The position numbers and the translations under genes are program-made. The notes below the pieces were generated by a model, which did no database searches, was not told where the DNA came from, and saw nothing but the letters and a program-made list of their open reading frames with translations. Below are positions 1-64,000 of a DNA stretch of 64,000 nt, piece after piece; position 1 is the stretch's first letter; every line of letters starts with the position of its first letter. The stretch covers positions 585,001 through 649,000 of the forward strand of contig JAFCIZ010000010.1 of NCBI GenBank assembly GCA_017871115.1, written 5' to 3'. The stretch is from Cunninghamella blakesleeana. Lineage: Eukaryota > Mucoromycota > Mucoromycetes > Mucorales > Cunninghamellaceae.

Positions 1-3000
1 CATTTGATCCATCCACCATTTTTGAATCCAAATGGAAAGATCCTTTATCAAATCATTTAAGATCTACTTCCTTAGCTGTCCGTCTTGGTGCTTCAAGTTT
101 ATGGCGTGCTTTATGTGAAAAATGTCATGATATTCCTAAATTACTCTCCGTTGTGGATGCCATTACAAAGCCATTAACTACTAATAAGGTAGGTACACCT
201 GATCATCGCTTAGTCATGTATGATGCTACTTTGGATCTCTCATCTAATCATGACGCCACTATTAGCGCTAAAGTCTTGGATGGAGGATTATTCACCATGT
301 TAACAAAGGAATCAAACGAATTAGCTTTAATCAATTTAATTAAGGCATGTGGAAAACATATTTCTATTTTACTTTACAATGATTCTTTTTGTCAAGAAAA
401 TAAGGCTTTAATGGATAAAGTAGTGAAAGTAATTACAGATGGACTTGTTTCAACAAAACCTACTGTTCGTCATCAATGGGCTAATGCTATAGGTACAACA
501 TACTGGATTCATGATCAACCTAGTCTTACATTAGCTGATCAAATCGTCAAGTATTTACAACCTCTTGCCGCTACTACAAATAAAATGCAAGACAAACCTT
601 TAGTATGGAAAGATGGTCCTTTAGAAGGGTATGTGTTAGTTGCATTATTATCAGGTCGTATATTGAATACATGGAAGAATAAGAATCAAGGTGTAGATGA
701 ATTTGTAAAGAAACAAAACTATCCAAAGGCTGTATTAGGAAATAGTGGAAAGGGTACCAACAATAGCTTTTTATTATTGGATCGTATTTATATGAAAGCT
801 TTAACAGTAGAAGAAGGGATTTGGTTAACTCGTGCTATTATCAGTTTATTTGCCCAAACAGAGCAATCAGTATTAGACGCTTCTAATGACAACACTTCTC
901 CTTCTATTGGTTTTTCCATGGCTCAAATTATGATTTGGATTTTATCTAGCCATCCTCATTACCAAGTACGTCAACAAGCTTATGAATCCATCTCTTCTCT
1001 CAGTAATCAACAACCTGAAAAATTATCTTACTTTGTCATTCAAGCATTAAATCAATGGTTATTGGATTTGGAAAAAGAAACAAAAGGTTCTGTTGCTGTA
1101 GCTGCCCTTAATGCTACCACTACTACCGTGGATCCTTTGGTTGCAAAATATCGTTTAGCTTCCGTCTTAATGGCTATGACTTCCTTTAGTCAAATTGATA
1201 ATAGTATTAAGTCCTCTATACTTATTGAATTAATTCTTTTGGCTCATCATGAATCTATTGGTAAAATAAAAAAAAAAAATAAAAAATAAAAAAAATGATA
1301 TAATAATATCATGACTAAGAATAGAAAACTGTTATTTATATTTATATGTTATTGTATACTTTTTTTTTTGAATTTTCTAGTTTCATCCTCTGAAAAGTAT
1401 AATTGGATTACATTGGTTCAGCGTGCTGGAATCGATCCTGGAAAATTAGTACAACAACATTCTAAACGATTAAAGGAACTTGTATGGAAGGCTCTCTCTA
1501 CAGATAACAATGACTCTCCATTGTTTTATAAGGCTGGATTGTCAGTTATTTCTACTTTATCTTTTATTGATACACCTACCTTCTTTGGATCTTTTGCAAG
1601 TGATCTTCAATTAGATCCTAAATTAATGAAAGGCGTGGATGAATTACAATACAACATTTGGAAAACACCTGATGATATGGTTTATATTGATGTATTAAAG
1701 AAAAAGAATGATACAAAACAAACTAATGGAAATAAAAAGAATAAAGATCAAGATTGGGAAGAACAACTTCGTGCTGAATTGGCTGCAAAGAAAGGCGTTG
1801 AAAGAAAGTTGACAAAGGAGGAACAAGTATTGGTTAATGCTCAAAAGAAAAAAGAAAAGGATATTCGTCAACAAGTACAAAAAGTGTATGATCAAATGAC
1901 TTTGGGATTAAATATTCTTCGTTCTTTAACAACGAATGTGGATGTTACTTCAACTCATTCTACCTCCATTTCCATTTTATTATCATTTTTGGATAAATTA
2001 TTAAACATGGCTCAATCTAATGCTGGATTGTTATTACAAGAAGAGTTGGTGGATACGTATCTTCATTTGGCAAGAGTTACTATACAATCCTCTTATAATA
2101 ATACTATGAATACAGCTTTTATTGAAGATTCAGTTGTGAATGCTATTGGATTGGCTATTTTAAGAAGTCGTCAAGTTAATTTCTTACCTTCCAGATGGTT
2201 AGATGAACCTTTAGTAGATTTAATCAACCGTGTACTTTATAAGTTAAAATTCTTGACTGAATCACAACCCCTTTCAGCCCCCGCATTTTCCTTCTGTTTC
2301 CCTGTATTATATCAAATTATCAAAAGTAATGGTATTTCTTGTAGTGGTGAAATCGCCGTTGAACAAGTCAGTTTATCTTTAGATATTCTCCATACTCATG
2401 CTCATCTTGGCGATAATACAGATACTTTTACCTGTAGAAAGCAAATGTTGGAAATTCTCTTATTTACTGTTCGTGAATACCCTAGCCATAGTAAGCTTGC
2501 TAAATCAACTCTTATTGAATTATGTACTGCTATGAGCGAAACCATCGTTACTCCTGATGAATATCAAGCATTATTTAATGGTCTTTTATCTGATGAAGCA
2601 AGTGAAAGACATGCTTCTCTTCAAGGTTTGGAGGTAAGATTATACTATTATCGTTATTATTTTAAAAAAAAAAAAATGAAAATGCTCATCTCACTATCTT
2701 TTTTTTTTTTAATTTATTCCTTTTTTTCTTTATATATATATAGCTTTTAGACCTAACAGAAATTGATTATTCTGCAGAATTATGGTTAGCCTGTCATGAT
2801 GATGAAAGTGAAGCTAATGCAGCACTTGCCAATGCATTATGGGAAGAAAATGGTATGGATGTAGATGGAGATAATTATAGTGAACAATTATTAAGCTATA
2901 CAACATGTGACTATAGTAGCTATGTACGATCAGCAGCTAGCGGGGCTATTGCTAAAGCTATGGAATTATACCCTGAAACAGTTGTAGAAACATTAAAAGA

Positions 3001-6000
3001 AATGTATTCACTTTACAAATTAAAATCTGCCTCCTTGGAACCTGAATATGATAAATTTGGTATGGTGATTCCTGAAACTTTAGACCGTCAAGATCCATGG
3101 CAATCAAGAAGTGGTCTTGCTTTAGCTTTTGAAAAGAGTGCTCAGTATTTACAAGTTAATAACGTAGTAGGCTTTTGTGAATTTTTAATCAATGATCAAG
3201 CTTTAGGGGATCGTCATGAACAAGTACGTAAACAAATGGTAGATGCCGGTTTAGCTGTTGTCAATGCTTATGGAGATCAAGAAGATGTACAACAACAAAT
3301 GTTACAATTATTTGAAAGTTATCTTGCTAAAGAAAAATCGGCCAAAGATGATGATATTCGTCAATCTGTTGTTATTTTATACGGTGGATGTGCTGGTCAT
3401 CTTAAGAATGGTGATCCTAAGATTCGTGCAGCTGTAGATAATTTGATTGAGACGTTAGATACACCTTCAGAAGTCGTACAAAGTGCAGTTGCTGGATGTT
3501 TACCTGCTTTGATTAAAAAGATTAAAGAAGATGTACCTAGTATTTGTGAAGGTTTATTAAAGAAATTATATCTTGGTGAAAAATATGCTCAACGTCGTGG
3601 TGCCGCTTATGGTTTAGCTGGTGTTGTGAAAGGACGAGGTATTACAGCTTTGAAAGAATGTAACATTATGACTTCACTTAAAGATGCTGTCGACAATAAA
3701 CGTAATTATCAATATCGTCAAGGTGCTCTCTTTGCTTTTGAAACATTATCTGGTACCCTTGGTAGATTGTTTGAACCTTATATTATTCAAATTATTCCAT
3801 TATTGCTAGTCTGTTTCAGTGATACCAATATGGATGTGCGTGAAGCTAGTGCCGATGCTGGTCGTGTGATCATGAGTAAAATTAGTGGTCATTGTGTCAA
3901 GTTAATTTTACCATCCATTTTAGAAGGTCTTGATGAACGTCAATGGCGTACCAAGAAGGCATCTGTCGAGTTGTTAGGTGCTATGGCTTATTGTGCTCCT
4001 AAACAATTGTCAGTCTCTTTACCTAACATCATTCCAAGCATTACAGAAGTTCTTGCTGATACACATGCTCAAGTTCAAGCTGCTGCCAATCGTTCTTTAC
4101 AAATGTTTGGTGAAGTCATCAGTAATCCAGAAATTCAACAATTAGTACCTGAACTTTTAGAAGCTCTCAGTGACCCTAATAAGAAGACTATGATTGCATT
4201 AAAGAAATTATTACAAACTTCTTTTGTTCATTATATTGATTCACCTTCCTTAGCTATCGTGATGCCTATTTTAGAACGTGGTTTACGTGAACGTGGTACA
4301 GAAATCAAAACGAAATCAGCTCAAATTGTTGGTAACATGGCATCATTAACGGATCAAAAGGATTTGGTACCTTATTTACCTGTGATTTTACCCCGTATTA
4401 AGGAAGTATTATCTGACCCTGTTCCTGAAGCCCGTGGTACAGCCGCTAAAGCTATTGGTGGATTGGTTGAAAAATTAGGGGAAGAAAATTTCCCTGGTTT
4501 AGTAATTGAATTATTTGACACTTTGAAAACAGATACTGGTAGTGTAGATCGTCAAGGGGCTGCCCAAGGTCTTGCTGAAATTTTAGCTGGTCTTGGTTTA
4601 GAACGTTTAGATGGTTTATTACCTGAAATTATTGCTAATGCAGATAGTCCTAGACCTTATGTACGCGAAGGGTTTATTTCTCTTTTGGTGTATTTACCTG
4701 CTACTTATGGTCCTCGTTTCCAACCTTACATTGGTCGTATCATTCCTCCTATTTTAATGGGCCTTGCTGATGAAAGTGAATTCGTTCGTGATGCTTCATT
4801 AAAGGCTGGTCGTATGATCGTGACAAATTATGCAACCAAAGCTGTGGATCTTTTATTACCTGAATTAGAAAAGGGATTATTCGATATGAACTGGCGTATT
4901 AGACAAAGTTCTGTTCAATTGGTGGGTGATTTATTATTCCGTATTACTGGTATGAACAATCCTAACAAAAACATGCAAGCACTCGGTAATGTTGAAATGT
5001 TGGATGATGATGATGTAGACGATGTACAACAAGATGGTAGTGGAGGACAACGCAAACATCAATTACGTGATGTACTTGGCAAAGACCGTGGTGATCGCAT
5101 TTTATCAGCATTATATATTGTACGCCGTGATTCTTCTGGTATGGTTCGTCAAGCCTCACTACAAGTATGGAAGGCATTGGTCTCTAATACACCTCGTACA
5201 TTACGTGATATCTTACCTACTATGATGAGTATGATTATTCAATTATTGGCTAGCGATGAAGATCACTATGAACAACGTGCTGTAGCTGCAAGAACTATTG
5301 CCGACTTAGTATCCAAATTAGGTGAACGTGTCTTGCCTGATATTTTACCTATTTTACAAGATGGAATGCAATCATCAGATAGTGCCATCCGTCAAGGTGT
5401 TACAGTTGCTTATAGTGAAGTCATGGCTGCTGCTGAAAGAGTTCAAATTCTTGACTTCGCTGATCAAATTGTTCCTGCTATTCGTCAAGCCCTTTGTGAT
5501 CCCTCTGAAGAAGTCCGTGAAGCTGCTGCTCAAGCATTTGATAGTTTACATCAAAATGTAGGTGCCAGAGCCATTGACGATATTTTACCATTCTTATTAA
5601 ATCAACTGAAAGCAAATAATGAAACTTCTGATTACGCTTTATCTGCATTAAAAGAAATTATGGCTGTTCGTGCTAATGTAGTATTCCCTGTCTTGATTCC
5701 TAACTTGATACAGGTTCCTATTAATGCTTTTAATGCTGGTGCTTTAGCTTCTTTAGTCACTGTAGCTGGTCCTACCCTTAATAAACGTTTAACAAGTATT
5801 TTAGATGCATTAATTGAATCTCGTGTATTATTATTACAATCAACAGCAGACACAGTGGATGAAGATGAAGATAATGAAGGAAAGGAAGATAAGGAAACAA
5901 CGGATGAACAATTAAAACAAACATCAGAAGCTTTAATGTTATCAATTGAAGATGAAGAAGGTTTAGAAACACTAATGAGTTATTTAATGCAAGCTATTAA

Positions 6001-6898
6001 AGATGATTCACCTCAACGACGTGCTGTTGCTTGTGATATGGTGGCTAACTTCTTTACCGAAAGTCAAGATACAGATGCGGATATCATTATGGAACAAATG
6101 GGTGATTGGATTTATGCTTTGGTATTATTATTAAATGACCATGATATGATGGTAGTCCAATCCTCATGGAATGCATTGAACGCCATTGTAAAATCCTTGG
6201 ATAAAGATCAATATGAAGAATATGTCCCCTCAACACGTCGTGCTATAGATATCATGTCCGCTCCTGGAATGAATGTTCGTGGGTTCTGCGATATACCAAA
6301 GGGTTTAAGTGTGATTTTACCTATTTTCTTACAAGGATTAATGTATGGTGAAACTGATATTCGTGAACAATCTGCTTTAGCTATTGGTGATTTAATTGAG
6401 CGTACAACAGACATAGCCTTAAAACCTTTTGTCACACAAATGACTGGTCCCTTGATTCGTATTGTTGGTGATCGTTACCCTGCACCTGTAAAGTCAGCTA
6501 TTTTGAAGACTTTAGGATTATTATTAAATAAGGTACCTTTACATGTAAAACCCTTCTTACCTCAATTACAACGCACTTTTATTAAATCTTTACAAGAACC
6601 AGAAGAGACCATTCGTGATCGTGCTGCTGAAGCTTTGAAGATCTTGATTCCATTACAACTACGTGTTGATCCTTTAGTAACAGAATTAGTTTCTGGTATT
6701 CGTACTTGTACTGATATGGAAGTCAAAAATACAATGATTCAATCCTTAAATGATGTAGTTGTCTTGGTTGGTAAAAAAATGAATGACGTATCTAAGAAGG
6801 GCATTCAATCAGTTATTCAAGATGGAGAAAATGACAATGACCATCCCGATATTCAATCTACTGCTGCTTTATTACAATCTTCTTTTAATTCTCTTTAA
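1..6898 (+). CDS. GCN1: GCN1, translational activator of Gcn2 kinase (5' partial)
   Basis: The frame is open from base 3. I read exons 3-1260, 1381-2633 and 2744-6898 (stop at 6896-6898). Introns are 1261-1380 (phase 1, GTAAAA...CTAG) and 2634-2743 (phase 0, GTAAGA...ATAG). This gives 2221 aa; fungal Gcn1 is about 2600-2700 aa, so roughly the first 400-450 residues lie outside the window. The product is an all-HEAT-repeat protein. Around residues 1300-1430 there is the eEF3-like stretch (an SDPNKKT segment, then LVPYLPVILPRIKEVLSDPVPEARG). Around 1610-1740 lies the block starting LRDVLGKDRGDRILSALYIV, the Gcn2 RWD-binding region in known Gcn1. By family knowledge, Gcn1 binds colliding ribosomes with Gcn20 and passes the uncharged-tRNA signal to Gcn2, which phosphorylates eIF2-alpha. 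The frame changes are fully explained by introns, so the gene looks intact. Identification is confident; exon joins are inferred from frame and splice signals. Confidence 0.95.
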
Positions 6899-7260
6899 AA
6901 AAAAACCATAACGATAATAACAACAATAACCAAAAATTATTAACGATATCATATAATTTTGTAATTAACATATATATTAATATTAGTAATAATTATCACG
7001 TTCTCACACATATACAGCTTTTATATATACATATATTTAAAAAAATTAATAATAATGATCAAGTATATTATTAAAAATTGATTTTTATTTATTCATTTAC
7101 TTTGTAATAAAAAAAAATATTAATATTAATATTAATTACAACCTTATATATATATACAAGGCTCTTTAAATATATATGCATAAAAAGTGATAGTAAATTT
7201 CAATATATATATCTATTCATTCATTTTTTAATATATATATATATACGTAACTGTATGCAA
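6899..7260. other. Convergent spacer GCN1 / TAN1
   Basis: 362 bp between two converging genes. It is extremely AT-rich with TA runs and several AATAAT/AATAAA-like stretches on both strands that could serve 3' end formation. I see no gene in it. Confidence 0.6.
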
Positions 7261-8319
7261 CTACGATATTGATGAAGAGGAAGATAAATAATGAAGAAGA
7301 TTATACTTTTTTAACGAATAATAATTTTTTAATATGCCTATTCCACAAACACTTTTAAAAATCGTGACGAATATAACATAGTCTGGTTGCTTTAAGTCTA
7401 TAGTAAAAATATTATCAGGTAATTGAGGAGCAATACATTGAATGAGATCTTGTTTTGAAAAATGAATATTATTTTTTATTTCCGTTACGATAGCAACAGA
7501 TGATTTTTCCTTCTTGTTCTCTTCTTCTTGCTGTTGTGTAATCAATTGACATAAATAAGGTAAAACACGATGTTGAAAACAATCTATAATTCTTTCAGTG
7601 GTAACATGACAAATAAAATTTAAAGGTATCCATCTTGATGTATATCTTAAAAGGTGTTTATATTTTTCTTGTTCTTGTTGATCTGCTGATGCAATATGAT
7701 TTAATAACGTATGAAAGAATAAGGTAGGATCGATATTAATATTGAATTGATAAAAAAGCATCCCACTACATCCTGTATCAATTGCTTCAAATTGCTTTAC
7801 TTTTGATACAGTTTTTTCTTGGTTGTTTTTTTCTTTTTTATTATTTTCCTTTTCATTATTATCTTCTTTTTCTTCGTTATCGACTTCTTTATCTTCTTCT
7901 TTTTCTTCATGATCATTCATATCCATTAATAAAGTAGCTAATGGAATGGGTGGAATTGATTTTACTTGGGGAAATAAAATAGGCGTAACCAAGTCTAATA
8001 AATGAGAACAACAACCAAGAGCTCTTGTTTCTGCTTGTATTCCACACGTAATCATCATACCTTGAAGACTTTCTGAATGCTTTAATAAACTAGAATGCTT
8101 TTTTAACCATTTTTGTTTAAATTTACCACGATAAATAGGTATTGTTGAAGTAGAATTAGTGGCAGTAGATTCTTTTTTTTTCTTCTTTTTTTTTAAAGGG
8201 ACTTGGGATAAATCATTATTTATACTATTACTGATAGTGTTGGTAGCGTTAATCGTAGTCGTGGTAGTGTTTATATCAATTTGATCTCTATTTCTCTTTT
8301 TTTCATTAGTATTTAACAT
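7261..8319 (-). CDS. TAN1: Tan1/THUMPD1-like tRNA acetyltransferase adaptor
   Basis: A single-exon gene of 352 aa. Residues 1-60 are Asn/Thr/Lys-rich with a run of seven lysines (possible nuclear or nucleolar signal). A conserved core follows (IYRGKFKQKWLKKH, then GMMITCGIQAETRALGCCSHLLDL). Next is an acidic/lysine low-complexity insert at about 130-170, then the C-terminal THUMP region from about 175 (FEAIDTGCSGMLF; RYTSRWIPLNFICHVTTERI; near the end FKSVCGIGILKNYYSLKKYN). The closing motif K(S/A)VCxxxxxKxYxxxxKYNL matches the Tan1/THUMPD1 family. By family knowledge, Tan1 delivers tRNA-Ser and tRNA-Leu to the Kre33/NAT10 acetyltransferase for N4-acetylcytidine at position 12. The low-complexity insert is longer than I expect for the family but keeps frame. 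The gene converges on GCN1 and diverges from the 8740 gene across a 420-bp promoter region. Assignment is from motif recall, not a search. Confidence 0.85.
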   Translation of the reverse strand: MLNTNEKKRNRDQIDINTTTTTINATNTISNSINNDLSQVPLKKKKKKKESTATNSTSTIPIYRGKFKQKWLKKHSSLLKHSESLQGMMITCGIQAETRALGCCSHLLDLVTPILFPQVKSIPPIPLATLLMDMNDHEEKEEDKEVDNEEKEDNNEKENNKKEKNNQEKTVSKVKQFEAIDTGCSGMLFYQFNINIDPTLFFHTLLNHIASADQQEQEKYKHLLRYTSRWIPLNFICHVTTERIIDCFQHRVLPYLCQLITQQQEEENKKEKSSVAIVTEIKNNIHFSKQDLIQCIAPQLPDNIFTIDLKQPDYVIFVTIFKSVCGIGILKNYYSLKKYNLLHYLSSSSSIS

Positions 8320-8739
8320 AATGATATGTATATAAAAAAAAAAGAAAACAAAAAGTACGCGACTTTTAAAAAAAAATTATAAAACGGAGTATAAATTCAT
8401 TCTCTTATTATATTTTTTTTAGAGTTAAAAATCATGCAACAAATATAAAAATTAAAAATGACTCTCAGTAAGTACTCTTCATTAGTAAGCTATATGTTAG
8501 ATATAAATTAATAGGATATGTCCTATTAATTTTTTCTTCTAACCAGTTATAACTATTGATCTATTTAGCCTTTTCCCCTTATTGTTTTATATGTTTCAGT
8601 TTATTCATATGATCATAAAGTAAATAACATTCTTAAACCCATGCATCTTAATCTAAAAAATATTTTTCTTTCACTTTTCTTTCACTTTTCTTTTTCTTTT
8701 CCTTTTCATTTCTTTTTTTATAAAAAATATAAAAATAAA
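8320..8739. promoter_or_regulatory. Divergent promoter region with a perfect palindrome
   Basis: A 420-bp spacer between the TAN1 start (minus) and the 8740 gene (plus). At 8505-8532 it holds 12-bp perfect inverted arms (aaattaatagga / tcctattaattt) around a 4-base centre. A C/T-rich tract (about 8664-8715) lies just before the plus-strand start, like the pyrimidine tracts seen before other starts in this window. A regulatory role is inferred. Confidence 0.45.
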
Positions 8740-9423
8740 ATGATGACTGACTCACTCTTTCAAAGTACTATAGTTCATAATTATCATAGAAATAAAAAGG
8801 CCCAATTACAGCATTATAGTGTTCCACATCATGATTCGAAACAATTATATCAAGCTTATCATGAATTATTAAATCATCAAGAAAATAAAGATAAAGTATT
8901 AGATTTAATAAAAAAAGCAGGTATAAATTCGAAAATAAAATTTTATGATGGACCATGTAAATATGAAGGTTTACATATTCCTGGACCAGGATTATGTTGG
9001 AAAAATGTAGTTCATCCAGATCATCATGTTAATCCCATCGATAATCAATACGATAAAGTGGTCTTGATTGAAACAAATTCTCAATTAGAACCTCTTCATT
9101 GGTATTTTATGGATTTAAAAGATGATATGACTTCTTCCATAGCTTGTTCTACTTTACTGATGGATAGAATGATTCATCTTCATCAACAACAACAACATGA
9201 ACAAAAACATTCTTCTACGGCTAATACTGCTTCTTCTTCTTCTTCATCGTCTTCTTCTTCTAATTCATCGTCGTTGTCATCATCTCATTTTTCATTTCAT
9301 TCTTTAATTCAAAAATCAACAAAATCTCTTTTTCATCATCATCAGGATACATTCATATTTATTATTGGATGTCCTTTACCCATTCAAACTAATGAGAACG
9401 ATCATATTATCTATCTTGGTTAA
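8740..9423 (+). CDS. Unrecognised conserved-looking protein
   Basis: I place the start at 8740 (MMTDSLF). The open frame reaches an ATG at 8641, but the extra 33 codons are encoded by a C/T-rich tract (Phe/Ser run) that looks like 5' leader. From 8740 the product is about 227 aa. Residues 1-140 look globular, with a central segment GLHIPGPGLCWKNVVHPDHH and then YDKVVLIETNSQLEPLHWYF. A Gln/His and Ser homopolymer region follows (about 150-195). The C terminus returns to order (DTFIFIIGCPLPIQTNENDHIIYLG). I do not recognise the family and see no signal peptide or membrane span. A degraded copy of the 3' end lies at about 16803-16886 in the receptor array, ending in the same Leu-Gly-stop, so the C terminus is real coding sequence that was duplicated with array DNA. 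The gene is divergent from TAN1. Confidence 0.65.
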   Translation: MMTDSLFQSTIVHNYHRNKKAQLQHYSVPHHDSKQLYQAYHELLNHQENKDKVLDLIKKAGINSKIKFYDGPCKYEGLHIPGPGLCWKNVVHPDHHVNPIDNQYDKVVLIETNSQLEPLHWYFMDLKDDMTSSIACSTLLMDRMIHLHQQQQHEQKHSSTANTASSSSSSSSSSNSSSLSSSHFSFHSLIQKSTKSLFHHHQDTFIFIIGCPLPIQTNENDHIIYLG

Positions 9424-10081
9424 AAAAACAAATAGATATACAGTATTTATATAATAAAAAAAATGGTATTTATCTTTTGACTAAAAAAAAAATCTATTTT
9501 AATTTTTAAAAAAAATAATAGTATTTTCCTAATATGGGTGATAGATAAATTATTTATTTATTTATTTTTGTTCTTTTTTTTAAAAAAAAGGACTATTATG
9601 CAAAAAAAAAAATACCATTCTATAAAAAAAATTAAAGCCCGCGTAAGCTCAGCAAAATTTACTTTTTTTTTTTGAAATACCTATTAGATTATCAGTTCGT
9701 TTCGCTCCGTGGGTAAAGAAACGGAGGTTTCATTCATATTTTCGCTTACAAAAAGATATAAATTAAAAAAACCCTCAAAAAGAAATGATCTTCATATGGG
9801 TAAAAAAAATTACATCATTTTGTTGTCAATTTTTAATATATATTTTTTGCGTATATTACATAAGACGCTTTTTTTGTATATGGATAAAAATCGTTTATTT
9901 AAAACCATATTTTTTTTTTTAAAAATAATGAAATGAATATAAATATTAAAGAGAAAATAAATAGTTGTAAGGTATAGGTAGAATATAATATATTATGTAT
10001 CTGATATCTTTTTTTTTTTTTTTTGTTATATTGGTTATGATAATAATCTTGTTTTTATAATATACATTAAGAAAGAATACA

Positions 10082-10112
<31 letters not shown>

Positions 10113-10113
10113 A
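9424..10113. other. Convergent spacer before R1
   Basis: About 690 bp, AT-rich, between the 8740-9423 gene and the 3' end of R1. A small hairpin (ctccgt...acggag, about 9702-9725) and a TA run at about 10090-10112 are the only structures I see. Parts resemble the sequence between the relic at 16.8 kb and the R3 3' end (for example aatatacattaagaaagaa near 10058 versus aatatacataaagaaaaag near 17193). Confidence 0.5.
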
Positions 10114-11591
10114 TCATGATTTTTCATTGATTTGAGAAGTGACTAAATGCGAAGCTGAGACGTTATTACCATTATATATAAATGAAGAAGAAATTTGAGA
10201 ATCATTTTCATCAAAACCAGTAGGAGAATGTCGATGAGGAGGAGGAGCTGATCTAATTTGATTGGTCATAACATTATAATGGTATTGATCCTCTTCTACT
10301 TTTGACATATTAAATGGATCATTATTCGCATGAATATATTGGTGATTATCAATAATGGTACTACTTGAAGAATAATGATTTAATGATTTGAGTTTTTGCT
10401 GTTGTTCAGGAAAAGTGGATAAAGGATAGCCTAATTGTTGTTGATTTTGTTGGTACTGAGAATATAAATCAATTGAATTTCCTTTCATAAATTGTTTATG
10501 ATGATGGCCCGAGGCATTATTATTTTTGGAGGTTGGATGATGAGGTTGATAAACACGATTCCAGTGTTCTAATTGATAACCGAGAGGCTGATCATTTTGT
10601 GAACTAGGATTTGAAAATTGATCTGTTAGTTTTTGTGACGTATTTAACCCAGAATTCCCTGTGGTTTTATGATTGCCTGAAGAACCAAGTGATAATTGAC
10701 TAAATCCTTTTAGCATTTTAGTACTAGTTAAAAATAAAAATAAAGAATAAAAAATGACAAGTTAATAAGGTCATGGTCATTCTATATGTATATATGTTGC
10801 ATACTTTAGGAAAAGGGCAATAATAACAATAGTAGATGTCATAGGGCCAGTATATAAGGTTAAACAAGTTAAAACAATAGTAGATGAGAATTTTTGCATG
10901 ACGGTATATCTTGCAGCACCATAATAACCGATAAAAATCCCATATCCCCATAAACAGCTACAAGCGATGAAAATGATGATTTTCACCTTTTAGAAGAAAA
11001 AAAATGTAAAAAGATACAAATATATATATTAATGAATAAAATAGCTATATAAGTAAATAAATAATAGTGATAATAAAACCTTAATTACTATCATTGTGGC
11101 TGTTTACCTTTGTTGCTCCAAGTTTAATTTTAGCAATATTTTCTTGTCGATCCCCTTGAGCTAATAGATGTTTTTTTAACAATTTCAATAAACGAAGACC
11201 AGCTAATAAAATTGAAGTTCCCATTAAGAAATCATGACCCATCCATATAAAATATGTTGCATTTGTCCAATGGCTAGCGTTTTCAACATCACCTATTTCA
11301 GCATAATGGCCAGCTACAATAGAAACCGGCTAAAATAATACATATATGTATTTAATAATTATTTTACTTTATTTTATTTTTTTTCAATCTATATCTATAT
11401 TAATTTGTTTAAACTTACAAGGGTTATAATAATAGGAAAAGATAACATGATAAGACATGTTAAATCTAATATAAATTGAGAATCTATCCAACCTTTTGAA
11501 ATAGTTTTACTACTCTATTATACATATATAGATATAAATAATAATATTAATAAAAGATAATATACAAGAGGAGATGTTTATATACTTTCAT

Positions 11592-11626
<35 letters not shown>

Positions 11627-12389
11627 TTATATATCCTTACATTTGCCAATGTATGAAAAACACCGAAAAAATAGCTTGATAAAGACCCCATTGCAAATAA
11701 CCACGGTAATTCAAATAAAAAGGAACGTACAATACCATGTTTCCCAACATCTGAAAAGACTAAAACAATATCAATTACCCTTGCTATATAATATATGTAA
11801 AAAAAGAAGAATATAAAAGTGAGTATGTATAAATACCTACAATGATAATGATTTTTATTATTATCATTATTATTATAATCTATGTACTGATATTAAACAA
11901 GGCACCAAACAAACACATGCTTTCTATAGGTTTAGGTCTTGGTAATTTCCCTGAAAAATCAAATATTTGTTGATTTTTATATACTACTCTATGAAAAGTG
12001 TAGGCTAATACTATTAATTGTAAAAAAAAATAATAAGTAATTAAAAATAATAAAGTTAATATATTATCCTGTAGCCTTCCTATTATTTATAATTACTATT
12101 ACTATTATTAGTATCTTACATATGATTGCATTTAATATGGACCATATTAAATCGATGATATAAATTATTTTTAAGGCGTCCATTTCTACACAGTGAGATA
12201 TAGTTAACTATGTATATATATATAATAAGAAAAATAATAAAATAAATAAACAATCGATAAGAACTTGTATGTGGTTTTTCGTTTTTTTTTTTTAACATGA
12301 ATTACTCTAAAATCACAATGACAAGTATTGCCTTCACATAATCTCCAAAATGCTGGCTCATTAGGTGCAAGATGATTTGAATATTCCAT
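10114..12389 (-). CDS. R1: seven-TM receptor-like protein, type A
   Basis: Eight exons: complement(10114-10723, 10805-10986, 11108-11329, 11419-11514, 11641-11783, 11888-12010, 12120-12207, 12306-12389), all GT-AG, giving 515 aa. Exon 1 starts MEYSNHLAPNEPAFWRLC and ends CHCDFR; the fourth conserved Cys is in exon 2 (LTISHC). Hydrophobic segments follow the family plan (see R11). Exon 3 carries NQQIFDFSGK and RPKPIES, exon 5 carries W-x2-SQ, exon 7 carries the WGYGIF helix. The tail (last 204 residues) begins MLKGFSQLSLGSS. It has three tail motifs: QLEHWNR, QLGYPLSTFPEQ and SKVEEDQYHYNVMT, the last followed by a Pro/His patch. It is closest to R3. Both variable introns (at TK/VK and before the tail) are present. 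The function is unknown; a plasma-membrane sensor with a cytosolic signalling tail is my inference. Confidence 0.88.
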
Positions 12390-12908
12390 ATTATATTTTA
12401 TAATAGTAATAAAGTCATATATAAAGTAGTAAGGTAGTATAAAACAATAATATTGGTATTAATAATAATAATAAAAGTGAAAGAAAAAGGAAAGAAAAGA
12501 AAGCGATTATAATTAGTCTCTTTTTTTAAAAAAAAATAAAATCAAACTCCATTCGTTAATGAGATCGAATCGATCCTCCTCCCTTTTTTTATTATTATAT
12601 AAAAAAAAAATTTACGTATATATATACTTCTTATATTCTTAAATTTACTATTGTAATAAATAGGGTCTTACTTTCTCTTTAGGGTAATAATTCTGTAAAC
12701 TGATATCAGTTTACATGCTCCTTAAAAGAATTCCCAACTCTCACGGATAAACAAAAATCAAAACAATAACTTCCTCCTGAAAACCGGTAAAACACATAAA
12801 AGTAAAATTATATAAATAATAAAAATAACAAAATAAGTATAAAAACAACATATTACATCATTATATTATTATAGTTTATATATTCATTTTTATTTGATTT
12901 GATTTCAT

Positions 12909-12939
<31 letters not shown>

Positions 12940-13744
12940 ATAAAGTAATTTGAACACAAACTTTTATAGGAATATGTCAAAATAAATGAATGGCTAGACT
13001 TTTCATAGTTCCACATTTTTGAATCAATGAAAACCAACAAGAACCTTAAAAAATAAGTGCTATAAAAATGAAACTCCGGATTACACTGAAAAAAAAAAAA
13101 AAAATAATAATTTATTAACATGGTTAATAAAATAGAAATGCATATTGACATTCGATTATTATTATTTATTTATTTCTTTTTTTTGGTTGATTCATTTCTT
13201 TTTTCTTTTTTTTTTTTTTTTCTTTATATTTTCTGATAAAAAATATAAAAACAATTAAACTGTTTGGGAAAAAGATATCATTAGATTGCATAAGTTATAT
13301 ATATAAGGTTCTAACTCAGATGGCCCCTCCGCGCCTCTTTCTTCGTGTTGAATGATAACGTTAGAAATGAAAGAAACATTATGTTTTATCTATAAAAGGC
13401 AACCACCAAATCATTTATTTATAGTAAATAGGTTACATATGTTAAAAAGCATTTGGTTTCTGACGTTTAATATGGACCTATCATATTTAACTCCATGTCA
13501 TCGGACCATATAACTAATAAATAATGAAAACTTTATATAGAAATGGATATTCTTTAATTTCACCAGAATTTTCATTTATTTCATAAAAAAAAAAAATAAT
13601 CATAAAATCATAATACACACAGACAATTAAATAATAAAACTAAACTAATAAAATGGATATAAAAAAATGATATATATATATATATATATATATATAATGG
13701 GAATATAAATAAAAAAAACAAGTATAAAAAAGAATCATTATAAA
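12390..13744. other. R1-R2 spacer
   Basis: 1.35 kb upstream of R1 and downstream of R2, AT-rich with TA and T runs and no convincing gene. The block at about 12970-13090 (tttataggaatatgtcaaa ... aaaccttaaaaaa ... aaactccggattac) is similar to about 20308-20405 in the R3-R4 spacer, so the two spacers are duplicates. Confidence 0.5.
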
Positions 13745-14843
13745 TTAGTGAGATGACATTCTTAATTGACAGGTCATGGCATTATAATGGCGTTGCTCTT
13801 CTTCTATAGAAGAACTGCTACTATTCTTTCTATTATTCTGAGGATGATGCATTGATTGTAATTGAATAAAATATTCATCATTCTCTTTTTCTTCTTCCTC
13901 TTCATGTTGCTGATGCTGTGATTGTTGTTGAAATAAATAAGTAGATGAAGGTGATGGTAAACTATATATATATTGGTCAGATAGATCTTTGTCCTTTTTC
14001 TTTTTCTTATGCTTGTCTTTTTCATCAATTTTTTTTTCTTTTTTTTCTATTTCTTCTTCTTTTTGTTGCTGTTGTTGTAGACATGCTAACGTATCTTGCC
14101 TAGTCCATAAACATCCGGCTTGTAATTTATTAGAAAGGGTTAAAGAATAACGATGTGAATCATTATCAGTTGTGGTTGTATTAAATGAATCCTTTTGTAC
14201 TTGTTGTTGGCTTGTATAATTTGTAGTTTCTGAATAATCATCATCCATAGATCCTATTGATAAATTATTAAACCCATTCAATAACTTGACACTATATAAA
14301 ATTAATAAAAAAATCGTAAGTGTTTTGGTTTTTCTTTCATTCTGTCTTTTTATTTTATTCAAAAAGCTTACTTTAATATAATAGCAAACTCTATAACACA
14401 AGATGCCAAAGGGCCATTAAATAATACAATGGTTGATATGATCATTGTATAAGTTGTATCCAACATAATTTTATATCTTGTAGAGGCATATAACATTTTT
14501 ACAATACAATATCCCCATAGACATAGCCCACCTATGAGAATAATAATCTTGACCTATATAAAAATATATAATTAAATTGTATAAGCTAAAGCCTCATTTT
14601 CTTTATATATATTACATACTTTTGCTGCACCTAGTTTTATTTTGACAATATTTTCTCGCAAGTTTCCTTGTGTTAAAACATGACTTTTTAAAAGTCTTAT
14701 TAATCGTAACCCAGATATCAAAATTAAACTTCCAAGAATAAAATCAAAGGAACCCAATAAATAATATATTGTTTCTGTCCATTTTTTTGCTTTATCAATA
14801 TCACCTATTTGTGCATAATAACCTGCTGTAATAGATATAGGCT

Positions 14844-14883
<40 letters not shown>

Positions 14884-15800
14884 AAAAAAAAAAAAGATAA
14901 AGGATATATATATATATTAATAAAAAGAAACTTCACACCATTCCATTTCGATTATTTTAAAACCTACATTAACAGTGATAATAGGAAACGCAATAACAAT
15001 AAAACCAACAACATCTACTGTTGATTGAGAACCAACCCAGGAAGCATATAAATTTTTGCTACTCTATAATTAATAAATAAAGTTATTTTTTCAATAAAAC
15101 TGCTATTATTTTTATTATCATCATTATTATTTTACATTTGCTAATGTATGACAAACACCGAAAAAATAACATGATAAAGCCGTTAAACCAATTTGCCAAG
15201 GAATTTCAAATAAAAGTGTCCTTAGAATCGCATTTCTTCCAATATCCAAAATCAAAATACTTGCATTTACTACTCGAGCTTATAATAATAAATAAATAGA
15301 ATTTAGTCGAACGTTGCTATTTATTATTACAATTATTAAAAAGCTTACAAAGGTTAAAAAGTAATACAAATAGAACCAAACTTTCTATAGGTTTGGGGCG
15401 CGGAATTTTGCCAGAAAAGTCGAAAACAGGCAGCTTTTTTAAATAAACACGATCAATGAATATCCCAAAAGCTAAAAAAGGAAATGGTCATTAGTTCCAC
15501 CACTTTTTTTTAATATTTTATAGATTATTATTTATATACCGATAAGTGTGGCTAGTCCACTCCAAAAAATATCAATCATATTAATAATATATAATCCACG
15601 AGATTGTAAACAATGGGTGATTGTCATCTAAATAAATAAATAAAAAAAATACGTGTATATAAATACATTAAATGGATACCAATATTTTTCGATTTACAAG
15701 TATTAGTTTTGTTTACTCTAAAATCACAGTGGCAATGAGTTTGATCACATACTCTCCAAAAAATAGGATCTCCTGGTGATTGGCGATTTGAATATTCCAT
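13745..15800 (-). CDS. R2: seven-TM receptor-like protein, type B
   Basis: Eight exons: complement(13745-14291, 14372-14553, 14620-14841, 14968-15063, 15136-15278, 15349-15471, 15540-15627, 15717-15800), 494 aa. N terminus is MEYSNRQSPGDPIFWRVC then CHCDFR; exon 2 begins MTITHC. Exon 3 has type B features: AFGIFIDRVYLKKLPVFDFSG then RPKPIES. Exon 5 reads SWVGSQ. The tail begins LLNGFNNLSIGS and has LWTRQDTLACL as its tryptophan motif. A long Lys/Glu/Gln run follows (residues about 370-405), then the closing SIEEEQRHYNAMT, Arg-Met-Ser-Ser-His and stop. Type A's GYxLSTF motif is missing and replaced by a Ser/Pro stretch. Both variable introns are present. The 3' end lies in a region of long TA runs. 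Family and role as for R11. Confidence 0.88.
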
Positions 15801-16446
15801 AAATAATGTTTATTTTAATTTATTTATTAAGTTTGATGGTACATATATAATAATATTAAAGATAATATATTAAAAGATAGAAAGAAATTAAACAAAAAAA
15901 TAAAATAATAAAAAAAGAAAGAGAAAAAAAGAGAAAAAAGAAAAAAGGAAATGAAATGGAAAAGAAATTAGTAACCGTACTTATTATTTATTTATGAAAC
16001 AGGTATATTTGTGAATCAAAAAAAAAAAGATCAGAGTACATACCTACAAGGGGACACTAGGGAAAAAAAAAAGAGGGAGTTGGGGAGAGGTTGATCGAGG
16101 GGAATATTGATGAAAATGATGATTCATATTCACATCTGTCAAAAAAGGAAACTTCGTCTTATTTTCTCATCATTCATTCTTTTCTTCATATTTTTCTTTT
16201 TTATTACCATATCAAAAAAAGCATCGACTCTATTTCATTCTTATTTTTTTTTTTTTTAATTAACGATATTTCGAACCACACTTTTTTTCTTTTTGGTTTT
16301 GAAAGTCGTGAAATTAGAAAAGAAACCTTATTTTTTAATTTTTACACAACATTCGTGTCATGTTTTTTAATTTTATATCATTTTATTTGTTACGCACCCT
16401 TTGACCTCAAAATAAAATAATCATTTTTTATTTTTATCAACTAGTA

Positions 16447-16450
<4 letters not shown>

Positions 16451-16482
<32 letters not shown>
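16451..16482. repeat. (GATT)8 microsatellite
   Basis: Eight perfect tandem copies of GATT in the R2-R3 spacer. There is no coding context. Confidence 0.95.
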
Positions 16483-16802
16483 ATTTGCTTTATTATTTTT
16501 GAATAGATCAAGTTAAATAAAAATCATGCGCTAAACAAGTTCTAGGTAGGTATATATATATAAAATCAAGAAAAAAAAAAAGTGACAAGTTTTTTTTTTC
16601 TTTTTCTTTTTTTTTTTTGTCGCTCGTTTACTAACAACACGAAATGTCGGAAATCAAAAAATTATTGTGTAAATTTGATGAAGTGTTATGCATGCTGTTG
16701 ATGTGTGAATAAAAACTTTAATTCTTTTTTTTTTTTTTTTTTCATCTCTACCCCAATCTTCTTAATCAAATTGAAAATAAAAAAAATATGGCTTATTATA
16801 AT

Positions 16803-16886
16803 GATACGTCAATATATATTATTGGATGTCCCTTTACTCTATTCAATCAAATCAGGAGAACAATCATTTTACTTTTCTTGGGTTAA
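16803..16886 (+). pseudogene. Relic of the 3' end of the 8740-9423 gene
   Basis: Read in the frame ending at 16886, this gives DTSIYIIGCP..., then a diverged stretch, then LFLG-stop. The 8740-9423 gene ends DTFIFIIGCP... IIYLG-stop. At DNA level attattggatgtcc is identical and similarity continues past the stop (ggttaaaaaa, then atatacaag versus atatacag). No upstream part of the gene is present. It lies about 380 bp from the 3' end of R3, as the parent lies about 690 bp from the 3' end of R1. Confidence 0.7.
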
Positions 16887-17104
16887 AAAAGAAAAATATA
16901 CAAGACATAATAGATAAATAATAAAAAAATTCTACTTTTATTATTACAGAAGAGGAAAAGAGATTATTATCCCCTTTTTTTGGATTGTTGTAAAAATAAT
17001 AAATATTAAAGGAAAAGGAAAGAGAAAAAAAGAAGAAAAAAAAGCAAAGTATAATACGTAATAATATAATTAGTTAAAGGTATAAAGTTTATAAAATATG
17101 TAGA

Positions 17105-17157
<53 letters not shown>

Positions 17158-17220
17158 CGTGTGTGTGCGTGATAACTTTTTTTTTTTTAATAATATACAT
17201 AAAGAAAAAGAAAATACATT

Positions 17221-17253
<33 letters not shown>

Positions 17254-17263
17254 ATGTGTGTGT

Positions 17264-19526
17264 TTATGGTTTATCTTCGACACGAGTAGAAGAAACTAGA
17301 TTTGATGCCGAGATGTTATTACCATTATATATAAAAGAAGAAACCTGAGAATCATTTTCATCCATACTAGTAGGAGAATGGCGATGTGGAGGAGGGGCTG
17401 ATCTAATCTGATTAGTCATAGCATTATAGTGGAATTGATCTTCTTCTACTTTTGACATATTAAAAGGATCCTTATTTGTAATATGATGATCAATAGTTAT
17501 ATTACTTGAAGAAGTAGAAGAATAATGATGATGATTTGCTGATTTTATTGCTTGATGTTGATATTGTTCAGGAAAAGTAGATAAAGCATAACCTAATTGT
17601 TGTTGATTTTGACTATGTTGTTGCTGTTGAAAATATGAATCAGTTGATTTTTTATCCACCCTTTCTAAACTTTGATCAGCATCATCATTTTGTGTGGCTG
17701 TTTGACAAAAATTTCTCCAATGTTCTAATTGAAAAGCAATAGGCTGATCATTTTGTGATTTGGAATTTGATAATTGATCTGTATATTTCTGTGATGTATC
17801 TAACCCAGAATTTCCAGGAGTTTTTTGGTTGCTTGAAGAACCAAGTGATAAGTTACTAAATCCATTTAACATTTTAATACTATATTAAAATAAGCAAAAA
17901 TATAGAGGAGTTGGATTAATAAAAATTACAATCACCCTATTCTTTTTTTTATGTTAAAAAACTTACTTTAAGAAAAGAGCAGCAATAACAATTGAACATG
18001 TTAATGGACCCATATATAAAGTTAAACAAGCTAAAACTATAGTTGATCCAAAACTATGCATAACGGCATATCTTGAAGCAGCATAATAGCCGATAAAAGT
18101 ACCATATCCCCATAAGCAACTACAAGCGATGAAAATAATAATTTTTGCCTAACAGATAATGATAAAAAAAAGTAAATAAATGGATGTTTTTATAAAATGA
18201 ATAAAATAGAATTTCATTTTTATAATTTATAATTATTATTACAACTTCATTTTTTTTTTTATTTTACCTTTGCTACACCAAGTTGAATTTTAACAATATT
18301 ATCCTGTCGATCGCCTTGAGCTAATAAATGATGTTTTAATAATCTCAATAATCGAATACCAGCTAAGAGAACTGAGGTTCCCATTAAAAAATCATGGCCA
18401 GTCCATATAAAATACATTGCATTTGTCCAGTCGCTTGCTTTTTGATAATCACCAATTTCAGAAAAATAGCCTGCTACAAAAGAAATAGGCTAAAAATATA
18501 TATATAATTAGTGACTCGATTATTTATTACTTTTCAATATATATACATATAGTTATGTAAACTTACAAGTGTTGTAAAAAGTGGAGCGCATAGCATAACG
18601 ATACAAATTAAATCTAAAATAAATTGAGATCTTATCCAACTTTTTGAAATAGTTTTACTACTCTATTTTACATATATATAATAATAATAATAATATAAAA
18701 GAGGATATATACATGTATACTTTATTAGTATGAGTTTGCTTATAATTAGCTTTCATTAAATATATATTTTCTTACATTAGCCAAAGTATGAAAAACTCCA
18801 AAAAAATAACTTGATAAACCACCCATAGCAAATAACCAAGGCAATTCAAAAAAGAAAGATCGTATAATCCCGTTTACCCCAGTATCTGAAAGGATAATAA
18901 TAACGTCGATTAGTCTCGCTATATAAACAAAGGAATCAATTAATAAATGGAAAAGAAAAGAGAGAAATTATGAAAGTGAGTATTTACAATTATAGGCCGG
19001 TGACATTATTTATTATTGTTATTGTTATTATAGTATACGTACTGATATTAAACATGGCACCAAACAAACACATAGTTTCTATAGGTTTAGGTCTTGGTAA
19101 TCTTCCAGTAAAATCAAATAACTGCTGGTTCTTATATACTACTCTATGAAAAGTATAACCTAATACTATAATGATAATGAATAAGAATAATGTTAATATG
19201 TGATTCTAGACTTACTTATCCCTTTTAACATGTTTTTAAATTTTATTTGTATTTTACATATGATAGCATTTATTATAGACCATATTATAGTAATGATATA
19301 TATAATTTTTAAGGCATCGGCTTCTATACAGTGTGTAATAGTTAACTATTTATTAAATTAAAAAATAAATATGACACGCAAGACATATAAGGTAATCCTT
19401 TCTTTTTTTAGTTGATTTTTTTATATGTTTGTTATTATTTACTCTAAAGTCACAATGACATGTATCGCCTTCACATATTCTCCAAAATGCTGGTTCGTTA
19501 GGTGCTAAATGATTTGAATAGTCCAT
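17264..19526 (-). CDS. R3: seven-TM receptor-like protein, type A
   Basis: Eight exons: complement(17264-17879, 17967-18148, 18268-18489, 18567-18662, 18776-18918, 19043-19165, 19258-19345, 19443-19526), 517 aa, the longest member. It starts MDYSNHLAPNEPAFWRIC, then CHCDFR and LTITHC. It is the sister of R1: both have a Thr/Ser-rich exon 5 (SSKTISKSW), a GY(Y/F)GAA-type exon 7 and the same tail plan (GFSNLSLGSSSNQKTPGNSG, QLEHWR, QLGYALSTFPEQ, SKVEEDQFHYNAMTNQIRS, Pro/His patch, IYNGNN). Both variable introns are present; at the TK/VK junction the residue after the intron is Ala instead of Val. The stop codon abuts a GT/TA microsatellite. Duplication of an R1-R2 unit is the simplest origin. 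Confidence 0.88.
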
Positions 19527-20868
19527 ATTTTCATTAATTTTATAAGCTCATAAAATGTATATGTATATTTATAAGTGTGTGTGTGTGTAAGCAAAAAGAA
19601 AAAAGTATAATGATCTGTGTATATTTAAATGATATATAATAGGAAGATATAAGCTATGTTATTATAGTAATGAAAAATTAAAGTAAAAAATTTAAGTAAA
19701 AAAAAAGTAAAAGAAAAATGAAAGAAAAGGAACAAAGAGAAAATTAATATTAGTTGTCTATTTTAAAAAAAAAAAAAAAAGAACGCAGAAATTAAACTCC
19801 GTTTATGGTAATTTTGCAATACGTAAAATGTATGAATGAAACACCCATTTCCAATCCCTCCCTTATTATTATTATTCTTATTAAAATTATTATTATTATT
19901 ATTATTATTTTGTAAATGAGTAAAAAAAAAAAAAAATGATGTACCTAATATATATAATCTTAATTTTTATTATACATATTATGATTATTATTAATGTGAT
20001 TTCTCTCCCTTTATATTATTATTCTGTATTCATGTAGATTGACATCAACCTCCCTCTCTCTTCTCTTAAAAATTTGTCTTTCCCACACACAGATATAAAT
20101 AAACAAATAACAATAGCTCCCAAAAAAAAAACCAAAAAAAAACAAAAAAAACAAAAAAAACAAAAAAACAAAAAAAAACAAAAAACATAAATACAAACAT
20201 AGAATAGAACAATCATAGAATGTTCATTATTATTTATTGTTATGATAAATAATAATATATGTACATGTTAATATATAATACTTTATAGTGATTGGTAAAG
20301 GCTGTTTTATAGGAAGATGTCAAAAAAGGGAGATGTAATGTATGGTTTACACTTTAAACGTATTGGGAAAACCTTAAAAAAAATAAAAATAATTAAACTC
20401 TGTATTACTTTAATAATATAAAAAAAAAAACACATCATTTTTTTTTTTTTCATATGTAGTTTATAAAAAATATTTATATATAATTCTTATACTTATTCTT
20501 TTTCTTTCTTTCTTTTATTTAAAACATATATATATATATTAAATTTAATACTCCATTCCCAAAAATAAACTTTAAATAAATCGGCCATTTTATTTCTCCG
20601 AATTTTATTGTAAAAGATGTTTAATGCATAAAAAAGATCAAAGTATACACAGCCACAGCATGTCACATTATATTTTTTAAAAAAAATAAAAGATTGAAAT
20701 CTATTGTACTAAATAAAATAATAATATATAATGGGAATACAAGATAAGATAAAAAAAAAAGTTTAAGTTTCTGGATAAAAAGAAAAAAATGATAAAATGT
20801 CCAAGTAAAAAAAGAAAATGAATCAATACATATATATACAAAGGATGAAGTAAAATGAAAAATATAAA
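19527..20868. other. R3-R4 spacer with A(7-9)C repeat
   Basis: 1.34 kb without a gene. A run of A-tracts separated by single C bases lies at about 20120-20187. The block at about 20308-20405 matches the R1-R2 spacer. Apparent open frames across the A/C repeat are simple-sequence artefacts. Confidence 0.5.
20120..20187. repeat. (A7-9 C)n periodic tract
   Basis: About eight A-tracts of 6-10 bases, each separated by one or two C. The period is about 9 bp, roughly one helical turn, which could give intrinsic curvature (inference). It produces long spurious Phe-rich frames on the minus strand. Confidence 0.85.
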
Positions 20869-22984
20869 TTAATGAGATGGCATTCTTAATTGATACGCCA
20901 AGGCGTTGTATTGGCGTTGATCTTCTTCCACAGAAGATTCATTGCTCTTCTTCCCACCATCTTCAAGTTGCTGTTGTTGTTGAAGTAAATAAGTGGATGA
21001 AAGTGATGATAAATGATAGGTATGATGATCAGCTGATTCGTTACATCCCCTTCTGTATCGATCTTCTTCGTCATCTTTTTGTTGTTGTTCTTGTTGCAGG
21101 CATGCTAATGTATCTTGCCTCGTCCATATATTTTCCGTTTGCAATCTATTAGAGAGGGAGAAAGAATGACGATGATCATCATCATGGTCTGTTGATTTAG
21201 ATGTATTCTTTTGGTGTTCTTGCTGTTGTTGACTTGTATAATCAGCACTATCTGAATAATCATTACCCGTAGATCCTATTGATAAGTTGTTAAATCCATT
21301 TAATAATTTGACACTATTAAAAAGAGATAGGAAAATATATACCATGTTAGTGAATAACCTTTTACCTTAATTATTTATCTATCTACCTTTTTTTATAATG
21401 AAACATGAAAAAAAAAAAAAAAACTCACTTTAGAATGATAGCAAATTCTATAATGCAAGAAGCCAAAGGTCCATTAAATAAAATGATTGAAGTAATAACA
21501 ATCGTATAAGGTTGATCTAACATAATAGTATATCTTGAAGAAGCATAAAGGTTAATTACAATACAATATCCCCATAAACATGCACAGCCAATAATACTAA
21601 TAATCTTGATCTAGTGAGTAAATAAATAAGAAATATATGATAATAATGGCAATGCATGTGTAAGTTAAAATGATCCATCAAGTAATAATATATATTTTTC
21701 TTTTCTTTTTCTTCTTTCAATAGAGGGTAATTATCATTATGTACCTTTGCCGCACCTAGTTTTATTTTGACAATGTTTTCTCGCAAGTTTCCTTGTGTTG
21801 ATAAATGGCGCTTTAAAACCTTTATTAATCGTAATCCGGCAATTAATATTAGACTGCCAATAATAAAATCAAAAGCTCCCCATGAATAATAAATAGCCTC
21901 TGTCCATTTTGTTGCATTATCAATATCACCTATTTGTGCATAATAACCTGCTGTAAGGGATATGGGCTATATATTAAAATAAAAAGTGGAAAAATAAGAA
22001 AAAACCTTAAATTTTAAAATTCAAACTCAGGATGATGATCGATATTAAGTTTTTTTTTTTAAAAAAAAAACTTACATTGATGACAAGAATAGGCATTGCA
22101 ATAACCACAAAACCAACTATATCTACTATTGATTGAGACCCAACCCAAGAACTATATAAATGTTGACTACTCTAGAATAAATAAAATGAAATATGTAAAA
22201 AGTCAATATTTACTATTATTATTAATACTATTTTTAAAGATCATAATGACGGTACATTGGCTAATGTATGACAAACACCAAAAAAATAACATGATAGAGC
22301 TGTCATCCCTAACTGCCATGGTACTTCAAATAAGACTGCTCTTAAAATGGCATTTCGTCCAATATCCAGTATTAAAATACTTGCATTTAATACTCGAACT
22401 TGTTAAAAATAAAAATAAAAAAATATTTAATAATTATTTTTAAAAATTAATTAAATATAAATACATTTATTTTTATTTTATTTCATTTTATTTAATTTTT
22501 TTTTTTTTTTATTTCCCAGCTTACAAACATTAAAAAAAAATACAAAAAATACTAAACTTTCAACAGGCTTAGGTCGAGGAACTTTTCCAGAAAAATCGAA
22601 AATTGGCAATTTTTTTAAATAAAGACGATCGATTAAAATTCCAAATGCTATATAAACAAGATAAATATAAATTAATGAGACTCTTTTTTTTAATAAATAA
22701 ATAAATGAATGAATGAATGAATGCATTTCTATAATTACCAATTATAGTAGCTAAACCGCTCCAAACAATATCAATCATATTAATAATGTATAAACCTCGA
22801 TGATCTAAACAGTGTGTGATTGTCATCTAAAATTAAAAAAAAATAAATTATCATTTGCTTTTTGATCCATGTTTATGTTTTATGAATGTATATATATTAC
22901 TCTAAAATCACAATGACAATACTGATCATCACATAATCGCCAAAATATCGGATCTCCTGGTGATTGTCTGTTTGAATATTCCAT
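20869..22984 (-). CDS. R4: seven-TM receptor-like protein, type B
   Basis: Eight exons: complement(20869-21313, 21429-21610, 21745-21966, 22076-22171, 22256-22398, 22525-22647, 22739-22826, 22901-22984), 460 aa. It starts MEYSNRQSPGDPIFWRLC, then CHCDFR and MTITHC. Exon 3 reads AFGILIDRLYLKKLPIFDFS and RPKPVES. It is close to R2 and R5. The tail has GFNNLSIGSTGND, SNRLQTENIWTRQDTLACLQ, a Ser/Leu patch and SVEEDQRQYNALAYQLRMPS. The last-motif Thr is replaced by Ala, unlike most members. Both variable introns are present; the pre-tail intron starts GTGAGT and the exon 4 donor is GTACCG, less canonical than the rest. All exons keep family lengths and frame. Confidence 0.87.
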
Positions 22985-24415
22985 ATATAACTTTTTTTAT
23001 TACTGCTATGTTTTTTAATTTTTTTTTATAAAGATGGATAATACATATATAATTAATAATAATGAGAAAGGACAAAAGAAAAAGAGTGAGAATATATATT
23101 TGTAAGAAGAAAAAACGGGGGAAAGAAAAGAGAAAGAAAAGAAAAGGAATAAAAAAATAATGGTAATAATAATTATTTATAAATTAGCTGTTTAGATAAG
23201 CTGTGCTTTCTCTCCTCTTATTATTTACTCTCTCTTTAAAAAAAGTTGAGAGCGAAAAGATGGAGGAGGCGTATTTATTGAGGAGGAAAGGCTGATCTTT
23301 ATTTTACTTTATTATTATAATTATTATTATTATTATTCATATGTAATTTTACTCTTTTTGTCCTTTTCTTTCTATTCTTTTCTTTTTTTTTTTCTGTTTT
23401 ATTTCTATATTAATAAAAGCACCGACTTCCTTTTAATGTTATTATATATATATACAGTCAATAAATTATATTTATTTTTGGTTCCCGATATTGTCCTTGT
23501 AGAGTTTAAAAATAAAATAAAAAATCTTGTCCTTTTTTTTTATTATTTTTGAGCTGGTCGTTTCAAAATAATACATACATTAATATAAATATTTTTTTGA
23601 AACGATAAAAAATAAAAAATATTTATTTATGGCTATGTTTATTTTTTCTAAAAAAAATACCATACATGAAAATGACGATGCGTGAATTCAAAACTTTAAA
23701 AATAAAAGAATCAATATGTACGCGGAGATGTATCATTTCTCTCTTTACTTTTTTCTCCATCATTACACAAAACCAAGTTAAAATACATCTATACCATTTC
23801 TGGGATTAGATGATCGTTTTTTTTTTTTTGGGAGGGAGGGAAACAGAGTGTGGGGTTTTGTTATTATTACTAGTGTTTTTTAAAAAATATGTCGTCTGTA
23901 TAGATATAAACAAAAACAAAGCTAACAAAAAAAATTTTTTTTCGAAAAAAAAGAAAGAATGAAATTGTTTTAAAAATGAATATTTAGAGATTATATATAT
24001 ATATAGTAAGGTAAAAATCTTTATTCACATCAAGATGACTTTTTATTTATGACAGCACTGACTTTAAAAAAAGTCGTGCACTATTTTTTTCTTGAAAAAA
24101 CGATAATCTGATTTCAGAAATAGAGTATATGTATAAAGATCTTTTTTTTTTAACATTAACATATCAAATGTGTCCTCGAGCTTTCATACCTAAAAGAATA
24201 AAATAAAAGTATAGGTTCATAAAACAAATTTTAATATTATATGATTTTTTCTTTTTATCGCATAAAGTATCATTTATACATATATATATATATAGCAAAA
24301 AAAAAAAAAAAAAATAGATTTATAATTATAAATTATGGGAATAAATAAATAGGGTTTATAAAAAAAATTCAAAATGTATATATATATACAAAGGATTATG
24401 TAATAAATAAATAAA
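22985..24415. other. R4-R5 spacer
   Basis: 1.43 kb without a gene. At 23271-23298 lies a block (ggcgtatttattgaggagg...) shared with R5's upstream region. At about 23712-23776 there is ggagatgtat...atcattacacaaaacca, which matches about 27131-27175 in the R5-R6 spacer. Poly-T and TA runs make up most of the rest. Confidence 0.5.
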
Positions 24416-25798
24416 TTAATGAGATGGCATTCTAAATTGAGACGTCATAGCATTATAATGACGTTGATCTTCTTCTATAGAAGATTCATTACTCTTTTTC
24501 CCATTATCTTGACGATGATGCTGTTGTATTGATTGTAAATGAATAAAAGATCCATCGTCTTCTTCGTGTTGATAATGATGAAATGAATAGGTAGATGAAG
24601 GTGATGATAAATTATCAGGTGAACACTTTTTGTTGTTAGTATTATTTATTCTATATTGTTCGCCATCTTCGTTATCTTGTTGACATGCCAATGTGTCTCG
24701 TCTTGACCATAAATTTTCTCCTTGTAGTTTATTGGAAAATGAAAATGAATGTCGATGATGATCATCCATTGATATATTTGTATTAAATGTTTCTTTTTGA
24801 GGTTGTTGACTTGTATAAACTGTATTATCTGAATTAAATTCATCTATTGAGCCTATTGATAAATTGCTAATTCCATTTAATAACTTGATACTATTATAAA
24901 AAAATAAAAAAAGTAAATATATTATTAATGAATGATTTTGTTCCTTACACTATATCTTCATTTATTTTAATTTATTTGAATACCCACTTTAAAATAATAG
25001 CGAATTCTATAATGCAAGTAGCTAATGGACCATTAAATAAAGTGATGGAAGTAATAACGATTGTATAGGGTGTATCCAGCATAATATAATATCTTGAAGA
25101 GGCATATAGAGTAATAACAGCACAATATCCCCATAAGCACGCGCAGCCAATAACAATAATAATCTTGACCTATATATATTGAAAAGTTGTAACGATCAAT
25201 ACCTTAAATAACAATAACAAACTCATTCTTTCTTCCTTTTTGTATTTTTTATATATAATTATTATTATCATTTACTTTTGTTGCGCCCAGTTTTATTTTA
25301 ACAATATTTTCGCGCAAGTTTCCTTGGGTTAACAAATGGCCTTTTAGAAGCCTTAATAAACGTAACCCTGAAATCAAAATCATACTTCCAATAATAAAAT
25401 CAAAAGCACCCCATGAATAATAAATAGCTTCTGTCCATATTGTTGCATTATTAACATCGCCTATTTGTGCATAATAACCTGCTACAATGGATATAATCTA
25501 TTTTATATGTTTCAAAGAATATAAAAATTAATGAGTGAAAGGTAAGGAAAATTGGGATTTGATTTTTAAATTTAAAATTTTAAAAAATTAAACTCAGTAG
25601 GATGATCAATTCTATTTTATTTTTAAAAAAACCTTACATTGATGACAATAATTGGTAATGCAATAACAACAAAACCAACAACATCCACTGCTGATTGAGA
25701 TCCAACCCATGAATTATACAAATGTCGGCTACTCTATAATAAATAAATTAAAATGAATAAAATTAGTTTTTTTTAACAATAATGATGATGGTTACCAG

Positions 25799-25829
<31 letters not shown>

Positions 25830-26587
25830 TACATTAGCTAATGTATGACAAACGCCGAAAAAATAACACGATAGGGCCGTCATGCCAAATTGCCATGGAA
25901 TTTCAAATAATACCGCTCTTAAGATGGCATTTCTTCCAATATCTGTGATTAAAATACTTGCATTTATAATTCGAACTTGTAAAAAATAAAATAGAATAGA
26001 ATATAGTTGTACAGTTTAATTATTTTTTTAAAAAAAAAATGTATATACATGTAAATATGTATATATCTATGCGTGTATCTATGTAAACGTTCCTTACTTA
26101 CAAATATTAAAAAATAAACCGAAAAATACCATACTCTCAATAGGTTTAGGTCGAGGGATTTTTCCAGAAAAATCAAATATGGGTAATTTTTTTAAATAAA
26201 CATGGTCATATAAAATCCATAAAGCTAATATATAAAAAAGAAAAAAAATTAGGTATTGCCCTTGATACATTACCATAATTATATATATATATATATATTA
26301 CATACCACCAACAGTAGCTAGTGCACTCCATACAATATCAATCATATTAACAACGTATAATCCATTATATTCTAAACAATGAGTCATTGTCATCTAAATA
26401 AAATAAAAACAGAAAACAAAATTTTAAAAAAACATTCTTTTTTTTATTTGGTATGATTTGATTTCTATGTATCTATTTGATTTTTTTTTTTTTTTATTTT
26501 TACTCTAAAATCACAGTGACAATGTGTTTCATCACATAATCGCCAAAAAATAGGATCTCCTGGTGATGGTTTATTCGAATACTCCAT
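24416..26587 (-). CDS. R5: seven-TM receptor-like protein, type B
   Basis: Eight exons: complement(24416-24890, 24988-25169, 25276-25497, 25638-25733, 25833-25975, 26102-26224, 26306-26393, 26504-26587), 470 aa. It starts MEYSNKPSPGDPIFWRLC, then CHCDFR and MTMTHC. Exon 3 reads ALWILYDHVYLKKLPIFDFS with RPKPIES; exon 5 has SWVGSQ. It shares ITDIGRNAILRAVLFE-type exon 4 sequence with R4. The tail begins LLNGISNLSIGS, continues with FSFSNKLQGENLWSRRDTLA, and closes SIEEDQRHYNAMTSQFRMPS. Both variable introns are present; the pre-tail intron begins GTGGGT. R4 and R5 being adjacent breaks the A-B-A-B alternation, so R5 probably arose by a single-gene duplication of a type B gene. Confidence 0.88.
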
Positions 26588-27717
26588 ATATATAATTTCT
26601 ATTTATTTATTTAGTTTAATACATATACAATATCAAAAAAGGTTTATATACTAATATCTATATAGAAGTATGTATAGATTTTTTTAAAAAAAAAGGGAAG
26701 GAGAGAGATAAAAAAAAAAAAAAAAGAAAGAAACGGGAAAATAATATATTTTTAATATTAAAATATTTATCTAAATTAGATACTTATAATATCCTTAAAA
26801 AAAGAAAGAAAGAGGAGAGAGAAAAAGAGAGAGGGGGACGAAGGCGTCGATTGAGGAGAAATAGTTGATCTACCTACTATTCTCATATGTCAAACAAAAA
26901 AAAAAAATACCGTACCCATCATTTATTCTTTTTTTTTTTAAATAAAATAAAATAAAATAAAATAAATTGTATATAATATTGACACTCTTTATTTTTATTT
27001 ACTTGATCTATTTATTTTTTAATATTAATGTGATTTTCTAAAATATTAGCATACTAAATATGTACCATGTGTATTAATGTGTGTGAATGTAAACTTTAAA
27101 ATGGTAAGGATGGAAAAAAATAAACAAGGCGGAGATGTAACTTTAAGTTCATCTTCATCATTACACAACACCAATAAAAGCTTAGACGTATTTTATATAA
27201 ATATATATATTACTTGTAGCACTTTGATATATATAATATTATGAACGTGATTTTCATTATTATTATTTTTTAAAATTAAATATTTATTAAAATTTATGAA
27301 TTAAGATTAAAAGTAATGATAAAATAATAGGGAATAATAATAATAAAGTAATAATAATATTAATTAAAAACTATATAATAATAATAATAATAATAAAATG
27401 AAAGAATAAGATTAAGATTAAATACATATAGTAAAAAATTTATAATATTATATAATAAAATGAGGAAAAAAAAAGAAATAAAATTAAGGTATATGAAAAA
27501 AAATAATAATAATAATATAAAATATATATCCGCGCGCTCGAACCTTTTTTGTTTTTTGTATTTTTGTTTAGTTTCATCCGTTATTGATAATTATAATATT
27601 ACAGAATATACAAAAAAAGAAATAACAAGAAATCTATTCTATTTTTTCTTGTGTCTCTTTTTTTTTTTTAGACATGTATTTTTGTTATTATTGCTGTTCT
27701 AGTAGTTCATGTTTCTT
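26588..27717. other. R5-R6 spacer
   Basis: 1.13 kb. It has a purine-rich tract at about 26693-26733, the shared upstream block at 26843-26870 (ggcgtcgattgaggag...ttgatct), and a block at about 27131-27175 similar to the R4-R5 spacer. The rest is (AATAAT)-type simple sequence with no gene. Confidence 0.5.
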
Positions 27718-29804
27718 CTAGGGACCCACTAAATGAACACAAGAAGAAACGGATTCATTTCCGTCATACCGATTAACATCATCATTTGAAACGTGACTTG
27801 AATGATTCATAGATAAAGAAGGAGGAGGTTTTCTTAATTGACTTGTCATTTGATTATAATATCGTTGTTCTTCTTCTATTTTTGATAAAGATCCATCTTG
27901 TTGTTGCTGTTGAGTAAAAGAAGGGGAAGTAAAAGATGACGATGATACTCTTATATTTTGTAATTGTTTATTTGATTTTCTTCGTTGTTCTTCATTTTCT
28001 TCATCTTCCTTTAAACATTGTTGTGTATCCAATCGTGACCATAATTCCAACTGAATTTTATTACTACTACTATGGTGATGGCCACTACTACTACCTGCCG
28101 AACTAACATGGTTCTGTACTGAAGGTGATGTCGATAACGAAAAATGACGAGTTTCTTTTTGTTGTGTTGTTGTTTGGGATCGTGATCCATGAGATGAACC
28201 AAAAGAGATGTGTCCAAGGCCATTAATAATACTAACACTGTATTGATAATAATTAAATAGAATAGATGTATAAGAAAATTACTGTTTTTTTTCATATTTT
28301 TTTTTAATAATAATACGTACTTTAATATAAGAGCAAATTCAATAATGGTAGTGGCTAAAGGACCATTAAATAAAGCCAAAGCAGTAATGACAACGGTAAA
28401 AGGAGGACTCAACATGATTTCATGACGACAGAATGCATATAAAGCAATCATAATACTATAAGCCCATAAACAAAAGCAAGCAATACCAATGATGATTTTC
28501 ACTTTGGTAGCACCTAATTGAATCTTGGTGATAGTTTCGTCATTATTTTCACTTTCTTGGGCCAATAAATGTACTTTTAATAATCGGATTAATCGTATCC
28601 CGGCAATTAATACTAAACTACCTAATACAAATGTATATATCAACCATAAGATATATATGGCTTGAGTCCATTTGGTGGCACTATCGATATTTCCAATTTC
28701 TGCATAATGGGCTGCGACTATAGCTACTGGCTAAACAATTTTTTTTTTTTAAAAAAAAAAAAATGAATAACAAAGTAAAATTTACTCTATTCCTTTCTCC
28801 CAGTGTAATGTAAAAATGATAGCCACTGTTTAGTTTCCTTTCCTTCACTCATTTTTATAATGACTTACATTAATAGTTAAAAAGGGTATGACTATTACTG
28901 ATAATGAAGCAATATCAACTGTTAATTGTGAACCAACCCAAGTTGTATAAAGATGCCTACTACTCTATGTATAATAATAATAATAATAGTAATAAATAAT
29001 AATAATAATAAATAAATATAATTACGATCCGCTTATATTATAATGATTATTATTTTACATTAGATAATGTATGTACTACACCAAAAAGATAGCTGGATAA
29101 AGCTGCAATACCTATTTGCCATGGTAATTCAAACATAATGGCTCTAAAGATAGGATATCTAGCTGTATCTGTTAATAAAATGGCTGCATTAGCACAACGT
29201 ACTACAAAAATTATAATAAAAGAATCATAAATTAATTAAAGATCTCCGCTGTTGATTTCATTTTTATAAATACAATACATAAGCAATTCACATACATATA
29301 TTAAAAAGAACTCCAAAAAAAACCATACTTTCAATTGGTTTAGGTCTAGGTATTTTTCCTGAACAATCAAATATTTGTTGATTTCTATGATATATTCTAA
29401 AATAAAGAATACCAGCAGCTAATAAAATATAGAAAGAAAAAAGAAGAAATAATTTAGTAAAATAAAAATGATTTGATTTTTTTACACAAAAAACATTGTA
29501 TACTATATATATACCTATAATAGCACCAAAAGTAGACCATGCTATATCAACAATATTCACAATATGTAAAGCGTTATATTCTATACAATGAGTTATAGTC
29601 ATCTATAAATAATAGCAAAAAGAGTGAGTATGGGTGGGTATGGATGAGTGTAGGTGTGTATGTATATATGTAGCCTATATGCTGAATTATTCTTATATGT
29701 ACTATTTTTCTGTTTATTACTCTAAAATCACAATGACAATTTTCTTCATCACATAATCGCCAAAAAGCTGGATCTCCAGGTGCTAATCTATTAGAATAAT
29801 CCAT
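27718..29804 (-). CDS. R6: seven-TM receptor-like protein, innermost minus-strand member
   Basis: Seven exons: complement(27718-28237, 28321-28730, 28869-28964, 29059-29201, 29296-29418, 29515-29602, 29721-29804), 487 aa. It starts MDYSNRLAPGDPAFWRLC, then CHCDFR and MTITHC; exon 3 has NQQIFDCSGK and RPKPIES. Unlike R1-R5, there is no intron at TK/VK, so the TM5-TM7 segment is one 410-bp exon, but the phase-2 intron before the tail is kept. R11 has the same structure. The tail has GLGHISFGSS, IQLELWSRLDTQQCL and SKIEEEQRYYNQMTSQLRKP followed by prolines. A CTT-type tract (29875-29898 on the complement) precedes the start by about 70 bp. This is a bridge between the two halves of the array. 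Confidence 0.88.
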
Positions 29805-31972
29805 TTATGTAATAAAGAATGATATGAAGGTTCAAAGCATATATAACAATAATAATATCCAATATTAAAAAATAAGAAGAAGAAGAAGAAGAAGAAGAAA
29901 CGGACCAAAAATTGAAAAAAGGCTGGTTAAAAAAAAAAAAGAGTGGGGTAATAAAAATAAAAAAAAATAAAAAAAAAAGATCATTAGGAGAAAGGAAAGA
30001 AAAAGCGCGAAACTCAGGAGTGTTACATCTTTTTTTTAAGCTTCTTTTTTAGTTGCTGTCTAAAAAAAAAAAAAATAATAATAAGAGTAAAAAACAATAC
30101 AATAATAAATCGTATTTATTATTCAAAAAAAGAATAAAAACCTAAGGATATGTTTCTGCTTAAAAAAGGCTAGCTTGTATCCTTTTTTTTTTTTTATCTA
30201 TATGTTTATATTCGAAAATCTCTCTATATATATACATTCATTTGACAGTTCAGTACAAGAATTGCTTGTCATCCAAAATGATTTTGTCATATGCTTTTTT
30301 TTTTTGTGTGAAATTGTTTTTTTAATATTAAAAAACAGTTCTTTATCATTTCTATTTTTAACAAAAAAAAAGAAACACAAAGTGTAACCAGAGAGAATAT
30401 CATTTTACCTTTAATGAGAAATATTCTTTCTTTTTACATAAGCCTTTTTTCATAGATTTCTCTCCCTCTCCCCCTTGCCAGAGCCTCCTTCTTCGGCGAA
30501 CGACGGTAATATTCTTTTATTTGTTTGTTTATTCATGTATATAAAGAATAAATAATACTATATAAAAAAATGAAGATTATGTAAAAAAAAAAAAGTAAAA
30601 AGATATTCAGACTTATTTTTATAGACTGACTTGAAAAAATTAATAATAATATATTAATCCAAGTGCATACATACGTAACATTAATCAATCAAAAAAAAAA
30701 TCTTTTTTTTTTTTTTTAATTAAAATGAATGGTATATTTAAACATAAGAGATAAATGCTAAACCAAAAAAAGAATATATCGATTTTTTATACTCCACTTT
30801 TCAAATAAACTTTATTCTTTTTTAGATCTTGAATCACGTTTTTAAAATGGTTTATGCATTAATAAACTCGTCCACCGTTTGATGGCTCTTTTCTTAAAAA
30901 TGGTAAAAACCATTCATTACCTTTTTGTTAAGTTAGCGTTTAATTGATAATCTTGTTTATGCTCTTTTTTTTATTATTTATATTTGTTAGTAAAAAGTCT
31001 TTTCCTATATATCTTTTCCTTTTATTTTATAATTATGGAGAATAAAAAATCATTTGGTAATAGTATTCGGTTTATACCAACTAAATATCAATTGTACATC
31101 AATCCTAATATAAATGCGTCAGATTAAAAATAATGGGTGGTGGTGTAAATGATATAATGTTAATTCCCAAACAATATTCAAAAACATTTTATCAAAATCA
31201 GTATATACAGAGTTTTGTTTTTTCATCATTATAAATTGAATTGGTCTATAATCTGTAAAAAAAAAAAAAATAAAAAAAAAATTCAGCTTGAAACTTACTC
31301 TCAGTGTATGGCCTAATAAGAAAGACCATTTAAAGAATGAAGGGCTATTGATTATTCTTTCATTTAATCATTATATCTTCAAATTCATGAACATGAAATG
31401 TAAACTACATATAAAGAGTAATCATATTGTGATGGGCTACAATGTCAAGCTGATTGGTTTATTATTTATGGAAATAGAAAAGAACAATACGTTTTTTTAT
31501 TTTTATTTTTTTTTAAAAAACTATGCTGATACACTACGTAAGAACTAATAAATAAATAAATAAATGAAAGCTGAATAATGTGTGAGAAATTTCCTTTTAT
31601 GGGTTTCTCACGCACGTAACAGCCCTCTTTTTTTCATTAACAGACAAAAGAAAATAATCATAATAATAAATAAAACTAAGTGACCATTGACACTTAAAAA
31701 TATATTCAAATAAACGAATTCAATTACAGTATGGAAAGTTGTTTGTTATAGTTATATAGTAAATCCTAATTTTTCAGGTACACAACATCATCGGAGTTTC
31801 AAAAAAGAGATCAAAACTTTATGATTTTCCAGGAGTATCTAAAACAGAATATGTAAAATAATTAATTTTCCCCCCTTCTTTTTCACTCTTTCTTTTTTTT
31901 TTTTTTAATTTCCCTTCTTCTTTTATTTTAAATCACCTTTATATATTTACATATATACATATGAGCAATTAA
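29805..31972. promoter_or_regulatory. Central divergent spacer R6 / R7
   Basis: 2.17 kb from which R1-R6 are transcribed leftwards and R7-R11 rightwards. It has a CTT-type tract next to R6 and a short GC-richer patch at about 30465-30510 in an otherwise AT-rich stretch. The open frames at 30175-30387 and 31288-31548 show no family resemblance and lie in low-complexity sequence. A shared control region is possible by position only. Confidence 0.4.
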
Positions 31973-33839
31973 ATGGACCACTCAAATAAATTTACACCTG
32001 ATGAACCTTCATTTTGGCGTTTATGTAATGATAACTCTATTTGTCATTGTGATTACAGAGTATGTTGTTATTCAAATAGAGAAAGAACTATATATTAATA
32101 AAAACATATTATTTATCAGTCAGTATTTATTATTTTTATTATTCAAACTAGCTAACAATATATAATTGTGCAGAGACAAAAGGTTTAGTTGTTGTTAATA
32201 TAATTGATATTGTATGGTCGGCCATAGTAACAGTTGTTGGTGAATAGATAATATATAACTACATCATTAAAGATAATGTATGATTGTTTTTATAAAATAA
32301 TAAACTAATGTCATTTGTTTATTATTCTTGTTAGCTTTTGGTATTCTATATCATCGCGTTGCTTTTAAAAATCAGCAAATATTTGATACAACAGGTAGAT
32401 TTCCAAAACCTAAATCTATTGAAAGTATGGCCTTGTTTGGTGGATTCTTTAATCTATGTAAGTTTAATAATCATGGTTGTAATAGTGTATCCATTGTACA
32501 TAATTGGTAATTTTTTTTTCCATCTCCTTATTTTATAAATTTCATTTTAGTTAGACTTGTTCATTCTACTATCTTAGTCACCGATGTTATTAAAAATGGC
32601 ATTTTTCGTTCTTTTATATTTGAATTTTCATGGCAATTTGGTATTTGTGCATTAGCTTGTTACCTCTTCGGTGTGGTTCATACTTTAGCATGTGTAAGGG
32701 CGATAGATAAACTTGTGTATATTTAATAACTACTATTATTTAATATTCATTCTTTCATTTTTTTATTTTTATTTTTTAATAATGTTATTTACTATTTTAA
32801 TTTAATAGAGTAGCAAAGCTATTTATATGTCTTGGGTAAAATCGCAAATGCTTGTAGATATTGCTTGTATCATTATGGTCATATCTCCATTTATTGTTAT
32901 CATGGTAAGCAAAAAAAAAAAAAAAAGTATAATATATATGTAATTACTTGCATTAGTATTTACTTTTCTTTTTATATATGTTCATTATTATAGCCAATGT
33001 CAATTGTAGCTGGTTATTATGCACAAGTAGAAAATGTTGAAAAAGCGATTATTTGGACAAACATAATTTATTTTTTATGGCTTGCTTTTACCTTTTTGTT
33101 GGGGTGTATGGTCTTACTAGCAGGATTACGATTATTGAGATTATTAAAAAATCATTTATCAATACAAAAAAAAAAAAGATACTCAAAAGAAGAAAAAGAA
33201 GAAGAAAATCAACAAAAAATGAAATTAGGTGTTACCAAAGTAAAGTTGATTATTTCCATTGGTTGCACTTCTTTATGGGTTTATAGCATCATGATTGCTA
33301 TTTATATTACTTCAAGACATTCTGTCATGTCGGATACGACATCCACCATTGTCTTTACAGCATTTGCTTATTTGAATGGGCCATTGGCTTCTAATTTGAT
33401 TCAATTAGCTATTTTAATGGATTTAAAACTCTTCCGGGGATTAAGTTATTTATCCTTTACATCAACAGGGACGTCATCGTTTTCGACCCCAACAGGATCG
33501 GCTGCTTATAATAATAACTATAACACGGATACTTATATGAGTGAAACCGATCATCCTCATCATAACACAACTACGTATGATGGTATTGTTGAAGCAACAG
33601 ATGCTCCCGAGTTCATTTCAATGGATCAATGGGATCAAATTTTTAACAAAGAAAATAATATTGAATCATTACCTATTGCTCAACAACAACGACGGTCAAA
33701 ATTTTCATCGTTTGGTCATGTATTATCTACTTTATCTCCCATGCAACAAAAACAAAGTTACATCATGATGGATAATGGGGTCGATAATCGTTCATCTTCT
33801 TCTCTTTCTTATTCTAATTTAGAAAAGGGTAGATATTAA
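31973..33839 (+). CDS. R7: seven-TM receptor-like protein, plus-strand clade
   Basis: Six exons: 31973-32059, 32152-32239, 32335-32457, 32551-32693, 32809-32904, 32994-33839; 460 aa. It starts MDHSNKFTPDEPSFWRLC with a 5-residue gap before CHCDYR (exon 1 is 87 bp, one codon longer than most), then LTIYNC. Exon 3 reads AFGILYHRVAFKNQQIFDTT; the family's RPKPIES is KPKSIES here. Exon 5 has SWVKSQ. Neither variable intron is present: TM5 through tail is one 846-bp exon. A lysine/glutamate-rich loop follows TM5 (KKKRYSKEEKEEENQQK). The tail has GLSYLSFTSTGT, ISMDQWDQIF and SFGHVLSTLSPM, but no EEDQ-YN motif. Confidence 0.88.
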
Positions 33840-34645
33840 TATCGTGACATAAATTAATTTCATAATGACTATTAGATTATTTATCTCTTGTATTTCTTTG
33901 TTTTATTTCGTTTAATTTTGTTTTTATGTAGCATATATTATTTTATTTTATTTTATATATTTCTATATATTGTGTATATATTTATTTATTTTATTCATTT
34001 ATTCTTCGTATTTGTTTATTTATTTAACAAACTAAGAAAAATAAAATTTCAAGTTTACGTAGATTTTGATTTTTAATTTTTGTTAGTGGAACTTTTTAAA
34101 AATGGTATTTTTTTAACTTTTCAATAAAAAGTTTTCATTTTTTTTTTTTTTTTTTGACAATTATCCTATATCGAGTTTTTAAAAACTGGTATTTTATATT
34201 TTTGTATTTTAAACTATATTTTACTTTATTAACACTTTTCAGTTATTATTCGCAAATATAAATAAATAAATGCTAGGCACTAAATTTTTCTTTTTATTGA
34301 TTTCATTTTATAAAATTTTTACAATATAAATTATAACAATAATAAAATAGCAGGGTTTTGATTTATATTTTATTTAATAATTATATAAATTATATATGGT
34401 ATATTGTGATTAAAATGCAATAAATATATAACAAGTGCTTTGATTAATAATAGAAAAAAAAATTTTTTTTATATATAGAGTATAACATTTTCTACATATG
34501 CGTTCACTTGATAAAAGTAATTTAAATATAAAAAATTAATAATGCTCTAAACAGATTCGTGATAATAATTGTAAATAAATAAATATAAATAAATATAAAT
34601 AACTATATAATAGTGATATGATTAATGGTATGAAGGTGGCATTGA
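33840..34645. other. Convergent spacer R7 / zinc-finger gene
   Basis: 806 bp of very AT-rich sequence with poly-T runs (for example 34139-34155) and repeated tggtattttt-like words. It probably holds the 3' ends of both genes. There is no gene. Confidence 0.5.
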
Positions 34646-36031
34646 TTATGATGGTGATAATGAATTGGTAATATCATTTACAGTAGTTAGTGTATAATCT
34701 AACGCGGTTAGTACTTGTTCCATTTTATTTGCATTTCCTTTTACTTTTGATAAAATGTCATGGATGATATCGTTCAATTGATTTTGTTTATCACGAATTC
34801 TATTTTCCAATTGTAATGAATGACGAGCTGATGAAAGTCGATTAGTTACATTGGTATAAGTAAATGGCGCTGGAGAATAAAAGGAATAAAGATCATTTTG
34901 TAATTGTAAAAAATAATCCGCATTAGAATGAGGAGTATGAACATGGGTTGATTCTAATTCTGATTCTGATGATGAGTAGGTGAAAGAAAGAGATGCATGG
35001 TTAAGGTCATGATTGTTATTATTAATATTAGTGTTATAATTATTGTTATTGTTGGATTGTAAAGACGAATGTGGTGTAGGCTCATTGGTATGAATATAGG
35101 TATAGGTATGTGATGTTGGTGAAGGTGGCGAGTAAGTGGATAAATCTTCGTGTATTCTTAAAGAAAAACGGGGAGTAGAAGCGCTAGTATTTATAGGCGA
35201 TGTTGGTGATATTAAAGTTGGCGTTACTGTAGGTAAGTAAGAAAAAGTAGTAGGCAGTAAGGGAACTGCTGCTGTCGAGGAAATTGTTGGTGGTAATGAT
35301 AGTGTAGTCGATGGTGATATGTTTTTTAATGGTACTGTGTTTAAAAAAGAAGATGATGACGGTGATAAAGGTGTTGTAGCCAAAGAAGGTGTTATTTTTG
35401 GTAAATGTCTTTCTAGTAAAGATGGTGGTGAGGTGGAAGTAATTGTGAAATTAGTAGCAGTAGAAATATTAGTAGTAACTGTAGATGGTGAAGAAGAAGA
35501 AAGAGAAGAAAGAGTTGTCGTAGAATCAGATATCAGCGGATCATGGGCTTGATGTTTCCAACAATATAGTACTTCGACTCGGTCAGGATAATAGTAAACA
35601 TTATAATAAGCCTTACAACCTACTTTTTTAGATCCTCTTATTCGCCTTTTATTAGGTGGCGTTTTGATGTTTTTCTTTTTTCTTTGGCTTCCAGCATGAT
35701 CACATACGTATTTTCTGCAATATAAATATCCTTTCCTATATTTTGTCGATGTTTCTTCTTCTTCTTCTTCCTCTTCTTCAGCTATTATATTCCTATCTTT
35801 TATTCCTTTTTTGGATAGTGTTTTTTTTCCCTTCCCCTTCCCTTTTGCTTTTAATATATGAGGTGAGCTTTTACAATAATAGGTTCCTTTAAAATTAAAC
35901 TTGGCATGTTTAGAAGGTCCTTCGGTCTTAATCCAATGTTGACACTCTTGATCCTTTTTAAAAGTTCGACTGATTATTTCTGTTGGGTAATTAGGTCGGT
36001 TATTGCCTTGCTGTTTTGTAGGCGTTGTCAT
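34646..36031 (-). CDS. FAR1/WRKY-GCM-like zinc-finger protein
   Basis: A single-exon gene of 461 aa (MTTPTKQQGNN...). Residues 20-165 hold a metal-binding-type domain with C30, C53, C105, C110, H112, C139, C157, H160 and H163. Key segments are YLYCRKYVCDHAG, then KKVGCKAYYNV, then VLYCWKHQAHDP. The order Cys...Cys...GC-x-A...W-x-H-x2-H followed by Asp-Pro resembles FAR1-type and WRKY-GCM1 zinc-finger DNA-binding domains, common in Mutator-like transposases and in fungal proteins derived from them. Residues 165-395 are Ser/Thr/Pro/Asn-rich and disordered. Residues about 398-455 form a predicted amphipathic helix or coiled coil (LENRIRDKQNQLNDIIHDIL). No transposase catalytic domain follows, so I read it as a domesticated DNA-binding protein or transcription factor. 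It is antisense inside the plus-strand half of the receptor array. The domain call is by pattern only. Confidence 0.7.
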   Translation of the reverse strand: MTTPTKQQGNNRPNYPTEIISRTFKKDQECQHWIKTEGPSKHAKFNFKGTYYCKSSPHILKAKGKGKGKKTLSKKGIKDRNIIAEEEEEEEEETSTKYRKGYLYCRKYVCDHAGSQRKKKNIKTPPNKRRIRGSKKVGCKAYYNVYYYPDRVEVLYCWKHQAHDPLISDSTTTLSSLSSSSPSTVTTNISTATNFTITSTSPPSLLERHLPKITPSLATTPLSPSSSSFLNTVPLKNISPSTTLSLPPTISSTAAVPLLPTTFSYLPTVTPTLISPTSPINTSASTPRFSLRIHEDLSTYSPPSPTSHTYTYIHTNEPTPHSSLQSNNNNNYNTNINNNNHDLNHASLSFTYSSSESELESTHVHTPHSNADYFLQLQNDLYSFYSPAPFTYTNVTNRLSSARHSLQLENRIRDKQNQLNDIIHDILSKVKGNANKMEQVLTALDYTLTTVNDITNSLSPS

Positions 36032-36511
36032 TTTGTTTGATTATTATTATTTATATTTTTATAATTGTTTTTAAAAAAAATAAAATAAAAAAAGGGATTC
36101 CTTATATAGAATATGAATTGATTAAAAGAATGAATTTTATAATATTTTCCAATAATAATAAGGTGTGTAAATATATTTTATTATTACATGGAAAGATATG
36201 AAAAAGGTTCAATAAAGAGTAAAAAAATGAGAAGGAAAGAAAAAAAGGGTGAAATGATTTTTTCCTTCTTTAAATTTGTGATTTTTTTTTTAACCAGTCA
36301 AAATTTGAGGAGTCGCTCCCAAACAAAAAATATTTTTTTTAATATAAAAATATCTCATTCCTTTTTTAGCTTATGAACACAATTCGATTAAACTATTCTT
36401 ATTGAAAGTTGAAAAATAAGGTTGGTGTTTTAGTTGAATGGTTAATAGATCTATTTATTTTTTTAAAAAAAAAGTAAAAGAGAATGGTAGTCAATTCGAG
36501 AGTTATGCAAA

Positions 36512-36542
<31 letters not shown>

Positions 36543-37515
36543 TATGTTATTTGTATTTCGTGCTTAAAATTATTACATTTATGTGAAATACTGTATTATT
36601 ACATCTTTATATTAAGAATATATTTAGTAATTATTCTTAATTTAATACAAATAATTATGTTTTAATAAAAGTCTACTGATAGCTATTATTACAACCAGTA
36701 TCAAAAACCGTTTTCCACTTTAAAATTATTTTCCTACTAGAGATTACTTTTTTATCTCTAATAAACCAAATCAAGAATATATATATCATTAACATCGCCA
36801 AAAAATTAAAAAAAAAAAAAAAAAGAACCTGGATGTAGTCAAGAGATAGCCATTCATATAATGGAGAACAGTATCTTGATTCATTTATTAAATAAATACC
36901 GTGATGCATTTATAGTTTATTTTGTCCCCTTTTTTTTATATAATTCATCCTTTATATTGTAGACTTTATTATCATTATTTTTATAATTTATCATTGAAAC
37001 AGATATAACACCTTATTGGAATCTTGGCATAAAGTCAACCCAAAAATGCTTTAACAAACAAAAGAGCTCTACTATTTTATTCAAATATATATATAAACAT
37101 ATAGATAAGTACTAGACTTATATAAATATATCAACCTATATAAATACAACTAAATTTTTTTTTTTTTGATCACCTTAAATATTTTGTATATTTTAATAAA
37201 ATCAATTAGGTTATAATTGAATAATAGTGTCAGGCAATACTAAACCTTTTAAAATCGATTACTGGTATTATTATTACCTTGATATCTTTTAGTAACAGTC
37301 ATCATATTTAAATGCTAAGGTTGTAAAACTATACCTGTATTGATTTTAACTCATAAACAATTATCAGTTGTTATTATTTTTTATTTACTTTTTTTTTTTT
37401 TTTTTTTAAAAAAAACAATATTTTTTTCTAGTCATGCAATTGAAGTTGGTGCTTTAATTTATTTATAAAAAAAGATACAGTAATTCCCTTCTTCTCATTT
37501 ATTTTCAAGCATAAT
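36032..37515. other. Gene-poor spacer
   Basis: 1.48 kb upstream of the zinc-finger gene. AT-rich with TA runs (about 36513-36538) and A/T homopolymers. Short frames here (36188, 36438, 36673) are in low-complexity sequence and I do not call them. Confidence 0.45.
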
Positions 37516-37854
37516 ATGATACCATTGGTTTTATTTCAATGGAAATATTACCATAAAATAGATCTTGATTTATCATTCCTTCAGTTGGATAATTTTGCTA
37601 TTCATAATTTAACAATTGGTGTATTGAATCACATCATTTATCGTGTAAATATTAATGAAACCTTAACGAATTTTCAATATATTATTACTGAAAAACTTGA
37701 AAATTCTAAGAAAACATATTTCATTATCATTAGTGTTAATCGTTTGGGAAAAATAAAAAAAATTAAAAACCAATTTCTATTTAATTTTTTCTTTTACAAC
37801 TTTTTCTTTTTAAGTATATACAATAAAAATACTATTAATAATGATAATAAATGA
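37516..37854 (+). CDS. Uncertain small open frame, possible relic
   Basis: 112 aa starting MIPLVLFQWKYYHKIDLDLS. The first 75 or so codons have balanced composition, unlike the surrounding homopolymer-derived frames. The last third degenerates into Lys/Asn/Phe runs. I recognise no family. It could be a real short gene, an exon, or a remnant of an older gene. It lies in a gene-poor 3.1-kb stretch between the zinc-finger gene and R8. Confidence 0.2.
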   Translation: MIPLVLFQWKYYHKIDLDLSFLQLDNFAIHNLTIGVLNHIIYRVNINETLTNFQYIITEKLENSKKTYFIIISVNRLGKIKKIKNQFLFNFFFYNFFFLSIYNKNTINNDNK

Positions 37855-39149
37855 AAATTTAAATAAAATAGAGTTAGCTGTAAACATTGTTGTAACTTGT
37901 TGTATACTAATTACACTGCATAGTTTAAATATTTGTCTTTAATATGTTAAAATTAGTTTTATCAATTTATTACAAAACATTGTTATGCTGGAAACGTATT
38001 ATCCTAATTAATCAATATATCATATTAGACACTGCACTCACTTTTAAATAAAAGATACTCATATTCTTTTTTTTCATTTATTTATAACGTTTATTAATAG
38101 TTTTTTTTGATCGGTTAAATTTATATTATATTCCCTGATGGTATTATTTAAAAATATACTCAGATCCATTAACTTGTTTTTACTATAGGTAAATATTATA
38201 GCTTTCTAAAATGCAATAATTCAGCGACTATTGTGTGAACTTCAAATACAGTTTAAACGCTTAGAATAACTAAAAATTAACATACTAAATGTACTTTATT
38301 GTTGATTAATTTATGAAATTAAAATTAAATACAAACTATAACTAAATAATATTGGAAAATACTAGTTAGATCTGAATAGTATTGAATAATACTTACACAA
38401 AGTCCAATTACATCTGCTATTGTGTTACAAAAAGAGATATCAAATCTTGCCTTGGATTTCAAAAAATCAGTACTTGTAAACTATTAAAACTCAGCAAACT
38501 TTAAAAAATTCAGTTTTTCATTATTTGTTTTATTTTATTTGTTGTTTTATCGATGGCAATGGTAATAAGTACTTTTAATAAAAAAATATCATATATATAC
38601 ATATATATATTGATGAATAAAATATTTGATATTTTATTATGTAAATCTTGACAACACCAATTTCAATGATTTGTCAATAAAATGGATAATTACATACCTA
38701 TTTTATAGGAGGGAAACCTGTAATAAAAACTAATTATATATATATATATATATACACCTATATATGAGTATTTTTTCATGTATATTTTGTATTGTATCTT
38801 TTATAGTGTAAAATAAGATCATCATTAATTTTACAACTTCGATCAGCAGATAAAAATATAAAGGAGTGAAGAGGAAAATAAGGTAGCACACACAAACAAA
38901 ATTACCAAATTTATGGAATAAAATAGCAAAATAATAGTTGGCGGGGTTGTGAGTCTTTTTTTCTCTCCCTAAAAATATATGTGATCAAAATATAATCATA
39001 AAGTAAAAAATGTATATGTATATTTCTCTTCTTCTTCTTCTTCTTTTTATTCACTATTACTTTTATTTTTATACGAATATATAAATATATAAATATATAT
39101 ATATATATAATTATATATAATTGTATATATAGTTATATATGAACAGTAA
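37855..39149. other. R8 upstream spacer
   Basis: 1.3 kb, AT-rich. A CTT-repeat pyrimidine tract at about 39028-39050 and TA runs (39075-39140) directly precede the R8 start. I see no gene. Confidence 0.5.
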
Positions 39150-39713
39150 ATGGATTACTCTAATAAGTTTACACCCAATGAGCCTTCGTTTTGGCGTTTA
39201 TGCGATGATAATATCTGTCACTGCGACTTTAGAGTATGTTTTTTAGAATTTTAAAGATATCATGTACTAGTATATGGATCAGTCATTTATTAACCTTTCT
39301 GTTTTACTATTATATACGATTGTTACTATTATTATCATTACTGTATTAGCTAACCATACACAACTGTGTAGAATCAAAAGCCTTATATATTATTAACATA
39401 GTAGATATTATTTGGTCAGCAGTAGCAACAGCTATCGGTAAATAGATAAAAATAAATAAATATATGACAAAACAGTTATTATTATAAGGACGCAGTGATT
39501 TTTATAAATATATATACAATCATTTTTTTGTTAGCTATTAGTGTATTATATTATCGTGTCGTTCATAAAAACCAACAAATATTTGATACAACCGATCGAT
39601 TTCCTAGACCTAAACCAATTGAAAGTATGTTTTTATGTGGTAGCTTGTTTAATATATGTAAGTTTAGCCATAACTATAATAACATCAATAATACAGCAGT
39701 ATATTAATTATAT

Positions 39714-39747
<34 letters not shown>

Positions 39748-41234
39748 TAATATCAACTTTTTTTGTTTCTTATTTTTATATTAGGTAGACTTATTCACTC
39801 TATTATCTTGGTCACAGATGTTGTTAAAAATGGTATTTTTAGATCTTTTATGTTTGAATTTTCGTGGCAATTTGGTATTACCGCTCTTGCTTGTTACCTT
39901 TTTGGTGTGGTTCATACTCTAGCATCTGTAAAATAAATAAATTTACTTATATGTATATCTATTTAAGAAATTGTTTTCTCATTTTTTTCTATTACTTTTC
40001 TTTTCTTTTATTTTAATAGAGTAGTAGAGCTATTTATATGTCTTGGGTAAAGTCACAAATGCTTGTAGATATAGCTTGTGTTTTTATGGTAGTCTCACCA
40101 TCTCTCACAATTGTAGTAAGTAATTACTTTTCACTTCATTTTTTTTTCGTTTATTTATTTATTTATTTATTTTTTGCCCCACTCCTTTTTTATTATTTAT
40201 TTGTTTATACGGTTGATCACTCAGTTTAAACTTTTATTTCCTTTTTCTTTTTTTTCGCTTTTAATATTTAGCCAATGTCAATTGTAACTGGCTATTATAC
40301 ACAAAAGGGGGATATTGAAAAGGCTGTTATTTGTACAAATATTATTTACTATCTATGGTTGTTTTTCACTTTTCTTTTGGGATGTATGGTCTTACTAGCT
40401 GGCTTACGATTATTGCGATTATTAAATACTCACTTACTGACAAAAAAAAATGTATGCCAAGAAAATATTGAAAAAATGAAATTAGGTACCACAAAAGTAA
40501 AACTGATTATTGGAATTGGATGCTTTTGTTTATGGGCTTTTAGCATCATGATTGCTATTTATGCTACATCAAGACATTCTGTAATGCTAGATTCTAAATT
40601 TACCATTATAATTACTGGTTTAGCTTTTTTCAATGGTCCTTTAGCTACTAGTTTAATTGAATTATCCGTATTAATGGATTTGAAAATATTTCGTGGATTA
40701 AGTAATTTATCTTTTGGAACTATGTTGGGATCATCTATCCATAATAATACAGCTAATAGTGGTGGCGATTTTAGTAGCTTGTCATTTTCAACTACTTTGG
40801 TAGCTTCAACTTGTGAAAATAAAATTAATACGACAAAAGATCGCGGGTCTCAGCTTTATGCAAAAAAATATTCTTGCGATAGGGGTGTTCGATCGACAAT
40901 TACTTCTGAAACTATTCAATTAGATACATGGAGTCAAACTTCTAACAAAAAAAATAACATTGTTAATTTAGAAAATGCAACAGTAAATTATAATAATAAT
41001 AATAATAATAGTAATAGCAACAGCAACAACAGTAATAATAACCCATTTACACTCTTACCTCCTCCTCCTATTGCTAAACGACAGCGACTTGATACTTCAA
41101 TATCTATTTCTTCGTCTATACAACAACAAAGCGATATCATGACGATAGATGGCGTTGATCGCCATCATCACCCACTTTCTTCCTTTTCTCAATCGAGTTT
41201 AGACAATGAAACATTATTATTACGGCCTGAATAA
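39150..41234 (+). CDS. R8: seven-TM receptor-like protein, plus-strand clade
   Basis: Six exons: 39150-39233, 39350-39437, 39535-39657, 39785-39927, 40020-40115, 40272-41234; 498 aa. It starts MDYSNKFTPNEPSFWRLC, then CHCDFR and LTIHNC. Exon 3 reads AISVLYYRVVHKNQQIFDTT and RPKPIES; exon 5 SWVKSQMLVDIAC. Neither variable intron is present. The tail has GLSNLSFGT, a Cys-containing TTLVASTCENKIN segment, IQLDTWSQ and an Asn/Ser tract (about residues 410-430). It then reads IAKRQRLDTSISISSSIQQQ and ends LLLRPE. The EEDQ-YN motif is absent. R9 is its nearest relative, matching through the tail; R8 keeps the two CGA codons that are TGA in R9. Confidence 0.9.
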
Positions 41235-42210
41235 CCACTGACAACAACAATTATGTATAGTTACCAAAAAAATAAAATATATAAATATACATTTTAAATG
41301 TAATTAAAATAAAATATATACATTACATTGTAAAACGAAATCAAAGTAATTGTAATTTTTATTTAAAAAAAATAATGAAAAAATGTGAAATAAGTTTATT
41401 TAATGAATAAAGTCAGAAATATGGTAATTTAAATATTGAATATTTACTGTTACATTTAAATGAAGAGTATTTAAAAATATACCAATCAGTATATTAAGTT
41501 ACAGTAATTAAAATATAAAATTAAGTAAAAGAAAAATTATATAAAATACAAAAATTAGTTTGGAATGCGTAGATATATATGATTAAAAAAGAAAGAAAGG
41601 AAGTAGGATAAGCATCAGCAATCAGTATAAAATGTAACAAACATAAAAAATAAAAATTCAAGCTCAAGACGAAATAATAATAAAAATAGCATACAGCAAT
41701 AATAATATAAAGGAAACAGAAAAGAAAATAATATTATGTAATATAAATATGTATGAAACTTGAAAATTGAAAAAAAATCCTCTAAAAATATGTTGATCTA
41801 TTACCGTTTCATGCCAATCAGTGAAGGGAGTGAGTTTACTCTTTAGTCGTAATGCGATTCCTTAATTTAATCGAGCCAATAGTTGCACATAGAAATCTCA
41901 TGAAAATGATTAAAGTAGTTGATTAACCATTATATAATAATAATAGTATAATTAAAAATAATCATCTAAAGGCATAAAAAAGTAAATAAAATTTAAAGTG
42001 TAACAGTATTAAGGAGATTAGAAAGCAGTCGGAGTGTTTTTGTAGTGAATTAAGAAGCTTCATAGGACTTCAAAAATCTTTTTTAAAATAATATTTCCAT
42101 AATCTTCTCTCTCCCTCCCTAAATACATTACTATAAAGTAAAAACTATGCATCAAATATATGCCTTCTCCTACTTTTTCGTCTATCTTTATTTTGTATAC
42201 AATAAACTAA
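41235..42210. other. R8-R9 spacer
   Basis: 976 bp, AT-rich, no gene seen. A short symmetric word (gagtttactc, 41832-41841) and a ctctctccctccct pyrimidine tract (about 42105-42118) upstream of R9 are the only features. Confidence 0.5.
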
Positions 42211-44132
42211 ATGGAACACTCAAATATATTTACACCTAAAGAGCCATCATTTTGGCGCTTATGTGATGAATATAACAGATGTCACTGCGATTACAGAGTA
42301 TATTGATATTTGAAAAACAAAAAAAAAAAAAAAAGCAGAATTGATTTTATTAGTATAGTTAGCTATTTATTATATGTATATTTATAAATATATTCATTAG
42401 TCAACCTTATTGCTGTTATTATTATATATTAGGTAACAACACATAATTGTATAGAAGCAAATGATTTATATTTTGTAAACGTAGTTGATATTGTATTGTC
42501 AGCTATAGCTGCAGCTGTTGGTAAGTTAGTGAAATGATTAAATATACGATATTAGATAACAATTTTTTTATTATACAAGGATATTCGACTAATACCATTT
42601 ATTACTATTATTATTGATAGCTTTTGGTATTGTATATTTTCGTGTTTTTTATAAAAATCAACCAATATTTGATACAACTGATCGACTTCCTAGACCTAAA
42701 CCTGTTGAAAGTATGTTTTTATGCGGTGGCCTGTTTAATTTATGTAAGTTTATATAATATTTATAATAATAAGACATTATATATATATGAATTCTTTTCT
42801 TATCACTATTTCCATATTTCTATATTTCATATTAGTTAGACTTATTCATTCAACTATCTTAGTTACTGATATTGCTAAAAATGGTATCTTTAGATCGTTT
42901 ATGTTCGATTTTTCATGGCAATTTGGAATCATTGCTCTTGCTTGTTATCTTTTTGGTGTAGTTCATACTTTGGCAAACGTAAATTGATTGGATATATGGA
43001 TATATTTTATATTATTATTAGAGTATTGCTATAGCTATTAATTAAATCTCTTTCCCGTTCTTCATCATTACTATGATTTTTATTTTAATAGAGTAGTAGA
43101 GCTATTTATATTTCCTGGGTAAAATCGCAAATGATTGTCGATATAGCTTGTATTTTAATGGTCATCTCGCCATTTATCACCATCATAGTAAGTGATATTT
43201 TTTTTTCCTCCTTTTTCTTTTTTTTTTTTTTCTTTTTTTTTTTTTACCCCACTCCTTTTATAATTTTATTTGTTTGACAAACGCTCAATTTAAAGTTTTC
43301 TTTCTAAACTTTCTTTTTTCTTTTTTATTATTTATAGCCTATATCTATTTTAGCAGGATATTATATACAAGAGGAAGATATTGAAAAAGCTACTATTTGC
43401 ACAAATATTGTTTATTATCTATGGTCATTTTTTACTTTTCTTTTGGGGTGTATGGTATTATTAGCTGGTTTGCGATTATTACGAATATTAAATACTCATC
43501 TCTTTATAAAAAGTGGCAATTTATGCAGTGAAAATATTGAAAAAATGAAGTCTGGTGCTACCAAAGTAAAAATGATTATCAGCATTGGATGTATCTGCTT
43601 ATGGACATATACTTTCACTAATGGATTTTATGCTATAACAAGACATAATATCATGACAGACTCTAAGTTTTCTGTTATATTCACATCACTCGTTTTATTT
43701 AATGGTCCTTTGGCTACCTGTCTGATTGAATCAGCTGTGCTGATAAATTTGAAAATGTTTCGTGGATTTAGCCAGCTATCGTTTGGTACTATTTTAGAAT
43801 CAACAAGTCATAATACAAAACAAAGTAGTGGTGATGATTTTAATAATTTTTCCCTTTCAGCTACTTTGATAACTTCAACTTGCGAAAATATAATTAACAC
43901 AGCAAAAGACCGCAGGTCTCTGCTTTATGGAAATAAGTATTCTTGTGATAAAGGTACTCGATCGACAATTACTTCTGAAACTATTCAATTAGATACATGG
44001 AGTCAAGCTTATAACAAAGAAAAAAACATTATTGATTTAGAAGGTACAACAATAAATTATAATAGCAATATCAATAAAAATAATAGTAATTATTCATTTA
44101 AATTATTACTTTCTCCTTTTATTGCTCAATGA
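42211..44132 (+). CDS. R9: seven-TM receptor-like protein with shortened tail
   Basis: Six exons: 42211-42297, 42433-42520, 42621-42743, 42836-42978, 43092-43187, 43338-44132; 443 aa. It starts MEHSNIFTPKEPSFWRLC, has a 5-residue gap before CHCDYR (exon 1 is 87 bp), then VTTHNC. It is a close relative of R8: the tail shares ATLITSTCENIIN, STITSETIQLDTWSQ and the RRSLLY(G)NKYSCD-type segment. Differences suggest relaxed constraint. The TM1 Trp (DIVWSA in sisters) is Leu here. At 44130-44132 and 44136-44138 TGA stops replace the two CGA codons of R8, removing about 50 residues. Homology to R8's tail clearly continues in the DNA to about 44290 (ctttctcacttgagtttag...). The membrane part looks intact, so it may still fold. 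It could be a young truncated allele or a decaying copy. Confidence 0.85.
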
Positions 44133-45067
44133 CAATGACTTGATACTTCAATCTCTATTTCTTCATCTAACAACAATAACAAAAAATAATAATAATAATT
44201 AACGGTAACATATTATGTTGGTCATTACTCACCATTTACTCTTTCTCACTTGAGTTTAGAAAATGAAACGTTATTATTTAACCGCGAATGATCATTAGTA
44301 GTACCAACTAGGTACATAAAGGATATGGTTACCAAAATAAATAAGTAGGATAAAAGCAATTAAAAAATGAGTATAAATTATATTATACGTAAGAAAACAA
44401 ATGGAAATAAAAAGTACAAAAAAAAAGAAAGAAAGAAATCAACTACGATTAAAGTAGATATTGGAGCGATTTGTAAGGTGGGCGACTGGTTATAAAATTA
44501 CAACACGTAGTATAAATCAGCAATGACGTTTAATGGATAAAGTATTGGAAATAATAAAAATGAAATAAATATTAATTTATATTAAAATAAATATACACCA
44601 GCAATGGTATTTTTATAAAAAATTAATACAAATAGAGATGATTAATTTACTATGCTTAACAAGATTGCAAAGTTTTATATATTCTTTTTTTAAAAAAAAA
44701 CTATTAAAAAAATTCTAAAAGATTGTGCTCATTTTTTATTTAGAAAATAATAACAAATCTATATGATTTATTATTTATACATTTAATAAAAGTAATAATG
44801 AAATGGAAGAGAATGTAAAAAGAGTAGCATAACCACAAAGTTCAAGGGTGGAGTTTTAAAAAAAGTGGGCAACATTTAAAATGGTAATAACTGATTTTTT
44901 TATCTTTTCTTTTTTCTCCTTAAAAAATAAAACAATATTCACAACCAAGTAAAAACCATGTATAAGTATATATCTTCTTCTTTTTCTTCTTCTTCCCCTT
45001 CTTCTTCTTAGCATATCTCTTCTCCCATTTTACTCTCTTTTTATCTCAATTATATATGATCAATTAA
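44133..45067. other. R9-R10 spacer, first 160 bp a former coding tail
   Basis: Bases 44133 to about 44290 still align with the R8 tail after the premature stops. The rest is AT-rich spacer ending in a CTT-rich tract (about 44970-45010) before R10. No other gene. Confidence 0.6.
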
Positions 45068-46958
45068 ATGGATTATTCAAGCAAGTTTACACCTAATGAA
45101 CCTTCATTTTGGCGTTTATGTGATGACTATATTTGCCATTGCGATTATAGAGTATGGTTTCTAATTTATTAAATATAAATAATAACATATATTAATATAT
45201 AAATCAATTAATTACCAATTTCTCTATTTTATTATTGCTATTTTTGAATTAGCTAACAGTGAGTAATTGCGTAGAAGCAAAAGGTTTATATATTGTCAAC
45301 ATAGTTGATATTGTTTGGTCAGCAATAGCAACAGTAGTTGGTAAATAAATAGTACAAGTATATATATTACTTGAAATTTAATATTATACTAGAATTTTTA
45401 ATTAATAGCGTTTCTTTTTATCGTTATTATTATTGATAGCTTTTGGTATTTTATATTTTCGTATTTTTCATAGAAATCAACAAATATTCGATACGACTGG
45501 GCGATTTCCTAGACCAAAGCCTATTGAGAGTATGTTTTTATGTGGTGGGTTATTTAACCTATGTATGTTTAAATAATAATCATAATAATAAGGCATCGGA
45601 TGTGTGTTTATATACTACTAGTACTAAACTTTTTTTCTTTTTCTTTTTATCATTATTGTTATGTATTTCATATTAGTTAGACTTATTCATTCAATTATTT
45701 TGGTCACTGATGTTGTTAAAAATGGCATTTTTCGATCTTTTATGTTTGAATTCTCATGGCAGTTTGGAATCATTGCTCTAGCTTGTTATCTTTTTGGCGT
45801 GGTTCATACATTAGCGTGTGTAAGATAAATAGTTAAGGAGTCCACATATATATTTAATAAAACCACTCATACTTTTATTATTACTATCTATATAATGTAT
45901 TTAAATTTAATAGAGTAGCAAAACAATTTATATGTCTTGGGTAAAATCACAAATGATCGTTGACATAGCTTGTGTCTTTATGGTGGTTTTACCATCTGTT
46001 ACTATTTTGGTAAGTTTTCAATCTCTCCTTCTCTTTTCTACTTTCTTTCTTTCACTCCTATTTTTTTTTTTTTTTTCTGTTGCGATTTAATATTTATTTT
46101 TTTTGTTTTTTCATTTTCATATAGCCGATGACTATTGCAGCCGGATATTATGCAGAAATAGGGGATATTGGAAAGGCTATTATAATTACCAAAGCAATCT
46201 ATTATTTATGGCTGCTTTTCACCTTTCTTTTAGGATGTATGGTTTTATTGGCCGGTCGACGGTTATTAAAATTATTAAATAAACATTTATCAATGCAAAA
46301 AAATAACGAATCAGAAGAAATGAAACAAAAAATCAAAACAGGTGCTACCAAAGTAAAGATCATTATTGGTATTGGATGTACATGCTTATGGGCATTTAGT
46401 TTTATGGTGGCTCTTTACGCAACATCAAGACAGACAGTCATGTTGAATTCCAAATTTACTATTATTTTCACGGCAATGGTCTTCTTTAATGGCCCTTTGG
46501 CTACCTGTATGATTGAATTAGCCGTGTTAATAGATTTTAAAATATTTCGTGGATTAAGTCATCTTTCTTTTGGTACTACTTTAGGATCAAGAAGTCAAAA
46601 TAATAATAGTGATAATGTTAATAGTGATGGAGATAAAGAGTACAAGAATAGCACTATGAATAAAGGGGATGTATCTCAAAATAATACAACAATAACATCA
46701 CATGAATCGAATGATAGATTTGAATCAGTAAATCATTCTGAGACCATATCAGTAGATAAATGGAATCAATTTCATAACAATAATACTACGAATAATAATA
46801 ATAATAACAATATCGACTCTCGTATTTTCTCGTCACCCCTTGCTCATCAACAACACCTACAGCAATCCCAATTGGGATATTCATTATCTGCCTTTTCTTC
46901 TGTTCAACAACAACAACAAATATACTCACCCACTTGCACCCCTCATTCTAGTTCATAA
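45068..46958 (+). CDS. R10: seven-TM receptor-like protein, plus-strand clade
   Basis: Six exons: 45068-45151, 45253-45340, 45440-45562, 45677-45819, 45914-46009, 46125-46958; 455 aa. It starts MDYSSKFTPNEPSFWRLC, then CHCDYR and LTVSNC. Exon 3 reads AFGILYFRIFHRNQQIFDTT and RPKPIES; exon 5 SWVKSQMIVDIAC. TM5 ends LLAGRRLLKLL (Arg for the usual Leu). Neither variable intron is present. The tail has GLSHLSFGTTLGS, ISVDKWNQFHN, an Asn tract and QLGYSLSAFSSVQ. The GY-LS motif is kept, while the EEDQ-YN motif is absent. The frame ends in a Ser-rich segment before TA/GT repeats. Confidence 0.9.
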
Positions 46959-47021
46959 AAGGATAGGCATTACAATAATGGCATGGAGTAAATATCATCA
47001 TCAAGGCAATTTTATCATATT

Positions 47022-47064
<43 letters not shown>

Positions 47065-48620
47065 ATTAATTTATTCTTTATATTCACTTTAAATGATAAT
47101 AATTTAATTTATTTACTAATTTTTACTACATATTCCTTTATATTAAATAAAATATATAATACGTATAATAATGAAAACAATCGTATAAAATTAAAAACCT
47201 AGATCATTCCGATTTTTCTAAAAAAAAAGAAAAAAAAGAGATTTGCATAAAAATACCGACATTTCCTTTTTTTTTTTTTTTGGTATACTGATATAAAAGG
47301 AAATCATGCTTCGCAATTAAATAATTTGAAACGAAAAAAAAAAAAAAGATCGTTGTCATAAGATCAAATGAAGCATATCATAGTGTAACAAATAAAAAAA
47401 AATTACTTTGTATTTTCTTCATGACAAGTATATCGTATACGTATGTTCCCTCCCTCTTTTGCTTTTTTTTATATTTTACCTATCGCCTTTTTAAAGACAA
47501 TAGATAATAAGAACGATCATCGTTTTTTAATGTATTGAGTTTTAAAAACTTGATTATTTTTTTTTTTTTTAAAAAAAGGGTTACATAAGAAAAGATTAAG
47601 TTTACTACTATATTAAAGAGGATAAATATATAAATCCCATTTTTTTTTTTTTTTTTAGAATGCAGATAATTATTTTTTTCCCATTCTATTTTTTTTTTTT
47701 TTTTTATAAACACAACCTTTTTAAAAATAATAATATTTATATGTTAATAAGCTATATAAGATCAGAATTTACTTTAAAGTGATTTTTTAATTTTATATTT
47801 TTTATGTAGTCCGATAAATGGTAGGACAACATATAGTCTAAAATCACAATATTTACGTGAATGAATGTGATTTTATATATATTAACATCATAAATTATAT
47901 AATTCTTCTCTGTGTTATTCCCTGGGTTTATCATTCAATAATTAATATGGTATTTATAAAAATCATACAAAACTTTTCAATTGAATATGATTCTTATATA
48001 TATATATATATATATATGTCATATAATTACGATCGGAGTTGACTTGGTTTGTAATTAAGGAGTACAAGGGTTTATAATTGACTTGTCATCTTTTTTTTAT
48101 CTATTTTTCGAAGGAGATAGAGGAGGGAAAAAAAACGGATGAATATACATCAATATGTGTATATATAAGGGGAAGGAAAATCATTACCACCGTCATGATA
48201 ATAGTCTCAATTATGATAATAGTATATATATTTATATATGTATATTTATATATATATATATATATTCATAGTAGAGTGGATCTACTATTGGATTTTAAAA
48301 AAGTAAAAAAGAGATATGGGGAGAATAAAGTTAAAGAAAGGTGACTCTTTGAAAGCGAATTGGTCAATGTCAGTTTTTTAAAGTTTACGCGGTGTTTCAA
48401 TCATGGCCAGTTTAGTCAATTTTTTTTATTTAAAAAAAAATGCAAACTCCTTTCTTTAAATTAACTTTTTTTTTTTTTTTTCATTAGCTTTTCTCTTTCT
48501 CTCTTTAATTTTTTTTTTTTTTCTCTCTCTCTCTTTTTCTTTTGTATTTAATATCTTTCACTTTTTTATTATTGTAAATCTATTTTTGCAAATCTATTTT
48601 AATTTATATATGTTTTATTA
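46959..48620. other. R10-R11 spacer with (GT)n
   Basis: 1.66 kb. TA then GT microsatellite at 47022-47064, poly-T tracts, and a CTCTCT-type pyrimidine tract (about 48490-48542) before R11. Short frames at 46840-47202, 47480-47713 and 47857-48344 are simple-sequence artefacts or low-complexity. Confidence 0.5.
47038..47064. repeat. (GT)n microsatellite
   Basis: About 13 GT units immediately after a TA run, downstream of R10. A similar TA-GT pair sits downstream of R3 (17108-17170). Confidence 0.9.
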
Positions 48621-50816
48621 ATGGAATATTCAAATATTTTAACACCAAATGAACCAACGTTTTGGAGATTATGTCAAGGCACTACCTGTCATTGTGATTT
48701 TAGAGTAAATATATATGCTAATAATATATTTATTAGTAAAAGTGTAAAAAAGAAGGAGCAGTTTACTAATAGATATATAATCAACTCTTTTAACAATAAT
48801 AATAGTTAACTATTAGTAATTGTGAAGAATCGAGTGCATTACATATTATTAATACTATTGATATAGCATGGTCAGGCATCACTTCAGTTGTTGGTAATAT
48901 ATATATGAACCATCTTTTATTTTATTTCATTATTCAATATAAATGTATACTAACAAAATCACTATTATCATTTTATTTTTATTTATTTTTTTTGTACAGT
49001 GTTTGGTATTCTATATTTTCGTGTTGTTCATAGAAATCAACAAATATTTGATTTTAGTGGTCGATTTCCTAGACCTAAACCTATAGAAAGTATGTCTGTC
49101 TTTTGCATGTTATTTAATCTATGTAAGTAAATCATATTCCTGATAAATGTGCTACTACTAGTATATTTATGTATTCTTTTAATACTAATAACAATTATTG
49201 CTTTTATGTATAATTTTTATTTTACTAGTTCGTATGATTCACGCTATTGTCTTGGTCACAGATGTTGCAAAAAGCGCTATTTTTCGATCTTTTCTATTTG
49301 AATTCCCATGGTCATTTGGCATAACTGCACTTGCCTGTTATCTTTTTGGTGTTGTGCATACTTTATCCAGTGTAAAAAACAAAATAAGCTAGAATTATAA
49401 TAATAATATAAGCATTGAATTTTTAAATTTTTAATAATTTTCATTTTATTTTAACCTTTTGTAAATATATATACTTATATTTAATTTAATAGAGCAGTAG
49501 CACAATTTATAAGTCTTGGGTAAAATCACAATTAATTGTTGATTTATTTTGTACAGCCATGGTTGTTTTACCATTTATCACAATCAATGTAAGTCATTAT
49601 CATCGCTTCTCTCTCCCTTTTTTTAATATGTAGATACAACTCCTTTTTATACCCTTTTATTATGCATACATACACCAATGTAAATCGATATCTTATCTAA
49701 TCTTATTTTATTTTTGTCCTTTTATTGTTTATAAAAAAAACAACAACGTGTTTATGAATAACTTTATTAGCCTCTAGCTATAGTAGCGGGGTATTATGCA
49801 GAAAAAGGTGACGTTAACAAGGCATGGATATGGACTGAAACTATTTATTATTTATGGCTATTTTATACTTTTACCCTGGGAAGCATGGTTCTTTTTGCGG
49901 GATTGAGGTTGGTTAATTTATTAAAGAAACATTTAGCTATGCAATTGGCTTCTGGGAAAGATAATGTTGCCAAAATCCAATTAGGCACCACCAAAGTTAA
50001 AATCATTATTGGGATTGCTTGCTTTTGTTTATGGGCCTTTAGTCTTATGATTGCTATTTATATCTCTTCAAGGTATTATGTTATGATCAATCCAATTTTT
50101 ACAGTTATTTTGGCTGCTCTTGCTATTTTTAATGGACCATTGGCTAGCTCTATCATTGAATTTGCTTTGCTTATCAAGTACGTATTATATTTATATATAA
50201 TAATAATAAGCAAAACAGATTTATATAAAAAAATAATAAAGAAAGTGTAACTCAATATCTTTTTTTATTCTTTTATCTTCATAGTTTAAATACAATGAAT
50301 GGTCTCAGCAATATTTCCTTTGGTCCTTCTTCTGAACCTCATTTTGCTATTGATCATTCAGCAACCTCCAATTCTAATGATATCTCTACAGCTATTGAAT
50401 CGCAAGCCTTGACAAGTGGTTCCACCTCAATTAAAATGGATCTATGGAATAGATACACAACTCCCAAAGAAGAAGTGACAGTACAAGAAATAGAACATCC
50501 TAATCCGTTCCTAGTTGAAAATAATTCATTGGAAAATATAAACAGTAGTAACAACAATACTAGTAATGATACGTCGTTTCACAATCAATTTGGCTATTCT
50601 TTATCAGCTTTTAATATACAAAAAGACATCATGCCTTATTCGACAGCTCAGCATGATAATCAACATCAAACTATGTCAAGGTTAGAAGAAGATCAATTAT
50701 GTTATAATGCAATGACTTATCATCATATGAGAAAACCTCCTCCTTCCCCTCCATCAAATAATAATAATAACAATAACAATAACAATAATAATAATAATAA
50801 TAATTTGTATTATTAA
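48621..50816 (+). CDS. R11: seven-TM receptor-like protein, best template of the family
   Basis: Seven exons: 48621-48704, 48806-48893, 49000-49122, 49229-49371, 49493-49588, 49771-50177, 50285-50816; 490 aa. Residues 1-35 are the Cys segment (FWRLC-x4-CHCDFR-x5-C; C18, C23, C25, C34). Hydrophobic segments are at about 43-65, 88-110, 126-144, 159-185, 202-228, 254-277 and 287-312, so seven. Conserved loop words are NQQIFDFSGRFPRPKPIES, SWVKSQ, GLRL after TM5, GTTKVKIII before TM6 and FNGPLASSIIE in TM7. The tail begins MNGLSNISFG and has IKMDLWNR, QFGYSLSAF, SRLEEDQLCYNAMT, a Pro patch and a final Asn run. The pre-tail phase-2 intron is present, the TK/VK intron absent, as in R6. An extracellular N terminus and cytosolic tail are inferred from topology. 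The family is unassigned; GPCR-like or distantly TOM1/THH1-like. Confidence 0.9.
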
Positions 50817-53800
50817 TATACAAAATACTCTCACTCAATGAATACCTATATTTATTTTTTTAAAAAAAAATACACTACACTATCTTCTTATTAATTTTTT
50901 ATTTTATATTTTTAGTTAGTCTTCGTTTTAATAGAACAATGTTACATCATGATTATTTAATGCTTATTATATATTTAATTTTACTTTTTACTTATTTTTT
51001 TTTTTTTTTTTGGTCTTGTTTTTTTGTGTAATATAGTTTTTTTTTTTTTTTCAGCTTTAAATTTCTTATAGTACGCTCATAAATTTAACTTAATAAATTT
51101 TTATATATACCTTTTTTTTTTCTTTCTTTCTTTTTACTTTTTCTTTGGTTTTATTTTCTTTTATTTCATTGGAAGTGTAACAAATGGTGAATAATGGTAA
51201 TATATTCAAAAGTGAAAACCAAAGGAGTTTTTTTATAGTTGTATTACCTTTTAGAATATCAACATTGGTTGATTACTTTTAAGAGTTTCTTTAAAGATTA
51301 ATGATGCAAAGCGAGTTTTTTAAATTGATTTATAAATAGAGTAGATTAATATTAACACAGGGAATAAACAATAATAAAAATATACTTTTATAAAAAAAGC
51401 GCTAGCTTATTTTTTTATAGTTTTAAATAAAATATTAAAGAGAAAAAAATAATAATACTTCTATTATATACATGACATGATAAAAAACTAGAATAATTAA
51501 TGAATTTATATATACTTTATAAATTTTTAATAGCTAAAATAACCTTATTCGATTTTATATACTTTAATGGTTATATTCCTTTTCTTTTTCTATTATATAA
51601 TGTATAATAGCAGCATTATATTATAATAAATGAATTGAATATCATTAATTTAATATAAATAAAAATGAAAAGAGCAATAAGTACGATATAAATTTGAAAT
51701 GCTTAATAATTTTTAAAGACCATATTGATACAAGTATTGATTTTAGTTGATAATAATAGAATTTTTATTTATAAAATTTATTTTTAATATAATAATTTGA
51801 ATAATGCTTGATAATTCTTGTTACTTCTTGATCATTATATACTTTTTCATAGTTTTTGATACTTCTTGACCATAGTTATAGTTTAAGTTAATCCTTGATA
51901 ACCTTGGCTATATTTATATTTTTTATTATGTAAAAATCTTTATCATAAAAGTAAAATTTATACAATGGTTTAACAGAATTCAGCAGAGTAGAAGATTTTT
52001 TGTTTTAAAGTTATGGACTTGACCAGAATAATATCTTTTTTTTTTTTTTTTGATAAAGTATAATAAACTAGACCACAAAAGAATTATTTTTAAGCATCTT
52101 GACCATAATAATAGGTATTGGCAATGATATAAGCTTGGTAGTAGCAGAAGTCTTGATTATAAGAATGATAATGATATATTTATACATTCTTTTAAATATT
52201 TTTTTTAACGTTATTTTAAATTTTTTTTTTATAATTATCTTTTTTAATAATTTTTTATAATCCGTTCTTTTAAAGTACTTATTTTTTTTTATAATCTACT
52301 CTTTTAAATAATCTACTTCTTTAAATATTTTTTTGACAATCTTTTTTTTAATAATCTTTTTTAATAATCTTTTAAATAATCTATTCTTTTAATAATTTTT
52401 TTTTTTCGTTGGTTTTTTTCATTAATAACCTTTTCTTTTTTCTTTTTTAATAGTATATTCTTAATAGTTTTTTAATATTTTCTATAAAAATAATTTATAT
52501 ACCTTTTTTTTTTTAATAATATTAAAATAAATAATTCAAGATAGAAATCATGTTGATATCGGTTAATAATAATGATATTATTGTAGTAGATAATAGTGCT
52601 ATTTGTGCTGCTTTTAACGGCAAAGTAAATAGTTAACAAGTTCGCACTCTTGTTGATTTAGTATTAATGATGGTGATAGTTCTATCATGATGGTGATAAT
52701 TCTATCAAAATGTTGTATTTAATGGTGACATAATAATAGTATATAATATTTATACAGAGGCTTTACATTTGATAGTATCGACTGTTTGACAATATCAGCA
52801 ATTTTGATGGTAATTATCTTGACCTTGTTCTTAAAATATTTGCTTTTGTGTTTAATATTCAAATAGTAGTAATAATAATTCTATTATAATAATTTCATTG
52901 GAGTTGGTGCTATAGTTTTAAATAGTTGTTCTTATGGTTGCCTTTGTTGCTGAAGTACGTATATAGATTAAGTGAGAGTACTTATTAATCATAAAAATAT
53001 ATCTTTGGCTGCCTAGATTTAATTCTTCAGTTAATCGTCGTGATATTGACTTTTTGTTAAAATACTATTACTGATACGGATAAAATAAGGACAGATTTGA
53101 TGTCTATGATCGTTATACTATATTAATTCATAACTTTATATGAATAATAAAGAATACGGATACAAAGGCTAGTTCCATTTTAATCTATACTGATGGCTGG
53201 AAGTAATATCAATTTTGGCATTGATTAACACTGTTTTTTTTTTTATTTATTTTTTTTTATTTTTTTTGCCGAATCAATTGAATGATATCCTTAGCTAATC
53301 CTGGGCAAGGGAATAGCACTCCAAACAAGTGGTATGGCAGAGCCCTGATCATATGGAAGGTGGATACTTTTTTTTTATATATAAATTTGGCTTAACGATA
53401 TGGCGTCATATGATCTTTATATAGTTAGTTTTCCAACGGGTCTATAAAAAATAATTCGCCAAGTATATTCCAATAATTAATATACGCCCACATATATTAA
53501 TTAGACAAATATACTTGGCTATAAAGGAATAAAAATAATAGTTAGAAAATCGGATTTTAGCCATCCACATTTTTAATTAATTTTTCAATTTTTTTGAACA
53601 TATAATTCATGGAATCCTTTATAAAAAAAAAACAATACTTATCTTTCAGTATCGTGAAACAACGGCTCTACCAAAATAAAGACCATAATACGATTGCTTG
53701 ATCCAACCAATATCCATACCTATTAAGCCTACTAAAAAAAAAAAAAAATAACCACACGAACCATACTTTCAAGACTTTCACCATACTTAACTTGAATGAA

Positions 53801-54040
53801 GCGTATTCACCAAGCTTCGGATCAGCAAAGGACTACAGTCAGTTGATTCAGCAAAATTGATAACTAATTCCATACGCAAAACACTTGCACAGAGTATACT
53901 CCTAACCATACAGGCAATAAGAGAGGAACACATACCCAATCCAAAAAAATTTAAAGGCGTCTAAATTACACAAGGTCGAAAAAAGACTTCAAAAAGTCAA
54001 AATAAATAAAAGGGAGCCAAAAAAAAAAAAAAAAAAAAAC
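50817..54040. other. Gene-poor, decayed-looking stretch
   Basis: 3.2 kb of AT-rich DNA with no frame I accept. Between about 52550 and 53150 short protein-like pieces appear in changing frames (for example DIIVVDNSAICAAFNGK near 52570), suggesting an old decayed coding sequence of unknown identity. A 62-nt hairpin sits at 53458-53519. The stretch from about 53680 becomes CA-rich and leads into the minisatellite at 54041. Confidence 0.4.
53458..53519. repeat. 62-nt imperfect hairpin
   Basis: The outer stem is gccaagtatatt pairing with aatatacttggc. The inner stem aattaatata pairs with tatattaatt around a cgcccaca loop. The stem is near-continuous with a small asymmetric bulge. It could be a tiny foldback element, a structured RNA or a terminator. 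Confidence 0.7.
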
Positions 54041-54135
54041 AACCAAAAAGAGTAACCAAAAAAGAGCAACCAAAAAAGAACAACCAAAAAGAGCAGCCAA
54101 AAAGAATAACTAACAAAGAGCAACCAAAAAAGAGA
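54041..54135. repeat. 13-14-bp minisatellite, about 7 copies
   Basis: Tandem units of the form aaccaaaaa(a)gagc with point variants. It directly follows a poly-A run (54019-54039). On the minus strand the repeat reads as a Phe-Trp-Leu-Leu-Phe hydrophobic repeat, which I take as an artefact. Confidence 0.85.
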
Positions 54136-54395
54136 AGCTATCAAAAATATACATAAAAAAAAGAAGGTTACAAATAAGAATTTATCAAAAAATAAATGAA
54201 TAAATGAAAAGCAACCAAAGAGAAGCATTACCAAAAAGCAAATATAAAGAGGAATCGCCAAAAAAAAAAAAAAATAAGATACCAAAAACAATAATCAAGG
54301 TTGACTGCAAAGCTACAATCTTGAGAAACAAGAGAACCAAAGCAGCAAAAAAAGTGCACCTGCAGGAAGAGAAAAAAGAATATAAAGAAAGAAAA

Positions 54396-55558
54396 CTATT
54401 CGTAAGCCCATACATTACGAAGAGGAGATGGATGCTTGGGTGTGTAGGTTGGGTGTGAATGAGAAGTAACTGTGGAACTGAATGTTGTAGGGAAAGAGGA
54501 GCATGGTGAGTATGGAAAAGAAAGTTCAGGTAGGATAATATTTGCTTCAAAAGCGGAAATAGAGATTGATGAAGTTAAAGAAGTAGAAGCAGTATAATCA
54601 GGATCAGAAACAAAAGTAAAAACAGAAGCAGAAGGAGGAGAAGGAGGAGAAGGAGGAGAAGAAGGAGCAAAAGAAACAGAAGAAGCAGAAGAAGCAGAAG
54701 GAACAGAAGTAGAAGGAGCTGAAGGAGCTGAAGGAGCTGAAGGAGCTGAAGAAGCTGAAGAAGGTTTTTTTAATGGTGCTGAAGGGATTATGGATTCTAC
54801 AAGACGAATCCTAACAGCACGCCTGGCAGAAGCGGAACGACGGCGGACATCAGAATCAGGACGGGTAGTAGGATAAGGTCGTGCTTTATTCGCAATGTGG
54901 CGATGGACAGAACCACAACGAGGAAGAGAAACAAGAGTAGAAGAAGGAGGAAGAGGAGGAAGAGATTTTTGATTTTGAGGTTGAGGAATAGAAGAATAAA
55001 GAGGAGAGCCTTGATGGCGAGAAAGGCGAGAGAAGAAGGCTTGATGCACCACGGCATGCGCTGCAAAAGGACAAGTGACACGACGAAGAATGAAGGCTCG
55101 CCGAAGAACTACTGTCTGACGAAGAATGTCTTTAGCAGGACGGGTATACATACCACGACGAGCAATACCACCTCGGCGACGACTAGCATCGCGACGAGAG
55201 ATCAATGCTCCTCGAAGACCTACTGCATGTCTAGACACGGCAGCACTAGTACAACGAAGAGTTGATTGGTCTTCGTCAGAAGAAGAGGAAGGTGAGGATG
55301 GTATAGGACCAGGGCGACAAACAAAAGATTTACCATGAGAGTAAACAAAAGCGGCAGCACGACTGGCCACAAATACACGACGAGCATAAGAAGCCCGACG
55401 AGAAAAATTCACTCGTCCAAGAACACCTGTATTACGAGATAATTCTTTACGAGATGTAAACATACCTCTTGGAGTGGATGTACCACAAAAAACAAGACCA
55501 CGGCGAGAAGGAAGAGAAGGACGAGGAACAGAAACAGGTTTTGAATGAACACAGCCAA
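54396..55558 (-). CDS. Hypothetical Ser/Ala/Pro- and Arg-rich frame, 5' end lost to a transposon
   Basis: An uninterrupted minus-strand frame of about 388 codons in the GC-richest part of the window. The upstream half is Arg-rich with repeated RRA/RRV/ARR patterns (VLRRAFILRRV, YARRVFVASRAAAF). The downstream half is Ser/Ala/Pro low-complexity (SAPSAPSAPSAP; SPPSPPSPPSAS) and ends in a Ser/Thr-rich segment. No ATG starts the frame: it runs through ttgatag|ttggctg at 55558, a plausible splice acceptor, into the end of the Tc1 element at 55596. The first in-frame Met is about 46 residues in. The plus strand also has protein-like stretches (Glu-Ala-Gly repeats, Arg-rich segments) but with several stops. 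I cannot identify it. It may be a 3' exon stranded by the insertion or a fortuitous frame over purine repeats. Confidence 0.35.
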
Positions 55559-56354
55559 CTATCAAATAAAAAAAATAAAAAAAATAAAAAAGGTACACCT
55601 AAAGGCAAAACTGATCACGGTTTTTTGATTTTTTAGTTATTTTTTATTGGACTTGATTTTGTACTAAATATTCAAATACAAGTTTAATTATTTATTTTCT
55701 TTAAATGTATCCTCACATGATTGACTTTTCTTTCATGCAGTAATACAAATACTATTAATGTGTTTATTATGTATAAAATGCATTTTAAAATTTTTATTTC
55801 TAGTTTTTATAAATCTGTAAAAAAATACAACTTCATACAATAACTGATATCTACTGTTTAATAATGTATATGATCACCTTTATTTTGTATTACTAAATCG
55901 CACCTCTTAGGCATGGAATGGATAACAGTTTTAGCCATATTGTTCATAGCCGGAGAATCCCAAATGACTTGAATACGTTCCCACAAATCATCCAATGATA
56001 CAGCAGGTTCAGCATACTTTTCATGTAACAATTGCTTTAGATAAGCCCACATGTTTTCAATGGGATTTAAATCAGGAGAGTACGTAGGCCAATAAAGTAA
56101 ATCCACATTGTTTTTTTTGTACCATTCTTGGGATGCTTTTGCTGTATGTTTAGGATCTTTATCTTGCAACAATTTAACCTGTGATTTGTCAAAGTTATAC
56201 CATTCTACAGTTTTTATAAATTCGTCATTCATGATATCTATAAACAATTGCGTATCCATGGTCGAATCTATTCTAGTCAAGTAACCGACACCTTGCGCTG
56301 TTATACAACCCCAAAGGCATACTGAACCTCCACCACCTTTTGGCACTTCATATA

Positions 56355-58034
56355 CAGTGGCTTCCAGAAGTGTTCGAATGTTTTCGTTTTTTTTATAAAA
56401 TCAATTGTATCAATAAAACTTATTATTTAACCATGCATGATTTATACATCAATCGAAAGCCCTATTGATTGGCTTTCATATGAATATATTTATATGCATT
56501 TCCATATTTGGGTTGCGGAGTAAATGGTGTTTGAAAATTATTGGTACATTCGAACAGTTGTGTTGCGATGCCAAAAAAATACCACAACTTGTGATAAAAC
56601 AATAATAGAGTATAAAATAATCTATAAAATGTTAGAATAAACCTGTTTCGCACTTTCTTAGTTCAAATCTATAGCTAATATTCTATTTTTTATATATTTT
56701 TTATATCAATATTGTCCATTTTTTAGTGATCTGTTATCAACATGCGTCCTATTCAAAATTCCATTAAGAACCAAGTCATTAACCTTCTCAAACAAGGTAA
56801 ATCTATGCGTCAAGTAGCAAAGGATGTTGGTGTAAGTTGTACAACTGTCCACAAGTACTCTGCAGGTCTTGAACGGGAGATTCCTATGGCTGTTGGTGGT
56901 GCTGTATCCAAGCTCACTGGTAGAGACAAGTCCTTTTGTGTGCATCAAGTGACCAAAGGAGGTAAAAGTAATGCTACTGAGGTGCGAAAGGCATTAAAGG
57001 AACATTTGGAAATCGATATAAGTGCTCAAACAGTCCGTAGAACACTTAAAGAAAAAGGATTAGGGTCCTTTGTCAAGCCAAAGAAACCTCTCCTCAGTGC
57101 CAAAAATGTTAAAGCTCGTTTAGCTTGGGCAAAAGCACACAAAGATTGGACTTTGGATGACTGGAGTCGTGTCATTTGGTCAGACGAAACCAAAATTAAT
57201 CGTTTTGGATCGGATGGACGCCGCTATGCTTGGAAAAGGGCCGAGGAAAAGCTTCAACCTAAACATGTCAAGCAAACAGTCAAACATGGTGGTGGAAACA
57301 TAATGGTTTGGGGATGCATTTCGTACGATGGCCCGGGTTACATGACTAAAATTGATACAGTTTTAGATAAGGAACTCTACCAAGCTATTTTGGAGCATGA
57401 ATTAGTGCATACATTTGACTGGTATGGCATGGATCAAAGCAAAATGGTCTTTCAACAAGATAACGATCCAAAACACACTGCCAAAACAGTCAAAGAATAC
57501 TTGGAAAACCAGCCTTTTTCGGTAATGGAATGGCCTGCACAGTCGCCTGACTTGAATCCCATTGAGAATATATGGGCTTTGGTGAAAAACAGGCTCTTTA
57601 GCAACTATACTACACCACCAAAAGGGATGTTAGACTTGTGGGACCGTACTCAGGAAGTATGGAATACAATCACGGCTGAAGATTGTAAAAAAGTGATAGA
57701 AACAATGCCTAAACGTTGTAATGATGTAATAAAAGCAAAGGGCTATTGGATTGATTATTAAATAAAGACTTTTTATACCATTTATATTGTGTTTTAATTA
57801 TATTTTTAATTTTTTTGGTATCGCAACACAACTGTTCGAATGTGCCAATAATTTTCAAACACCATTTACTCCGCAACCCAAATATGGAAATGCATATAAA
57901 TATATTCATATGAAAGCCAATCAATAGGGCTTTCGATTGATGTATAAATCATGCATGGTTAAATAATAAGTTTTATTGATACAATTGATTTTATAAAAAA
58001 AACGAAAACATTCGAACACTTCTGGAAGCCACTG
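56355..58034 (+). mobile_element. Tc1-like element 2, nested, with 226-bp inverted repeats
   Basis: Begins cagtggcttccagaagtgtt at 56355 and ends with the complement at 58034, flanked by TA (56353-56354 and 58035-58036). The inverted repeats span 56355-56580 and 57809-58034 (226 bp) with about two mismatches by eye, which is unusually long for this superfamily. Length is 1680 bp. Repeat identity and an intact frame suggest a recent insertion. Confidence 0.96.
56742..57761 (+). CDS. Tc1-like DD34E transposase (element 2)
   Basis: Intact, 339 aa. The N terminus (MRPIQNSIKNQVINLLKQGK, then MRQVAKDVGVSCTTVHKY) is a helix-turn-helix. A second helical DNA-binding region spans about 70-110. The catalytic core follows: Asp in VIWSDETKINRFG, the HGGGNIMVWGCIS glycine-rich box, Asp in FQQDNDPKHTAK, and Glu in SPDLNPIENIW with 34 residues between the last two. 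By family knowledge it cuts and pastes its element into TA sites. It starts about 160 bp inside the left inverted repeat end and stops about 50 bp before the right one. All catalytic residues are present, so it may be functional. It differs clearly from the transposases of elements 1, 3 and 4, a separate Tc1 lineage. Confidence 0.96.
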   Translation: MRPIQNSIKNQVINLLKQGKSMRQVAKDVGVSCTTVHKYSAGLEREIPMAVGGAVSKLTGRDKSFCVHQVTKGGKSNATEVRKALKEHLEIDISAQTVRRTLKEKGLGSFVKPKKPLLSAKNVKARLAWAKAHKDWTLDDWSRVIWSDETKINRFGSDGRRYAWKRAEEKLQPKHVKQTVKHGGGNIMVWGCISYDGPGYMTKIDTVLDKELYQAILEHELVHTFDWYGMDQSKMVFQQDNDPKHTAKTVKEYLENQPFSVMEWPAQSPDLNPIENIWALVKNRLFSNYTTPPKGMLDLWDRTQEVWNTITAEDCKKVIETMPKRCNDVIKAKGYWIDY

Positions 58035-59254
58035 TACTTCATGTGGTTTTGTTGGCCTATTTCTTTCTCCCCACACCCACTGATAGCCTTCTCCACCAAA
58101 CCTGTGCACCCTAGTTTCGTCAGCAAAGATTACTTTATCCCAATCACTAGAGTCCCAACCACCATACATTTTTGCAAACTGCAAACGGTTTTTTTTGACA
58201 TCACGTGATATTGGAAATACTTTTCTTTTTTTATGAGCAAAAAGGTTTCGAGATTTAAGGAACCTACGAATAGTCCGAAGGCTTGCATCACTAATATTAT
58301 TATACTTTAAATATCTCTGAGTTTCAACAGCATTGATAACCTTCCCCGTTTTAATAGATCTAGCAATTAAATTAGAGGTATGTTTGGATATTTTTTTTGG
58401 TCGACCACCGTGACATGTTTTTATTGGCCCAATTGACTGTCTAATTTTTGATATTTCCCCAACAGATATATTATATTTTTCTGCTATTGCCCTATGAGTA
58501 TCACCATGTTTTATTGCATCAGTTATATATTGTTTCTTTTGTCTTGTAATATAAGTCATATTAATAAAATATCAAGTATTTGATCACAGTAAAACTTATG
58601 CAATTTAAAAATAAATGTAAAGAGAAAAAGAAGAAGGTTAAAATAAATATACAAAATACAGAATATAAATATTTGAAGAAATAAAATATTGACCGATTTG
58701 AAACAGGCCATGGAGGTTTAAATAATAACACAAACTTTTTTTTAAAAATCACCGATCCGGAAATTTTGGATTTTTTTTTTTAAATTAATTTAATTTCCAT
58801 TTATTGACCGTGGACTTTAAACCATATTGTTTCAAAATATAGAGTATTAGTTAAGGAAAATTTATCACCCATCAACATATTTCTTTTAGTTGTATTAAAT
58901 AAAATATAATGCCAAACAATCAAAAAAGCGAGCACCGTGATCAGTTTTGCCTCTAGGTGTATTGTTTATAAAAATAAAGAGCAAACAATATGTATTTTTT
59001 TTTTTAATTTTTTTTTTATTAAACCTACCTTCAACCATATTGACATTACTATTATCTAATTAAGTTTGAAATAACAATAAAAAAAAATAAGACATAATAA
59101 GTCAATAGAATTGAAATAGATAAAAATTATAAACTATACTTACCAATAAAGTCCACGGCAGCTATAATTATTATAAAATTATATAAATAAATAAATAAAG
59201 ATTACCACAATTAATAAACTAAAGTACAACTGTATAGATTTTTTATTACTAATA

Positions 59255-60931
59255 CAGTGACGAGCGAAATTGTTCACGATTTTTTTTTTTTTTACATTTT
59301 TTCATTTATCTTGAAAAGTACATATTTAACTGTAGACATATGTTATATCATTCGAAAGCCCTATTAAAATACTAAATGTAAATAAACAATTTTCCATATA
59401 ATATATATTAACATAAATGATAAAGAAGCACTTGAAAAAAAAAAGTCTCAAAAATGCATATTTTTTTTTATTAAAAAAATTAAATATATTATTATTTGCT
59501 AATTAAATTCAACAAAATCACCATTTAGTTGCCCCTCCTTTTTGTTTTATCACAGCCTCTATACGTCTAGGCATACTTTCAATATGTTTTATGCACATTT
59601 CCGGTGTTATTTTTTTGTACCATATGTGGGCCGCGCGCTCCCATAGTTCTTGTTTGTTTTTAGGCGGTATGTTGTATGCTGCAAGTTGACACTTAAGATA
59701 AAACCACATATTTTCGATTGGATTTAAATCTGGAGAGTATGGTGGCCAATCTAGAACGTTTATATGATGTTTTTTTATCCATTTAGTGGTAAAAGCTGAC
59801 TTATGTTTAGGATCATTGTCTTGTTGCAGAAGAACCTCATTCAGTTTCATGCCATAATCTTTTAAGGTGCCTTTGAAATCGTCCCCTAAAATCTCACAGT
59901 ACAATTTAGAGTCCATTCCACCTTCTATTTTTGCAATATAACCTGGTCCGTGTTGCGTAAAACAACTCCACAACATTAAACTTCCACCACCACCCTTATA
60001 CTTGAAATTGAAATTATGGTCTCGTAAAGGTCTTCCTTTTTTAACCCACGTCCATAATTTCCCATCGGATCCAAAACGATTTATTTTTGTTTCGTCACTA
60101 AAGACGACCTTTTTCCAATCTTCAACTGTCCAGTGTCTATGTGCTTTTGCCCAATTTAAACGCTTTTTCTTTCGTATAGTAGTAAGTGGCAAAGCGGACT
60201 TTTTAATCTCCGAAGCAAAATCATTATTACCAAGGAATCTTCGTATAGAATATGCTGAAATATTATAGCCACTAAAACGTAAAGCCCTTGAAGCACCTAT
60301 AGCTGTAGAAAACTTGCCAGTATAGAAGTTACGAGCAATCAACCTGCCTAAATTACATGAGATTTCTGAATGTCGACCAGCATTATTTTTACAATTAACG
60401 TAATTGCGTTTTGCAATTTTACTAATGAGACCGAGTGAAATATTCAGTGAACTTGCAATACTTCTATATGTTTCTTTATTATTAAGTTTTTCCAAAACTG
60501 CCATTTTTTTGTTGTGAGATGTCTTCACCATTGTTAATGGAATTAGGTTAATGAGTAGTAAGATGGTAAAGATTCAAAAAAAATAAAAAAATAAAAAAAA
60601 CTGTAATTATAGTGACTTAAGGTCTCGGAAAATTTAAAAAATAAAAAAAAACCCCATTTTATAATGTCACATAAAAAATTATATTTAAAAGAATTTTATA
60701 TCTATCATAAAAACAGAAAAAAAAAAAACAGGTTTTTCATACTTTTTTTGAAACCCCGTTCATTTAAGGCTTCATACTTTCTCCAGCGCCAATTAGTATA
60801 TAAAGCATGAAAGCTCATAACCACAGCTCTCATTTGATATAAAAGTTACCATTTTGTATTTATATTTAATTTCGAGAAAAATAAAAAAATATAAAAAAAA
60901 AAAAAATCGTGAACAATTTCGCTCGTCACTG
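59255..60931 (-). mobile_element. Tc1-like element 3
   Basis: Ends cagtgacgagcgaaattgtt (59255) and its complement (to 60931), flanked by TA (59253-59254, 60932-60933). The repeats match for about 26 bp and continue through a poly-T run. Length is 1677 bp. It lies only 295 bp from element 1 and 772 bp from element 4. Confidence 0.95.
59518..60531 (-). CDS. Tc1-like DD34E transposase (element 3)
   Basis: Intact, 337 aa. It starts MVKTSHNKKMAVLEKLNNKE with helix-turn-helix ETYRSIASSLNISLGLISKI. A second DNA-binding part has an AGRHSE linker. The catalytic Asp is in VVFSDETKINRFG, followed by the glycine box KGGGGSLMLWSCF. The second Asp is in LLQQDNDPKHKS and Glu in SPDLNPIENMW with 34 residues between. 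No stops or frameshifts were seen, so activity is possible. Sequence is well separated from elements 1/4 and 2, although catalytic words are shared. Confidence 0.95.
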   Translation of the reverse strand: MVKTSHNKKMAVLEKLNNKETYRSIASSLNISLGLISKIAKRNYVNCKNNAGRHSEISCNLGRLIARNFYTGKFSTAIGASRALRFSGYNISAYSIRRFLGNNDFASEIKKSALPLTTIRKKKRLNWAKAHRHWTVEDWKKVVFSDETKINRFGSDGKLWTWVKKGRPLRDHNFNFKYKGGGGSLMLWSCFTQHGPGYIAKIEGGMDSKLYCEILGDDFKGTLKDYGMKLNEVLLQQDNDPKHKSAFTTKWIKKHHINVLDWPPYSPDLNPIENMWFYLKCQLAAYNIPPKNKQELWERAAHIWYKKITPEMCIKHIESMPRRIEAVIKQKGGATKW

Positions 60932-61703
60932 TATTAATTTACCATCAGAGACCATTTCAACATCGTCTTCCTAATAGTAAATATGCACGTAAATAAAAGA
61001 TAAATAAAAAAAATTGAAGTTAATAATAATTATTAATTTTAGATTGAGTTATTATCACTTTTTGAAATTACAAAGAACACATTATAGGGGCATGAGCGAG
61101 AGTTAATCATATTTAAAGCCATAGCAATAATAATAACAATAAAAAAAATACAATAAAACGTAAAGAAAGAGAAAAAAATAAATATTCCCACACTTTTAGT
61201 AAATAAATAAAATTTGCATTATCCATTCAAAAATTATTTAGTCACGGGTTCAAAAAATTGGCGCGATTTAAAATAATTTAACGTGCTTTTAATTTTTTAG
61301 CGTGTTTAAAAAAATTGCGCGCTTAAAGAAGTCAATATTTCGAGACTATATTTCTATAGTGAAGATTATCCAAATACTTGCGATCGTAACGATCCGCTCG
61401 TAAAGAATATGAACGCTAGGCATTGACAAATTACCAACTGCGGATAATTGACAATGATGTACATAAACAATTGAATGGGGGCAGAGTATATTTTAGTACT
61501 AATGGTGTGATAGCAATTGGCAGTTTGTCAATGCCTAGTGTTCATATTCTTTACGAGCGAATCGTTGCGATCATGAGCATTTAGACAACCTCCGGCGGTA
61601 TTTATCATTAGCCATCATACATAGTATCTCAATTCTAGAAATTAGTTGATAAACTATCTTGAATACCATTATCTCCAAGATTATTATTACAATCTTCATC
61701 TTA
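60932..61703. other. Spacer between elements 3 and 4, with an inverted repeat
   Basis: 772 bp without a gene. It includes short GC-rich words (ggcgcg, gcgcgc near 61260-61320) and the inverted repeat at 61360-61594 listed separately. Confidence 0.6.
61360..61594. repeat. Inverted repeat, 82-bp arms, mismatches all transitions
   Basis: Arms 61360-61441 and 61513-61594 with a 71-bp loop. The best-matched core is cgtaaagaatatgaac... / ...gttcatattctttacg. I count about 15 mismatches in 82 pairs and every one is a transition. It could be a degenerated foldback/MITE. Confidence 0.85.
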
Positions 61704-63384
61704 CACCTAAAGGCAAAACTGATCACGGTTTTTTGATTTTTTAGTTATTTTTGATTGGACTTGATTTTGTACTAAATATTCAAATACAAGTTTAATTATT
61801 TATTTTCTTTAAATGTATCCTCGCATGATTGACTTTTCTTTCATGCAGTAATACAAATACTATTAATGTGTTTATTATGTAAAAAATGTATTTTAAAATT
61901 TTTATTTCTAGTTTTTATAAGTCTGTAAAAAAATACAACTTCATACAATAACTGATATCTACTGTTTAATAATGTATATGATCACCTTTATTTTGTATTA
62001 CTAAATCGCACCTCTTAGGCATGGAATGGACAACAGTTTTAGCCATATTGTTCATAGCCGGAGAATCCCAAATGACTTGGATACGTTCCCACAAATCATC
62101 CAATGATACAGCAGGTTCAGCATACTTTTCATGTAACAATTGCTTTAGATAAGCCCACATGTTTTCAATGGGATTTAAATCAGGAGAGTACGTAGGCCAA
62201 TAAAGTAAATCCACATTGTTTTTTTTGTACCATTCTTGGGATGCTTTTGCTGTATGTTTAGGATCTTTATCTTGCAACAATTTAACCTGTGATTTGTCAA
62301 AGTTATACCATTCTACAGTTTTTATAAATTCGTCATTCATGATATCTATAAACAATTGCGTATCCATGGTCGGATCTATTCTAGTCAAGTAACCGACACC
62401 TTGCGCTGTTATACAACCCCAAAGGCATACTGAACCTCCACCACCTTTTGGCACTTCATATACTTCATGTGGTTTTGTAGGCCTATTTCTTTCTCCCCAC
62501 ACCCACTGATAGCCTTCTCCACCAAACCTGTGCACCCTAGTTTCGTCAGCAAAGATTACTTTATCCCAATCACTAGAGTCCCAACCACCATACATTTTTG
62601 CAAACTGCAAACGGTTTTTTTTGACATCACGTGATATTGGAAATACTTTTCTTTTTTTATGAGCAAAAAGGTTTCGAGATTTAAGGAACCTACGAATAGT
62701 CCGAAGGCTTGCATCACTAATATTATTATACTTTAAATATCTCTGAGTTTCAACAGCATTGATAACCTTCCCCGTTTTAATAGATCTAGCAATTAAATTA
62801 GAGGTATGTTTGGATATTTTTTTGGTCGACCACCGTGACATGTTTTTATTGGCCCAATTGACTGTCTAATTTTTGATATTTCCCCAACAGATATATTATA
62901 TTTTTCTGCTATTGCCCTATGAGTATCACCATGTTTTATTGCATCAGTTATATATTGTTTCTTTTGTCTTGTAATATAAGTCATATTAATAAAATATCAA
63001 GTATTTGATCACAGTAAAACTTATGCAATTTAAAAATAAATGTAAAGAGAAAAAGAAGAAGGTTAAAATAAATATACAAAATACAGAATATAAATATTTG
63101 AAGAAATAAAATATTGACCGATTTGAAACAGGCCATGGAGGTTTAAATAAAAACACAAACTTTTTTTTAAAAATCACCGATCCGGAAATTTTGGATTTTT
63201 TTTTTTAAATTAATTTAATTTCCATTTATTGACCATGGACTTTAAACCATATTGTGTCAAAATATAGAGTATTAGTTAAGGAAAATTTATCACCCATCAA
63301 CATATTTCTTTTAGTTGTATTAAATAAAATATAACGCCAAACAATCAAAAAAGCGAGCACCGTGATCAGTTTTGCCTCTAGGTG
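61704..63384 (-). mobile_element. Tc1-like element 4 (sister of element 1)
   Basis: Ends cacctaaaggcaaaactgat (61704) and its near-complement (to 63384), flanked by TA (61702-61703, 63385-63386). Length is 1681 bp, one less than element 1 without its insert. Sequence is nearly identical to element 1 apart from scattered substitutions. Confidence 0.95.
61966..62984 (-). pseudogene. Tc1-like transposase with 1-bp frameshift (element 4)
   Basis: The N-terminal frame (62984 to about 62817) has the same start and first helix-turn-helix as element 1. The frame then shifts at a T7 run (62817-62823; element 1 has T8), and the rest (291-codon frame) carries the second helix-turn-helix and all three catalytic residues (ADET, QDKDPKH, NPIEN; DD34E). 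The catalytic core is uninterrupted, so only the homopolymer change breaks it. A sequencing error in the run is a real alternative. Whether the downstream frame is translated from its own Met is unknown. Confidence 0.9.
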
Positions 63385-63518
63385 TATATTTATAATAAAA
63401 ACCATCAACCAAGGAATTTCACTTAATTGTTTTGCTTTTCTTTTTTTATATACTATACTATTTGTTTTACCTATTTTTATTTCAATATATTTTTCATCAC
63501 CCTTTTTTAACTAACTCA

Positions 63519-63993
63519 TTATGGAACTTACGATAAAGTACGTGTGTCCCATCCACATAATGGAGACTAAGGTTACTCAAGGTTATGACATTCATTCGTT
63601 TAATGATACTGGGCGGAGAGGAACGCTACATCAATCTTTTTATATAAATTTTTTATTTTTTATTATACTTTTATAATAGATTTCAACCTTTAATAATATC
63701 AGAAACTTAAATTATTGTTGATTTTAATTTTTTCGAAATACAAGTAAAACTTTTGGGAAAATGAAATTTGAAATTTCGAAAAAATTAAAATCAACAATAA
63801 TTTAAGTTTCTGATATTATTAAAGGTTGAAATCTATTATAAAAGTATAATAAAAAATAAAAAATTTATATAAAAAGATTGATGTAGCGTTCCTCTCCGCC
63901 CAGTATCATTAAACGAATGAATGTCATAACCTTGAGTAACCTTAGTCTCCATTATGTGGATGGGACACACGTACTTTATCGTAAGTTCCATAA
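63519..63993. repeat. Perfect long hairpin, 221-bp arms
   Basis: Arms 63519-63739 and 63773-63993 around a 33-bp centre. I compared the two arms by eye along their length and found no mismatch. Pairing partly continues outward (taac at 63512-63515 with gtta at 63997-64000), so the element may extend past the window. There is no open frame of note. It could be a foldback transposon, a MITE, a hairpin-RNA source or a palindromic assembly artefact. Confidence 0.93.
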
Positions 63994-64000
63994 TTGGTTA

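Follow-up and report, generated by a model that had tools for sequence, protein, structure and literature searches.

A divergent array of eleven genes for predicted GPCR-fold seven-transmembrane proteins in Cunninghamella

Fungal G-protein-coupled receptors (GPCRs) have been sorted, across 1357 species, into 17 classes defined from known queries and Pfam domains, the known classes being restricted to sequences that carry listed GPCR Pfam domains; machine learning adds further candidates, mainly DUF6534 proteins, and 141,666 unclassified seven-transmembrane (7TM) proteins are mentioned in the passages of the survey cited here (PMC12842992). By the Pfam-domain filter described in those passages, a family without a Pfam model would fall outside these classes. 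Among Mucoromycotina, Rhizopus microsporus class C GPCRs have been proposed as trisporic acid receptors and are called unique to that subphylum in the cited section (PMC5705715), Rhizopus oryzae is credited in the relevant passage with no fungus-specific GPCRs except nutrient-sensing ones and with one Glutamate-type receptor (PMC3251606), and Mucor circinelloides has twelve G-alpha genes, for which the authors, in the portion cited, call for receptor identification (PMC6936849); excerpts of two other papers also treat receptors (PMC6733946; PMC10406608). Keyword searches of open-licence papers, which match words and not sequences, returned no description of the family presented below or of a Mucorales GPCR array. 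By structure, the closest described systems are animal class A GPCRs (cannabinoid CB2, P2Y14, MRGPRD, and S1P1).

The window (the whole stretch of DNA analysed, 64,000 nucleotides of a Cunninghamella genome) holds an array of eleven genes of one family at exactly 10114-50816 (Table 1); six minus-strand genes (A-F) and five plus-strand genes (G-K) diverge from a spacer over about 41 kb, as a preliminary description of this DNA had claimed. Its further claim of complete, frame-consistent exon chains is borne out when the region is aligned, with introns allowed, to a draft protein from gene K. The method imposes GT-AG introns and never reads through stops, and 11/11 models are uninterrupted. The 67 introns of the array genes measure 66-182 b, and exons 1-5 are common to all eleven genes (84/87, 88, 123/127, 143/139, and 96 b). 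Three further family genes (N1, N2, and N3) lie on the same contig beyond the window and bring the array to 14 genes in 72 kb. It is split between K and N1 by consecutive Tc1/mariner-like transposase ORFs, of which several differ and some recur (Pfam was looked at for one). Between G and H lies an ORF that is unrelated to the receptor family and is the sole non-family ORF of at least 150 aa inside the array; it has a weak FAR1 DNA-binding match, under the curated cut-off. The left flank encodes a GCN1-like HEAT protein and a THUMP-domain protein, and ORFs on the right flank resemble, by eye, cytochrome P450.

Table 1. Coordinates of the array and its surroundings (window positions unless another frame is named; upstream ATGs mark candidate uORFs).
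Feature	Position	Strand	Size	Basis	Upstream ATG, first base
Left flank	1299-9423				
Putative receptor gene A	10114-12389	-	515 aa, 8 exons	spliced model	12418
Putative receptor gene B	13745-15800	-	494 aa, 8 exons	spliced model	15844
Putative receptor gene C	17264-19526	-	517 aa, 8 exons	spliced model	19551
Putative receptor gene D	20869-22984	-	460 aa, 8 exons	spliced model	23046
Putative receptor gene E	24416-26587	-	470 aa, 8 exons	spliced model	26624
Putative receptor gene F	27718-29804	-	487 aa, 7 exons	spliced model	29840
Spacer between the two arms	29805-31972	.	2168 b	measured from F and G start codons	
Putative receptor gene G	31973-33839	+	460 aa, 6 exons	spliced model	31961
ORF unrelated to the family	34649-36040	-	464 aa		
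Putative receptor gene H	39150-41234	+	498 aa, 6 exons	spliced model	39139
Putative receptor gene I	42211-44132	+	443 aa, 6 exons	spliced model	42160
Putative receptor gene J	45068-46958	+	455 aa, 6 exons	spliced model	45056
Putative receptor gene K	48621-50816	+	490 aa, 7 exons	spliced model	48610
Tc1/mariner-like transposase ORF run	55858-62865 and L032 930-5259				
Family genes N1, N2, N3	same contig, 657518-667492				
Right flank	L034 922-2527			by eye	
Separate tandem trio	C8:458555-470593 (L036-L037)				

The N-terminal cysteine segment that had been noted earlier takes the form C-x4-5-C-H-C-D-[FY]-R-x5-C in 11/11 window proteins, and the seven hydrophobic segments likewise hold, since no alignment row is gapped in any helix segment across the 14 array proteins (helix bounds from an AlphaFold model); the tails, described as long and disordered, are long and of low complexity. 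Invariant positions number 57 of the first 322 in 14/14 proteins and include the four N-terminal cysteines with the adjoining H and D. Mean K+R counts over the 14 proteins reach 4.1 in ICL1, 2.9 in inner TM5, and 4.3 in inner TM6, and are 0.9, 0.0, and 1.1 in the three extracellular loops; by these charge counts, the basic cytoplasmic segments fit a predicted N-outside, C-inside orientation. Conservation is lower in the outer halves of the helices than in the inner halves (0.50 vs 0.58; p 0.016 by column shuffling), a contrast to be read as a hint, since it holds in only 5/7 helices (reversed in TM1 and TM4) with a sign-flip p of 0.078. In the tail, the motif EE[DE]QxxYN is found in A-F and K (7/11) and, outside the window, in C5_1 among the 17 other genome loci, with a near version seen by eye in N3. 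Genes G-J have neither this motif nor the intron preceding the tail.

Two AlphaFold models of family relatives, one of which (P0016) is 95% identical to gene D, both predict a seven-transmembrane bundle of GPCR topology, and all of the PDB structural matches listed for them (200/200 rows) are GPCRs, with no transporter. The GPCR-like 7TM reading of the preliminary description is thereby supported, no structure other than a 7TM bundle having emerged from either model. Best Foldseek E-values of 1.8e-3 and 5.6e-3 and TM-scores by query length of 0.27-0.41 indicate a common fold, not close kinship; the models thus place the family in the GPCR fold, and this common fold, as predicted, in itself demonstrates neither G-protein coupling nor function. 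Class A GPCRs carry a DRY-like motif at the end of TM3 and NPxxY in TM7, whereas none of the 14 array proteins has either; the family also differs from animal class A GPCRs in having no sequence match to them, in its four-cysteine N-terminal cap, and in an ECL2 of about two residues in the predicted model. Opsin-like 7TM proteins have a conserved lysine in TM7, which is not conserved here: 11/14 array proteins have none, and H, I, and J have one.

Sequence searches agree with the earlier remark that the family could not be recognised by name, there being no Pfam model among the matches seen, and they point to no known transporter family by Pfam, NCBIfam, or PDB sequence. At E 10, Pfam gave no 7tm_1, 7tm_3, or other GPCR class match for any of the four window proteins searched, out of eleven, and at E 1 no GPCR class appeared among the best 25 of 41 families matched by 71 relatives; profiles of fungal GPCRs (Ste2, Ste3, Git3, and others) were likewise without a match in both sets. 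The nearest transporter-type match was Ferric_reduct, weak, in 3/71 relatives (best E 0.0029), which was taken as chance together with other weak Pfam matches of the relatives (1-3 members each). NCBIfam gave no match for five relatives, and phage records none for a 147-aa part; PDB searches by sequence reached a best E of 0.26 (unrelated) with the 314-aa core of K and 0.13 with a profile of the 71 relatives, mostly tail matches to unrelated proteins. A Dicty_CAR search of this genome matched at no locus, a blank that does not argue for absence. One relative, P0064 of Phycomyces, bears a UniRef name beginning 'G-protein coupled rec'. Like the R. microsporus candidates, described in the cited section as 7TM receptors unique to Mucoromycotina (PMC5705715), the family is confined to that subphylum among its named matches; unlike those class C proteins, it has no 7tm_3 among its matches, and the four 7tm_3 loci of this genome lie elsewhere, none belonging to the receptor family. 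Pth11-like GPCRs offer a parallel as an abundant, lineage-restricted fungal 7TM family, yet the cited passages report them only from Pezizomycotina and the array family has no such match; DUF6534 proteins offer another, since these unclassified fungal 7TM proteins have been put forward as GPCRs on predictive grounds, but they belong to Agaricomycotina, another subphylum, and are absent among the array family's matches shown (PMC12842992). The array family may sit among the unclassified 7TM proteins that the cited part of that survey mentions.

On balance, the likely products of the eleven genes are cell-surface receptors that would sense cues and couple to G-alpha subunits, for which about 13 G-alpha loci in the same genome provide partner capacity. 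They would belong to a GPCR-type family for which no Pfam model turned up among the matches and whose named relatives are all from Mucoromycotina. Seven-helix proteins of GPCR fold may instead work apart from G proteins, as transporters, lipid-handling proteins, or G-protein-independent receptors; such a role would accord with sequence matches that include no GPCR family, with the missing class A motifs (0/14), with a common fold that says nothing on function, and with the weak Ferric_reduct matches, yet the structural matches listed are all GPCRs with no transporter, the cytoplasmic segments are basic, and G-alpha loci are many, and we judge it unlikely.

Three protein searches were run, of which that with trimmed cores alone went much beyond Cunninghamella and its near kin; at least 87 proteins match the alignment of trimmed cores at E <= 0.01, with named sources in Mucorales and Umbelopsis (all Mucoromycotina) and some entries nameless. 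The mapping across Mucoromycota that had been proposed earlier thus yielded members across Mucorales and Umbelopsis, among the matches listed. Gene K shares 98% identity over 417 aa with a protein of the Cunninghamella echinulata set BJ944, in which A, D, H, I, and J also have matches at 94-96% identity; in a second C. echinulata assembly, proteins match A, B, F, G, J, and K at 84-94% identity. This genome (32 Mb, 12 contigs) has at least 28 family loci: 11 in the window, three on the same contig, three on C8, two on C5, one on C2, two on C1, four on C3, and one each on C4 and C7. Among the 17 extra gene models, the first exon is unresolved in seven (C8_1-3, C3_1, C3_4, C4_1, and C7_1) and doubtful in C1_2. 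The C8 genes form a separate tandem trio, mutually alike and on a long branch, with the N-terminal motif YHCDPR vs CHCDFR or CHCDYR in the array.

A larger tree of 89 rows (the 11 window genes, 17 other genome loci, and 61 of at least 99 proteins) left out C. echinulata near-copies and fragments, and a smaller one of 34 rows left out long or distant sequences, among them C2_1, the three C8 genes, C5_2, C1_2, C4_1, C7_1, the C3 genes, and P0082. In the 34-row tree, the 23 Cunninghamella sequences form one clade (99/94), which adjoins single sequences from two Absidia species, Halteromyces, and Gongronella. Genes A-F group with C1_1 and three Cunninghamella blakesleeana proteins (98/96), G-J and N1 form another group (98/98), and K joins one C. 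blakesleeana protein (100/100), with support of 86/79 for its position beside the right-arm group; these groups indicate separate expansions of the left arm and of most of the right arm. A C. blakesleeana counterpart is present for K, F, N2, N3, C5_1, and the ancestor of B, D, and E; the 89-row tree, with eight C. blakesleeana rows, shows no separate counterpart for G-J or A/C, which is weak evidence. Phylogeny therefore supports duplication within Cunninghamella, and with it the lineage-specific tandem expansion in an early-diverging fungus, here a Mucorales genome, that the preliminary description had suggested. The family's spread over Mucorales and Umbelopsis, with one branch holding sequences of Mucor, Rhizopus, Phycomyces, Blakeslea, and Choanephora, would suit receptors for self-made signals (trisporoids or other mating or volatile pheromones) in place of outside chemicals; the array branch, however, has expanded within a single genus, which does not fit a shared pheromone, and this alternative appears improbable.

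Core identity among the array genes is 45-81% (55 pairs), and dN/dS is 0.11-0.26 at dS 0.60-1.41 in the 11/55 pairs computed (ten within subclades, plus F-K), so that their resemblance is not due to chance; the genes are under purifying selection, and the dN/dS values of these 11 pairs give no sign of diversifying selection. At such dS the genes are old enough for decay, yet 11/11 are intact. Neutral tandem expansion, with redundant copies kept by drift or dosage and no distinct roles, would suit the tandem layout adjoining the Tc1/mariner-like island and the missing tail motif of G-J, but is very improbable in view of the uninterrupted frames at these dS and dN/dS values and of the several lineages kept in C. 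blakesleeana. The one-genus expansion and the retention of copies under purifying selection fit a chemosensor repertoire, a role that we infer, with neutral expansion or self-signals as possible alternatives.

In 11/11 window genes, and also in N1, the 80 b that precede the start codon contain an ATG, a count that alone is not rare, since 71% of 1264 intergenic 80-mers, drawn with overlap from both strands, hold some ATG; nor are the paralogues independent of one another. More telling are the ATATATG context, found in the upstream 80 b of 8/11 window genes vs 2.5% of those 80-mers, and the ATG-poor controls, which are small sets: an upstream ATG occurs in 1/9 other family members with a mapped start (C1_2, of doubtful first exon; ATATATG 0/9) and in 0/6 G-alpha genes (an MGC start having been found for 6/13 loci). 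The upstream frames span 2-6 codons in 9/11 genes, K's stop overlapping the start codon; gene I has two, a frame of 16 codons plus a longer open frame, and that of H enters the gene out of frame. In G, I, J, and N1, no base separates the upstream-frame stop from the start codon. Array-specific uORF control is thus a possible candidate mechanism. Common promoter words in the 11 upstream regions were A-rich words only.

If the array genes encode receptors, the four-cysteine N-terminal cap would be extracellular, a small environmental or self-made cue would bind the outer half of the bundle, and at least one G-alpha subunit would dock on ICL1, ICL2, and the basic inner ends of TM5 and TM6; regulation of the receptor may fall to the disordered tail with EE[DE]QxxYN, and the paralogues would differ mainly in cue specificity, those without the tail motif (G-J) perhaps also in regulation. 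More tentatively, the family could represent an additional, unclassified Mucoromycotina GPCR class outside the 17-class scheme (PMC12842992), supplying many of the missing receptors for large G-alpha sets, with the Cunninghamella array as diversified chemosensors, each behind a short translation-gating uORF.

A GPCR-fold family across Mucorales supplies specific candidate receptors for assays with the G proteins of these fungi, and for ligand screening the Cunninghamella array is a natural paralogue series. Nameless in the libraries searched, the array proteins are candidate chemical sensors in fungi whose sensors are mostly unknown.
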